Source: Fasciola hepatica (lineage: Eukaryota > Platyhelminthes > Trematoda > Plagiorchiida > Fasciolidae). From it: a stretch of DNA of 64,000 nucleotides. Under the pieces are notes generated by a model. It was not told the DNA's origin and searched no databases. It saw only the letters and a program-made list of their open reading frames with translations. Within the stretch, counting starts at the first letter, position 1, and every line of letters starts with the position of its first letter. The stretch lies in the NCBI GenBank assembly GCA_948099385.1, contig CANUEZ040000168.1:5123001-5187000 (forward strand). The letters are read 5' to 3'. Both the position numbers and the translations under genes were made by a program. Positions 1-64,000 of the stretch are shown piece after piece.

Positions 1-694
1 CTCCTGATCACTATAACTGCTTTCACAAAAGAACAAGAAAACTTTAGCCAGTTGTCTTCATGTGTAGAAATTCGAGAGATTTCAAGTGAATCTGCAATGT
101 GTCTTAAAACCGATACAAACTGGTCATGAGTGTGTCCAACGGCAACGAAACTGACAGCCTCCCTCCCTTCGTAACTTGGCTTAAGGGATCGTAGTTTGGC
201 GCGTTCATAAAAGTGTGGAGTAAGAAGTAGCTTGTTAAGATCAGTCTCAGCAAAATTAGAAATGGAAGTGGAAGTATCGGCATTAAATCAGTGGGCATCT
301 CGGGAGTGGTAGGTCACAAGTTTCGTATCCCGTCTCAGTTGGCCGAATCGTGGTGCCTGATGATGCGTATGAATTTGCACGGAAAAATGTGAGATTTTGG
401 TTAACATTGAGATAGTGATCCGATGATTTAAGTTGAGAGCGAGAGGTGTCAGCAAGTTAACTTAGATTACTGACCAAAGTGCAAGCTTGGGCTTGGTGCT
501 CCGGGGCCGTGGTGCCTGTAGAGTGCAATGGCCAATACGTTTGGTGAAGAGTGAGGCTATCAAGGTTGGTGACTTGACGACTGGGGTTTGTTTGAATCAA
601 GTTCTCAACGGTCGAAAATTGAGGGTTCATCACCGTTGGAGGAACGATACACGGCATCGTAGTGGTAATAGTAGTAGTAGTAGTAGTATTAGTA

Positions 695-695
<1 letters not shown>
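1..695. other. No gene recognised; weak repeat-like sequence
   Basis: A B-box-like run GTTTCGTATCCC near 320 may mark a degraded tRNA-derived repeat. Around 480-660 the minus strand is open and Thr-rich only because of the adjacent TAG and TA repeats. I see no splice-bounded exon. Confidence 0.4.

Positions 696-782
<87 letters not shown>
669..782. repeat. (TAG)n followed by (TA)n microsatellite
   Basis: A short trinucleotide run of about nine TAG units passes into about 43 TA units. The long Tyr/Ile open frames across it are simple-repeat artefacts. Confidence 0.95.
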
Positions 783-785
<3 letters not shown>

Positions 786-904
786 AGCACTTTCCTGATT
801 TGCGACTGTGTTCCAAGCAAAACATGGTACAATCGGGGAGCAAGCGGTACATGATATGAGCTGCTTCCATGATTATTTTGTGGGTGCAATACTGCCAGGT
901 TGCC

Positions 905-2297
905 CTAGCCAAAGCAGATGGTTTTCTTGAGGATCCGCAACCGGGGGTTTTAGCTATCTACAGCCTAGTCCGCAAAGCAGCGGGAGGAAACTTGAGGTCC
1001 GTAACCCAGTGGGTGCCGACGACTAACTGCCGTAGACCCACTATCTCCGTTTTTCTTGATTTTCAAGCGGCCTTCGACTCAGTTGACGGTGCAGTTCTTT
1101 GGCACTGCCTCTTTTTGTAGGGTGTGCCAGAGAAATTCATTTCCATCGTAAAATTTCTTTACAATAATAGCCGGAGCCGAGTTCGGGGTTATGGTGATCT
1201 TTCACCCGAGTTCACCCCGAAAAGTGATGTACGTCAGGGTTGCCCTCTGTCTCATTTTCTCTTTAACTTTGTGATTGATATAGGCCTAGAGACCGGACTT
1301 TTGTCAGGTAAGAATAGCGGGATTGAACTTTTCCCGGGTTGAAAGATATCATACCTTGAGTATGTGGACGACATAGTTCTTCTAAGTGAAGATCCAGGTA
1401 GATTGCAAGCTTTTCTAGACAGCTTGGCGGATTGCTGTTACAGGACTGGGTTAGTCCAACGCCAAACCTTTCAGTGTCTGAGGAGACTATAACATGGTAG
1501 ACAAGTTCTGTTACTTGGAAGCTGCATTTCATCCTGAGATCGAATATCGGATGAGATGTCTCTGTGTATACAGAAGGCTCGTTTGACATTTGCTAATCTG
1601 AGTCATCTGTGGCGTCGATATGACATCCGTTTACCTATCAAAGGATGAGTGTACGCTGCAGCAGTTAGGCCCTTGCTTCTGTATGGTTCAGAGACTTGAG
1701 GACTGCGGGTGGATAACATACGAAGATTGTCGGTATTTGAACACCGATGTGTTCGTAATATTGCTCGAATCTGGTGGGAACATCGTGTGATGGGCAATGC
1801 TGAGGTTCGGCGAAAAGTCTTGGGTTCACGGATCAGATCATTAGATGAAACACCAAAACTCACCAGGCTGAGGTGGTTGGGACATGTGTTAAGCGTGTCC
1901 CCTGACAGGATTCCTCGGCGTGCTGTGTTTGCTGAGGCGGGTAGCGGCTAGAAGATGAGTAAGGGTGATCAGTCCATGACATGGAAGAGGTGTTAGAAAC
2001 CTCACTAGTGGACTTGGCCATGTAGGGCGTGTTAGACTTGCTGGGTGGGGTCCAAGAGACTCTGCGACTCAGTGGTTAGATATGTTGGGGGATATGGCTA
2101 GATGCCGCGATCAGTGGCGCTGTTGCATCCACAAACTTTCTTCATTGACTTAATTCCATTGATGTAGTTCTCCTCTTGCTCCTTTCATACTCTTTTCTTC
2201 TTCATTATTTCCTTTAGAGATTGCCGGTAGGAGATAGTAACCAAATGCACCGCACACAGTGCGTGGTTAATGGTTGTCTGGACTGAACAGAATAAAT
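905..2297 (+). mobile_element. APE/RT non-LTR retrotransposon (RTE-like), 3' part, degenerate
   Basis: Broken reverse transcriptase reading on +. It shows VFLDFQAAFDSVDGAVLWHC, then VRQGCPLSHFLFNFVIDIG, a damaged catalytic box (EYVDDIVLLSEDPGR where A is replaced by V), and the C-terminal RLSVFEHRCVRNIARIWW and LTRLRWLGHVL. At least three frameshifts or stops break it. The tail near 2255-2297 (GTGGTTAATGGTTG) is shared with the end of the copy near 36.27 kb, so the 3' end lies close to 2297. The 5' part is missing. Confidence 0.8.
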
Positions 2298-3798
2298 GTC
2301 GAATCCATACGCCCTTCGAACGGGGCAAATCATCCTGGGCTCCCAGTGCACTTCGCCATAGAATCCGGCGACTGTTCCGTTATGCACCTCGTACGCCACC
2401 CGTGTTTTGTTTGAAATCAGAATTTAGCCATATTTCTTACACTGATTATCAGTCAGTCAACCCGGTGGAGAGCGGCGGGCATTCGCTCTCGTCCTGACTT
2501 CAATGGGAACACCTCGGCTACGGAAAGGGAGTGTTTGGGACTTCTCAGCAGAGGCCCTGTTAGACACACGGTCATTTGGGTGCATTTGGAGAGGATTTCA
2601 GAACGGGTGGCCATTTCGGATCCTGGGACATTAACCCCGGACCATACTGAGGCGTTGAAAGCAGAGATCAGTAAACGGTAGCTGAAATTGCGGATCACTG
2701 CGGCTGGACCGCGCGTGGTTGGAAAATTCAAGTGTGCGATACAGGAGTTACCAAAATTTTGATGTGTTTCGACTCAAACCGGTCTGTGGAACACGCTGAG
2801 AAATCATGAGCGATTGTGGTACTTTTTGTTCGTAATTTTCCTGTTTGTTTTAGGTGAAACTGGCAACTTAAGCCGGGGACTTAGATTAGCGAGCTACCTA
2901 AGGCTGCATTTGGAAGGATACTGGTACTGCCGCGGTTGGCGTTAAAATTGCATGCCACATACAAAAAACACCGATAGTCTCCTTTTCAGACGGGACGAGA
3001 TTTTCAGCCTGTTACTTGGGTTTGTGAAACTAGACGAGAAAGATATCCTGCTTACAGGTTGTTCGGCACTAACTTCATTTCATTGGTCGTATTAATAAAA
3101 AGAATCTGTTGCAGTGACTGTTTGACTTGTGAAAACTTGCTGTGCCGCCTAGTCAATTCTCGTAGAACCATGAAATTGGCACACAAAGTTAGGTTTTTCA
3201 GACTCATTATAAGATAGGCACTTGAAATACATATCTCTTGTGAGTGGTTAAGGAAAACCCCGGTGAATAACTTGCACAGTACTAGACCAGTTGACAGTTG
3301 ATTGCGTGGGGTGTAATCAATCGGACGTTTAAAGATTATTTGATTAGATGAAATTAGATTTGATCAATTATAAGTTTTAGTTAAATGAATCCACGTGTTA
3401 TCGTTATCCACATTACGATTCTCCATGTGTTTTGTTTCAGTAAGATCTTCCAATTTAGATTTTTAAAAGCACAGGATGGAAAACAGGGATTTTCGTTTTA
3501 ATCCCTGAACTGATGTAGTACGGTTTTTTACTGATAAGAAGGTGTGTCCGCCACGGTTGAGGATGACTTTGAGATTGAAGGCATTCACTTTTTACTGATA
3601 TTTCATCAGGTCTGTGTGGGTTTCACAGAATACGCTAATAATCACAGTTTTTTTCTGCTGGAAGTGAGTTTCATGATGGTTCAGTGTTTCTCAGTAAACT
3701 AGAGCATATCACTGATTTCACCTATGCGATCGGCTTTTAACGGATTCTGCATTTTTCTACTGCTCAGTTTCTACGAGTTAATAACTTTCGAAACTTTA

Positions 3799-3800
<2 letters not shown>
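2298..3800. other. No gene recognised
   Basis: The stretch 2460-2690 reads on + as SRPDFNGNTSATERECLGLL and DPGTLTPDHTEALKAEISKR, which could be a decayed retroelement piece. I could not place it in a family. The rest shows no coding signal. Confidence 0.4.

Positions 3801-3801
<1 letters not shown>

Positions 3802-3845
<44 letters not shown>
3802..3845. repeat. (TA)n microsatellite
   Basis: About 22 perfect TA units. Confidence 0.95.
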
Positions 3846-3847
<2 letters not shown>

Positions 3848-4089
3848 ATAGTGAGTAGTATGTAAATGGGCGGACAAAATATCCCGGGAATCACACGACC
3901 GGTTTTGCGATTGTTGCCGCTCATTACTTATGCGTACCCGGTACTCTTCTGTCCACTCATCTTCATACTTAAACACTCCGTTTGTATATTCGTCGCAAGA
4001 ACCTAATAATTAAGCAGATACAGAAGCGTTTTAGGAGAAAATCACCATTTTATACAATCAAAGCTCAAGTAAGACTTAATATTGATTTT

Positions 4090-4265
4090 TCCTCCAGATC
4101 ACTTGGGAAGACAGCACACATTTAAAGATTTATCATTAGATAATAGAAAATCCAATTTCATTTTTCGCATGGAAAAATTCAGTGCCACGAAGGGGAATCG
4201 AACCGGCGATCTTCCACTTGTTGGACAGATGCTATATCGGCTGACGTATTGCGTTACGGCCAGTG
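4090..4265 (-). repeat. tRNA-derived SINE-like repeat
   Basis: On the minus strand a tRNA-like head carries a B box GGTTCGATTCCCC preceded by GTCAGCCGATATAGC, which resembles an A box. The order and spacing suit an internal RNA polymerase III promoter. The head lies at the right end. Confidence 0.5.
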
Positions 4266-4777
4266 GGTTGTGAATATCGAAAGTGAATATCCAGTGGTGC
4301 TCAAATCACTTCAAGGGTTACATAGAAACTGTTCTGATTTTTATCAGTGGAGTAGCCTCATCGGCCACTTCCCAAAAGGACAAATAACACCACTGAATGA
4401 GAATAAATGGACTTTTGAAATTTATTTACAGGAGTCTGGCTCCCAGATAATAGAAAATCCACTTGAAACGTTCGCATTCAATGGTCCAACACAGTGAGCC
4501 GGAAGGTCACCGGTGAAAAACAAGTGTATTTTACTAACTGAGATCCAGGCTCCTCGTGCTAATAATACAATTTGTGAATAGATTTATTAACAGTAATAAG
4601 AATAAGCTTTAATGTAAGTTAATATTTTACGCTAAATCACCCGGTTAGGATTGAACGTTGATTTGGGATGTATTCGGTTATTATTGCTACTAACATAATT
4701 GTGATAATTATAATTATTATTGTCGTTGACTGACGTTCTTAATTCATCACTAACCCCTCCCTCCTTTGTGATTTCAG

Positions 4778-4882
4778 GTGAATGTCTCCACGCGCTGTCC
4801 AGTTACACAGGAGATAATCAGCTCGTCCGTCGATGTTTACAAAGATCAAACTATAGAAGAGGCGACCGCTATTGCACGTGCT
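4778..4882 (+). CDS. USP47: USP47-like exon, phase 0 to 0
   Basis: A 35-codon exon after a pyrimidine-rich tract ending in TTTCAG and before the donor GTGAGT. It begins VNVSTRCPVTQEI and ends DQTIEEATAIARA. The EEAT motif followed in the next exon by CRLVQY matches the USP47 segment around EEATEMVYKM and CCRLVKYDEF as I recall it, a ubiquitin-like fold. This is the first exon I can support; I found no convincing coding exon upstream in the window. Confidence 0.75.
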
Positions 4883-4962
4883 GTGAGTTTTTGCCCATGT
4901 CTGTGTGAAAGTTTCTGTTAAAACTCAGTGCAGTGTTGACCAATGGGATTCGCATGTGTTAC

Positions 4963-4963
<1 letters not shown>

Positions 4964-4995
<32 letters not shown>

Positions 4996-5006
4996 TGTGT
5001 TTGTGT
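4964..5006. repeat. (TG)n microsatellite
   Basis: About 14 TG units, then imperfect TTTGTG units. Confidence 0.95.
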
Positions 5007-6539
5007 TCCGACTGAATCTCTCCCAGTTAGCGTTTTACCCTTTCTTTAATACACCTTCAACAAGCTCTGGTTTATCTTTTTCCCCCCTTCGAACATGCTG
5101 CATACGATTTGTGCACCTGGGTATCGTTTCTCCGGTCTCTCTTATCTATAAAACATGTAATTAGAGTGGTACTGATCTGTGCACCTGGACCACAATCGGC
5201 TGATATGATCATTAGCAGTGTCTCAGAAAGCAAGAGACTGCGAACTGGATTGAAGAATGGCATAGGATTTCATAGGTGATCTCCATCACTAAACTTGATA
5301 GCCGGTCGCGGGGTTCGGTCCTCGTAACGCAGACTTGGACATCCTTCGACTATCATTTAAATACCATGGTTTGTCGTCTTATATTTTCCTTATTGTCGTT
5401 ACCATTTCTCGGTTGGAAACCGAATACAACATTACTCACGCGTGGACGTTATCACGCATTAGTTTCAGTTAGTACTATTGCTACCATTACCGGTTCTGAA
5501 TTTACATTTTAGTGCTTAACAACGCGCATTCAGCTAAAAATACTGTCTAGCGAGCAAACCAGCGGCAATTGATAACAATTTTTGGAACTACCCATATTAG
5601 CGGGTGCTCATTATTTTGGAAGCGAAAAAAGCCCGTGACTGTGCATGGTACACAACAGTGTTGCGTTTGTTTATCCGCGTGAAAGTTGCCTTTACCATCC
5701 TCTCCTTATTGAGAACCACTGCGGTATTCGTCAAAATGTATTCTGTTACGTGGAGCCGTGCCATGATGCAATTGTACTTTCACTGTCTAACGATCGTACT
5801 ACTGCCTCCAAATTAGCAATCCCTCCAGGCAGTTAACTTCGTTTCGTCGACGAGTTGGTTGTTGTTTGTGGGTCATAATTGTCAAGCAGATTGTTTCTCT
5901 TGCTTTGCTTGTTGAAACTGTGCAGATAACGTTTCTACAGATAAACGGTTTTGAACCCTTTTTCTGTCCTCTGTTACATCTCACAGAGAATCTTGATCTC
6001 GAGACCCACCAAAAATTCCTTGATTTGTAAATGTTCACTACTTTATTTGCATCATTCCGATGTGTCACCATCTTCGTTTTTTCCCCACGCACGTTTAAAT
6101 ATTTCTGGTTTCTTGCGCACTTCAGTTTTCGTTATTTCATAATCACACACGTGGACGTTCTTCACGTGACTATATTTTGTTCACACGGACCTGTTGCATC
6201 TAGCAATGACGTTCTCCCCGGTGTCCCTGAAAGTTGATGTAAGCTGTTAAACGTGGCAATAACGATTCAATTGGCCGGAGTTCCTCGATCACGTAATCGC
6301 CTCACAGTTCCAGCTGCTACGATTAGCGTCAGGATCCCTCTGCCAAGAATAGTCGTTTTGCATCTGATATAAACTGTGGTCATATATAAGGAGCTGCGTC
6401 TGACGCATTGATCTCTTTTTAATTGTCGTTTTGTTTCGTTTCTCCTGATTTTCCTCTGTAAGACGATAAGAAACTTTGCAGACTTGTTACTGCACATTAT
6501 GAATCCATCTCTGCTTTCCTGTTGCTCCCACACATTCAG
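5007..6539. other. Intron sequence, no exon supported
   Basis: An open stretch at 5645-5836 (Cys-rich, ending LAIPPGS) looked exon-like. It lacks good splice sites, and the exons at 4882 and 6540 join perfectly without it. Confidence 0.5.
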
Positions 6540-6719
6540 GCACTTCTACCGACATACGGGGATGTTAAAAATGTCAATTGTCGTCTGGTACAGTACGCCT
6601 TGTACAATGATTGCTTCGGACAGTCTGTAGAGTATGCAATGTGGCGTCGATCTGTTGGCACGCAGGCGGAAAATTTGCCCAAACTGCTCGGAAAGGAGCC
6701 CGTGCAAAGACCCATGGAG
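6540..6719 (+). CDS. USP47: USP47-like exon, phase 0 to 0
   Basis: A 60-codon exon between acceptor CACATTCAG and donor GTAAGA. The protein starts ALLPTYGDVKNVNCRLVQYA and ends KLLGKEPVQRPME. CRLVQYALYNDCFGQS lines up with the CRLVKYDEFHDYLERS block of USP47, and the tail with the following block LLLETR. Frame and phase continue directly from the exon ending at 4882. Confidence 0.8.
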
Positions 6720-7195
6720 GTAAGATATCGCAATCGAACCTGCGGGTTGCACGCTGTTTTATTGTTTTTGTTTGCATTGCCTTCGAGAATTTATTTTATT
6801 TTACCTTTCGCGTGTCATCAAACTGGTTGTCTGCATAGTCATATCCAAAATCTTCGCATTTCTCACATACCACCAATGATGTTTACACGGCCAAACTGTG
6901 CCCATGAGACTTGAGTAGTTTTTTCCGTGACTGACTCACATTCCTTTTTTTCCGCTGATTATTGGTAACCATGTGGTTTTTAATGAACTGGATAATGTTC
7001 CACTTATCTTCTAATTTAACTAGTGCTTGTCTTTTCCCTACTCATGACTTCTAACAATCGGATTACATCATGTAAAAGCATTCTTGATCCTCCAATCTCC
7101 GTTTGACTAGCATTTATACTACTCGATCAATAGCAAATCACACCTATCTTGATCGTCGGCATCACTTAAAGATCCTTTACTTTTTCAGATTGCAG

Positions 7196-7214
7196 TATAA
7201 ACCCGCCAAAATCG
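7196..7214 (+). CDS. USP47: USP47-like 19-nt microexon, phase 0 to 1
   Basis: A 19-nt exon coding YKPAKI plus the first base of a Gly codon. It sits between the acceptor TTGCAG and donor GTAGAT, about 476 nt after the previous exon. It is needed because the previous exon ends in phase 0 while the exon at 18040 starts in phase 1; 19 nt is 6 codons plus 1. The joined protein reads YKPAKI-GITFRISRVDI, which follows the YKPGEVMVKVHVVDL stretch of USP47 as I recall it. An alternative acceptor 6 nt upstream would give an in-frame stop. Confidence 0.65.
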
Positions 7215-7321
7215 GTAGATATCCGGGTTTTTGAAAGCTAATATCGATATCCTCCAATGTGCTGTTGTTTTTTGCAGCTGGTATGAGCATATATCCGCAA
7301 CTTGACATTTTTATAATGAAT

Positions 7322-7572
7322 CATTGGTGGTCCAGTGGTTTGAAGCATGTGCCTTCCACCTCGGAGGTCAGAGATTCGAATCCCACCACGGCAGATCACG
7401 GCGGCTTAGTGGTAATTCATTGGTTCCCGGCTTGTTACCAGATTTGACCTGTTGGAATTTTTTGAGGTTTTCTCCAAGTCACAGAATCAGGTGGTCGGTT
7501 AACGCTGATAGCACCGAGGGCCTTCGAGGCCATGGTGATAGCCCTACCGCTGTACTCGTGCGCAGGCTTGTA
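7322..7572 (+). repeat. tRNA-headed SINE-like repeat
   Basis: The head GGTGGTCCAGTGG (A-box-like) is followed about 40 nt later by AGATTCGAATCCCACCA (B-box-like). A body ends with GGCCTTCGAGGCCATGGTGA and TACTCGTGCGCAGGCTTGTA then GTGAAAA. The body matches the copy at 47.04-47.28 kb, which also ends in an A-rich tail. Confidence 0.65.
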
Positions 7573-10500
7573 GTGAAAATGGTATGCCGATTACGTTGCT
7601 TTATCACAATACGTCTCGTCAGTCCGTTTTCACTGAAATATTTGGGAAGTCCTACTTATGATTGTAACTGGAGGTTTCTCCATTCAATCACACCACGTGG
7701 TACAATTTTATCTACACAACAGCGCCGTTCTTTTTTTACGTCTGACGTGTTGGACCGTCCTCACATAAAATTCCGTCGTGAGACCAAATCGAATGAACCA
7801 ATGCCAGTCAACCTACGCTCGAAACTGTACACGCAGAAAACACTGTTGAAAAATTGTTTCTTGTGATTCAAGATCAAATTTAGGTCAGTGTTCTACAGCT
7901 GGGCATATCTTATTATGTGCTGCAATTTGTGTTTATCATCGTCATCATATACTTTTCCGTTGCTGCTTTTTTGGCTTGTAAAAAGTATGCCGTGCTCCCA
8001 CACTGACCTGGTGATTGGTGATTCTGTTTAGATTTGGGTTTAGTAGACTGCATAACCCTCGGTCAACTTTCGACAACGATCAAATCTACTGGAAAACTTC
8101 GTACTGAACTTCCATATCCTTTGCGTGCTGATCTCGCCTTATCTGCTCATACGCAGGAAACAAACTGGTGTTCGCTATCATCTTCTTCCGGCTAACTGAT
8201 TTCCTAGCTGGTATCCTAACAATTAAAAACAGAATTCAGTCCTGCCAAAAGTGACACGTTTCGTAGTACAGTGTTTTTCCGACTTTTGTTTGATATATGA
8301 AAACCGTTGTACCACTGTTTTCACGGTAATGCAATGCTAATTGTACTGCTGACAGTGCCTTCATCACTCGTTCCTAGGGCTTTTCATCTTCCGAAGTTCC
8401 AACTTCTCAAACCTTACAGTCAGTTTGCACGGAGAAACCCAAAGCCGCTCCAGCATGTGGCACTGCAAGTCCACTTTTGGTCGACGAGTTTATAAACAGT
8501 TACTGCACTCTATGGCTTGAACATCGTTTGAATGTTCCCGGCGCTCTGGGATCCCCCGTCCTGGACAATAAGTGGCGTACTTACGAACCGAAAGGTGGGT
8601 TACTCTATGTCAATGGTTTGAGTTCAGTTTCAAATGGATAACATAAAACCGGTTTTAACTGCCGTGGTAAAACGTTTTCGCGTAGTCGGCTATTTTATAA
8701 GTGATAGCCTCTTCACAGCTGAAATCTCATTTGAATCGTATCGTGCGTGCATGGACGAGGAGTTCTTTTTTAGAATCATATAATGATTTCTCTTTATTTA
8801 TTCCGTTGGCTAACATGACCAACCTTCAGAACAAGGACACACAGTCCCAATTACGGATTTACGATATGCGATTACAGCTGTAAACCAACTGCGAAGTGCT
8901 CGAGTAAAGGGATGATTTGGGCAGAAGAGTATCCTCTGACTCACGGATAAAACATTCCTGCTTAGTGGACCCATGATTCAAGTGCAGCTACTCATATCCC
9001 ACTGAATGGTCGTTGCTGGTTTGTGTCGACTTGATAACCCTGAGAACAACTAAGTACCATTCGTGATCGAAACGCGTGATATTGTGATGCGTCATTCCAA
9101 AGTTCACCGAAATTTGATACATAAACGGCTTACTGGTGCCAGGATTACGGTTCACATCAGTGTTTGGGTCACACTGACAGGCGAACAATGTTGTCGTCTT
9201 AGCTTAAAACGTAAACCCTCCCACCTACTCCACTTCGATCAGCTCAATTCTTCAACATTATTGCTGACCGACCCGAATAAAAAGACTCGGTCAGCACCAT
9301 TAGAACTCACCAAACTCGTTGGCTTAGTGATTCTAATTTATTGCATGATTGGGCATGAGTGCAATGATCCACTGCACTAATAGAGATAGCCGGTAATCAG
9401 ACCCTGGGACTTGGAGTGGAGAACCACGTAAGGTCCCAACAGGTCAGATGTGCCAAGATGTCAGAAAACTGATCATATCAGCAGACTGAAGTGCACAATC
9501 AATTTTGTTCGGAAGACAAAACCCATAAATAAATTTGACCCTAAAATGTTTCTTGTTCGGAGATAACATCCAAATGCAAATGTTTCTTGTTCATTTCTGG
9601 GGAGCCTATTGCATACAGAATGTTTCGTATGGAGTAAGTTTAGTTTCACAATGAGGTTAGAATTTAGGAGGGGGCACTTCTGTATTTGCATTACAAGGTA
9701 TCCCATGAACACGGGCAGAGGGGCACATATCCTAGCCACAAGAGCCCCTACCACACTGTCAGCCAGAGTTGTCAACGATGGCCATGAACCGAAAGGCACT
9801 TAGGGCCCCAGTAGGCCCGTTGTGGTGAGGACCTAATCTTCACCACGACGGTATCTACTATGGAAACCGATTGGCCTACTGAGTTTCTCATTGAATCATC
9901 ATTTCCCACCAACTTTGCTGACCTAATCCCCTCGCGATTCGTACAGTTTGAACTTTGGCAAGCCTCAAATTTGTTAAAGAATTCTGGCTATCTTTTTGTT
10001 CATCATGAAATCACACAGAGACATTGTTCATCGTGTCTGCGGTTTGCACCCAGTAAGTGAGTCATATGAATGCCTCTAGAATTCTCTTGTGTATCATCTT
10101 CCCGATAGACCATATCGGCAATAGACACACTTAAAACGTAATGAGTCATCGTATTCCGGCTTATTTCTACTTTAGTGGTAACATCTTGAGCAGTAATTTG
10201 TGTCCAGCCTACATTATTCCTTGTTCAGATTGCCTTTTAACCACTTTCGATTTTTTACCGTATCCGAATTGTCTCTTAACGAAAGTGTTTTCTTACCCTC
10301 GAAGTGTGCCATTCATGCTCATTTGAGAGGCATAAATTTTGCCGATGATCGCCTGTAGCATTTAGGATGCTGTGATAAAGCACCGAAAGCCAAATGTAAG
10401 GTTATCAGCAGAACACAATTGTGCTGAACTGGGTTCTGGTCACCGGTTGAATCGACACCATTTTTTCCGACGATCGTCCATTACCAACAACAGAAATTCT

Positions 10501-11200
10501 ATTTTTTGCGTTCAGGTGATCACCCTACTCAGTTCATTTCTTAATCTGCCTGTTGCTGCTGTCCAGCCAGCATTCAAAATAAACCTCGGCACCCGTAACA
10601 ACCATTACGATTAAGCTAATCGGACATAAGTTCATAAAATCTATTACATACACTACGATTTGCGTTGTGGTATTAGTCCACTGGAAGATAAATTCGGAAT
10701 CGGTATTTTTTGGATCGACTATCTTCGCCAACAGTGGAAAATTGTCAGTCGATGGGGTCGTACCCGATTACATTGTAACAAAGAAGGTGACACAGGCGGG
10801 GCATACCTGTATTTGACTAGACAGACAGCTCAAATCGGTACAACATATACAACGGTTTAAGTAGTTCGGTTTGCGGTCCGCGCTGTTGTAATATCGATTT
10901 TCTCGCTGCCTGAGCATTTCGGTTCCGTTCTGTCCAGAAACCGGCGGTCATTGGGTTGGTTCTCCTGCACACCATTCCAGTTTCATTGACCGGATTGCTT
11001 CCGTTGATGGCTTGATCGGTAGCTCCGTGCTCTTATTGACTCCCTGAGATCCAACATGATTCCATCTGTGAATTTTCAGGGCTATTTTTGATCGCCTCCA
11101 ACATACTCATTCTCTACTTTTGTCTGTGGCTCGACTGGTTTACCTCGTTCTGTTGCTACCGTATTTCCCGCTGTATTGTTATTGAGAAAATAATAATTTG

Positions 11201-11202
<2 letters not shown>
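7573..11202. other. Intron sequence with repeat fragments
   Basis: Apart from the SINE-like piece at 9330-9460 I see only short unsupported frames. No splice-bounded coding segment in a usable phase was found between exons 7214 and 18040. Confidence 0.45.
9330..9460 (-). repeat. SINE-like repeat body
   Basis: The block GGGCATGAGTGCAATG through CCTGGGACTTGGAGTGGAGA to AAGGTCCCAACAGGTCAGA also occurs near 23.64-23.77 kb and 40.97-41.09 kb. It is the reverse complement of the tail of the 7.3-kb copy. The tRNA-like head is not clear here. Confidence 0.55.

Positions 11203-11253
<51 letters not shown>
11203..11253. repeat. (TA)n microsatellite abutting a retroelement
   Basis: About 25 TA units that stop within about 10 nt of the 5' edge of the RTE-like copy at 11.26 kb. 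Confidence 0.95.
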
Positions 11254-11255
<2 letters not shown>

Positions 11256-12110
11256 AGATGGGTTATTTCCATCTTTTTTGTCAAGGATGGAGGCGAAGCT
11301 TTGGTTTCGGAGTTAACAAAAATCCGCATTATTTGGGATAGTGAGCAGATTCCGAGGGAATGGTGTGAATCGGTGATTGTGTTGATTTACAAGAAACGTG
11401 ACAGGTCGTTTTGTGAAAACTACAGAAGGAAATTAGCTCGGTAAGTATCGCGTCTAAACTGCTCCCCGAACATATTCCCCACCGATTATCCAGTGCCCCG
11501 CGAAATGTGTACGCGTGAGAATCAAGCTGATTCCAGACCCGTTCGTGATTGTGTCGACCGCATCTTTACTCTTGGGCAAGCCTGAGACCATAGACACATC
11601 TTCCGTAGGCGCACAATCTCTGTTTTTTCTTTATCTGAAAGCGGTGTTCGACTCCGTCGACCGCACAGTTCTCTGGCATTGTCTTCCATTGAAGAGTGTG
11701 CCGGTGAAGTTCATTTCTCCTTTCCAGTGCTTATGTGCGAGCAGCTGAAGCCGAGTTAGTGCTTACGGGGATCTTTCCCCCGAGTTCACCACGGAAAGTG
11801 GTGTTCGTCAAGATTGCCCACTTTCGCTCTTCCTCTTCAATTTTTTGGTTGAATGGATTCTTGAGATAGCCTTATCTTCGTGTGAGAATAGCGACGTTGA
11901 TCCTTGTTCAGACAATAAACTGTCTGACTTGGAATGTGCGGACGATATTGTTCTTCTGAGTGAAGATCCAGGTAAGTTGCAAGCTCTTTTAGATAGCCTA
12001 AACAACAGTGTAGGAATGTTTGGGATACGTTTCGCACCTTCGAAGTGTAAAATGCTGCTGCAGGACTGGGTTTGTTCAACACAAACCTTGTGTTGGCAGG
12101 GGAAGCTCTC
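11254..12110 (+). mobile_element. RTE-like retrotransposon, 5'-truncated copy
   Basis: Close to the copy at 34.8-35.5 kb. Shared landmarks are the linker ending EALVSELTKIR, then FLYLKAVFDSVDRTVLWHCL, a spacer GYGDLSPEFTT absent from the 35-kb copy, and CADDIVLLSEDPGKLQALLD with FAPSKCKMLLQDW. Several stops and frameshifts make it dead. The 5' edge falls at the TA repeat. Near 12110 it passes into a different degenerate element. Confidence 0.78.
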
Positions 12111-14160
12111 GCTTTATCATATCGGCCCGACAGACAACTTCGGACTTCACGGCCTCGCATTCGCCATTAGTCATAAAGTCAGCGGCATAGTCATTGCAAT
12201 CTACGCCCTGATCAATGTGGCAGACATGAAAACGAGATGAATTCTACGGCAGTCTCCAAGAGTTTATCAACCGGGTTCAGAGTCGTGACATTCTGTTCGT
12301 CGCTGGATACTGTACCGCTGATACATGTCCTCCGGATGTGTCAACGTGGCACATCCTGGGAAAATTGGGTCTTCACCAAGAATGGTGATCACCTGGTCAG
12401 TATGGCCGACGCTAACAAAATGGTCGTTTGCAGGACACGCTTTCAACACCCCTAAATACACTTACTGACGTGGTACTCAAGCGACGGTCGCACTTTGCAT
12501 CTAATCAGCCATATTCTCACGAGGTCTCGCTGGATCTCGTTTGTGGAGGACCGTCGAGTGTACTGAGGTGCCTCGACGGGAGACAAATAACACAGACCCA
12601 ACCCACTGCGTGCGCGTTCCACAATCCATTTATCCACGTGCCTTAAGTCTCTCTACCAACCCGAATAAACGTCGCGACATCGGAAAAGCCAGGAAAATTC
12701 CACGTACAATGACAACCCTATTGCCAGCCGTAACCAACACATCTCCAGTAGAAAAACGTTGGTGTGATCAAATTGACCCTTTGAGAAGCTGCTTTGAGAG
12801 ATTTACGGAAACCCAGAAGACGGCAAAAAGATCGGGTTTCTATGGACACTTCAGCTTTCAATCAAAAACATAAAACCCAACTATCAGTAAGTTAAGAACG
12901 CCGTAGACTGCGAAAGGAGGCCCAACGTTCTGTTAGGACCGATCATAAGCGTAACTGGATGGAAGCAACTGAATACAGTGAAATCGCGCCAGACACCGGT
13001 GATCTCGACCAGCTATTCCGCTTCATGTGCAACTTATTGGATTGGCGCTGCAAGCATGAGTCGCTTCTGCGGGACGCGGCCGGTCAGTTCATACCTGGGC
13101 AGAAACGAAAAATAGAGTGACGCGCAGAGCACGAACCTATAACCCTCAGCCCTTTCAGAGCCGCACGGTGTCAATTGTGATCTACTTAGTACAACTGAAA
13201 TCGCCACAGGCATCAACCAGCTAAAGAACGGAAAAGTCGCTGGAGAAAATAACACAACACCAGAAGTCTACAGGTGCTGTCTGTGTTCATTGATCGGCAA
13301 GTTATACACCCTATTGGACTTCACATGGAGAGACGAAGTCTTCCGGACTGATTGAGACACGTCTCTTCTGTTGCCCATTCCCGAGAAAAGTTGACAAGTC
13401 ATTGTGCGAGAACTGTTGATTGTTCAGCTTGACTGACGTAGCTACTAAGGTTTTCTGCGTGCTGCTATTCAGCTGCTTCCCTGCTACGAGAGACCAGACA
13501 GCCCCCAACAAATCAAAGGGGTTTTCATCGTAGCAGGGGCTGCGTGGAACAAATCTTCACGCTGCGTTTAATACTGAAACATCCCTTCAAGTCTCAGAAA
13601 TCAACTACTATCCGTTTCACTGACTTTCTTGTCGCCTTCGACTCAGTTACCCGGGAGTGTCTCTAGACGATCATGGAATCCGACGGGATGCCTGATGAAC
13701 TCGCATCGCTTCTGAGGCGATAATATTCATCCACATGGTTTGCACTCATTACCGGAGTCAGACAAGACTGCCCCCTTCTACCGGTGCTGTTCAACAACGC
13801 TTTCTATTTGACAGTCAACCAGGAACTGATCGACTACTCTGTTATGTAACTGAATCAGTTGTATATCTCAGACATGGAGTTCGCGGATGACATTATTGTG
13901 CTAGGAGACTCTTCTGATACGCTTTAACCAGCCTTGATCGAATCGACTTTGTCGTGAAGTCCATCAGGCTGAAAGTTATTAACAAAAATTAAAGTTCTGT
14001 CAACCTACTCAGCGTCATCAGATGAACAACTGCCCATCAGTGACCATTCGATCGAATTCGTCATTCAAGTACTCAGGCTCTGCATTGCTTCCGAACGGTC
14101 AGGTGAAGGGTGTAATAAAACTACGTATCTTCAACACCGGGAAAAAAATGTCAGCAGCTA
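12110..14160 (+). mobile_element. Second APE/RT non-LTR family, very degenerate
   Basis: Successive frames give endonuclease-like pieces (FGLHGLAFAISHKV, ADANKMVVCRTRFQHPL), a linker (APDTGDLDQLFRFMCNLLDW) and RT pieces (VAFDSV, then GVRQDCPLLPVLFN, then MEFADDIIVLGDS). FADD is the RT catalytic box. The order endonuclease-linker-RT is that of an APE-type non-LTR element, but sequence and spacing differ from the RTE-like copies around it. Dozens of stops mark it as old. Confidence 0.65.
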
Positions 14161-14184
14161 CGACGTGCGTTGCGTACTCTCACG

Positions 14185-16070
14185 ACTAGACTGCACCTTG
14201 AAGTGGTGTGATGACTTGCGTGCCTCTATGACCCGAAGAGCTATACAAGCTGCCTTTTTCAAGTCCGAGATGCAGTCACGTCCGAAGAGTCAGTGGGTAG
14301 AGGCCAGACTAAGTCGTCTCCAAGTTCTCCATGTTAGGCTGGCAACTCGGTAGGTAGATTCAGTGAATGAAGAACAGATTGAAGCAAATGAGCTTCGACT
14401 CAGCCACCCGACTGCCTTGCGAACAAGTTCTCGTTAAAACTAAAGGCTTCGTTTAGGAACACTTATCGTTCTGCTTTGGGGCTGGGCACTGAAGCAGTAA
14501 CCGTCGAACATCTCATGAACTGCACGACTACGGAGAATTCCATACTGCATCGATCATCGCGCGGGATAATCAGGACCGCGCTGCGCATTGCATCGAGCGG
14601 GGTGCGTAGTGCTTGCTGGGCTACTGCTCAGAATTATCTCTCATTTATTCAACCTTTATCTCCTGTCCCCAACCATCTCTCTTTGCCCCCACCTACCCAC
14701 TCATAATGCTCCCACTATTAACAACCTGTTGCTCGCAACGGTTCATTGTCAAATAGTGTCGGGGATAATCCACTGTCCTGTAACTAATTTTCTCAAGCCC
14801 CGTCAGCCTCTGAATCTGGGCTCCTTTAACGTGGATAGACTCATGCAGGTCAGTCAGAAGACGTGCCTAGCGCTCTCAATGTGCTCTCTGAAGATTGACG
14901 TGTGCGGCGTAAGTGAAACGCGTATCCAGGATTCGGGCAGTTTGATTCAGTTAACTGTTCATCGAGGTATTTTCTGTGCTCTTGAGGAGACGAAGCGGCT
15001 GGAGCTTCGTGTCAACGTGGTGTAGGAATAGTCTTGAATGACGAGGCTGAGACTGCCCTTTTTTAGACTGGATCCCGAATAATAGTCGTTTATGTGCAGT
15101 TAGACTCAAGGGGTTAGTTGGCGTTCGAAAGGATAGTTGTGCTAAGCGCAATTTGTTTGTGATCTCGGTCTATGCTCCAACGGACTACAGCTCTGACATA
15201 CAGAAGGATGAGTTCTATGATGAACTGACCAATCTCGTTCGCAGCAATAAAGGTTCTGACATTTTAGAGCTAGCAGGTGTTTTTCATGCACGAGTTGGGA
15301 AACTTATTGTGTCAGAAGCTTGTTTAGGTGATCGTTTTGCTTTATCTACTCAGCACGCGGATAACGGGGATAAGGTTCTCCAGTTTTGTGCAGACAATCG
15401 ATCATTCGTGTTTATTACCAGTTTCCGACACAGTTTACGTCACACAGCGACATGGCACTCTAACGATTCAGGTATCCTGAGTCAGATTGATCATATCAGA
15501 GAAAGCTACTGGTGGCTGAGTTCTGTTCAGAACTGTAGATCCCAGTGGTCCACGTACGTAGAGTCGGACCATGCATTAGTTTTATGCGATTATCACTCCG
15601 GCTTCATGGTCGTGGACGTAAACCGGAAACCCGATTAGCCGTGCATCGTTTATGTGGTCCAGACGTCCGCACCTGTTATGAACAGAAGTTAGCACATGAG
15701 CTTGGGTGTATGATGGGCGGTAAAGTAGATAAGCATTGGGCCCATATCCAGCAGGCGATGCACAACACTGGATTTCTCACGAGTCTGTGAGTCTAATGGA
15801 ACAAACAAATCTGTTCTCGAACTGTTTTGAGATTGATAAGATGCGGAGAAATCCACGAAAACAAGTTTCAAAAAGCTCTAAGAATGATCGGGAAAACTGG
15901 TTGGTCAGGGTAGCCGAAGAAATGTAGGTATCAGCTGCTTCAGGTAACGGTCAAAGACTGTTCAAACTTATTCGCGACACCGGTGGGCGAGGAATCGCGG
16001 TTAATGAATTGTTATGTGGTAAGAATGGGGATCCTGTTTATGGTAAAGAGTAAAGGTTCAAGCGTTAGGC
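14185..16070 (+). mobile_element. RTE-like retrotransposon, 5' end and endonuclease, 3'-truncated
   Basis: The 5' leader (CTGCACCTTGAAGTGGTGTG) is shared with 34.17 kb. The APE endonuclease follows: LNLGSFNVDRLMQVSQK, DVCGVSETRIQDSG, FVISVYAPTDYSS, then SQIDHI and SDHALVLCDYHSG. The usual GDFNA box is replaced by LAGVFHA, so a metal- or DNA-contact residue is lost. The copy breaks off near 16070, in the linker before RT. From 14571 it is near-identical to 26.09-27.60 kb. Confidence 0.82.
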
Positions 16071-16304
16071 CGAGTACCACCGTACCGGGTGTGTGCTGCC
16101 AAGATAACGCAATCGGACTGAGCAACTGAAAAGATGGGAAGCGTTTGGCTTAGTATCAGTTCATTTCGTTCAGCCGGTAATCTCACTTCTGTTCTCTGGT
16201 CTGGGTTTCCACGTCGCTGCATCGACTAGTTGGGGAAAGTATGTATCGAATAGTACAATGAATAAGCAAAAACCCTGTGGTCAGCGAAAATCACAAAGAC
16301 AAAC

Positions 16305-17030
16305 GAGGAGCCCGAATGCAGCTACGCGACACCTAGCTATGTCATTCAGTTTCTCCAACCATCTAGTAGGCTAGTCTCGTGGACCCCAATCCGAGTGTCT
16401 AACGCGTTCTACTTGGCTAAGTCCACTAGTCAAGGTTTTCATACTTATTCACCACGTCGACCTATATTTCAACTACTACATGCTTAGGAGAACGGCGTTC
16501 GCCGAACAAGTCCATCGGTTAGTATGCGTAACATATGTCTCAGTCACTCTAACCTGTTTAAATTTGGTACTTGTTCTGATTGACCACTGGTTCCCAGTAC
16601 ATAACGTCTAATTTCAACATTGTTGCACGGTGTTTTCACCACGTTCGAGCAATACTATTTTGATATCGATGCTCAGACATGGACAGTCTTTGCCCATCGT
16701 TCGTTCTCAAGGGCCATGTTTCTGAACTGTATAAAAGCATAAATGTGACAAAGGGATGTCACGCCGGCGCCACGGATGCGTAGTTTTGGTGAAAGTAGGA
16801 CGCACCTTGTGTGTGCGCGATGATATTTCATCTGATATCTGACCACCTGGTGAGATGTAACTGGTCAGGTAACAAAAGTTATGTGGTTCAGGTATAGCTT
16901 GCCGTGCCAAGACCATGTTTGGTATGATGCCAATGCGGTCCTGGCACAGCACTTTACATTTGGAAGTGCTGCGCCAAACGGTCAAAGCGACGTTCCTGAA
17001 AATGAATCACGCAAGGCTTCTGTGGATCGG
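16305..17030 (-). mobile_element. RTE-like 3' half (minus strand)
   Basis: On minus it reads SKCKVLCQDRIGIIPNMVLA, then EPHNFCYLTSYISPGGQISD and the RTHKVRPTFTKT..LWRR region of the RTE-like RT C-terminus, followed by the 3' region with the reverse complement of GACACCTAGC. A near-identical minus-strand copy sits at 39.06-39.77 kb. This one lacks about 17 nt near 16770. Confidence 0.75.
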
Positions 17031-18039
17031 TTTTTCTAGGGGGATCGTAATGGTTGCCAGATTACGCAGTTTCCTCCATTTCTCTATGTTTCAGTCCGGT
17101 ATTGTTTCTCAGTTGGCTGAGCGCGTACAGGCGTGTGGGCGTAAATTCCCTCACGATAGCCCAAGACTCTTGTCATCTGGATCAGTTCACTAATGATCAA
17201 AATCTCCCTGAACACAGCTCCTAATTTAAAAAATCCAACTCGAAGTTCTATGGATTTCAGGTTCTTATCCAACTTGTTGACTCTCGGACTATTCCGGGTC
17301 ATGAACCCTTTACAGACAATTTATTACGATCTAATAAAAAACAATAATAAACCTCATTGTGATTTCATTCTGCCGGTGATATACACTGTGCGCTTTGTTC
17401 TATTTCGATTGCAACAAGTGCGATGTGCGTGAACCCAGTGACTCACAGGTCTTTCGTCACCACTTTGATGGGGAACTCACCGTTTGGTTGTGATCGTGTT
17501 GATTTGAATAAAAACACGTCTGACCTAGAGAACAAGCACGTTGAGTTATTTTCTGTTGTTGTTGTTGTTGTGACTCTTCTCGTGTGTGTTGCCGTACCCG
17601 TTTTTTTTTACACGTCCACGACAAATCGGCTATTTGTCTCGTTCTGTTCCTCAAATGAAATGAATTATTCACATGGTAGTAGGTCCTTGTCCGACGATTG
17701 GTTGCGTTGCTCCTTTGTTTGTGCACGTTTCGCCCGGCGCATACCCATATTGATCCGTGGTCGCGGTGAAGGAAAAAGTAAAACCGGTTGTGTTATGCAC
17801 TAGCACATTGTGAATCAATAACTCAACTCCGGTTGACTTTCTTTCCCCGTGGAAACCTTGCATCTAGGTAGAGTAATTTTTTCCTTGGACTTCATTTCCT
17901 CCAGGTTATGGAATTTTTCTGTTTTCTCTCATTCGACTCGCGTAATCCACTCGGTGTCACAACAATCATCCGTTAGCTTAGGCAAACCACAAATTAATGC
18001 TCCCTCCTTCCTTTTTTTTCTTTCCTTGCAAATATGTAG

Positions 18040-18155
18040 GAATCACTTTTCGAATTTCTCGCGTTGATATCAGCCGAAATTTGGTGTACCCTCCCGAACG
18101 GATATGGATGCCCCCAAATGCCACATTGGGCGAGCTCACTGTAGAACTATGGAAG
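18040..18155 (+). CDS. USP47: USP47-like exon, phase 1 to 0
   Basis: The exon follows a long pyrimidine tract and TGTAG and ends before GTCAGT. After completing a Gly codon it codes 38 residues, starting ITFRISRVDISRNLVYPPER and ending LGELTVELWK. The pattern (a beta strand, a second strand ending in a proline-rich turn, then TLGELTVELWK as a helix start) is a ubiquitin-like fold and corresponds to the USP47 segment with TVTEFKQLISKA. Its 5' intron is 10.8 kb. Confidence 0.78.
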
Positions 18156-19369
18156 GTCAGTTTCCCGATTTCAGAAACTGCCCTTTTCTCTCTATGTGCC
18201 TTCGGGTTACTACATTACCCCCTCCCCGTTTCTCTTGTCCACCAGGCCAAGTTAGATATTCCAAATTTCCATAACACTGGTCCATTTTCATATTTTTAAG
18301 GCAGTAGTTTCCTAGAGTCAAACGCACGACCTCGGTCTTTGTCTGTTTTTACATTTTAACATGCGTCAAGCACAATGTCAGAGCAAATTTGAAAATGTAA
18401 CAGCCTAATCCGTTGAATCAAATTAGAAATTTGTGATGGTTATTTTTTGTTCGAAAATAACCTAACAAAGTTCGGATGTATTTTTACCATGCACTTCGCA
18501 CTAACGAACTGCTCGGAGAATTAGTCATTGTCCACAGAATGTCAGAAATAAAATCACCCGACTCAAAGGCCGTACACGCGTTAGAAAGGCTCTTATGAAA
18601 TGACTAAACGATATCGATGACTATTAGTTCTCAAGCTTAGAATTGCGTGGAAACTCAAACATTTAAGCAAAACATTCAAGGTCTCCTATAGATAGTTTTT
18701 CCGTTTCACTCACATGTTGTGGTGCGCAATTTTTCAGTCATGTTCAACGAACTGTCCACTTTGCCTTGAATGGTCAACCCTAAGCGTGGTTTATTGTTGG
18801 GGTTATTAGCGTCATTTGGAATAGCAGGAGAACACAGGTGCTCGCTAGACTTCTAGCTCATGGTTATCCGTGTTTCAGCCCACTTCTGCAAAACTGAATG
18901 GTCGGTTAAAAGTGCCGCAATTTCCAAACTTTGAATTCAACCTTGCTGAAAGATGGTTTGCGCCTTCGTCTCAGAATCAATGCTCAATTTGAGTAAACCA
19001 TCTTGATTTTAGCTACAATTTATTCTGTCGTTGTTGTATTGCTAGCGTTCTAGTCCTCGATTTGTGTGGACGTCTACCCACTCCTTGCGTGCTAGACCAC
19101 CTGTACATGTGACTTATGCTCGTACCTCCGATCGCTTCAGCCCCGCTAATTGAAAACCGCACGACGCGCCAATAGCGTGTTTTGTATAACAGAACGGTAT
19201 GCTGCTTAAAGCGAAGATAACAAATCCCGAGCGCGCTCGTCACATAGGATTGTTACTTCGACGGGCATGGCTCATTGAGTTTTTTTCTCTAGTTTCACCA
19301 GACCAGTTTTTAAATATTCACCCGGCCGTTTCACCTACATGCGTGTGTTGATTAGTTGATGCGGCTTGA

Positions 19370-19665
19370 CACGTCCAAAACGGTTAGTAGCTACGTAGCT
19401 AGTAGGGCTACGTGGCACCAACATTGAATCAGAGGTTAAATAAATTGGAGCGTGAAGAAGAAAACATGAGAGAAAAGTGAAGATCGTGTGCACAGTGAGA
19501 GTTCGGATGCAATTACACTTGATCGTGGCACCTAGCCATGTCACCTAATTTCTCCAACCCTGCTTCAGATGGATCTCATGGTCTCCAAGTCAGAAGCCTA
19601 ACACGTTAGTGCATTTTAGTCCCTTCAGCATGTCATGGCTCTGACCAGTTCGACCCAACTATTCT
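19370..19665 (-). mobile_element. RTE-like 3' end fragment
   Basis: GGCACCTAGCCATGTCACCT and AATTTCTCCAACCCTG correspond to the reverse complement of the element 3' coding end near 36.0-36.1 kb. It is more diverged than the 16-kb and 39-kb copies. Confidence 0.55.
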
Positions 19666-20557
19666 GTCCATCAGCGTACCAGGTACTTCTTGATTGGTCG
19701 GCGAACTGATCGAGGCAGTCGTAGGCCCGCTGCCAAATTAGTTTTGATCACGTTTATAATAATGTTATTGTCCAGTGCTGGGTACGTATGGGGAAAGATA
19801 TTTGCTATCAGTTTGTACAAGGGGAATTTTATTCCTTTTCGGATGTAACCCGTTATCAGATTCCCGAATTCCATCTCTTCCAAGTGGTGCATCCAGTCGA
19901 CAGAATGAAGGTTTTTTTCTTCGGATAGTTCTTCCTTACGTTCGGCGGGTTTGAATGCTGGTACGTACATCTGCGGGCTTAAATAAAATCCGATCTAATG
20001 AATAATAGCATGGAGCATGTAAAAGTAATGATAAAAATCTTTTTCATCGCGACACAAATACATTCCAAAAATCGTTGTTCACTACCGGTGCCAACCACTG
20101 TTTCCGAAAATAGTTGGCCACTTTTCTAGTTATCGTATATGATGCTTGAGAATCTTGTTTCCCAACAACGCAATCCTATCGATTATCTGGTAACCAGTAA
20201 AGCATCATGTTATCGGAAATGATTGTTGGCGGTATGGTGTCCAACGGACCGTTGTTCCACGTGGGTCTGTGTGCTATGCGTGTCGCTTATGGTAATCGAT
20301 GAATCGATCAATGTAATATATTGTGTTGCGTAGCTTTCCCGCCCTCTCACATAACTTCAAGATCCAGGTTGCCAATCCCAAAATTAAAAAGTACGCGGGA
20401 AAACTATTCCGCTTGTAATTTCCCTCTCAGTTCATTGTGAATCTTGCAGCGCAAGGGAGGAAGGGTTTTTTTAACTCATCTGATTTTCCTATTGTTGTAG
20501 CAGTAGTGACTTTGGACCATGAATATCCTTGACGTTGATTCAGTAGTGGTTTCACCG

Positions 20558-20560
<3 letters not shown>

Positions 20561-20608
<48 letters not shown>
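20561..20608. repeat. (TA)n microsatellite
   Basis: About 24 TA units. Confidence 0.95.
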
Positions 20609-20610
<2 letters not shown>

Positions 20611-21490
20611 GCTCCATCTGACTGACTTTTCATTTCTCCTGTTCACCGGGTTTTCTCTGAAAGTTATGAGAATTTTGTTCAGACAAAAAACGGTTCTTGG
20701 TTTACTCTGTGTGTTTACGTTCTTGTGTGTCTTATCATACGCGACAAGCGAACGTTCACGTGAATGTCCATTATTCATTGCAAGTTATTTTGTCTGTAAT
20801 CCTTCATTGCGCTTGTCGTATATCAATTCAAGTCATGGTATGAACCATCTTGCAGCCAGTCACCTGTTCGTTTCGTGTTGTTTTTTGTCAAAATGAACTG
20901 TAATACATCTTTCGAATTTGGTTTGTGACATCTAATACCGATCTAAATGTTGCTGTAAGAAAACAATACTTTTGGTGATTCTTGTTGTTATCAATATTGT
21001 TTGGTCAGCACTTCTGATCTGCATACCTCTAGACCTTAAAGTTTGTGTAAATTACAGAACAGTCTTATGGTTAGTTGTTCATATTCATCATGTTGCGTTT
21101 TTCTGACGTATTCCATTCCATGGAGTCGACTAGCGGTTCATTATGTTTATCAATGTATCTAGGGTATTGTTTGCGGTTGGTGGGTACAAGGAGTAAGTGA
21201 ACACGGAGTTCGCCATCGCTTAGCGGTGGGGATAACCGCCGTTTAATTGTGTTTCGTGCTTGACTCTCTATCGTCAAATTCTGAGTACTCTACTTGCACG
21301 TCCGGGTTGACATTGGAAGAAATGATGCAATGGTCACATTACGGCGGTCTGTCTTATAGGCTGAAGAATCTGACACCAGGTTTGCTAGCAGTTGTCTTTT
21401 CCCAGCTTCGTAATCGGAGCAGACTCAAGGGGTAAAGATTGCAGTTGGGTAAATATTTTGAGGAATGTGGTCTATAACTGAAGCTAATGG

Positions 21491-21543
21491 TGCATATATA
21501 TAATGTATAATAATTATATATATATATATATATATTTATATAT
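21491..21543. repeat. Imperfect (TA)n repeat
   Basis: TA-rich run broken by AATG and TTAT. Confidence 0.85.
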
Positions 21544-22435
21544 CAAATCCTAGTGGTTTCAGACTGCTTCAAACAGAACATAGTACAGTCAGGGAGGAAA
21601 GGGTAGATGTAGTCCGATTTCATTATTTGGTGCGAATATTTTGCTACTTTATTAGGTATATCGATAACGTCTCTACAAACATTAAAATGGATTTCAGTAA
21701 ACAACGAAAAAACTTGGTAACGTAGTTAGTCCTCTAATGTATGCCTTTCTTCGTCCCAATTCCGTGTAGTTGATATCATGAATGGGCCGTATTTCATAGC
21801 CGCATAAACCGACTGTTCTGCTGTTTATAGCGGACCATCGCGATGCTGTATATCAGTGTCTCATCGTAGCTCACGTGCTGTAGAGAATATGTCTACCACC
21901 TGAGATGTGGCGTCCCATTTCCTGTTCTGAATTTTTTTCACCGGTGTAATGCGACTCCGATTCTCACAGTGCGTGTCGCATGAGGCTATTTTCGAAATAC
22001 CTTGAGATTATTGATTTACTGGACAGTGCAGTCCTCCCTCACATTTCTGTTCTTCTTTAGTTCAGATATCCACAGGAAAAGCCACTCCACTAGCTTTCAT
22101 CTCTCAGTACCTCCTGGCAGGTAGGGTTCTGTATATTCACGAAGTTTTATGGTTCATCTGCGCTAGGCTGGAGTACACTGACATCACACAGTCATGAAGT
22201 CATCCACTCGACACGCCTACATGCCGCCTCAAATAGGTAATCTTCTTTATCTCGGTGATGTGACTGACCATCGATCCGATGGGTGCAAATGTAATGTCCG
22301 AATCACAGATACCGATGGCTTTCTTTGCAGCTGTTCATCTTATCGCCACGTTATTTGTAACTTTGCACGTTGAGTTTTGATAGTAGAGAATGATTCACTG
22401 TCGCCCTGCTTGTTATCATGCCCAACATGTTGACC

Positions 22436-22630
22436 GGTGGTGGTCGAGTGGTTTAGAGCGTTTGCTTACCACCTCAGGGGTCTGGGGTTTGAATCCCCGC
22501 CATCACCGGCTACTTTGGTGGTAGACAATAATCCACTGTCGTCCGGATCGTTACCTCACCTTCATATCTAAGGATCAGTTTACCGGTTATGCCGGATAGT
22601 GCGGGCAGCCTGAAAACATGTTCTTTTTAC
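22436..22630 (+). repeat. tRNA-headed SINE-like repeat
   Basis: The head GGTGGTCGAGTGGTTTAGAG (A box) and TGGGGTTTGAATCCCCGCC (B box) look like a complete tRNA-type promoter. The following body, AATCCACTGTCGTCCGGATC, resembles the 47.1-kb copy. It ends in a short A-rich stretch near 22615. Confidence 0.65.
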
Positions 22631-23639
22631 TTTTCGTTTATTCATTACACAACGAAGTACGACAGTTCAAGAAGGGTGCCACGGCCGGTGAAAAGCTACC
22701 GAAAGGGGAAATGACCGGCGGTGGTTGGAATCGGACCCGAGTCGTTACTGTCCTAAGTCCATTATGATAACCGTTTGACTACCGCCGGGGCTGAGGTATG
22801 TGTCCCTTCCACTGCACAAATAACCAGGCGTGTAAAGATGAAAATAGGGAATCAATCCGAACGTAATGTTCCTGAATCGTCCTTTTATCTGTCGGCGCCT
22901 GCACGCGACAGATGATTCAATTCAACACAAGTCGTGCACGAATGCAGTGGAAGAGATATATTCTGTGATTTTAAAGGACCACTGCACTATCGCGGAAACT
23001 GTGACCCGGAGACTAGGTATAGCGCGAAGTCACTTGCTTTCTCAATAGCTGGACATAGCAACCAGTTAGGCGTCTGCAATTTATTGTTTACGACCAGTGT
23101 AACTGGCAATGGAAGGGCTTGAAACTCGTAGCGAAGAAGTAACGAAGGCTTGTACCACTTCACCATCATCGGCCAATAGACCATATACGTTGAATAATCA
23201 TCATTCAGTTCCTAAGTAGCGCTCAGAATAAAACCAACGCTCTGGATAATCAGACCTACAAATATGGTTTTTATCATGATCCTATCCACACTGTTCGTCA
23301 TTTTTGCTTCTGTTTTGACTGCCAGAAGCCATGTACTAGGGGAATCGTTTTTGTCTCAGTTCTCTTCAACCCTCTCCCATTAAATGAGTACGTATTATGA
23401 GAGTAGAAACGTAGTAACCGCTTCTATGGCGAAGCGTGCAAACGCTAGAACGTCAGCCGTCGCGTTTTACGTTCCAATCCCTCTAGCCATTCTGTGAGTG
23501 GATTTCATAGACACCAGTCGGGTAACCTAACAAACCGAGTCCATTGATCAAGGCCTTTGGGCTATTCTGACATATCAGAAACGGGCTACCTTTGTCTGTC
23601 ACGAGTAGACAGCACTTTTTCATTACATGCTTGAACATG

Positions 23640-23770
23640 AGTGAAACGAAAGTTATATGCACCCCGTAGTCACGAAGACCCACTCCACTGTCAGGGATGA
23701 CTGGCAACCAGGCCCCGAGACTTGGAGTGGAGAGAACCACATGAGGTCCCAATAGGTGGCGTCCTCGTGA
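23640..23770 (-). repeat. SINE-like repeat body
   Basis: It shares CCGAGACTTGGAGTGGAGAG and GGTCCCAATAGGTGGC with the 9.4-kb and 41.0-kb copies. Confidence 0.55.
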
Positions 23771-24566
23771 CGCAAATAGCTATGTGGGTTAGCCTCTTTG
23801 TGCGAAGCTCAATTCCTATCGAGTTTACAAATATTTCGTGTACCAGTCACTTTGACAATAGGTATATACCGGTGAGCCTATAGTTCAACTACTTTCGGTT
23901 GTTTTGTGTTGCGGTGTATCGTGTCCCATTGCAGCTTTGATGGGCCCGTAAGTCCTAAGCTTTCATCTTGACTCTCAGAACTCAGCTGGTAGGGAGTGAG
24001 TACGATACTGAGACATGGGTGCCGTCCATGCTTACGTTTTCATCTCATCGACGGTCGATGAATTTTATCAATAATGTCCAAGTTTTGTGCAATCTCTCCG
24101 GGACGGGCTTCATCCTGGTTTCGCTGGGATGCCCCCAAAAGGACATAACTGACCTTTTTCTTTGCAGTAGCTTTTCAAATATCACGTAGCAAGCATGACC
24201 CTACATAACTCACTGGTATATTTACCTTCTATCTAAAGCTGTGCCCTGAAAAATCACGGATGTTTCGAGTTACGGTTGTTACAGAATACTCTCTTGATCC
24301 CGTGGGCTGCGAATAATTATTCGTGCTAGGAGATAGAGTCACTCTTTCTTGATCTGCTAACCAATGTAAGCGAATCCATTATTAGGAAGATATTCTGCAA
24401 ATAGATAAGACTCACCAACTCATGTGATTTGCCATCGATTTATAGCCTTATTATCCCTATTTATAGGCTTGTCAAACTCGTACACAATCTGTTTATCCCC
24501 GGAAATCCTCGCCCAGCAGATTGTCCACTTAATGTTTTTCTTCCTCCTTAACCCCTCAAAACACAG

Positions 24567-25083
24567 CTGTTCACTGGTCAAGTAGTCGCGGAAGACAACC
24601 TGCCCGACGAGTTCAAGCAGCTGACGGTATCCACAAACTGGAATAAACCACTCTCCGGTCTGGCCTTGCGACAACCTAATGATCACGCGGTTGGTATGAG
24701 CCTAGCCGATGTAAGTACCGTTCTTTATTCCGGAACAGACAGCCCGGATCGGTTGTCCAGCCATTTGATGGATCTTTTCCCGGCTGCTGTGTTCGACTCC
24801 AGCAAACGGTATAATGAAAATCATCCAAGCAGCGTCTTCATTTTCGTCGATCTCGGTCCGCGTGCGGACGGATTGCTCGGGATCGGTTCTTCAGCTCTGG
24901 ATCGATTTGTGTCCACGCACCCGAACTTGTGGTATTGCGATACAACTTCTACAAATCAAACTAACAACAAATCAAATGGGGCCCAAATGGAACACATTTG
25001 TCGCACATGTCAACTGCGACTCTTATTGGATCGATTTCTGTTCTGCGTCGTAGTCACTGTCACTTTGCCGACACGGAATGAAG
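24567..25083 (+). CDS. USP47: USP47-like exon, phase 0 to 1
   Basis: A 517-nt exon opening right after ACACAG (an in-frame TAA lies just upstream) with LFTGQVVAEDNLPDEFKQL, which continues the ELWK helix of the previous exon. FKQLTV..LSGLAL..LADVSTVLYSG follows the USP47 block with MRIVLE..LRLLSV..GFF..NKVFVE. The later SSVFIFVDL fits the strand NTIRLFVLL. The last third (about residues 100-172, Asn- and Thr-rich, then hydrophobic) is poorly supported. I chose the donor AAG-GTAAAA because its phase 1 matches the next exon; an earlier donor is possible. Confidence 0.65.
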
Positions 25084-26090
25084 GTAAAAACGCGCTACAT
25101 ATTTTCTCTTGTCCTTCGTTCGGTTGTAACGAGTTGCATTCAGAAAACGCTTCCTGACCACAGCGTCCTCTAGTCCTACTTTGAATGCATCAGTTGTGTG
25201 TGTCTGATTTTTTTCTGCTATCCTGAATGAAATATCAGTGCAGATTTGGTATCGCTGTTGGTATATGTTTCATATCGTCTTTTCACAACATTTCACTGTC
25301 TGCCTTTTCAGTCCCTTTACTAATGCGCGGATGAAGATCATATTTAGGTTTTTGTGTGCTCTACTTTCGCGGAAGCACGGAGTAGAACCCATGAGCGCAA
25401 CGGTCCGTGGGACCAATCAGGCTGACCGGCTGTCTTAATCTTGATGCACGAATTGGTTAACCTTCAGTTTCCAGTTCACCTTGGGCAAGTGATAACCATG
25501 CACTGAGTGCTCTGGTTCTGACTGTTCTATCTCAGCAACGTAACCGATCGGGAACTCGTGTCAAACCGTGGATAATTCGTTCCTGAACTTGACCTGACTG
25601 TCAACACTACTCACATTTTGTTCCTCGGTAATTGTTACCACTAGAGGACAGTAATTAATCATAACCGGCATTGTTGAAACTGAAATAGACTCAGAATAAC
25701 TGTGCCAACTACATATATGATAACCGATGAGAAAACCTTGTCTTGTAATGAATAAGCAGTCAGTTGTTGTGATTAGTTTGTCCGGTTAGCTCGGAGTCGT
25801 TTAAAACGAAGTTCGTTAAGAGTTTTTGATGCTTTGCCCGCACAAATTAATCTTGTGCGTGCAACTTATCAACTTGCCTGTCTTCCCTGCTCATGGCTTT
25901 CAATCACGCTCCACTTCCCACACAGTGAATACCTTGAATCTGCAACATGAACTATTGCAGTCCACAAACCGCTCTATCGGCTGCTCACACTACGCAGGTG
26001 AGTAAACGATCGCTTTTTCGTCATTTTCTGATATGCTTTATTTGAAATATTATCTCATCTGGATCACGTTAACTTGATTTCTTGGATAAT

Positions 26091-29000
26091 GAGGGCCGCA
26101 CTGCCCATTGCATCTAGCGGGATAGGTTGTGATAAGTGGGCTACTGCTCAGAATTCCCTCTCTTTTATTCAACCTCTATCTCCTGTCCCCAACCATCTCT
26201 CTTTGCCCCCACCTACCCACTCATAATGCTCCCACTATTAACAACTTGTTGCTCGCAACGGTTCGTTGTCAAATAGTGTCGGGAATAATCCACTGTCCTG
26301 TAACTAATTTTCTCAAGCCTCGTCAGCCTCTGAATCTGGGCTCCTTTAACGTGGATAGACTCATGCAGGTCAGTCAGAAGACGTGCCTAGCGCTCTCAAT
26401 GTACTCTCTGAAGATTGACGTGTGCGGCGTAAGTGAAACTCGTATCCAGGATTCGGGCAGTTTGATTCAGTTGACTGTTCATCGAGGTATTTTCTGTGCT
26501 CTTGAGGAGACGAAGCGGCTGGAGCTTCGTGTCAATGTGGTGTAGGAATAGTCTTGAATGACGAGGCTGAGACTGCCCTTTTTTAGACTGGATCCCGAAT
26601 AATAGTCGTTTATGTGCAGTTAGACTCGAGGGGTTAGTTGGCGCTCGAAAGGATAGTTGTGCTAAACGCAATTTGTTTGTGATCTCGGTCTATGCTCCAA
26701 CGGACTACAGCTCTGACATACAGAAGGATGAGTTCTATGATGCCCTGGCCACCCTCGTTCGCAGCAGTAAAGGCTGTGACATTGTATTGCTAGCAGGTGT
26801 TTTTTATGCACAAGTTGGGAAACTTAGTGGGCCGAAGCTTGTTTAGGTGGTCGTTTTGCTTTATCTACTCAGCACGCGGATAACGGGGATAAGGTTCTCC
26901 AGTTTTGTGCAGACAATCGATCATTCGTGTTTATTAGCAGTTTCCGACACAGTTTACGTCGCACAGCGACATGGCACTCTAACGTTTCAGGTATCCTGAG
27001 TCAGATTGATCATATCAGAGAAAGCTACTAGTGGCTGAGTTCTGTTCAGAACTGTAGATCTCAGTGGTCCACGTACGTAGAGTCGGACCATGCCTTAGTT
27101 CTAATGCGTTTATCACTCCGGCTTTATTGTCATGGACGCAAACCGGAAACCCGATTAGTCGTGCATCGTTTATGTGGTCCGGAAGTCCGCACCTGTTATG
27201 AACAGAAGTTAGCACATGAGCTTGGGTGTATGATGGGCGGTAAAGTAGATGAGCATTGGGCCCATATCCAGCAGGCGATGCACAACACTGGATTTCTCAC
27301 GAGTCGATGAGTCTAATGGAACAAACATGTCTGTTCTCGAACTGTAAGGAGATGAATAAGATGCGGAGGAATCCAACAAAACAAGTTTCGAAAAGCTCTA
27401 AGAATGATCGGGAAAATTGGTTGCTCAAGGTAGCCGAAGAAATGTAGGTATCAGCTGCTTCAGGTAACAGTAAAAGACCGTTCAAACTTATTCGCGACAC
27501 CTGTGGGCGAGGAATCGCGGTTAATGAATTGTTATGTGGTAAGAATGGGGAGCCTGTTTATGGTAAAAAGTAACGGTTCAAGCGTTAGGCCGAGTACTTC
27601 AAGGAACAGTTTGGCTTGCCACGCGGTAATATAGTTACTGCGAGGTCAACAGCTACGATTGATTCGGTGGTATCACTTGAACCCCTATAGAAAGTAAAAG
27701 TGGAGTCATGTATTCAATTACTAAAGCGCTTGAAAGCGGTGGGTCCTGACGAACTCCTCTCCCCCCAGTTCTTTTCTAACGAACGTATTCCGTTAATATG
27801 GGGTGAGTCATTGATTGTTCCCATCTTGAAGGGGTAATGCTGAATGATTGTAGTAATCATCGTGGGATTAGCCTAATTCTGATAGTTACCAAGGTATTAG
27901 TTTTGATTTTGCTGGGCTGTCTGACACCGGCTCGCGAGAGGAACGCACGCGAACAGTAGGTAGGATTCCGCCCAGGTCGAGGATGGATCGACGAGATTTT
28001 TACTCTTTGTCAATGAATTGAGACGCGCTACGCACACCGTCGACCGACAATAATGGTTTTCCTTGACTTGAAAACTGCGTTCGATTCAGTTGACCGGACA
28101 GCGCTATCCAGTGCTGTTCACCGGAAAGGTATGCCCCAGAAGTTGGTGAATGTGCTGAGGTCTTTGTTCTCTCATACTTCTGGCTGCATAAGGGTTTATT
28201 AAGAACTATCCAGTCGGTTCGAAACGACGATCGGTGTTCGACAGGGATCCGATTTTTCTATTCTTGTTTAATTTTATTCTGGACGAGATGATGGAGAATG
28301 TCTTGTGAGGTCCTGCGGATGTGGGCATCGAACTAGGAAATGGTGGGAAGCTGTCTGACCTAGATTATGCAGACGATCTTGTCTGGTTGTTTGATTGCGC
28401 GGAACATGCGCACGATGCACTAGATAGACTTGCGGGAACTGTAGGTCCATTTGGCATGCGCTTTGCACCTCCAAAGTGTGAAGTGATGTCTTGTAAGACT
28501 GGACGTTAACGATTGCGAGCTTGATGCTCAATGGGGAGGAACTAGCAATTGTCGACCGCTTTAGTTACCTCGGCAGCAGCGTGACAACATGTGGGAGATG
28601 AACGTGCGTCTGGTTGACTGTCTTTTGGACTCGACGTTTCACGCACAAACCTCAGGTCAACCGACGAACCTGCGCTGGGAAGCACCAGACTCGAGTCTAA
28701 AGGACAGTCAACCAAACAGAGATTCAACAATCCTACACACTACTTGGAAGCAATTGCGTGCGTCTATCCAAGGTTGGAGGGGCGTACGCTGGACTAAAGC
28801 ATCCGTGGTGCCGACCTGATATTTCGCTTATGTTGAAAGGTCATGTTTGTGTGTGCGGTGTCGCAGTTTGTTCAGTTTTGTTGAATGGTTTCGAGACTTG
28901 GGGTCTGTGTGCAGAAGATATTCGTCGTCTTGAGGTTTTCGAGCATCGATGTTAGCGTCTTATCGCTAAGATTGGATACAATGTTCGACTGAGTGAGCAA

Positions 29001-29569
29001 TGCTGAGATCAGAACTCGAGTATCTGACACTAGTTGGGAGGATGTTCTATCAGCGTATCCAGCTCAATAGAATTCGTTTGTTGAGGCACGTGTTACGTTT
29101 GGGAAACCCACGTCTACCATACCGTGCCATGTTTTCCGTTTTTCCTTGGGAATGGAAGAAGCCACATGGCGGTCAACAGATGGCTTAGCAACGCGGAATG
29201 AGAAAATGTACAGCGAACTCAGGAAACGTAGGTGCCTCATGTCTTCGTGGTTTGTGGCGAAAGTTCCACCAACCAGTTGGCTGGAGACACTGGAGGATAT
29301 GAGAGCGGACCGTGAACAGTGGGGATCGTGTTGTCACTTTCTGTCTAATCAGAATGATTGATCAATGTGCGTTTGTACAGTTAGACCGTGTATTGGGTGT
29401 GTTGGCTACTAGGACATGGTTTCTTTTTTCCACCTGTTTGGGTCCACATCGTATGCATGTTGTGTACTCATGTTTTTTGATTGCTACGCGCCAGATGGTC
29501 AGAAAGGCAGTAGTCAGTGGGGCTTGCCCCACTGTTTAACGCTGTTGTATGATGATGATGATGATGATG
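26091..29569 (+). mobile_element. RTE-like retrotransposon, longest copy, with (GAT)n tail
   Basis: The most complete copy. The endonuclease (26320-27130) is near-identical to the 14-kb copy. RT follows: LKTAFDSVDRTALSS, then GVRQGSDFSILV, LDYADDLVWLFDCAEHAHDA and FGMRFAPPKCEVMSCKTG. The C-terminus reads RIRLLRHVLRLGNPRLPYRA and WLETLEDMRADREQW. It ends in about seven GAT units (29549-29569); short tandem tails are typical of RTE elements. The endonuclease box GDFNA reads LAGVFYA, and stops interrupt both domains, so it is inactive. Confidence 0.82.
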
Positions 29570-30000
29570 TGCACCCTCAGTTGAATGTGCCTTTCGACTA
29601 GAAGGTTGCTTTCTCTCTGTTTCCTAATGGCCTTCTACTTCTTCTGAGCAGTTTTCCTGGCTCAGAGCTCACGATAACCCGAAACAGTCTTGGAGGTTTT
29701 CTATGAAGCGGTTCATCTTGTGCCACTTAAATTCACGAAAGTACCCGCAGTTATTTCTTCCGGCGTACATAGATTTAAACCTCACATTTTAACCCAACTG
29801 CGTTTCAGCGGCCACTTGAAGCACGCAGAAATGTTTATCTGCTCCATACTGTATTCATAAATGAGAGTGATAACCGTTGTTTGCTGAATCACTATTCTTT
29901 ACTTGTCACCCCATGCATCACAAACTTCTGCCTCTCGTAGTAAGTGCTCCGAGATGTCACTATTTTTCTGACGGTAGCCTTCTTTGTTACACCGTTCTAG

Positions 30001-30373
30001 TGCACTCAACCAACACCGCCTCCTCCACCATCGGTCGCATTGTCACTATCCCAACCACACCTCGTTTCTACGGCCAGGACGATATGGGTGTGCCAACTTC
30101 GTTAGGGACACGTACTTACTCTCAGTCATCCGCGATCCGAGAATCTGTACGACGGCGGAGTAATTCGTTCTCCAATTTGGCCCACGTAAATCCAGATAGG
30201 GATCTCATGGTGCCTGCGTCGTTTGCTCCCGTGAAGACCCAAATGACCGACTCACAAAATTCTTCAGACGAATATTTCTTTGTACAATCGGAAGTGGAAC
30301 ATTCGAACCGAGCCGCGGAACCCGTGTGTCGATGCCCTGGTTGTTGCACGGCACTTGAACGATATGCCCATCG
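30001..30373 (+). CDS. USP47: USP47-like exon coding a disordered linker, phase 1 to 2
   Basis: The exon starts after CGTTCTAG and ends before GTAATC. It codes about 124 residues rich in Ser, Thr and charged residues, including RESVRRRSNSFSNLAHVNPD and SQNSSDEYFFVQSEVEHSN. USP47 has a long disordered, serine-rich and acidic linker at this place between its ubiquitin-like folds, so poor conservation is expected. RRRSNSF looks like a basophilic kinase site (inference). Start phase 1 and end phase 2 match both neighbours. Confidence 0.68.
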
Positions 30374-31667
30374 GTAATCTTAAGTGATTGCTGCGATCGT
30401 TTGTGTTTTTTTCGTTCTTATACTCTTCTGATACAAGGTCGTGAACCCATTTGGGTCACCTCCGCGTGTTTCAAATGCTTCGATCAGTTTGGATGTGTTT
30501 TAAGAGTGTCAGGACCGATCAAAATTCGGCGTGTATCGAAAAACCAGTGCGTCGTGGTTCGGCAGACTGGGAAATTGTGATGTCAATAACGTGGCCTTGT
30601 CGATGAAAATTTGAACCAGTCAACACTTTGGTTATCACGAGTAACCGTTGTGAATCCAAAATGACTCTAATCTTCGGTCCGCAATAATCGACCATTCAAC
30701 TATCGCCGATCAGGCTGAATAATTGGTGGCAAGCTTTTGTATCACCTGATTGGTTTATAATTCGTCGAGTCTGTAACACCGCTCATATGTTCCTACTAAT
30801 CGTTCGTGTATGTCATCTTGAGCGAATGCTTTTTGACTGACTGATTTTTCTTGATACGCGGCTCTCAAATTATGGTACGTTTTCTATCTTGAAACGATTT
30901 TACCAAATGCCTAACGTAATCGACGTTATCGTAGAACCTATAGTTGACACGAGGAGCCGGGATCTCAGAGAGTACAAAATACAGGTGGGTTTTCTATCGT
31001 TATCATTAACACTATAACATCATGAAGAAAGTTTCCTATTTGTCGAGGGTCATTGTACGTCCCTCTTCCTCTTCACACACGGAGAGAAAGACCAAAACAG
31101 AGTTTGTTCATCACTGTCGCGTTCTTATTCGTAATCAATCATACCGCTGAATTTTACCGAATAGAGTCGTCTTTACCTTATTACCCATGCTTGTCCTTGA
31201 ATAAATATAATGGGGACTTTTTTGTAAAATATTGCATCATAATGCAGTGCCAACACTCAACGCAACTGAAACCCATGGAAGCATTAATGTACCGCTGTTG
31301 TATCCAGTTGTTTGTTGGGAATCATCATAAGTAGTGCACATCCACCCAGCCCCAACTAGGACTTGAACCTGGAATGCACGCTTGTTCTCTGAGATCGGCG
31401 ATTTACGTCGGCTGGTGGTCCTGCAGTCTGTTGCACGTTTGATTCGGCCTTATTGGACAGGTCGGATTTGTTCGTTTAGACTACTTCATGCAGATGCATC
31501 CGGATGTGACAGCTATCGGCGTGACTTGGTCCCATTCAGCCATAATTTTTCTGCTCTTCGTGAACTTTGCCACACCGGTTGGGCTCTCAGTTGAGTAACG
31601 GCAACCAAAACCTCGCTTCACGGAAACTAGGCCGCATTCATTCTTCTTTTTTCTTATCCGTTCCCAG

Positions 31668-31821
31668 TGCTCTGAATTTCGAATCCAATGCCTATGAGGA
31701 CACGGCTTTCTCGGACGCCTGTGTACCCAGCTATCGCGCTTGCATAGATAAATGGGTCAGTATGATCGACCTATGTCGACTTTTGGGCGAGTATCTGAAC
31801 GTGAATCCAAAGTGTATTCAA
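31668..31821 (+). CDS. USP47: USP47-like exon, phase 2 to 0
   Basis: The exon follows CCGTTCCCAG and ends before GTGAGT. After completing an Arg codon it codes 51 residues, starting ALNFESNAYEDTAFSDACVP and ending LGEYLNVNPKCIQ. The segment KWVSMIDLCRLLGEYLNVNPKCIQ resembles the USP47 stretch KWLMVHVDK..FKQHLEPFVGV..FKVFRV, the start of another ubiquitin-like fold. Confidence 0.75.
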
Positions 31822-32205
31822 GTGAGTGCTACACCCATTCATGTTTTGATCCTATTTTTATTTATTCAGTTGTGCGATGTGCCCGTACTGTTTTCTTTAT
31901 ACCATTGACAATTATTTATCAATGCAGAAGCGCATTGTTCCCATAAACGCAAAGACACTCAGTTACATGGGGTTTCTGTTAGTGCTATAGTCCAGAAGAC
32001 GTGTCTGGTAAATAGCTCGTTTATTGAAAACGACTCGTTCGGAAGTCATCAAAATCAGTCAAACGAAACAGCAATGCTTATATAGATATCAGTTGTCCAG
32101 TCGACTTGAAGGCAGCCGTAATCCGACCGGGGATGCAATCACGGGGTTTGTGTGCCTTTCTTCATCTTCAGTCCGTGTGACGTAATCACGTCCATCATCG
32201 CTCCA

Positions 32206-33170
32206 TTACTGCCCGTACTTGTGTTTTGCGCAACACACACACCACGCGTTTATATATAAGGTTTCAAGAGTCCTAGTCAGGACAGCCTGTTGCCCTGCCT
32301 GGCAAAGTGTGCGGACCGTGAAAGCACCTAGGTGAAGAGGATGCTTAGGTCGGAACATGGTTCCTTTTTCTTCCTCTGTCTGTAATTTGCTACCCTTCCC
32401 GAGAGCTACAAGTTCACAGCCACGGCTCATTGGGGCTTCTAGTACGCACTTAGAATTGGAACGTAGAGGATGAAGAACAGAGAGGTAAGGGGTGTTTCCC
32501 GAATGATCCCTGGAGGTTTCCGAGCACACCATACTTCGCGGGCATGCACACCGCAGAAGGGGTTTTTCTTTGAGAACCCTAACCGGAGCCTTTGACTCAA
32601 AGGTCTAACCCACAAGGCAGTGAGGCGTTAACCCAGTACGAGAACGTGACCGAAGCACCCGTGAAAAAACTTCCTCTGGTCTGTCACGTGAGACCTGATT
32701 ACTGCATGCGTTTTGTCTTGTCTTCGCTGGTACTTTGTTATCGATCCGCTTTTCGGACTCAGTCCTTAACCCCATGCACCCAATGGAGCAAGCGGAACGT
32801 GGACGGGGCAGCATTCTTTGGGCTAGAGACTGCCCAGCTTAAGTGTACAATAGCTGCCCAATGAAGTGCGATGACTTCTTCCACCGTCAAGAGAAACCCC
32901 AGGTATTCCACTCCTATGTCCATCTAGTGGGGGGTTTTAGACCGGTAAACTGCTCCTCTCCGTGTTTATTCCCTGGAGTGTCCTCTCTAGGGGCATAGTG
33001 GTTAGAACCAGAAGTTGCCCATCAACTGGTTCTGAGACTGGACTTCGTCTGGCCTCCACCCACTGGCCTGTCAGGCATGATTGAATTTCCGGATTAAGGA
33101 AGCCATCTTGCATAGCTCTTGGATCATGGAGGCACGCGAGCCATCACACCACGTCAAGGTACAGCCTCGT
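32206..33170 (-). mobile_element. RTE-like 5' end and endonuclease start (minus strand)
   Basis: The 5' leader starts near 33170 and runs leftward. The endonuclease start reads LHLGAFTVRTLCQAGQQAVL near 32340-32270, like the LGSFNVDRLMQ segment of the 14-kb copy but another subfamily. The first roughly 360 nt are a near-perfect inverted copy of 34166-34524. Confidence 0.7.
32809..33170. repeat. Inverted repeat, left arm
   Basis: Reading both arms through, I found no mismatch over the central 340 nt against the reverse complement of 34166-34524. Marker: GCCCCTAGAGAGGACACTCC in the right arm, its complement near 32977-32996 here. The arms are about 1.0 kb apart. Confidence 0.9.
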
Positions 33171-33514
33171 CGTGGTGATGAGTGATTCAGTTCTGCTCAG
33201 TTCATCCAAACATTGACCCTAAGATTGAACGCTTTCGTGTTTGTTAACACCCGGTATAAACTGGAGATTGAATACATTTTTCCTAAGAACTAAATAAGGT
33301 GTGAGGCAATGGCAATGAACTGGTTTTCTACGGCTCGTATTTGTTATCAGTTTTTTTGTATTTTCCAGTGGTTCTCAGGCTTCATTTTTAGCTAAATATG
33401 TGGTCGATAATTTGCTGGAAGCCCTGTTAGGAAGAGAAGTTCTTTCTGTACGATTGTTGTGGATCGTTCCTTGCTATATTTCTGCATGAATTTGGTGTAC
33501 CAAACAAGCAAAAG

Positions 33515-33680
33515 ATGTTCGAATGCAATTACACTAATGAGTGCAGCACTCCGCTACGTCACTTGATGCATCCCACAATCTGGTAGTTGAAGCTCATGGG
33601 CTCCCATTTGGTAGCTCAACACCTACACGGTTAAGCCACTCGACCAAGATTCTCATGCCTTTTCGCCACATAATGTACCG
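33515..33680 (-). mobile_element. Degenerate RTE-like 3' end fragment
   Basis: TTCGAATGCAATTACACTAA and the following CCGCTACGTCACTTGATGCA track the minus-strand 3' end seen near 19.5 kb, with many changes. Confidence 0.35.
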
Positions 33681-34165
33681 GCCATTTCGATCTTTCCTTT
33701 CGTCGGGGACTAGCCAAAAACGATCTGGAACAATGTTAACAACTTACACCAGGCCATGCATCGACGAGAAGAATGGCGCCAAAGCTTGCTAGAGATGCAT
33801 CATGTACTGCAATGATGTGAACCCTAAATGAAAAGAGTTTAGGAACTACATTCCATCTTAGAAGCGATACAAAACCACGTACACCATGAATCACGAAGTG
33901 AAAATTGTGTATGAAATCAAACGATGGGAAACAGCATACGACACTTGTGAGTTTACTACAATATCTTCAGCCGCCTCGGAACGGTTCGGTCGCTCCAGTT
34001 ACCGTCTTACGTTGTCCTCTGATCTAATACCAACAGCAGACTTACCAGGGCCTCGTATGATTCGCTTCCCTCCAAGGCTCACAGTCTTGGTTGCCGGATC
34101 TACCCAGGACAGGATCACTTGGCTTCATGATGACGTGATCATGAAGTCTCATGGATATCACGATA

Positions 34166-34524
34166 AGACTGCACCTTGACGTGGTGTGATGGCTCGCGTG
34201 CCTCCATGATCCAAGAGCTATGCAAGATGGCTTCCTTAATCCGGAAATTCAATCATGCCTGACAGGCCAGTGGGTGGAGGCCAGACGAAGTCCAGTCTCA
34301 GAACCAGTTGATGGGCAACTTCTGGTTCTAACCACTATGCCCCTAGAGAGGACACTCCAGGGAATAAACACGGAGAGGAGCAGTTTACCGGTCTAAAACC
34401 CCCCACTAGATGGACATAGGAGTGGAATACCTGGGGTTTCTCTTGACGGTGGAAGAAGTCATCGCACTTCATTGGGCAGCTATTGTACACTTAAGCTGGG
34501 CAGTCTCTAGCCCAAAGAATGCTG
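34166..34524. repeat. Inverted repeat, right arm
   Basis: Partner of the arm at 32809-33170. It is the 5' leader of the plus-strand RTE-like copy that follows. Confidence 0.9.
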
Positions 34525-36277
34525 ACAATGCTCGCAACCTTTTCCGTTTGAATAAAGGTACTGGTCCACGGAAGTCTTGTGTAAGTCAGTTAGTTATGGA
34601 ATTCGATGGCTCACTGATTCACTCTCAGGGATGTCGTCTGGAGCGTTTCGTGGAGCACTTTGGGGACCAGTTCAGTTGGCCAACTTCAACGGTGGACCTT
34701 GCAAGTATTCCTGACAGTGAAACGGTGCAGATAGACATCAGTCCTTCGTCGGAGATGGAGATTATGCGGAAGATAGGTTACTTGAAAGGTACAAAGTCGC
34801 TGGACTGGATTGTTTATTTCCATCTTTTTTTCAAGGATGGAGGCGAAGCTTTGGTTTCGGAGTTAACAAAAATCCGCGTTATTTGGGATAGTGAGCAGAT
34901 TCCGAGGGAATGGTGTGAATCGGTGAGTGTGCTGATTTACAAGAAACGTGACGGGTCGTTTTGTGAAAACTACAAAAGGAAATTATCTCGGTAAGTATCG
35001 CGTCTAAACTGCTCCCCGAACATATTCCCCACCGATTATCCAGTGCCCCCTGAAATGTGTACGCGTGAGAATCAAGCTGATTCCAGACCTGTTCGTGATT
35101 GTGTCGACCGCATCTTTACTCTTGGGCAAACCTGAGACCATAGACACATCTTCCGTAGGCGCACAATCTCTGTTTTTTCTTTATCTGAAAGCGGTGTTCG
35201 ACTCCGTCGACCGCACAGTTCTCTGGCATTGTCTCCCATTGAAGATTGTGCCGGTGAAGTTCATTTCTCCTTTTCGGTGCTTGTATGCGAGCAGACAATA
35301 AACTGTCTGACTTGGAATGTGCGGACGATATTGTTCTTCTGAGTGAAGATCCAGGTAAGTTGCAAGCTCTTTTAGATAGCCTAAACAACAGTGTAGGAAT
35401 GTTTGGGATGTGGTTTGCACCTTCGAAGTGTAAAATGCTGCTGCAGGACTGGGTTGACTCAACAGCAAACCTTGTGTTGGCAGGGGAAGCTCTAGCTGAA
35501 GTAAGTAAATTTTATTTCTTGGGCAGGTACATCTCACCAGATAAAGAGTCATCGCATACACAGAATACACGTTTAGCTTTTACCAACCTCCGTCATCTGT
35601 GGCGTCAGCGTGACATCCGATTGTGTTTTGAGGGTAGAGTGTACAACGCGGCGATTAGGTCCGTTCTGTTATACGGTTCCGAAACATGGCCGTTGAGGAT
35701 AGAAGATAGGCGAAGACTGTTGGTGTTCGAGCACCGATGTCTGCGTAGCATTGCCCGATAATGGTGGTAACCGTATCAACTATGCTGAGATCCAGCGTAA
35801 GGTGTTGGGAACCAGAGGTCAGTCTCTGGATCAAGTACCGAACCTAAACAGGTTGAGATGGTTGGGACATGTGTTACGCATGCCCACGGATAGGTTTCCT
35901 CATTGTATGCTGTTCTGTGAGGCAGGTGGTGATTAGAAGGTTGGTCGAAGTGGTCAGTCCATGATATGGCAAAAAGGTATGAAATCCTTGACCAGTGGAC
36001 TTGGCCGAGTAGATCATGTTAGACATCCAGGTTGGGGTCCACGTAATCCGCCTACTAAATATTGGGAGGCATTAAGTGATATGGCTAGGTGTCGCGGTCA
36101 TTGGAGTAGAGACATTCGGGCTCTTTGCTTGTCGTCTTGATATCCCCTTGATACTTTGACTTTTTGGGTCCTTATCACTATGCTTCTATTCTTTTCGCCC
36201 TTTACTGGACGATGCCCTAAGGTAGCAACTGAAACGAGAGCACAGAAGTGCAAGGTTAATGGTTGAATAAACTGAAA
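34166..36277 (+). mobile_element. RTE-like retrotransposon with endonuclease deleted
   Basis: The 5' leader joins directly near 34524 to the linker ahead of RT: NARNLFRLNKGTGPRKSCVS, FVEHFGDQFSWPTSTVDLAS, then FFKDGGEALVSELTKIRVIW and IYKKRDGSFCENYKRKL. RT pieces follow: KAVFDSVDRTVLWHC and ECADDIVLLSEDPGKLQALL. The C-terminus has VLLYGSETWPLRIEDRRRLL, VFEHRCLRSIAR and LNRLRWLGHVLRMPTDRFPH. The block between LWHCL and CADD present in the 11-kb copy is missing near 35286. The 3' tail GGTTAATGGTTGAATAAACT fixes the end near 36277. Confidence 0.82.
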
Positions 36278-36817
36278 TGAATTCTACGTCACTTGAAAAC
36301 CAAGGTTTAGTTTTTTTTTTTGAACGAACAGTTTTTGTACCTTTTATCGGTGTTCCTAAGAAAAAGAAAGTGAAAGTGGAATACAATTTAAGGAACGCTG
36401 CCATTTTTTCTGTTCTCAGTTCTTATCAAGAAACCAACCGATACTCTGTCGACAGCCAACAAGACTAACACGAAAATGGACTATAGACTATTGAGTTCCA
36501 TGTGCAATATTCTAATCCCGCTACCGCCGCCACCACCTGCACCGGTCCGCTTGATGCTCAACGGCCCTTTCTTTGCCGTCTGCTTGTTGATCTACTAATG
36601 TCTTGTATGGTTCACCAGTTTACTTTTCGGGCAGTGGTTGTCGGTTTTTTTGGATATTGCAAAAGGCCTTGATGGCCATTCCTATACTCAGGCATGTAGT
36701 AAAATGTAACGCGGAATGATATCAAGTCATCAGGTCGTTTATCATGCTGCTCGATTTTCAGCGACCCTGTTAGAATTATTTCCTTCGTTGTATTTTCGAT
36801 CCCCTTTTTCTGCTCAG

Positions 36818-36874
36818 GTTCGCAGAGGTCCATATTCCTCGTTCGGTTCTGGAATTCTACGTCCCCAGGAGGAG
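36818..36874 (+). CDS. USP47: USP47-like short exon, phase 0 to 0
   Basis: A 19-codon exon between TTTTTCTGCTCAG and GTAGGT, coding VRRGPYSSFGSGILRPQEE. It continues the strand KCIQ of the exon ending at 31821; the join CIQVRRGPYSSFGSGILRPQ follows [20 protein letters not shown] of USP47. Introns of 5.0 and 6.4 kb flank it. Confidence 0.7.
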
Positions 36875-37689
36875 GTAGGTAACATACTTCATTCTGTCAG
36901 TATATCTGCTTTTCGTCGTTTGACAGACTTCGCAAGTGTGTCTTATCTCCTCTGTCGTGTGACTTCGCTATCTACCACCCAAGTTGTCTCATCCGGATCA
37001 CTATTCCGGTTCGCAAAACCCCGTCTCTACTCAGTAAGATCACCAGTGATAGTCGAGTGCTCCATATCATAGATTAAAATGCGTATAAACCTTGTGGAAG
37101 ATTAGGCTACACACACCGATGGTAGATTGGAAACGTCCAAAGGCATAAACGGGGTCACCTTTGAGTAAAGCTGTGCCGCTCCATTGTCGAGACTCATTTA
37201 TGCAGTTCGTTTCTGTTCAAACCGGGGTCGGATTGGATCAACCCAGTCCCGAGGCAGTGTCTGTACTTTAGAAGTTTTGGATATGTGTGAAGTCGTCATG
37301 CTTTACTTTCATCTGCAGGCATACCTGTGTTCGGTTTCTTATTTGTCTCTTGCCTGCGTTTGATCCGATGGAGGAGTAATTTCATTTTCAGACAAGATAT
37401 GCAGGAAATTCTGTTATGCATACCTCGTTTTTTGCAATTACTTTTGAACCAAATTACAGGTTGATCAAATTTGAAACACTATTTTGTCAAGCTATTAGTA
37501 AATGAAATACGCAAACGGATTTGAGGCATGAAACAGATAAATCGCCTTTTCGCGGAAAATGTGCCCGGAAGGGTGAAAATGCTAATAAATCCGCATCTAG
37601 ACGAATGTCAGAAACAACCAGCTGGTTACGGAACACGATGGTCTTTATTGTTAAGGACAGAGATATAACGTTGTAATATGCTTCCAACT

Positions 37690-37995
37690 ATGTTCCGGAT
37701 GGCCTCAAGTCCTATACTGTCCATTGGTCGAGGATGGCGGACATTAAGTCGACCAAAGTGCCGAAGACTCCTGTGTTCACGTAGATTCGATTTGATCATA
37801 GACCCAAAACGTTTTCAACTGGGTGCAAGTCTGGGCTGTGAACGGTACAATAGCCACATTCTGAAGAAGTCAGCCGTAGGTATGACCGTGTTGTTATGTT
37901 GGAATATAGTGGTCCTTAGTCAATTTTCAGTGATAGTCGGGAGCAAGAATTTATTCTGTGTTCTGATGTACGAGTCAGTCGGCTACCTCCCATCT
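37690..37995 (-). mobile_element. Tc1/mariner transposase relic
   Basis: On minus, two frames give FQHNNTVIPTADFF and then SPDLHPVENVLGL. Tc1/mariner transposases carry FQxDNxxxH and SPDLNPIENLW around the second and third catalytic acids. In the first box the expected Asp is Asn, and frameshifts and stops separate the pieces. I could not define terminal inverted repeats. Confidence 0.7.
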
Positions 37996-38154
37996 TAGAC
38001 TGCTAACTGAGATTTTTAGTCCTGAAAAGCCGCACCTCAGCCCACCACAGCTATCACCGAATTCTCGATGGCTGAGACCAAGGTTGCCTTTCCTGAAGTC
38101 CTGTCAGTTGTGTATGACTCTGCCAGGGCGGTCTAGATAAGCTTTTTATCATTG

Positions 38155-38190
38155 CTAAATATCACATCATTCCAAATGATGTGATTTCTG
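38155..38190. repeat. Short palindrome
   Basis: ATCACATCATTCCAAATGAT followed by GTGATTT forms a hairpin with about 10-bp arms. It lies 165 nt beyond the Tc1 relic and could be a leftover end, or chance. Confidence 0.5.
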
Positions 38191-38539
38191 ATCCTTCCTT
38201 CTCGATTTCGGAAATGACGATCATTCATCGAAGGCACTTGGGTTGATGCTTCTTGGCTACCCGGTTGGTGCTCAAGAGATGAGGATCGCCATTGGTTAGA
38301 GACGCTGAGAGATATGGCTCTGAACGGAATCACGTGGCGCGAATGCTGTATGGACTGTCTGTTGACTTCCCGTTCTCCATAAACAATTGAAAAAGGGACA
38401 CAAACAGTAAAAACATGTAGGGTGGAACTATTCGAAAAAGTTGCGTTTACTTGTTGAATCTGCATGTTGACTCCTAATCGCTTTCCGACTTTGTAACTTT
38501 TTCTGTTGTTACTTAGACACCATGCTTGTTCTAGAGCCG

Positions 38540-38541
<2 letters not shown>

Positions 38542-38584
<43 letters not shown>
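38542..38584. repeat. (TA)n microsatellite
   Basis: About 21 TA units. Confidence 0.95.
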
Positions 38585-38586
<2 letters not shown>

Positions 38587-38794
38587 TTATTCCGGCTCAT
38601 AGAGCGGTGCACCTCGTGCCCATACTCTGTTTTGACAGATGAGAGGTTGCTACTCATAGTCAGAATCTGCAGCTTGAGCTAACCTGATTTGCGAGACAGT
38701 TCAGTTCATTCACGCATCGATCACGCACTTTTGTGTGCTAATTTTGGTTGCTACCGCGCAGCATTGACGAGTTCAAGGCAGAATAAATGAAAGC

Positions 38795-38965
38795 ATAATG
38801 CTATTCCTCGCTGGCTGTCCTTTGGACTCTACTTTTCATGCACAAGTCTCAGGTCATCCGACCATCCCTGCACGAAGAAGCACCAGAGCCCAGGGTTTGA
38901 ACCCGGACCCTTTCATCTCGAAGGCGCGTGTGTCACCACTGCGTCACCCCCGTCCCGTCCGAGTT
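38795..38965. repeat. Repeat with B-box-like motif, related to 28.61-28.75 kb
   Basis: CTGTCCTTTGGACTCTACTT and CATGCACAAGTCTCAGGTCA match GACTGTCTTTTGGACTCGAC and the following bases inside the RTE-like copy at 28.6 kb. Here the block ends with AGGGTTTGAACCCGGACCC, a tRNA-type B box. It may be a SINE that also landed in the 28.6-kb element. Confidence 0.5.
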
Positions 38966-39062
38966 GATCGGATAATTCGAGTTAAGTCAGTTCAGATGTC
39001 GTTCTTTATGATAGTAAAAAAGAGCCGAAAACAAAGTAATAAGTGGAAATCATGTCGATAGG

Positions 39063-40010
39063 GCAACAGCCCGAATGCAACTACGCGACACCTAGCTGTC
39101 ATTCAATTTCTCCAACCATCTAGTAGGCTAGTCTCGTGGACCCCAATCCAAGTGTCTAACGCCTTCTACTTCGCTAAATCCACTAGTCAAGGTTTTCATA
39201 CTTATTCACCACGTCGACCTATATTTCAACTACTACATGCTTAGGAGAACGGCGTTCGTCGAACAAGTCCATCGGTTAGTATGCGTAACATATGTCTCAG
39301 TCACCCTGACCTGTTTAAATTTGGTACTTGTTCTGATTGACCACTGGTTCCCACTACTTGACGTCTAATTTCGACATTGTTGCACGGTGTTTTCACCACG
39401 TTCGAGCAATACTATTTTGATATTGATGCTCAGACATGGACAGTCTTTGCCTATCGTTCGTTCTCAAGGGCCATGTTTCTGAACTGTATAAAAGCATAAA
39501 TGTGACTGACGCAGTGTACACTTGACGGTGGGATGTCACACCGGTGCCACAGATGTGTAGTGTTGGTAAAGGTAGGACGCACCTTGTGTGTGCGCGATGA
39601 TATTTCATCTGATATCTGACCACCTGGTGAGATGTAACTGGTCAGGTAACAAAAGTTATGTGGTTCAGGTAGAGCTTGCCATGCCAAGACCATGTTTGGT
39701 GTGATGTCAATGCGGTCCTGGCACAGCACTTTACATTTGGAAGATGCAAAGCGCATCCCAAACATTTGTACACTGTTGTTTAGGTTATCTGAGAAAGCTT
39801 TCATTTTACCTGGATTTCACTGAGAAGAGCAATATCTTCCGTGTTGTCGAAGGTCAGTTCCTCAGGAAAAGCAACTAGTATATTCGCACTGCGTGCAAGA
39901 AGGAAATCTCGATGGTTGCTAATTCCTCGGAGGTCTAAAAAGCGTTTTGCGCTAGTCATATTACTAGATTTAGATTGTGCCAAATAAAAGTCTCTTGGTG
40001 AACAATCAGG
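39063..40010 (-). mobile_element. RTE-like 3' half (minus strand), longer copy
   Basis: Minus-strand frames give DIALLSEIQVKMKAF, then DNLNNSVQMFGMRFASSKC, VLCQDRIDITPNMVLAWQAL and EPHNFCYLTSYISPGGQISD. The catalytic box is damaged (TFDNTEDIALL instead of YADD). From 39063 to 39770 it nearly duplicates 16.3-17.0 kb. Confidence 0.78.
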
Positions 40011-40015
40011 AACTG

Positions 40016-40270
40016 TTACTGATTTAGTAAAACAAAAGCATTCATAACACATCCTCTTTGAGAACTTCTGTTTGCATACCGGCTGATAACTTTGGCCACT
40101 CCGAGTTTTGGACGGCGAGTGCTGCTCTCCGACCGGCGATGTTGTATAGTGCTACCTGCTTCAGTCTCCTTCACATCCTTTTCGGTTTTCTCCTGTACAC
40201 CTGCGTTGTCTCCCGCATGGTTTCTGTGTTTTTTATCATCGCCTTCCTCTGATTTTCTCAATTGAACCAT
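40016..40270 (-). other. Charged coding-like minus-strand frame, unidentified
   Basis: An 84-codon frame rich in Lys, Glu and Arg (contains KKHRNHAGDNAGVQEKTEKD, then RRPKLGVAKVISRYANRSS). It lies directly upstream, on the same strand, of the RTE-like RT piece. It could be an ORF1 or linker remnant of that element or unrelated; no motif decides. Confidence 0.25.
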
Positions 40271-40959
40271 ATTTCTGTTTGTCTGACGACCTGCAGATCA
40301 TGTTAGGTATGATTTATTTGTTGCGCGCGATAGGACATGTTCTTTCTTCTAGGACATTTCTGTCGGTCCTTTTGGTTGAATGCAGAATGTATCGCCTGGC
40401 TTGGGCGGATGCAGTGGTTTTTTGCCCCCCGACCGTATGATATTTTTTGCATCATCGTACGCTGTTTTACTTTTATTTTGATTACTGAAGGTGCTACCGG
40501 TCCCGTAACCCTGTGCGTCCGTCATCCAAATAGGTCGTTTCTAGTGTTTGTTCTCATTTGCTTGATGAAGTTTTTCGGTAATTTTTCATCCCGTTCATCG
40601 TCATCACCATCAGAGGTTTGATTATTCTCAAATTTCTTCAAGCGAAGAGATGTCGCACCAAAAATGCAAACCATCCTGCGTTTCTGAGTTAATATTCATT
40701 CCGGTTCCAACCTTTTCTGCACACTGTCGGTGGGAACAGATGTATCTTCTGGGTTTTGTTTTGCAGCCGTATTCGCAGTATTACTCAAATCCGTTCGAAC
40801 AGTTGAGTCATCAGTGGTAAAGTTTACCGTCAGGTTTTAGTTAGCACCGATGAGACCTCGAACCGGACACTCAACTTGGTCGGGTTGCATTTTTCGGACT
40901 CACGTGAGACTCTCGAAAGTTAGTTAGTTTATGATATTTTTGATTACGACATTGCGCAT

Positions 40960-41190
40960 GAGTGCAGTGGAAAGGGTTCACTCCGCAAACTCAGAGGCCC
41001 ATTTCACTGTTGAGGATGACCGGTTACCTGACCCTGAGACTTGAGTTGAGAACCATTTAAGGTCCCAGTAGATCAGGCGTGGTAGCGAGCCGGGTGACAG
41101 TGGTTTACTGTCGCCCATCAAAGCGGCTGCTAGTGGTGGGAGTCGAAACGGTTACTTCCGAGGTGGAAGGCAGTTTTATATGATGTGGCA
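40960..41190 (-). repeat. tRNA-headed SINE-like repeat (minus strand)
   Basis: The tRNA-like head is at the right end; its complement reads CTGCCTTCCACCTCGGAAGT with GTTTCGACTCCCACC as B box. The body carries the shared CCCTGAGACTTGAGTTGAGA and AGGTCCCAGTAGATCAGGC. Confidence 0.6.
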
Positions 41191-43298
41191 GAAGAGTGTG
41201 GAAATCCTAGGCGATCGGCGCAATCTTTTTCCTGATATACATGTGTGTAGCCCATATATGCCATCTATTAGTGGGAATCGGTAAGTGTCGTGACCAAATG
41301 TGGTGTTCGGTCACGTACTTGCATCAGCATTATTTTGTCATCAGTCTCCCGCTTTCATCTTCAACATCTCACTTTATGTTTGTCAGTAGGGTTTTACTGG
41401 GAGACAACAACCACTACCGTTGTAGCTGGAGCGTAGGTTAGCAACACTCAGACCAAAATCTTGAATTGTAAATGCCAAGCAAAAGTTTCATGAACGGGCT
41501 TGCACTAATTGCTTTCAAACTTCCTCTCGTGATCCAGTCGATTGCGTTTTTCCTGTCTTGTGTGACGATTTTGTCTGCCTGCATCAATCTTGACTACATA
41601 AGATGATTTTTAATAACTCACTGTTAGATGCATACATTCTTTTGTCCCACAAATTTTTGTGAATAACCCTTCTGTTTGCATTATCAACAAAATCCGTTGT
41701 ATCGTGTGTCACACTAACACCACCATACATAAGGAATGCCTATCAAAAATACCTAGGAACCACTTTCCTAATTCTCATCCGAACTGATCGTTCATCTTGA
41801 AGTATTTGTGTTTTACTCTCTATTTTTCCCTGTTCTGTTCTGTGTTGTCGCTAAATCGTCAGAATCTGCTCACCATTATTCCTTAGGGCGTAAATTTCTG
41901 TGGTGAAATGCGTGATGTTTCAGAGACGCGTTCATTTTGTGCACGTTCCTCTCAAAATAATCTATGGATCAAATATTCTGCTCGATATCTTGACTACGCT
42001 TCCCATCTATTTGATAATCAAACTTCGTTCAAATCGACTGTTTTAGACTCTTTCGGTATTGGGCGATCACGTGACTCCAAAACCTCCCGTAAGCTATCAG
42101 ATGTGTATTCAGATCTCTTCGTGTTCTCGTAACGTGATACATGTGATGATAGCACGATCACTTTGAAGCACACGTGCTCAGATGAACCAACTGGTCCCTT
42201 GTGGACGCTTTCACAGTCAGAGAAGTCTCTGGTGCATAAAATAAACATACTCCGCTTCCATCGGTCTATTTGTCTTTAAGTGTTACGCTGTAAAAACCCC
42301 GCAGTGTCACCTTTCTGTGCTCTATGGACGTGCCTTTATCAGTCTCGAACCTTAACATTCCAGTGCAGATGTGAAATAAACTGCTGAGGGCCAACCGAGA
42401 TATCCTGACAATTCACGTGTCCGACTTAGTCCACCATATTGTGGACCCGAGCGCTTTTGGGACTCGATAGATATGCGCTTCTGATAATTGCTGAACGGTA
42501 ATGCGGTAGGTGTTTGATATGTTGAGTACAAGGTTGATGAATGGTGATGACCAATCCTTGTACGTGATTAATCCATCAAAATTGGCGCTACCACCTCAGA
42601 GAGCCTCACCATCCTTAACAAGGAATGGTTTTTCACATTTAAGGGCATTTTGCGTTTGGTGTGCGAAGCGGAAGTTTTCGTTTTACTCAATAGGCTCACC
42701 CAGTTACATCCGCAACCGTGCTGGTGACTGTATGCTTCCCCTCGTGTTTTTTCCATTTCCACATTTTCATCATTCTCCAGTACTAAGAATCTCTCACCAT
42801 TCGGCTAATTAGACCGTCTTTTTTCATCGGTTGCGTGTGCTACCTCCAACTCCAAGCACGATTTCATGCTCTACGACTAGGACGGTTGGTTTGGTTTCTC
42901 GAGATTTCTCACCTTTCTCCCACTTCGGTCGTTTCCGATTCCGTGTCTACACCTACTGAAATTACTCTCAAAGGTGCGATTTTTATGGCGTACTTTTTCC
43001 TCATTGTTTTCTATTTTGTGGTGTCGGCCCCATGCTTGACTGCACGTTAAAATACATTCAGGTTTTCCTACTCTCATCTACTCAGTCAAATTCTCCTTCA
43101 TAATCAAAAATGTCACCACAGTATGATGACACCGTACTTATGTCTTTTGAAGTTGTATACCCAGAGTTCGACTCGAGTTTTTTGGAGTATCGATCTGACT
43201 CTAGTCCTGTTATTCGTCCTCTTACCCTAATACCTTGTTTATTTTTCTCTTTCGAACGTGTGATTTCGACAACTCAACCTGCTCAATTCCTCCCTCAG
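41191..43298. other. Intron sequence, no exon supported
   Basis: Open frames near 41.9-42.1 and 42.8-43.05 kb were examined. None has both good splice sites and a USP47-like segment, and the flanking exons (36874, 43299) already join in phase 0. Confidence 0.45.
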
Positions 43299-43556
43299 CT
43301 TACAGTCAGCTTGACGCCATGTGTGGATCCTTTGGACATGGAGCTCGCTGTCCATGTGCTCGATCTCAGTGGTCTGTTGAAAGTGACAACGGTCATCTCA
43401 CTCTCGGCCTCCTCTCCTTTGTGGCCGGATCCATTAAAAATACTTTGCCGCCTCAACTGGACTGTGAAACAAGTGCTAGAAGTGGCATCTACCATGTTGA
43501 AACTTATCTACCGACTAGAAATACCACATCATCGGTTAGTAGTGGAATTTTTGCTC
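43299..43556 (+). CDS. USP47: USP47-like exon, phase 0 to 0
   Basis: An 86-codon exon after CTCCCTCAG. It begins LTVSLTPCVDPLDMELAVHV and contains ILCRLNWTVKQVLEVASTML then KLIYRLEIPHHRL. This follows [20 protein letters not shown], then the TVRQSKEELIPQL helix and LSIDRFRL of USP47. I place the donor at GTGTGT (43557) because it ends in phase 0. A second possible donor, GTTAGT at 43535, would end in phase 2 and does not fit the next exon. Confidence 0.72.
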
Positions 43557-43659
43557 GTGTGTGAAAAGACTTCGTATGTGTTCTTCTGTCAACCGTCTCA
43601 TACCACTGTTTTGTGGATCAGTAGTTAAATATCATATTGCACTCATCCCAATCTTATAG

Positions 43660-43692
43660 GTCTTTCCAAGTGATCAACATCTCCGAATCTAC
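43660..43692 (+). CDS. USP47: USP47-like short exon, phase 0 to 0
   Basis: An 11-codon exon coding VFPSDQHLRIY after the acceptor CTTATAG. VF at the start and the strand LRIY running into VRVEVCSV of the next exon match TVFLDYHIY..WEVFLEVLDG of USP47. The downstream boundary is inferred: frames before and after 43693-43718 are both good but do not join unless those 26 nt are removed. Confidence 0.5.
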
Positions 43693-43718
43693 GTCCGCTG
43701 CTTTGCGTCATCTTTTAG
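43693..43718 (+). other. USP47: Possible 26-nt intron (phase 0)
   Basis: These 26 nt begin GT, end in the pyrimidine-rich TTTTAG, and lie between two reading frames that both look like USP47. Kept as coding, every frame is lost: the VFPSDQ frame meets TGA and the VRVEVC frame is preceded by TAG. The donor GTCCGC is weak. Very short introns are known in flatworm genes. An assembly error or a longer alternative splice is possible. Confidence 0.45.
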
Positions 43719-43819
43719 GTGAGGGTGGAAGTGTGTTCGGTTTGCCACTCAGAGCCTGTTGAATGCACTGAATTGATTTGGAATACTTGGCAAAAAGCTG
43801 TTAATGCGGACACACAAAG
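43719..43819 (+). CDS. USP47: USP47-like exon, phase 0 to 2
   Basis: The exon follows CATCTTTTAG and ends AAAG before GTAGGC. It codes VRVEVCSVCHSEPVECTELI and then WNTWQKAVNADTQ. VRVEVCSV corresponds to the strand WEVFLEVLDG of USP47. Phase 2 at its end matches the exon at 45110. Confidence 0.68.
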
Positions 43820-44067
43820 GTAGGCATAACGAATCAGTTCTATGCAGTATCAATTGTCGAACGATCGCGGATCTTATCACAACGGACGGTATACTCACGG
43901 TTCAGAACGGATATCAATTGCGCGTAACATTTCATGGAAAATAAACCATGTGACCATCGTCACCCATTACAACCTTCCACATAAAAACCTGCTCGTCGTG
44001 TTTTCACGGTGCAATTAGTTGATGTTTGTTGGACCGTGTTTCTTTTTACTACACTGTTCGACAGTGG

Positions 44068-44072
<5 letters not shown>

Positions 44073-44155
<83 letters not shown>
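44073..44155. repeat. (TA)n microsatellite
   Basis: About 37 TA units ending in an ATGTATATA variant. Confidence 0.95.
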
Positions 44156-45109
44156 TCATTCATTCTTTATTCTTCTAACGAATCATGTAAGATTTTGAAA
44201 GATTAGTACAAAAATAGAGTGCATGCGTCATGTGCCCGTTCAATATAGTATCCTCAGGTGGTGTCATAGAGTTCAAACTGTTCTGATTCGTCTGGCAGTG
44301 TTTCCAGTGTGATCGACCGGTAACGATTCACTAAATGTAGCACTTGTGGTCATTAGAACGGAAATTATGAGCTTAGGATTAGAAAGTGCTGATGAAATAA
44401 TTACGAATCATATTATCAGGAAGATAATGAAAAGGAAGTAGCCTCGCTATGGAAACGACACTGATAGCAATATACCGCCATATCCCCAGCTCATCTGACG
44501 ACTTGGTCTATGGGTCTCCGAAACTCCATGTGAGAAGCTAAACACAGTGTGAACTGTGAAATCTACTGGTTGAAAGTATGATCTCTGTCTTACATGTCAA
44601 GAGCTTAGCGTCTTTGCTCATCTCCCGGTAATCGTTCGCCTCAGCGCATCTTACTGAAACGCACTTGCCTGATATGTTTTGACCAATGAGCTTGAATGTC
44701 TCATCTATCGATTGATCTTGTGCACCCGTACTCTGTGTTCAACCACAGTGTTTCTGTCCAGTCTGAACAATACTGTGGAGACATTTGTGTTCAAATACAG
44801 GCATTTTCGCATCTTCGACAGAGGCTAAGACTGTTAATGGTTATGAAAACTTGGCCTAACCGCTGCAACGAACACTGGGCCCTTGACAAACGTAACCACG
44901 TGGATGCCTTAAACGACTGATATTGACGAGTGGACATCCGCTTCACCTTGTCCCATGTCGTTTTTCTAGATAACAGAACCGTCTTAAATATACGTGCTGT
45001 CAAATTTCTTCGGTGTTACAGACAAACTTTGTTTTTATCTTGATGATACTTCAGTTTTGTGATTGTTCATCGGCAGTTTTTTTATAGTAAATTAATGTGA
45101 ATTCCCCAG
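44156..45109. other. Intron sequence, nothing recognised
   Basis: Only short unsupported frames. A weak match to the RTE-like minus-strand 3' end near 44.45-44.56 kb is too diverged to call. Confidence 0.4.
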
Positions 45110-45479
45110 GCTTTGTCTACGCAAATGCACACTACCCGAGTGCAGTCCCGGGCCTCTGTTGGAACCGACCAGTCAGCTATCCTCGTTCCGAAATCCCCAT
45201 CAGGGTGTCTTACTCCAACTGCTAGAGGAAAGTATGTCCCCGGTCTCCGTTCCGTCATCCGTTTCCCTCTCAACTGTCACGAATCTGGCCTCCACCTCTT
45301 CTCGTTCCGGTATCTTTCTCTTTCTGCGTCGATGGTATCCGAGCACTTTGACGTTCTCCTCATCTATGTTCGAAGTCTTTATCCCGCCGGGTTCCAGTCG
45401 ATTGAAATACTGGTGTGCTACTGTTGAACAAATCTGCGAAACACACCAAATCGCACTTGATCGTTTTCGGTTCACTGCG
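45110..45479 (+). CDS. USP47: USP47-like exon, phase 2 to 0
   Basis: A 370-nt exon after AATTCCCCAG and before GTAAGT. Its first 70 residues are Ser-, Pro- and Leu-rich. It then codes IFLFLRRWYPSTLTFSSSMF and EQICETHQIALDRFRFTA. This follows LAVLSRRWKPSEMKLDPFQE, the LREKLSEISGIPLDDIEFAK helix and strand of USP47. The RRW(K/Y)PS match is the strongest single identity in the gene. Confidence 0.85.
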
Positions 45480-46484
45480 GTAAGTTGGCGAGCATTCTGA
45501 TTAGGATCTCTTCCTTCGCCCGATTTCCCCTTTTCGCCGGGGTTTTTGTGTGATTTTTTTCCATCAGACTTTTAATTGTTCACAAGTCCAAATTCTGTAC
45601 AAACCGGCTCACACTGTTTGCTCTAAACGTCGAATAGAACGCCTCTCATTGCAAATCAAAGAATAACCCCGGTAAGATGAATTCAGCTCAAGTCAGAACA
45701 CGGGGGCCAACTCACTCTGTTTCCACTGAAGAAAACTCGTGGGAGCTCTGTTTGTTAATATTTTTTCTCTAGACCATTTCTTTATCCGTAGTCGGAAACG
45801 ATAACGATAAGCTAATTATGGTTACCGTAAAGATAATCGATATGAAGGCATAGAGCAGCAACCGGCTTACTGTACCAAAAAAATCAACTCGTCGAATTGG
45901 CTGTATCACGGTAAGTACCACTCTCTAGTTTGACGAGAAAGCTTTCGGACTCGTGATCTATGATACTTAGGTTTAAGGAAAATCAAACCAGATACCGGAC
46001 CTGTTACAAATGACCAATTTTTTAGAATACTTCGCCTGCATTCGCGTTTTGACATTCGCGAAACTAACTAGCTGACTTGCACTCGCGATTCTCTCACGAA
46101 TCTGTGCAGTTAGCAAAATCGTCGAAAAACTCTGTAGAAGTGTCTATGTTTGATTTTTGCGACACGTACCAAACATTTGTCATTTCTCTTGATCCTTGAC
46201 GCATTGTTGAACCTAATCTGGCAAATGTTCTAGGCATTACTCTACTTTCCCTTTAAGCTGTATGCAGGATGCTGCGATTCTTTGGTACAGATTGAATATT
46301 CCTCGATTTCCGGGTGACCTGAACTCTGAATGTTCGATCTCTTTTATTTTTGCGGGTTTACGATTGCTCGCTTATCGTTTGCATTGATAATAATGAGCTT
46401 TTGTGTACATCTATTCGGAACTCGTTTGAAATTCGCCAGTTAGTTTCCGATTCTAGCAACTCAAACTCGAGATGATCTCTTTCT

Positions 46485-46610
46485 CGACTGGTCGTAGTCG
46501 ATTGTCGTTCGCGTCGAAGACGCCAGTTTCGATCCCCGTCACCACTGAACGTTGGTGGAGAGATATTGACTGTCGCCTAGCTCGCAAACACGCTTAGCTT
46601 ATTGTGTCCT
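46485..46610 (+). repeat. Possible tRNA-derived repeat
   Basis: TCGACTGGTCGTAGTCGATT and CCAGTTTCGATCCCCGTCAC look like A- and B-box regions, followed by a TGACTGTCGCCTAGCTCGCA body resembling the other SINE-like copies. Confidence 0.4.
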
Positions 46611-47035
46611 AATGTGCTTCAACATTCCGTGTTTTTGGGTTGTGTCCCGGGCTACTCTTAGTAGTACAGTGATCCTTTAATGCCACGGGGTTTGACCCTT
46701 TCACTGCGGTGCATGTACTAGAAAAAAGTACGATCAGTTCGGGTGGTAATTGGTTGTGCTATGGAATGGTTCATAACGCAATGCTGATACTCAGCTCTCT
46801 ACAGCGGTGCTGTGCAGCTGTTTCTATCTTGTTATAAACCGACAGTAGTGCTTGTTTACCATGCTTTGTCGGACGGCCAAACTCGAAATATAAGACTATA
46901 ATTCATCTACTTAAACCAGTAGACCATCCGCGCTCTTTATCATGGGCATGCTTCACGTGAATTCTACGCAAAGTAGCGTCTATTTTCCCGCCGATTTTGG
47001 ACAGTAACATAGGTCACTTATGCTGCGACAAACCC

Positions 47036-47278
47036 TGGAGGTCCGTTGGTGCTCAAATGGTTTGTGGCATTTGCTTATCACCTCGGAGATCAGAGATTCA
47101 AATCGTGCTACCACCGGTCACTTTAGTGATAGACAGTAGTCCACTGTCGTCTAGCTCGTTATCACACTTGACCTATTGGGTTCTAGTTGCTGGCTATCCG
47201 TTAATAATGCATAGGGCCTTTGAGGCTATGGGGTATAGCCCTTTCAGTATACCCACGCGCATGTAATGAAAACAAAAA
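47036..47278 (+). repeat. tRNA-headed SINE-like repeat
   Basis: Head GGTGCTCAAATGG with B-box-like AGATTCAAATCGTGC, then ACAGTAGTCCACTGTCGTCT, TAGGGCCTTTGAGGCTATGG and ACGCGCATGTAATGAAAACA with a final A-run. It matches the 7.3-kb copy along its length. Confidence 0.65.
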
Positions 47279-47537
47279 ATTCCCGGTGGTCTAAAATTCC
47301 AGTTGAGACTCAGTGGATATAATGATTTCTAACAAGGTTAAAACGCTTTTTACAGAGCTGCCGAAAAATTTCAATGGTGAGCCCATGGTCATCGAAGCCA
47401 CGGAGTATAGTCGGAATACAGTCAAACATTTTCATTATTGTGCGTGCATCCGCTTTTTAACCTTCATAATTCGTGATCACACACTGCTTCAGCTTTCTAA
47501 TTCCATTTACTATGGTCCTCCGGTTCTGACACAACAG

Positions 47538-47680
47538 TGTAAATTTCCCGGTCTGCTGCATTGTCTGGCTATGGAGCCAGAAATCGCTTCAAACAGTGAC
47601 AAATGTCAAACCTGGATTGCACTCTCTTCGTCGGATTTGGATCGACTTATGCCTGTCAACGGTCAGGTTGTTTATTTTAA
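47538..47680 (+). CDS. USP47: USP47-like exon, phase 0 to 2
   Basis: The exon starts after CTGACACAACAG and ends before GTGAGC. It codes CKFPGLLHCLAMEPEIASNS and then WIALSSSDLDRLMPVNGQVVYF. This matches GTFPCDISVLDIHQDLDW and WPLYICDDGAVIFYRD of USP47 in order. Removing the next intron gives VVYFKDADEPCLKLTPEELQ across the junction. Confidence 0.82.
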
Positions 47681-48286
47681 GTGAGCTTCCATTCATTCGT
47701 TTGAATTCCCGAAATGCTCCGTGGGTTTATTTCCTATTTTGTTTCTGACGGTGTGTTGTTCGATAGATGCCATCGTGTGTTTTAATCAATATCGTGGAAC
47801 CATTTTGGGAAAACATGTATTGATCGCTCGTCCGGGCTGAATTTCGCACCTTGCCTGTTGGTATACACTATCAAAGGTCTCTGAGCCAGGACTGTAGATT
47901 ACAATTGGCTGTGGTGGTCTTTGGAAGTGCATTTTTGTTTACACTTGTGATAATGCATGCAATCAAACGATATATTATCGTATTGTGTATATAAATCGTT
48001 CGGTGTTGGGAAGAATTATGTTGAATTGGTTGAGATAGTACAATCTTTTGAATGCTTCATACATCTGTTCTGCCAACTTAACCGTAAAGAAGTGTACAGC
48101 CACAGGGCCCATCCTTTGCACCGGATCACCACCGGTCCCTCGGGTTAGACAGTCATTTAATCTGTACCGCCCAAATGACAGTAAAGATTGCTAACGAGAA
48201 TGTAGTTATTCACTTTTTGCATTTGTTTCTCAGTTTCGCTTAGTGTCCTCAGTCGAACTGTCTACCGTTTCTTTTCTTGATTTTAG

Positions 48287-48355
48287 AGATGCTGATGAGC
48301 CGTGCTTGAAACTGACGCCAGAAGAGCTTCAGTCCTACCGAGTGGGACCTTCATG
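48287..48355 (+). CDS. USP47: USP47-like exon, phase 2 to 2
   Basis: A 69-nt exon after TTGATTTTAG and before GTATGT. It codes DADEPCLKLTPEELQSYRVG then PS and part of Trp. LKLTPEELQSY corresponds to LMELTDEQRNEL in the USP47 tail. The next usable acceptor in matching phase is at 49905. Confidence 0.8.
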
Positions 48356-49904
48356 GTATGTTTGTCACTCAGTGTTTGCGCAGGTGAAATTCTCTTCACC
48401 TCTCTGTCGTCAGTCCCGAGTCACGTGCCCCAATTTTCACGATGTACAATAACATTATTTTACTCTCCCGGGATTATAAAATCCAGTGACCATGCTGTGT
48501 TCTTCCCATTCTATACCCTTCTGCATCGTGTTACTCTTCTCGTTCACTTTCTCTCATGTTTTTTTCTCAGATGCATTGGTATCCCAATTGAAGGATCTGG
48601 TTTCACCTGGTGCCTTTCACTAAAACAAAATGTTATCAAATCAGACCAAACCATTACCGAATAAGTTACTCTGTTAAGAAAGAACAGCAGGAAAAAAAAC
48701 TGACTGGAGAACGAATCAACAAATTGGTACAGAAATTTTTTTTATCAATTAGAACAGCATGTTTTGTTTTCATGAGCTCAGGCCATTACGGATTATACAC
48801 ACGCATACATACATATACATGCACACATACACATACCAATATATTCAGCCAGCGGGCGTGCAAAAAATTTCAATCGGTAATTACCGCGAATATCCTTGTC
48901 ATGGCATTGGTCTTATCGGTTTGTTATCTCTAATCAATCAGTTGATTACATCTTACGGCTTTGACCAGTCATGAATCAGGGAAGTTTGGCTCCATGTAAT
49001 AATTAGATACCTTTTTCGTTGTCTTATCCATTGCTTACATGCACATTTGGATTCCTCTATACAAATACGGGTTGGTGTGGTTTCCGCATTCATCGGTTGT
49101 CGAATTTCGCCCAAAGGCGTTAAATTGCATTAGTTGTTGTGTGAATCAGCGTGAACTGTATTCCCAGCAGAATATTTTCTCGCGCAGATTGCGTCACCAA
49201 TACGAACAAGTCTATCAAAACAGGCACATGTCTAATTCAACAGTATCACTGTATCAACAAAATGGTTTCCTCACCGTTTTTGCACTTCACTCCCCGTTGA
49301 AAGACATTAAAAAACTGCTACACACTTTCGGCGGTATGGAATCCAGTGACTTTGTGGGAAGCAATAACCTGGGATAATGGTCGTTAATTTCTTGCATTGC
49401 ACTCCCGGATCTGGTTCGTCCATAGAAAACACTAATCAACCGATTGGGTAAGCATCACTGGTGACTTCTCATCTGTGCTTACCCTGCCAAGTCAGTTTTC
49501 GGTTGCCACACTAGGAAGTCTCTGGAAATTCTTCAGTAGGGTCGGAATTGTTATCCCCCTCATTTACACGAACAAGATGTGTGCGGTGATTGATTTCGTC
49601 TCAATGCGCTTCCTCCCCCCCCGGCTAACTCTGTGTCTGAATTGGACCTCTCGGTTTCAGTCTCAAGGCGTTTGCACTTCCAGCTATATCCCACTTGTGA
49701 CTCAATTCCATGGCCCGTTCCATTTTACCATGATTCCATTGAATTGCCTCTCAGTTTTGTTTGGTTCACTAAATATTTCCACTACTATCTCTACTGTCAT
49801 TATTACTAACATTACTATTGTTACCACTATGAACTTCCAAGGTTTACGTTGTTCCAATCATGTACTGAGGAATGCAACATCACTGTCATTTTCTGTTGTC
49901 ACAG

Positions 49905-50097
49905 GGATTCCTGCTCACAAGACAAACCCGCAAGCATGCCCGCATTGACCTATGGTCCTACTCTGCCGCCTTCGTATTCGGATTTGACGCATACTTTCGG
50001 TTCAAATTCTGTGAAACGGACCTACGAGCAACCTCTACGAATATATACAGCCGAAGACCATCCACCAGCACCCCGGGCAACAACTAAACCCACGTGA
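49905..50097 (+). CDS. USP47: USP47-like terminal exon with stop
   Basis: The last exon follows TCTGTTGTCACAG. Its first base completes a Trp codon (phase 2). It then codes DSCSQDKPASMPALTYGPTL, and later SVKRTYEQPLRIYTAEDHPP, ending TTKPT and TGA. KRTYEQPLRIYTAED matches the USP47 C-terminus [20 protein letters not shown]. The phase-0 frame is also open and would give a different tail, but it does not fit the preceding exon. Confidence 0.75.
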
Positions 50098-50682
50098 TCT
50101 CTAATATGCTCGATTCCATAATCAGTACCGGTTCTTGCAAACGCATTGGTTTATTGATTGTACATCTTACTCTCTCGAACACATTCAGAATCCTTCGTAA
50201 TCATCTTTCACACTCACAGACCTACATTTGTATTCATTAACACTGCGCATTTGTCGTAATGTGGACATATGGGCTTTGTGCCGCCCACCCCCCACTCGCC
50301 CTGCCGCCAAAGTTGTGACCTCACCGGTGTGATCGGCACTTCGCCGTTATCACGTAACAGATCATTTATAGATACCTCAGTACGAATTGGTTCCACCACG
50401 CTTATGGGCTCCCTTGTTGCTTGTACTTTTTCTCATGTATGTACGTCAATACTATCCGCAATATCCTCAGTCGGTCGTTTTCCGCAAGCGTGCAAACCAT
50501 GTCTTCTGGGAGTGTCGAATGACTAAACGTGAAACGAACCGATTGATCGTTCCATCTCTAAAATGCGCTTGAACAAATTATCCTCCCTTGTAATCAGTCT
50601 CCTCGGTGATCTTCTGTGCTGCTTCGTTCAACTGAAATGCATACTTCCGATTGATTGATGACTTCTGTTCCCGGGAAAAATG

Positions 50683-50688
50683 AATAAA
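50683..50688 (+). terminator. Polyadenylation signal AATAAA of the USP47-like gene
   Basis: AATAAA 586 nt after the stop, followed within 20-30 nt by the T-rich stretch GTAGTTTTTTTC. It is the first full-length signal I noticed after the stop codon. Cleavage has not been tested. Confidence 0.5.
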
Positions 50689-51203
50689 TTTCTTGGGTAG
50701 TTTTTTTCAACACCATCAAATTTTCAGCCATTCAACTTATACTTCGTTGTTTCGGTTTTGGCTACTACTTCGCCGTATCTAGTTTGAATTGAGGTTAATC
50801 GAAGAAAAATACAAACTGTTAGAGGGTCATATAGATACATTGAGGGTTTGATTACAAGTACTCCACCGACCACGGCATTCGGCTAATTCGTCCACTGTCT
50901 CCATCCATCGTTAGATGTATCTTATGGGCTACCGCCGGAAATCTTAACACGGTCAATCTCAATAGCTCTTTTCCATCCCTATTCACCGCGAATATTTGTG
51001 TGGTCAGTGGTTCCAGTTAGATGGAGGAGCGTATGTATTTAGCTGCACTTCATCACAGCCGTTACACAGTGAAGCGTAATTTGCTCATCCCTTCGTTGTT
51101 TGCCATTGGTATATGCATAGGGTGGATTTTAGGCTTATAGGTGAAAAGGGAACAAAGGAAATGCCCCTCTGACCAACATACGGAATACGCTGTTTAAGGG
51201 TGC
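50689..51203. other. Intergenic sequence, nothing recognised
   Basis: No repeat or coding segment that I can support. Confidence 0.4.
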
Positions 51204-51359
51204 GTGAAAATGACAACAAGATTGCCGCCGTACACGCTTTGCTGGCGATGGGCACTTTTGAACCCCGACCAAGAACTTGGGAGATGTCCCCCCTTCAAGC
51301 CATTCACTAACCTCTTGGTTTCTTCCACTGTGACGTACTCCTTTTCTCCTATTATTCAG

Positions 51360-52186
51360 ATGAGTGCTGGCGGTAACTCTTGTATTTCACTGCTTTTAGA
51401 GCATCGTGTTATTACAGACCGAAATGTACAAGGTTTACCAATGGTCGTCGAACTGGGTGTAAATATTATGCTTCATTTCTCATTGGAAAGACCAGTTAAC
51501 ATTAAAAAGACGAGGAAGCCGAAAGCGACACTGGCTCGTAGCAAAAGCCGACTAAACTCGTACTTCTCTTAGCAATTCACCGAATTTTGTTGACTTTTCC
51601 TGATGATAAGTTGCATACGTTGGCTCCAGACTTAGTTGAAATCTATCAGGCGGTTCACACTCTAGCAACACTCAAATCGCTTTCGAGGACAGAAGGACGA
51701 GGTGTCCGTCTGGACTCTGATGGCGGTTTACCTCATCTGATCCGTCCTCACAAACGTTGATAACCAAATCGCAAACCTCTTGAGGTCATCCGGTTGTACC
51801 GATTTAGCCTGCCACCCAACCACGTTCCTGGCACGGCAACTGGGCCTGCCACCGATGCAACCATAGAGAGTCTTGCTCATCATGGCAACGTCACGATAAC
51901 CTACCGTCCTGTATATGAGAAGCCCATACTATTTGTCACGCCAATTGGGTTGTTTTCATCTGATCACCCATCCCAGATTGTACTCAACTGGATTCATTCC
52001 GTTCATGGTGTTGGCGCGGGTTGTGAGCCGACAGGAATCTATGCGGTTGACGTTTCTGAAGACATACAGCTTGATCCTCGGGTTACTTTATTTATGAATA
52101 AACGAATGCAACAGGTTGTATTCACTAAAACTGTAAACAGTTTGATTACAGAGATGCCGATCTCAGCTGCGGCAGAAATTTCCTAG
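51360..52186 (+). other. Unidentified coding-like segments, possible exons or pseudogene
   Basis: Three pieces on + read like protein. One follows TTATTCAG: MSAGGNSCISLLLEHRVITD and onward. One around 51560-51760 contains HRILLTFPDDKLHTLAPDLV and EIYQAVHTLATLKSL. One at 51794-52186 contains PPNHVPGTATGPATDATIES, VTPIGLFSSDHPSQIVLNWI and EDIQLDPRVTLFMNKRMQQV, ending in TAG. Frames change between pieces, and splice sites are plausible only at CTCTTAG (51572) and GATTTAG (51808). I recognise no family. Confidence 0.35.
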
Positions 52187-52219
52187 TGAACGTCTTTAGA
52201 GTTCTAGGATTGCGAAAAA

Positions 52220-54115
52220 CGTACGCCAAAAATTTGCGCAATTTATTACACTTTTTCCCTGCAAACTTTAGCCAAAACCTGCAACTCTTCAGCCACGACC
52301 GACAGCCCTTTAGCCATCCCGCTGCAAGCGAGTCATATCAAAAATACCGGAATATTATGACGTCAAGAAATGTTAAAACAATTTGGTACTTTACTAAGAC
52401 TGGTGTTACAAAGCTGGCTGAATAAATAAGAAAGTGTGCCGATCTTATGATGCGCAGTTGACCTCGGTATTAGTATCAAATGCTGTGCCGCAAATCGACT
52501 GGAGATTGAAACGATGTGCCCATATCGTCATGGCCCATATGACGGTTGCATTCCCAGTGATAGTGTCAAATGTTGTCACATAAATGTAATGATGACAGTG
52601 ACGTCGGCTGCGTGTGATATACTCGGACTGTCAGTCTATCCGGCAAGTTTCGATCGTTTTCAGCGATTGTGAATAGAAAACAAAATACCGCTTGTTGCAT
52701 CACGTATCTTATTTGAATGACTTCATGTTTGTGATATATTGCCACTTCATGGGGAGACTTATTGTCGATTTGTTGGTCTTTCGTTCAGAGGCAGTCGGGT
52801 GATATAAACACACCACGACCGTTTGTGGTAATGTTCACTGTACTTTACCTGGCACTGTACACGTGACTACCTGACGATATGGTGAGCGTTGATACGGGTG
52901 CAAAGAAAAGATCATATCGTTTCACCAGCGCGAAATATCGATGGAGGATATTCAAGTGTGCATGAAGAGGAGTTGCTTTGAAGGATGTTGCCAAACATGG
53001 CATTGAGAATAAAAAGTTACGTACTGTTGCAGCTACGGATCGGAGAACAGCTTCCACACCCGTATCCCACAAGACGATGTTCAACGATGGGTTCGTCAGG
53101 TGTTTGTGTGATGTGGTGGACAAAATTCCAACAGGCACACCGGGGTAGTTGAAGGAGAGGGTGTAGAAAGACTCCTTAAGCACAACCGTCAACAATTCAT
53201 CCGTTAATTGATTGCTGGGTGGGCGTCACTGTTCCGTTAAGAAGCTGACCGTTGGACCATTTAAACGAGCCCAGACACAATCAGATCTAGAGCATATTAT
53301 TCTTTTTGCCGACAACTACCAGGTCCTGTAGCTACGGGGTTGTATATTGATTAAAACAACTAAAACATAGGGGGGTGTCGCAGCTGTGGGCGCTCAAAAG
53401 TAGGTCGTAAAACCATCCGAAGTCTGCGGTCAAGTAAAAGACCTTGAGTGAACATATTAGCATGTCCATCTGTCTCCTGTATCTTGAAGTATGAATGTCA
53501 TAGAGATTAAGTGGCATGTTACTACGAGTCTCCATCATGCTGTTCAGTGTCTATTTCTACTGAGAAACCAGGTGTTCCAGTAGCCTATCTTTGACAATGC
53601 TCCCGTTCACCAGAGGACTGAGGACGCACGAGTACACATTAGTCATCAGGATCATTTTCTGTCACCGAACAGCCTTTTTTATCCCACAGGTGATATTTTT
53701 ACTACTTCAACTGGAATAGATTTTTAATGCATTAAAAACTGGTTCATTGAAAATATAACACTTACATGAGCTGTGACACAGTCAGACGATATGGGCACAT
53801 CGTTTCAATCTCCAGTCAGTTTGCGGCACAGCATTTGATACTATTACCGAGGTCAACTGCGCATCATAAGATCGGCACACTTTCTTATTTATTCAGCCAG
53901 CTCTGTAACACCAGTCTTAGTAAAATAACAAATTTTTTTAACATTTCTTGACTTCATAATATTCCGGTACCTTTGATCTGACTCATTTGCACTGGGATGG
54001 CCGAAGATTGTGCGTCAAAGCTAAATGGCTGGTAGCCGTGGCTAAAGAATTGTGGGTTGCGGCTAAGCAACTGTGGGTTTTGAGCAAAGGTGTAGACTCC
54101 TGCTATGCGCATGCT
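52220..54115. mobile_element. Foldback-like element with ~330-bp inverted arms
   Basis: The left arm (about 52220-52545) and right arm (about 53780-54115) are diverged inverted copies. For example ATGCTGTGCCGCAAATCGAC near 52480 pairs with GTTTGCGGCACAGCATTTGA near 53820, and AAGAAAGTGTGCCGATCTTA with its complement near 53873. Each arm contains imperfect repeats of AACTTTAGCC or GGCTAAAG. The 1.23-kb core has a 116-codon minus-strand frame (52845-53195) that I could not assign. No target duplication was established. Confidence 0.55.
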
Positions 54116-55579
54116 GACAGCGCACTGAACTGCGATGCACGAAAACTTCATGACTGCCGTCATCAATGAACGAACTGATGGCATTATGAGCGTGATGTTT
54201 TTTTTCCATGAAGTGCTAACTTTGGGATCGCATCTGTTTCCGAGAATGACGACCGGTGACAGGTTTTGTGTATTAAAGCTTTATGTTCTGAAAAACCAAG
54301 AACAAACTAGTTACATATATGCCTAACAAGCCAGACAAATTTGGTATCAAATTTGAGATGCTTGTGGTCGAAAACAAAGTACATTCGCAGTATGCACCCG
54401 ATATCTGGGAGCATTTGAAAAGGAGCTGTAATTTAGTCGACCTGTGTCTAAAGTCATCGTTCCGGGTTTTTTGGGTGGTTCATAAAAAGTAGGTCACAGT
54501 CTCACAATGGCTAACTTCACTACTCCTCGGCTGCCCCAGAGATGCATCTGAAACACGAGTAACCTTACATACATGGTGTTTTGCCATTTATCAATCTAAT
54601 CCTTTATCCTCATTTACGTGAAACAAAGTTCTTTTCATTTCACTGCCGGAACTTTGGTGAATTACAGATGTATTAACGTAAAATGCCAAAGGATCTTGTT
54701 TCAGGCAGTGTTGCTATGGATTCAAAGCATAGTGATCAGCCAATTATCCTCCATCTACCACCTGTTTGAATGTACGTTTCGAGCACACGGCAACCGCCAT
54801 CGCTATTTCCCACACATTCCCTCAGCATGAGCCGGCGTGCGGTCTTTGTTCTTAGGCCCAGTGAGAATACACGGTGTTGGCATTCCATGGTCCCCTCAAC
54901 GAACGCGATCGCACAAGTTGGAGGAATGTGACTTTGTAGTGGCCTGGAGATGACTGAATTTGAATGTGTAAATTCGTGACCAAAATTAATGAAGACGAAC
55001 TAATTAGTTCTCAGCTCTGGGCAGCTTGTGTGTTCTTCGACGCCATAGGGTTGTTCGTCGTTTGTCTGCTTGCTTTAAGGGCAATTGGCTTCCGCCAGCT
55101 GAAAAACACACATGACTGTTATACTGGCGCCCGGTGTCGCTCTATTACGTAAACGTGATCGACATTGTTTCAACAAAAACCATTCTTCACCAAACCCACT
55201 GACTTTTGGCTTGTTGTTTATTCGGGATATTTATTTCTGGAATTATGAAGGGAGGTGTCCGTGTGGGCATCCCGTCGTTCAATCTAGGTTTCTTCTCGTT
55301 TTAATGGTGTACCCTTTGAGCGACCGCGCTACGTGTCGTTCGGCCTTTGGAATTACTGGTTTTGAAACTACCAGTTTCAATCCTACCATACTTTGGCATG
55401 TTGCGCGCTCGCAGTTATTCAAAACAATTTACGTTACCATTGAGAGACGCGCTTGGACAACAAAATGCGTGCTCATTATCCGAAGCCCGTAACCGGAGCC
55501 GTCATGGAAGGAAACACGAAAGGACTGTTGACAAGATGCCCGTAAGTGTACAAAGCAAGGCTGCATAAATGTTCCACCA
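54116..55579. other. Intergenic sequence, nothing recognised
   Basis: Scattered short frames without motif or splice support. Confidence 0.4.
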
Positions 55580-55695
55580 TGACGAGACTGTATCTTGACG
55601 TAATTTGATCGTTTGTGCGCCCCTATGATCCAAGACGCTATACAAGCCGGCTAATTTAAGTGCAGACATTCCTGGCAACTCACTGGGAAAAGGTT
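55580..55695 (+). mobile_element. RTE-like 5' leader fragment
   Basis: GACTGTATCTTGACGTAATT through CCCCTATGATCCAAGACGCT to ATACAAGCCGGCTAATTTAA follows the 5' leader seen at 14.19 and 34.17 kb, with clear divergence. Nothing of the coding part follows. Confidence 0.6.
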
Positions 55696-55892
55696 TGAGT
55701 CTTGAGTTAAGTCAGGACCTGCTCCCGTATAGGGTCTATAGCTCCTGGTCCTCGGTTCGTGACAGGTCAGCAAATATACTCGGCAGCGCGCAAAAGAGCA
55801 GATTAAAAAACGCTGGAGCGGGACGCGTGTATTGGATGAACGCAACGGTGTACACAGGTGGAGTAAGTGGTGCCACAAAATTCGGTAATTGT

Positions 55893-57580
55893 TTAGGCAG
55901 ACAAATTTGTTAGTCTTTGCGTTTGTGTGTCACATCGGTAGCAAAACAGGGGTCTCGCCTTAGAAGGCCGACGCAGTTGGGCTTCCACCCGTGATGGGTG
56001 CGTCGGCTTCGGTGGCGAGAGACGTTTTCTATGCCTCCCGCCGCGATTGGACACAACGACGACGCCTGCACAAGCCGTTCCCCATGACTCACACTGATCG
56101 CTGTGCGTCGATCGCGGAATTGCGTCCTCCTCAACAACGAATACGGCCCGGGTAGATCCCGCTTGAAACTTCGCAGTGGTGATTGTACTGTAGGGTTTGT
56201 CATCGTCCGCATATGCCAAAGTGCAACCATACACCAGTTTGGCTGGCGTAATATCTATGTCGGCCTTAACGGGGTTAACCAAACCAGAAAATTGGCGTAA
56301 CTGCCGGTGAGATTGAGGTTTAGGATAGTCGCAGATTACCGCAAACTTGCCTGACTGGGGTTGTGTGCCCGAGGCCGAGATTTCGTGACCTAGGAATGAG
56401 ATTGTTGTCCTACCTACATCGCATTTGGCAGGGTTTGTTGTTACGTCAGATTGGCTAAGACGCTCAGAAGGAGCGTGCAGCTGTATCGTGTGCAATTTCC
56501 CTGAAGAACTCGCTAACAAATAACCGTCCAAACACACGGGAGTATTTATCAAGCCGCGTGTTGCCCCATGCATTAACCTATACAAGGTTTGGGCTGCGCT
56601 GCGCAGTCCAAACGGCATGCACAACATCTTTAATAGCCCGAAGGGAGTTGTTACAACGGCTTTAGGGATGTCAGTCTTGGCTACCGGAATTTGGTGGTAG
56701 GCTGTAACAAGATCTATTCGGCTGAGAACGGAACAACCAGACAGGGAAGAAGTTAGAGCTTGAACACGTGGAATGGGGTACCCATGTGGGATAGTAGCTT
56801 GGTCGAAGGTCCTACAGTTGCCGCAGCGACGCCAGTCGCCATTGGGCTTAGGAACCATATGAAGAAGCGATGCCCGCGGACTGCTGGACGGGCGTATTAT
56901 GCCTAACTCTAGCATGTATTCGAACTCAGCCTGTGCTGCGCGGAGCTTGTCCGGCGTCGAGCGACGGGGTCGGCTAAATTCTGGGAGTCCTTTAGTGACA
57001 TTGTGGTGGGTGACTCTAGTGGTCACCCCGGGAAGAGATCAAGATTGCCTCAGCATTGCCGGGTAAGCTGAAAGGAGCCCTGCATAGGGGTAATCAGCCA
57101 TAGGTTCGATGTATAGGGGCGTGATGTGATTCCCGGAGTAACACGAACCGGTTACGAAAGGAGAAGTCTGTCGCCCGGCAACTCTCCGGCATCAAGCGTC
57201 AACCAGTAGGTCGAAATGTTCAATGAAATCGATATCTAGTGTGGGATGGGGGATGTCTGCTACTATACACACCCAGTGGAAGGTGTGACTCAGGCCTAAG
57301 TTTAGGATGTGACTTACGGCCGTATGTAGCGGTAGGAGTGCCTTTAGCAGCACGGAGTTTTTGGATTGATGGAATCGTTGCATCACCTGCTTTCTTTGGA
57401 ATGACACTAACCACCGCATTGGTGTCAATTAGTAACAGGTTATTGGGATTTAAATCTCGAACATGCAACAGACGTTTGTAATTATAGCTGCCGACCGCGT
57501 TAGTCGTCGGGACGCGTCGGGATATTGGTTTCCATGTTTGGCACATGAGAAGCTTTACCCGGCTTCGCAAAGCCAAGCCT
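55893..57580 (-). mobile_element. Ty3/Gypsy LTR retrotransposon relic, internally deleted
   Basis: Minus-strand reading. The protease remnant is LLLIDTNAVVSVIP (DTG changed to DTN). RT follows in an intact 377-codon frame: MLELGIIRPSSSPRASLLHM, PKPNGDWRRCGNCRTFDQAT, VLSRIDLVTAYHQIPV and TPFGLLKMLCMPFGLRSAAQ. The catalytic box expected as YLDD reads CLDGY, so the second Asp is lost. After FLGHEIS and RQFSGLVN the frame jumps to DITPAKLVYGCTLA, which belongs near the integrase C-terminus. RNase H and most of integrase are therefore deleted in frame near 56270. LTRs were not identified. Confidence 0.8.
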
Positions 57581-58005
57581 TCTCATCAAACCGTTTGTGA
57601 TATCGACAGTAGGTTGATCGAGATGGGCTAACGGGGCGGTCAGGGGAAAGGTTTCTGGTCCTTACTGTAACAGCCGGTCGTGGAAAATCCCCCTTTTTCC
57701 CTCGCGATTCAGTGTTTTTTCCCAACATCACTCATTTCCATACACTATTGACTTTTCTTTACGAACTGGTTGTTTTTCTGGACCAATTGTTGTTTGTTCG
57801 CGCCCAGAGCGCTATTTTGGCACATCCTTGCTCAGGACCTGCGTGACGCACGTGCTGTCTGCTCACACGCTGCTATTCGGTTTCTCGTTGTTGAGTCTTT
57901 GTGATCGTATTATTGAGGTTTGTATATTGTTTATGTCATTGTTTATTTTAATAATCTAGTATCGTAGAATTATCACGGATAATCGCCTTCTGATTTCGGG
58001 ATCCG

Positions 58006-61000
58006 TTGCGAATTTGGCTACGCATTGCTCAAACGTTCGTAACAATACTCAGTAGATCTATTTGGAACGAGGAAAATTCACGCAAAATGCCAAGGAAAGG
58101 ATCAAAGGCAGTCGAACCCGGACAGAAAGTAATACGGCAAGTCTCTGGGGAGGTTTTGGGTACTTATGATTCTTTAGTTAATGCTAGATCGCCTAGTCCT
58201 GTCAGTGCTAGCTCATGTGTTATTGAAAGCAATATTGATCGTAAGGACGTTGATTTATATAAGCTGAGAATAATAGAACTAGAGCAACAGTTACTTTCAG
58301 CTAGACTACAGGCGCATGAAGCAGAGAAGTGTACACAGAAACAGCGAGAGTATAGGACCAGTGACTTTGACACTTCCGATAGGTTAGAGTGCAATAAGGT
58401 AGGGAACCCCACGCAGGTCGCCGACTACAAACCACCATCGATCGATCTGCCTAGAGTGGAGTTAACGGTTTTCGACGGGCGAGCTGAGCAATATTGCAAG
58501 TTTGTCAAACAGTTCGAGACGTTCGTTGAAAACAAGGTAACCGACCCTGGGCAAAGGCTTCTTTACCTTACTCACTACTGCCGAGGCCGAGCGCGAGAAG
58601 CTATCGACGGATGCACCATGCTCGATCCAGAACAAGGCTACACTAGGGCAAGAAAGATTCTGAGGGACTTGTTTGGCCAACCTTTCAAAGTAGCCCGTAA
58701 CCTAATAGAGGGCGTGATGGCAGAGGCAAAGAAAACCAAGGGCGACGTCTACACCATGGCCGACCTGGTGATCAAGATGCAGAACTGCTCAATAGCCCTC
58801 GACTATTTAGGTTACAGAGCTGACCTAGACGCCATGCACACTTTGGAAGGCATAGTCCGTCACCTCTCTCCCGAACTACAGGGTCGGTGGGCGGAAGAAG
58901 CTGAACGGATAAGCCGAGGCGACAGAGAGGCCAACTTCGAAGACCTGACTGAATACTTAGACAGGCAAACGAAGATAGCTGACAGCAGATTCGGCCGACT
59001 CATCCGGGACAGCAACCGAGCAAACAAGCCCGGTACTAGCCAAGTCCAAACCCCTGTACGGGAACATCCAAAGTACCAGCCTTGGACCAACACACACGTC
59101 ATTTCACGAGATGCTACGGCGAAACCAAATTGCAAATCCTGTGGTACTAGCCATGGCCTACCAGAATGCCCCAAGTTCGGCAATGCCACAATAGACGAAC
59201 GGTGGGGAATGGCGAGGGTGGCAGGAGCATGTTTCATCTGTCTCAACACCACGCACCGGGCAGCAGCCTGTAGAACAAGGAATCGATGTGGTTACGAGGG
59301 CTGCACGGGCAGACACCATCGGCTGCTGCATCAGGCGAGAATAACCATATCCGAGGCGATTGCCAAGCCCAGCGTGATTTGTTCAACTTCACAATCTGCC
59401 AGTAAACCGGTACGTTTAGGCGTAGTGGCCGTGGGAGTAGTGACTCCGACTGGGATAGTCAAGGCGTTGGCTTTCGTTGATAGTGGATCCGACACCACTT
59501 TAGTGAAAGAGCGGTTTGCCGAAAAACACCAACTGGCTAAAGGTGCGACGTCGTTGGCAGTGAGCATGGTGGGCGGAACACAGGTAATGACTGCCGGTAG
59601 ATTAAGGCTGCAACTCATCTCTCTAGACACTAACGAGGAAGTTGAACCAACGGAGGCATTCACGTTAGCGGATCTTCCCATGCGAGCACCAAGGTCGGTG
59701 AACGCAATCTTGACTCGATGGCCCCACCTGCAGGATGTAACCGTCGTAGACTGGGAAGATGATGAGGTGGATCTCCTCATCGGATGCGACGTGCCAGAGG
59801 CGCATTGGGTGCTTGACCAAAGAGTGGGCGACCGCCAGGCACCTTATGCCGTACGCACGGCTCTGGGATGGATGTTATACGGTCCAGTAGGGGTACGCGG
59901 TTCCGTGAATTATTTATCCGCCGAAACGGACCGCATAGAGTATCATCTGCAACGGCTTTATGAAGAGGAGTTTCATGACATTGGGGACGAAAGACCGACG
60001 TTGTCTCAAGAGGATCACTTCGCTCTACAAACGGTGCGGCAAGGCTCTAGAGGCCTCAAAAAACAGTTCGAGGTTCCCCTCCCATGGCGCACACCGGTCG
60101 ACCCGTGGACTGACAACAGAAATTATGTTCTCCAACGATTACTACGACTAAAAGAACGCTTCATTCGAGACCAGAATCTGTGGGAACGATACGCGGATTT
60201 GATGAAGCGAAACGAGGACCTCGGTTACGTTGAAAGGGTGCCTGTTAACACCGACAGCAAAAGGGGTATCTGGTATCTGCCTCACCATCCGGTTATCAAC
60301 CCCAAAAAACCCAATAAACTGCGCGTGGTTTTCGACTGTGCGGCCAAGTTCCAGGGCAAGTCGTTAAACGATCGCCTACTACAGGGGCCCGACTGGACCA
60401 CACCACTGATCGATGTTCTGTGCCGTTTCAGAGTGGGTAAAGTGGCTTTGTCTGCCGAAATTAGGGAAATGTTCCATCAGGTGAAGATTCCGGTAGGAGA
60501 ACGAGATGCTTTGCGTTTCCTGTGGTGGGAAGGGAGCGACCGGGACAACGCAGTGGTGAATTATAGGATGACCGTCCACCCCTTCGGAGCCATATCGTCA
60601 CCATTTTGTGCCAACTACGCCCTCCGAGAATCAGCGAACAAACATGGCGATCTGGTACATCGGACGGTGGTAGAAAGCGTCAGCCGGAACTTCTACGTCG
60701 ACGACTACCTTGGGTCATTCGATGATGTGGAATCAGCTCTAGAGCAGTTCAGGGGTCTGACGAGATTGCTGGAAGAGGGTGGCTTCCATCTAACTAAATG
60801 GATGTCGAACGCTTCGGAAGTGCTGAAGGTCATCCCGTATCACGAAAAGGTCGAAAGTGTAAGAGATTTGGACGGCTCCCCATTTCCTATCGAGCGCACT
60901 TTAGGGATACAATGGGACGCGGAAACGGACGATTTTGTTTTCGAACTGAACGTTCCCGAGCTGCCAATAACCCGTCGTGGCATACTATCTGCCGTCTCAA

Positions 61001-63285
61001 GTTTGTTCGACCCGCTCGGTTTCGTCTCACCATGGCTGCTACCCGGAAAGATCTTGCTGCAGCGGCTGTGCCGTAAGAAAGTTGATTGGGACCAGTCACT
61101 GGACCGAGGGGACCGGCTGGACTGGGAGGAATTTTTGAACACCTTGAAGAAATTAGGGGACATAAGGATCCCACGATGTTTGACCCCTGGCCATACGATA
61201 CGGACTGGAGAACTACATGCCTTTTCCGATGCATCCGAAGTCGGTTATGGGACTGTGGTGTACGGACGATGGTGCGCAGGAGATGGACAATATACCACGA
61301 GGATCCTGTTCGCCAAAGCCCGCGTTGCTCCACTGAAGTCGGTCTCAATCCCACGCCTCGAACTCAGCGCAGCCGTGTTGGCAGTCAGGGTGGTGCAAGC
61401 TGTGAAGAGATGTTTCGATCTCTACATTTGGTCGGTGAGCTTCTGGACGGATTCGACGATAGTACTTTACTATATTAACAACGTACGGAGCCGGTTTAGT
61501 ACTTTCGTTGCTAACCGGCTCACGATTATCCACGATGAATCGGCCACGCACCAGTGGAGTCATGTCAGGTCTGGCGATAATCCGGCCGACCTGTGCTCTC
61601 GAGGTGCGAACAACTTCAGGCAACTGGACACGTGGACGAGAGGGCCGAACTTCCTGCAACTGCCCAAACAGGACTGGCCCGTGTTCGAATTAAAACCCCC
61701 TACGGAAGTGGAACTGGAGATCAAAGGCGTAGTGATAGCAACCAACGTCGTCGAAGCGTCGCCCATTTTATCGCGACTGGTCAGGTTTTCTTCCTGGATG
61801 AAGACGCTTCGTTCGCTAGTTTGGTTAACCAGGTTCAAGATAAGTTTACTAGTCATGAAAGGGCTACGGCCCTCAGGTCGGATACCGGTCGGCCCGATAG
61901 GTCCCGTTAAGCTACAAGCTGCAGAATACGATATTTTCAGAATGATACAACGCGAGGATTTCGCCCGAGAACTCAAGAGGGCGGAAGAAGTGGGGCTGAC
62001 CAATGAAGACATGCCATCTCCAAGAGGCGAGCTGAAGCGTTTAAACCCCAAAATCATCAACGGACTGCTGCGGGTGGATGGTAGGCTGACCAACGCCCAC
62101 CTGAACTTCGACACAAAGTATCCTATACTGCTGCCTGCGAGACAACCCGTAGTAGAGCTAATGATTCAACACGTCCACGCCGTAGAGGGACATGCCGGGG
62201 AAAGTCACGTGACGAGCGTCATCCGAAAGCGTCTTTGGTTGTTGAGAGGACGAGAGACTGTAAAACGCGTGATCCGACGGTGTGTGCAATGCAGGAGACG
62301 CAATGCCACAGCAGGCAAACAACTCATGGCCCCACTACCAGAATGCAGGGTGACTACGGGCTGGTGGCCGTTCAGTGACACCGGGTTGGACTATTTCGGG
62401 CCCTTGTGGATCAAGTGCGGGAAAAGATTAGAAAAGCGATACGGATGTATCATGACGTGCATGAAATCACGTGCGGTACACCTAGAAGTCGCACATTCGA
62501 TGACGACCGATTCGTTTCTACGGGCTTTGCAGAGATTTATCAACCGAAGAGGCGTACCGGCCGATATATACTCAGATAATGGATCGAACTTTGTGGGCGC
62601 TCAACGGGAATTGCAGCGTTGGCACAAGAACATAAACAGGGACGAACTGCAGAATCGAACCGTGGCCTACGGCATACGCTGGCATTTCAACCCCCCACAG
62701 GCCAGTCACCGAGGCGGCATATGGGAACGCATGATCCGGTCCGCCAGACGGATATTGCTGTCAATCATGAAGCAGCAGCCGCCCGATGACGAGACCCTGA
62801 ACACCGTCATGACTGAGGTGGAGCGAATCCTGAACAACCGCCCCCTGGTTCCAGTATTGAACGGCGACCCCACCCAGCTGGTGCTCACCCCAAACGACTC
62901 ATTGACGCTAAGGTCGAACGAGGGTTTCCAAGGGCCGGTAAACCTTCGTGGGAGCTACCTCCATGGGTGGAAGCAAGCGAACTATCTGGCCAAGGTCTTC
63001 TGGAGGCGATGGCTACGGGAGTACCTACCGGCTTTGCAGACTCGACAGAAGTGGATGGCCAAAACAAGACCATTCAAAGTTGGGGACGTGGTTATGATCG
63101 CCGACGAACGCGCACATTTCAGCGCTTGGTCTTTGGGAGTAGTTACGGAAACCATCAAAAGCACTGACGGAATGATAAGAACGGTGAAGGTGAAGACAGC
63201 TAACGGAGTGCTCATTCGTGACATACGCAGTATTAACCTACTCGAGAGCGAAGACGGAGGAGCTGATAACCCTGTGGCCCAGTAA
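58006..63285 (+). CDS. BEL/Pao gag-pol polyprotein, intact frame
   Basis: An uninterrupted 1759-codon frame; translation more likely starts at the Met at 58087 (AAAATGCC, protein MPRKGSKAVE). Gag has the DUF1759-type block (PRVELTVFDGRAEQYCKFVK) and zinc-knuckle-like Cys/His clusters near 59128-59330 (CKSCGTSHGLPEC, CFICLNTTHRAAAC). Aspartic protease: AFVDSGSDTTLV (near 59471). RT: HPFGAISSPFCANYALRES and FYVDDYLGSF (60691). RNase H: HAFSDASEVGYGTVVYG and FWTDSTIVLYYI. Integrase: an HHCC zinc finger ending CVQCRRRN, then GLDYFGP, YSDNGSNFVG and GGIWERMIRSARR as the D, D and E sites. All catalytic residues I could check are present. Domain order PR-RT-RH-IN without an env is typical of BEL/Pao. 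Confidence 0.95.
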   Translation: MRIWLRIAQTFVTILSRSIWNEENSRKMPRKGSKAVEPGQKVIRQVSGEVLGTYDSLVNARSPSPVSASSCVIESNIDRKDVDLYKLRIIELEQQLLSARLQAHEAEKCTQKQREYRTSDFDTSDRLECNKVGNPTQVADYKPPSIDLPRVELTVFDGRAEQYCKFVKQFETFVENKVTDPGQRLLYLTHYCRGRAREAIDGCTMLDPEQGYTRARKILRDLFGQPFKVARNLIEGVMAEAKKTKGDVYTMADLVIKMQNCSIALDYLGYRADLDAMHTLEGIVRHLSPELQGRWAEEAERISRGDREANFEDLTEYLDRQTKIADSRFGRLIRDSNRANKPGTSQVQTPVREHPKYQPWTNTHVISRDATAKPNCKSCGTSHGLPECPKFGNATIDERWGMARVAGACFICLNTTHRAAACRTRNRCGYEGCTGRHHRLLHQARITISEAIAKPSVICSTSQSASKPVRLGVVAVGVVTPTGIVKALAFVDSGSDTTLVKERFAEKHQLAKGATSLAVSMVGGTQVMTAGRLRLQLISLDTNEEVEPTEAFTLADLPMRAPRSVNAILTRWPHLQDVTVVDWEDDEVDLLIGCDVPEAHWVLDQRVGDRQAPYAVRTALGWMLYGPVGVRGSVNYLSAETDRIEYHLQRLYEEEFHDIGDERPTLSQEDHFALQTVRQGSRGLKKQFEVPLPWRTPVDPWTDNRNYVLQRLLRLKERFIRDQNLWERYADLMKRNEDLGYVERVPVNTDSKRGIWYLPHHPVINPKKPNKLRVVFDCAAKFQGKSLNDRLLQGPDWTTPLIDVLCRFRVGKVALSAEIREMFHQVKIPVGERDALRFLWWEGSDRDNAVVNYRMTVHPFGAISSPFCANYALRESANKHGDLVHRTVVESVSRNFYVDDYLGSFDDVESALEQFRGLTRLLEEGGFHLTKWMSNASEVLKVIPYHEKVESVRDLDGSPFPIERTLGIQWDAETDDFVFELNVPELPITRRGILSAVSSLFDPLGFVSPWLLPGKILLQRLCRKKVDWDQSLDRGDRLDWEEFLNTLKKLGDIRIPRCLTPGHTIRTGELHAFSDASEVGYGTVVYGRWCAGDGQYTTRILFAKARVAPLKSVSIPRLELSAAVLAVRVVQAVKRCFDLYIWSVSFWTDSTIVLYYINNVRSRFSTFVANRLTIIHDESATHQWSHVRSGDNPADLCSRGANNFRQLDTWTRGPNFLQLPKQDWPVFELKPPTEVELEIKGVVIATNVVEASPILSRLVRFSSWMKTLRSLVWLTRFKISLLVMKGLRPSGRIPVGPIGPVKLQAAEYDIFRMIQREDFARELKRAEEVGLTNEDMPSPRGELKRLNPKIINGLLRVDGRLTNAHLNFDTKYPILLPARQPVVELMIQHVHAVEGHAGESHVTSVIRKRLWLLRGRETVKRVIRRCVQCRRRNATAGKQLMAPLPECRVTTGWWPFSDTGLDYFGPLWIKCGKRLEKRYGCIMTCMKSRAVHLEVAHSMTTDSFLRALQRFINRRGVPADIYSDNGSNFVGAQRELQRWHKNINRDELQNRTVAYGIRWHFNPPQASHRGGIWERMIRSARRILLSIMKQQPPDDETLNTVMTEVERILNNRPLVPVLNGDPTQLVLTPNDSLTLRSNEGFQGPVNLRGSYLHGWKQANYLAKVFWRRWLREYLPALQTRQKWMAKTRPFKVGDVVMIADERAHFSAWSLGVVTETIKSTDGMIRTVKVKTANGVLIRDIRSINLLESEDGGADNPVAQ

Positions 63286-63369
63286 ACCTTTTTCACACCA
63301 GTAATCGAGGTGGATAAAGAAACACCATATATACCACACAATCTCCGTCAAACACGTTAAGGTGCTCGC

Positions 63370-63670
63370 GGTCCCTTCGTTGACATTACAGAAGGTTCTT
63401 TCCGATATGTGGTGATGAGTGCGATTCCATTATACATCCCGATACATACGCGCATGCACGACGCACTCTACATCCCGTAAACCCATCATACATGTGACAG
63501 TGTTCTTTGTTCGCCTTTTGTTGACGCTACCGAATGCCCCTTGCATATGTGGAAGTAGTGGAGCTCAGGTCACACATGCATGCTACATTTACTCGTTTTC
63601 TTGCCACGCGGTCTTTTGTTGACATTGCAGAAAGTCCTCCTTTAATGTGTAGTCATAACTGTGATTTCAT
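63370..63670. repeat. Degenerate tandem repeats after BEL gag-pol
   Basis: Three loosely similar units begin CGTTGACATTACAGAAGGTT (63378), TGTTGACGCTACCGAATGCC (63518) and TGTTGACATTGCAGAAAGTC (63616). Each is followed by ATGTG and GAT..CATT-type sequence. Confidence 0.55.
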
Positions 63671-63681
63671 TGTAACCCCGG

Positions 63682-63731
63682 CACACACACACACGCACGC
63701 ACACACACGCACGCACACACACACACACACT
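63682..63731. repeat. (CA)n microsatellite with CG interruptions
   Basis: CA run with several CACGCACG units. Confidence 0.95.
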
Positions 63732-64000
63732 CAAGCGCGTACATCCAGGACCGGACGGCCCCTTACGAGGACAACGTCTATGTGACCATTCACGCCCGCC
63801 ATCGGTCATTTGGTCCTGTGGAAGATGTAGACTAGCCTCACGTCTATGTAGCCAATGGGTTAGGTGCGACCAGTAGTAGAACGTCGACGACGAGCATTAG
63901 ACGCGCGCACTGACAGCAGGGCCTAGGCAGGTAGGAAGAATCAGTACCTTTATACCGAACCTTTGACTTTGCTAAGGATCCAGGAGGATTTTGGTGGGCG

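Follow-up and report, generated by a model that had tools for sequence, protein, structure and literature searches.

Exon chain of the C-terminal half

The window analysed here, a 64,000-nt stretch of a Fasciola hepatica assembly (1.5 Gb in 656 contigs; contig CANUEZ040000168.1, positions 5,123,001 to 5,187,000), carries on its forward strand a chain of 14 coding exons that extends from 4778 to 50097, amounts to 2862 nt (953 aa) and closes with a stop codon at 50095-50097. All 13 introns of this chain are of the GT-AG type and all 13 junctions agree in phase. An earlier note on this DNA had put together 15 in-phase exons with 14 junctions and a total length that is a multiple of three ending in a stop; the phase-consistent chain from 4778 to the stop and its length were recovered, while the exon and junction counts came down to those given above. 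The conserved exons were placed by tblastn with the USP47 proteins of Clonorchis, two Paragonimus and Heterobilharzia, and then with a 406-aa protein of F. buski (P0121), and the remaining gaps between them were filled by means of splice sites and phase. An exon finder combining splice and codon signals returned few exons at strict thresholds and more candidates at looser ones.

The first three exons, at 4778-4882 (phase 0 to 0; best tblastn E value against the trematode USP47s 6.7e-5, with fitting splice sites), 6540-6719 (0 to 0; 1.8e-7) and 8378-8594 (0 to 1; 4.1e-7), are all contained in an existing F. gigantica protein entry (P0002), to which the second is 98% and the third 100% identical. 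They are followed by an exon at 18040-18155 (phase 1 to 0; E 8e-8 with P0005; mean alignment posterior 1.0) and by the longest one at 24567-25083 (0 to 1; mean posterior 0.70), which is matched by 4/4 trematode proteins with E values of 1.8e-5 to 0.005 and has the 517 nt that the earlier note assigned to its longest exon. For the short exon at 25926-25997 (1 to 1), the splice score was the highest of all candidates in its interval that fit the phase. In the linker exon at 29941-30373 (1 to 2; alternative start at 30001) an RRRSNS stretch aligns with Paragonimus, and the exon end was set by phase and a match made by eye. The exon at 31668-31821 (2 to 0) is 59% identical to P0121 (E 9e-19). A probable short exon at 36818-36874 (0 to 0), the least certain of the chain, has the top splice score of six phase-fitting candidates in 11.4 kb. 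The remaining exons are all similar to P0121: 43299-43534 (0 to 2; tblastn E 2e-9; 64% to P0121), 45110-45479 (2 to 0; tblastn E 4e-21; 67% to P0121, E 1.6e-47), 47538-47680 (0 to 2; 67%, E 1.5e-16), 48287-48355 (a short one, 2 to 2; 82%, E 2e-6), whose acceptor was read in the sequence, and the last coding exon at 49905-50097 (73%, E 5e-24), which encodes a C-terminal LRIY motif and ends in TGA. An AATAAA read on the same strand at 50683-50688 may serve as the polyadenylation signal.

Several candidate additions were rejected. A continuation past 50097, proposed from a match at 52013-52087 to a human C-terminus, was dropped as the trematode proteins put the end at 50097, and a match at 45815 was discarded as being out of order. 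No extra exon corresponding to the longer linker of the Clonorchis protein was accepted in the interval 25997-29941, where the candidates sit in retroelement-like frames. A scan for bacterial promoters and terminators 3' of the stop, which is unsuited to a eukaryote, returned nothing.

The upstream catalytic part and assignment to USP47

Three matches to UCH exons are located 14 to 20 kb upstream of the window, on the same contig and strand. Reading 40 kb of upstream sequence, we identified six exons in phase with one another at -20413 to -20229, -18647 to -18279, -17412 to -16928, -14700 to -14176, -12403 to -12196 and -8043 to -7975 (in window coordinates, plus strand), which carry the ubiquitin-protease domain; the 14 exons of the window account for the C-terminal half, with predicted ubiquitin-like (UBL) domains and a conserved tail motif. 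The combined 20-exon model (1566 aa, lacking the N-terminal exon) has a single stop, at its end, GT-AG borders at every modelled intron and phases that agree across the join between the upstream and the window exons. It aligns with Clonorchis USP47 at 37% identity over 1641 columns. Altogether, the gene covers at least 70 kb, and it is hard to spot because its exons are small and widely spaced. No convincing match for the N-terminal exon was found in about 30 kb of upstream sequence.

The model retains NSGMTCYMN, SGGHYFAFI and WYQFNDRHV, which we take to be the Cys, His and Asp motifs of the active site. A draft of the catalytic part, joined by hand and compared with solved structures, scored 195 bits with USP47, 146 bits with USP7 and at most 80.3 bits with other USPs (among the 60 of 94 chains listed), so that its best match is USP47 and not USP7. 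As a control, the best UCH locus of the genome (L001 on contig C25) showed the opposite preference, with 574 bits for USP7 and 158 bits for USP47. Among the 120 of 263 database matches listed for the draft protein, the names were USP47, UBP64E or uninformative (unnamed, hypothetical, USP domain-containing), and none was that of another USP. The names of these homologues and the margin over USP7 bear out the identity proposed in the earlier note.

Overall, judging from sequence comparison, we consider it nearly certain that the exons of the window are the 3' half of a USP47 gene from the liver-fluke genus Fasciola, with F. hepatica as the most likely species, and that this gene is apparently single-copy. 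It is an ordinary gene. Its product is predicted to be a functional deubiquitinase whose catalytic domain would cut ubiquitin off substrates; by analogy with what has been reported for human USP47, the C-terminal half would raise this activity. The expression and activity of the fluke enzyme, as well as the role of its tail, are inferred.

Existing annotations and the unity of the gene

A USP47 entry of F. hepatica (P0001, 614 aa) matches the catalytic part of our model with 99.5% identity (611 aa aligned) and is devoid of any window exon. It is located on a contig of 15858 bases and is truncated by reading into the intron after -8043 to -7975. The F. gigantica entry introduced above (P0002, 618 aa, named 'UBP64E'), which is 95.5-100% identical to the larger upstream exons, lacks at least two of the upstream exons, and its end lies within the intron that follows 8594. 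Read literally, these truncated public models resemble a short enzyme. The C-terminal part used as a protein query (eligible lengths 0.55 to 1.75 times that of the query) had only two matches, one in F. buski and one in P. kellicotti. Among the matches listed in these length-limited protein database searches, none from Fasciola contained the C-terminal half in full, and the joined form is therefore unconfirmed by annotation within the genus. In the open-licence literature, no relevant publication on USP47 in flatworms or Schistosoma was found as judged by title, and the matches listed for Fasciola USP47 or deubiquitinase (judged partly by title) included no paper on this gene.

With introns this long the gene might, in principle, give rise to two products, a full-length protein and a short enzyme without most of the activating C-terminal half. 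The short form would arise by transcripts ending in the intron after -8043 to -7975 or in that after 8378-8594. We regard this as improbable.

Very improbable is an arrangement of two genes, in which a short catalytic USP would end near -8 kb and a separate C-terminal gene would start in the window. The lengths at which P0001 and P0002 stop would fit such an arrangement, as would the F. buski annotation, where the C-terminal part stands by itself as a 406-aa 'hypothetical protein'. On the other hand, the end of P0001 is a read-through into an intron on a short contig, P0002 itself joins catalytic exons to the window exons at 4778, 6540 and 8378, both halves are found in one protein in Clonorchis and Paragonimus, and the phases agree over the join, all of which argues for one gene.

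Copy number, introns and repeats

Among the best candidates scored, a search of the genome with Clonorchis USP47 yielded 10 matches, seven of them in this locus and three elsewhere, the latter being matches to the catalytic domain, whereas the C-terminal protein of F. buski (again best candidates only) had five matches, all of them in this locus. We found no second place in the genome for the C-terminal half.

The introns of the window gene have a mean length of 3.3 kb, and a repeat probe made of 20 stretches of 10 kb (200 kb) from across the genome matched 28% of their 42458 bases and 0% of the exon bases. Four introns hold most of the repeat matches (49%, 73%, 55% and 18%), including the longest one (8595-18039, 49% matched), which contains a reverse-transcriptase fragment at 11749-12240. 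Similarity to reverse transcriptase was seen in 2/7 intron frames tested, in one of them above the Pfam cut-off. The earlier note held that the gene is stretched mostly by retroelements. Repeats indeed occupy at least 28% of the intron bases, but this value is a lower bound since the probe sample is small, and a majority share of retroelements is not shown by it; the claim is partly supported. The probe stretches were covered by each other to 22%, so that the introns look near typical for this genome. A mean intron length of 3.7 kb is given in a report on F. hepatica (PMC4404566), and an account of the F. gigantica genome (PMC8519440) describes insertion of LINEs into introns, gene lengthening and fragmented gene annotation. 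As far as these two accounts go, the closeness of the local mean to the F. hepatica value and the intronic LINEs of F. gigantica suggest that a gene stretched in this way is usual for the genus.

The very long introns, together with the weak Pfam score of the C-terminus described below, might be taken as signs of a decayed USP47 pseudogene. This is very unlikely in view of 1566 codons free of frame breaks, consensus borders at all modelled introns, intact catalytic and C-terminal motifs and the lack of any other genomic place found for the C-terminal protein.

Strength of the exon chain

Agreement of phases is weak evidence, because the exons were chosen to fit them. We therefore scored colinear chains of tblastn matches in which no splice sites were used, taking the C-terminal halves of four trematode USP47s as queries, counting for each match the bits in excess of 18 and adding these up. 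On the plus strand between 3001 and 51000 the four queries gave 254.4, 203.1, 229.3 and 171.7, as compared with at most 18.7 on the opposite strand, at most 28.0 in four genome decoys (both strands) and at most 16.3 with reversed queries. The exons are arranged as in the C-terminal half of USP47, which is what the earlier note had claimed. With a profile built from five further trematode proteins, the joined 953 aa give an alignment of 882 columns (E 4e-124, 31% identity), which is partly circular because the same trematode proteins helped to place the exons. With a profile of other animal USP47 C-termini (45 of 101 usable), the window protein aligned over 271 columns with an E value of 3.6e-17, as opposed to about 0.5 for the reversed profile. 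The human USP47 C-terminus as the sole query gave no significant exon match in the window (best E 0.096).

The mean alignment posterior is lowest for the exon at 29941-30373 (0.32), followed by those at 25926-25997 (0.59) and 36818-36874 (0.62), and is at least 0.67 for the other 11. Moving the start of the first of these to 30001 also keeps the frame and scores slightly higher (973.4 versus 971.4). Of 100 random inserts, one reached the score of the exon at 25926-25997. Inclusion of the exon at 36818-36874, which shows poor sequence similarity, adds 2.2 to the profile score, and this was equalled by none of 100 random inserts of 57 nt. Its 19 residues fit the 20 of Clonorchis by eye, while the F. 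buski gene model joins the neighbouring exons directly. Both this exon and the start of that at 29941-30373 are uncertain.

The chain might also be a product of chance, with open frames selected because their splice phases happened to fit. The flexibility of such a choice and the two short exons resting largely on phase (25926 and 36818) might lend some appeal to this reading, but it is most unlikely given the absence of repeat matches in exon bases and a colinear homology far above every control, which refutes it for the chain as a whole.

The C-terminal half and comparison with known USP47 enzymes

The window protein scores 17.2 bits with PF19718 (USP47_C), below the curated cut-off of 27, which is a detection threshold and not a defining feature of USP47. 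The same applies to 5/6 other trematode proteins tested, and a genome-wide search with this profile gave no match, the controls being equally silent. With most of the examined trematode USP47 C-termini below the cut-off, domain searches alone would call this region absent. Structure prediction for the F. buski orthologue suggests a UBL fold in the half that follows the catalytic domain, and the best 25 Foldseek matches of this predicted model were all USP7 structures. Modelled by itself with AlphaFold, the 517-nt exon gave a structure of unusable quality (mean pLDDT 37.9). The hydrophobic C-terminal motif is present in the last exon as EQPLRIY, as compared with EKALKIY in P0009, P0013 and P0037; it is absent from the last 70 residues of the Heterobilharzia protein (P0007).

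The model completes a conserved ubiquitin enzyme of the liver fluke, for which the Fasciola models found reach no further than the catalytic domain or a short way beyond it, and provides a worked case of long introns breaking gene annotation in Fasciola.

Among characterized enzymes, human and C. elegans USP47 are described in PMC10516900 as having UBL domains together with a hydrophobic motif near the C-terminus (L1360 and I1362 in human). The fluke protein has the catalytic domain, the UBL domains (as predicted) and the tail motif in common with them, while its C-terminal half is strongly diverged. USP7, represented in the same genome by the separate USP7-like locus on C25, also combines a related catalytic domain with tandem UBL domains, but the fluke gene scores lower to it than to USP47. 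A further close counterpart is the USP47 of Clonorchis sinensis (P0004, 1674 aa), which has the same order of parts and the same LRIYTAED tail, and differs from the Fasciola model in its complete N-terminus and in a linker that is longer at the junction of the exons at 25997 and 29941.

Repeats and other frames around USP47

Downstream of the USP47 gene, a long unbroken open frame extends along the forward strand (57994-63285), and one of the two pieces of it that were searched gave matches to an integrase and to a zinc-binding integrase domain. This frame resembles a retroelement of the BEL/Pao type. Near-alike copies of one retroelement-like frame are found in two USP47 introns (14570-15025 and 26126-26545, both on the forward strand), and the long Ile-Tyr runs in frames at 457-957 and 20510-20896 reflect TA-rich microsatellites. 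Upstream of USP47, a frame in the sequence preceding the window (L010:2226-2378, window -27774 to -27622) is similar to the histone H3 N-terminus but departs from the usual H3 sequence at some positions.

Other ubiquitin-protease (UCH) loci

Two more UCH matches, perhaps representing a single gene, lie ∼0.4 Mb from USP47 on the opposite strand of the same contig (G000:C168:4682399-4709449, minus strand). The best UCH locus of the genome, L001, is a USP7-like stretch (G000:C25:2898091-2898927) containing MATH/TRAF and UCH parts within a single 417-aa open frame. This locus may represent either a gene with few introns or a retrocopy. In contrast to the small and widely spaced exons of USP47 in the same genome, the MATH/TRAF and UCH parts of L001 share one open frame.
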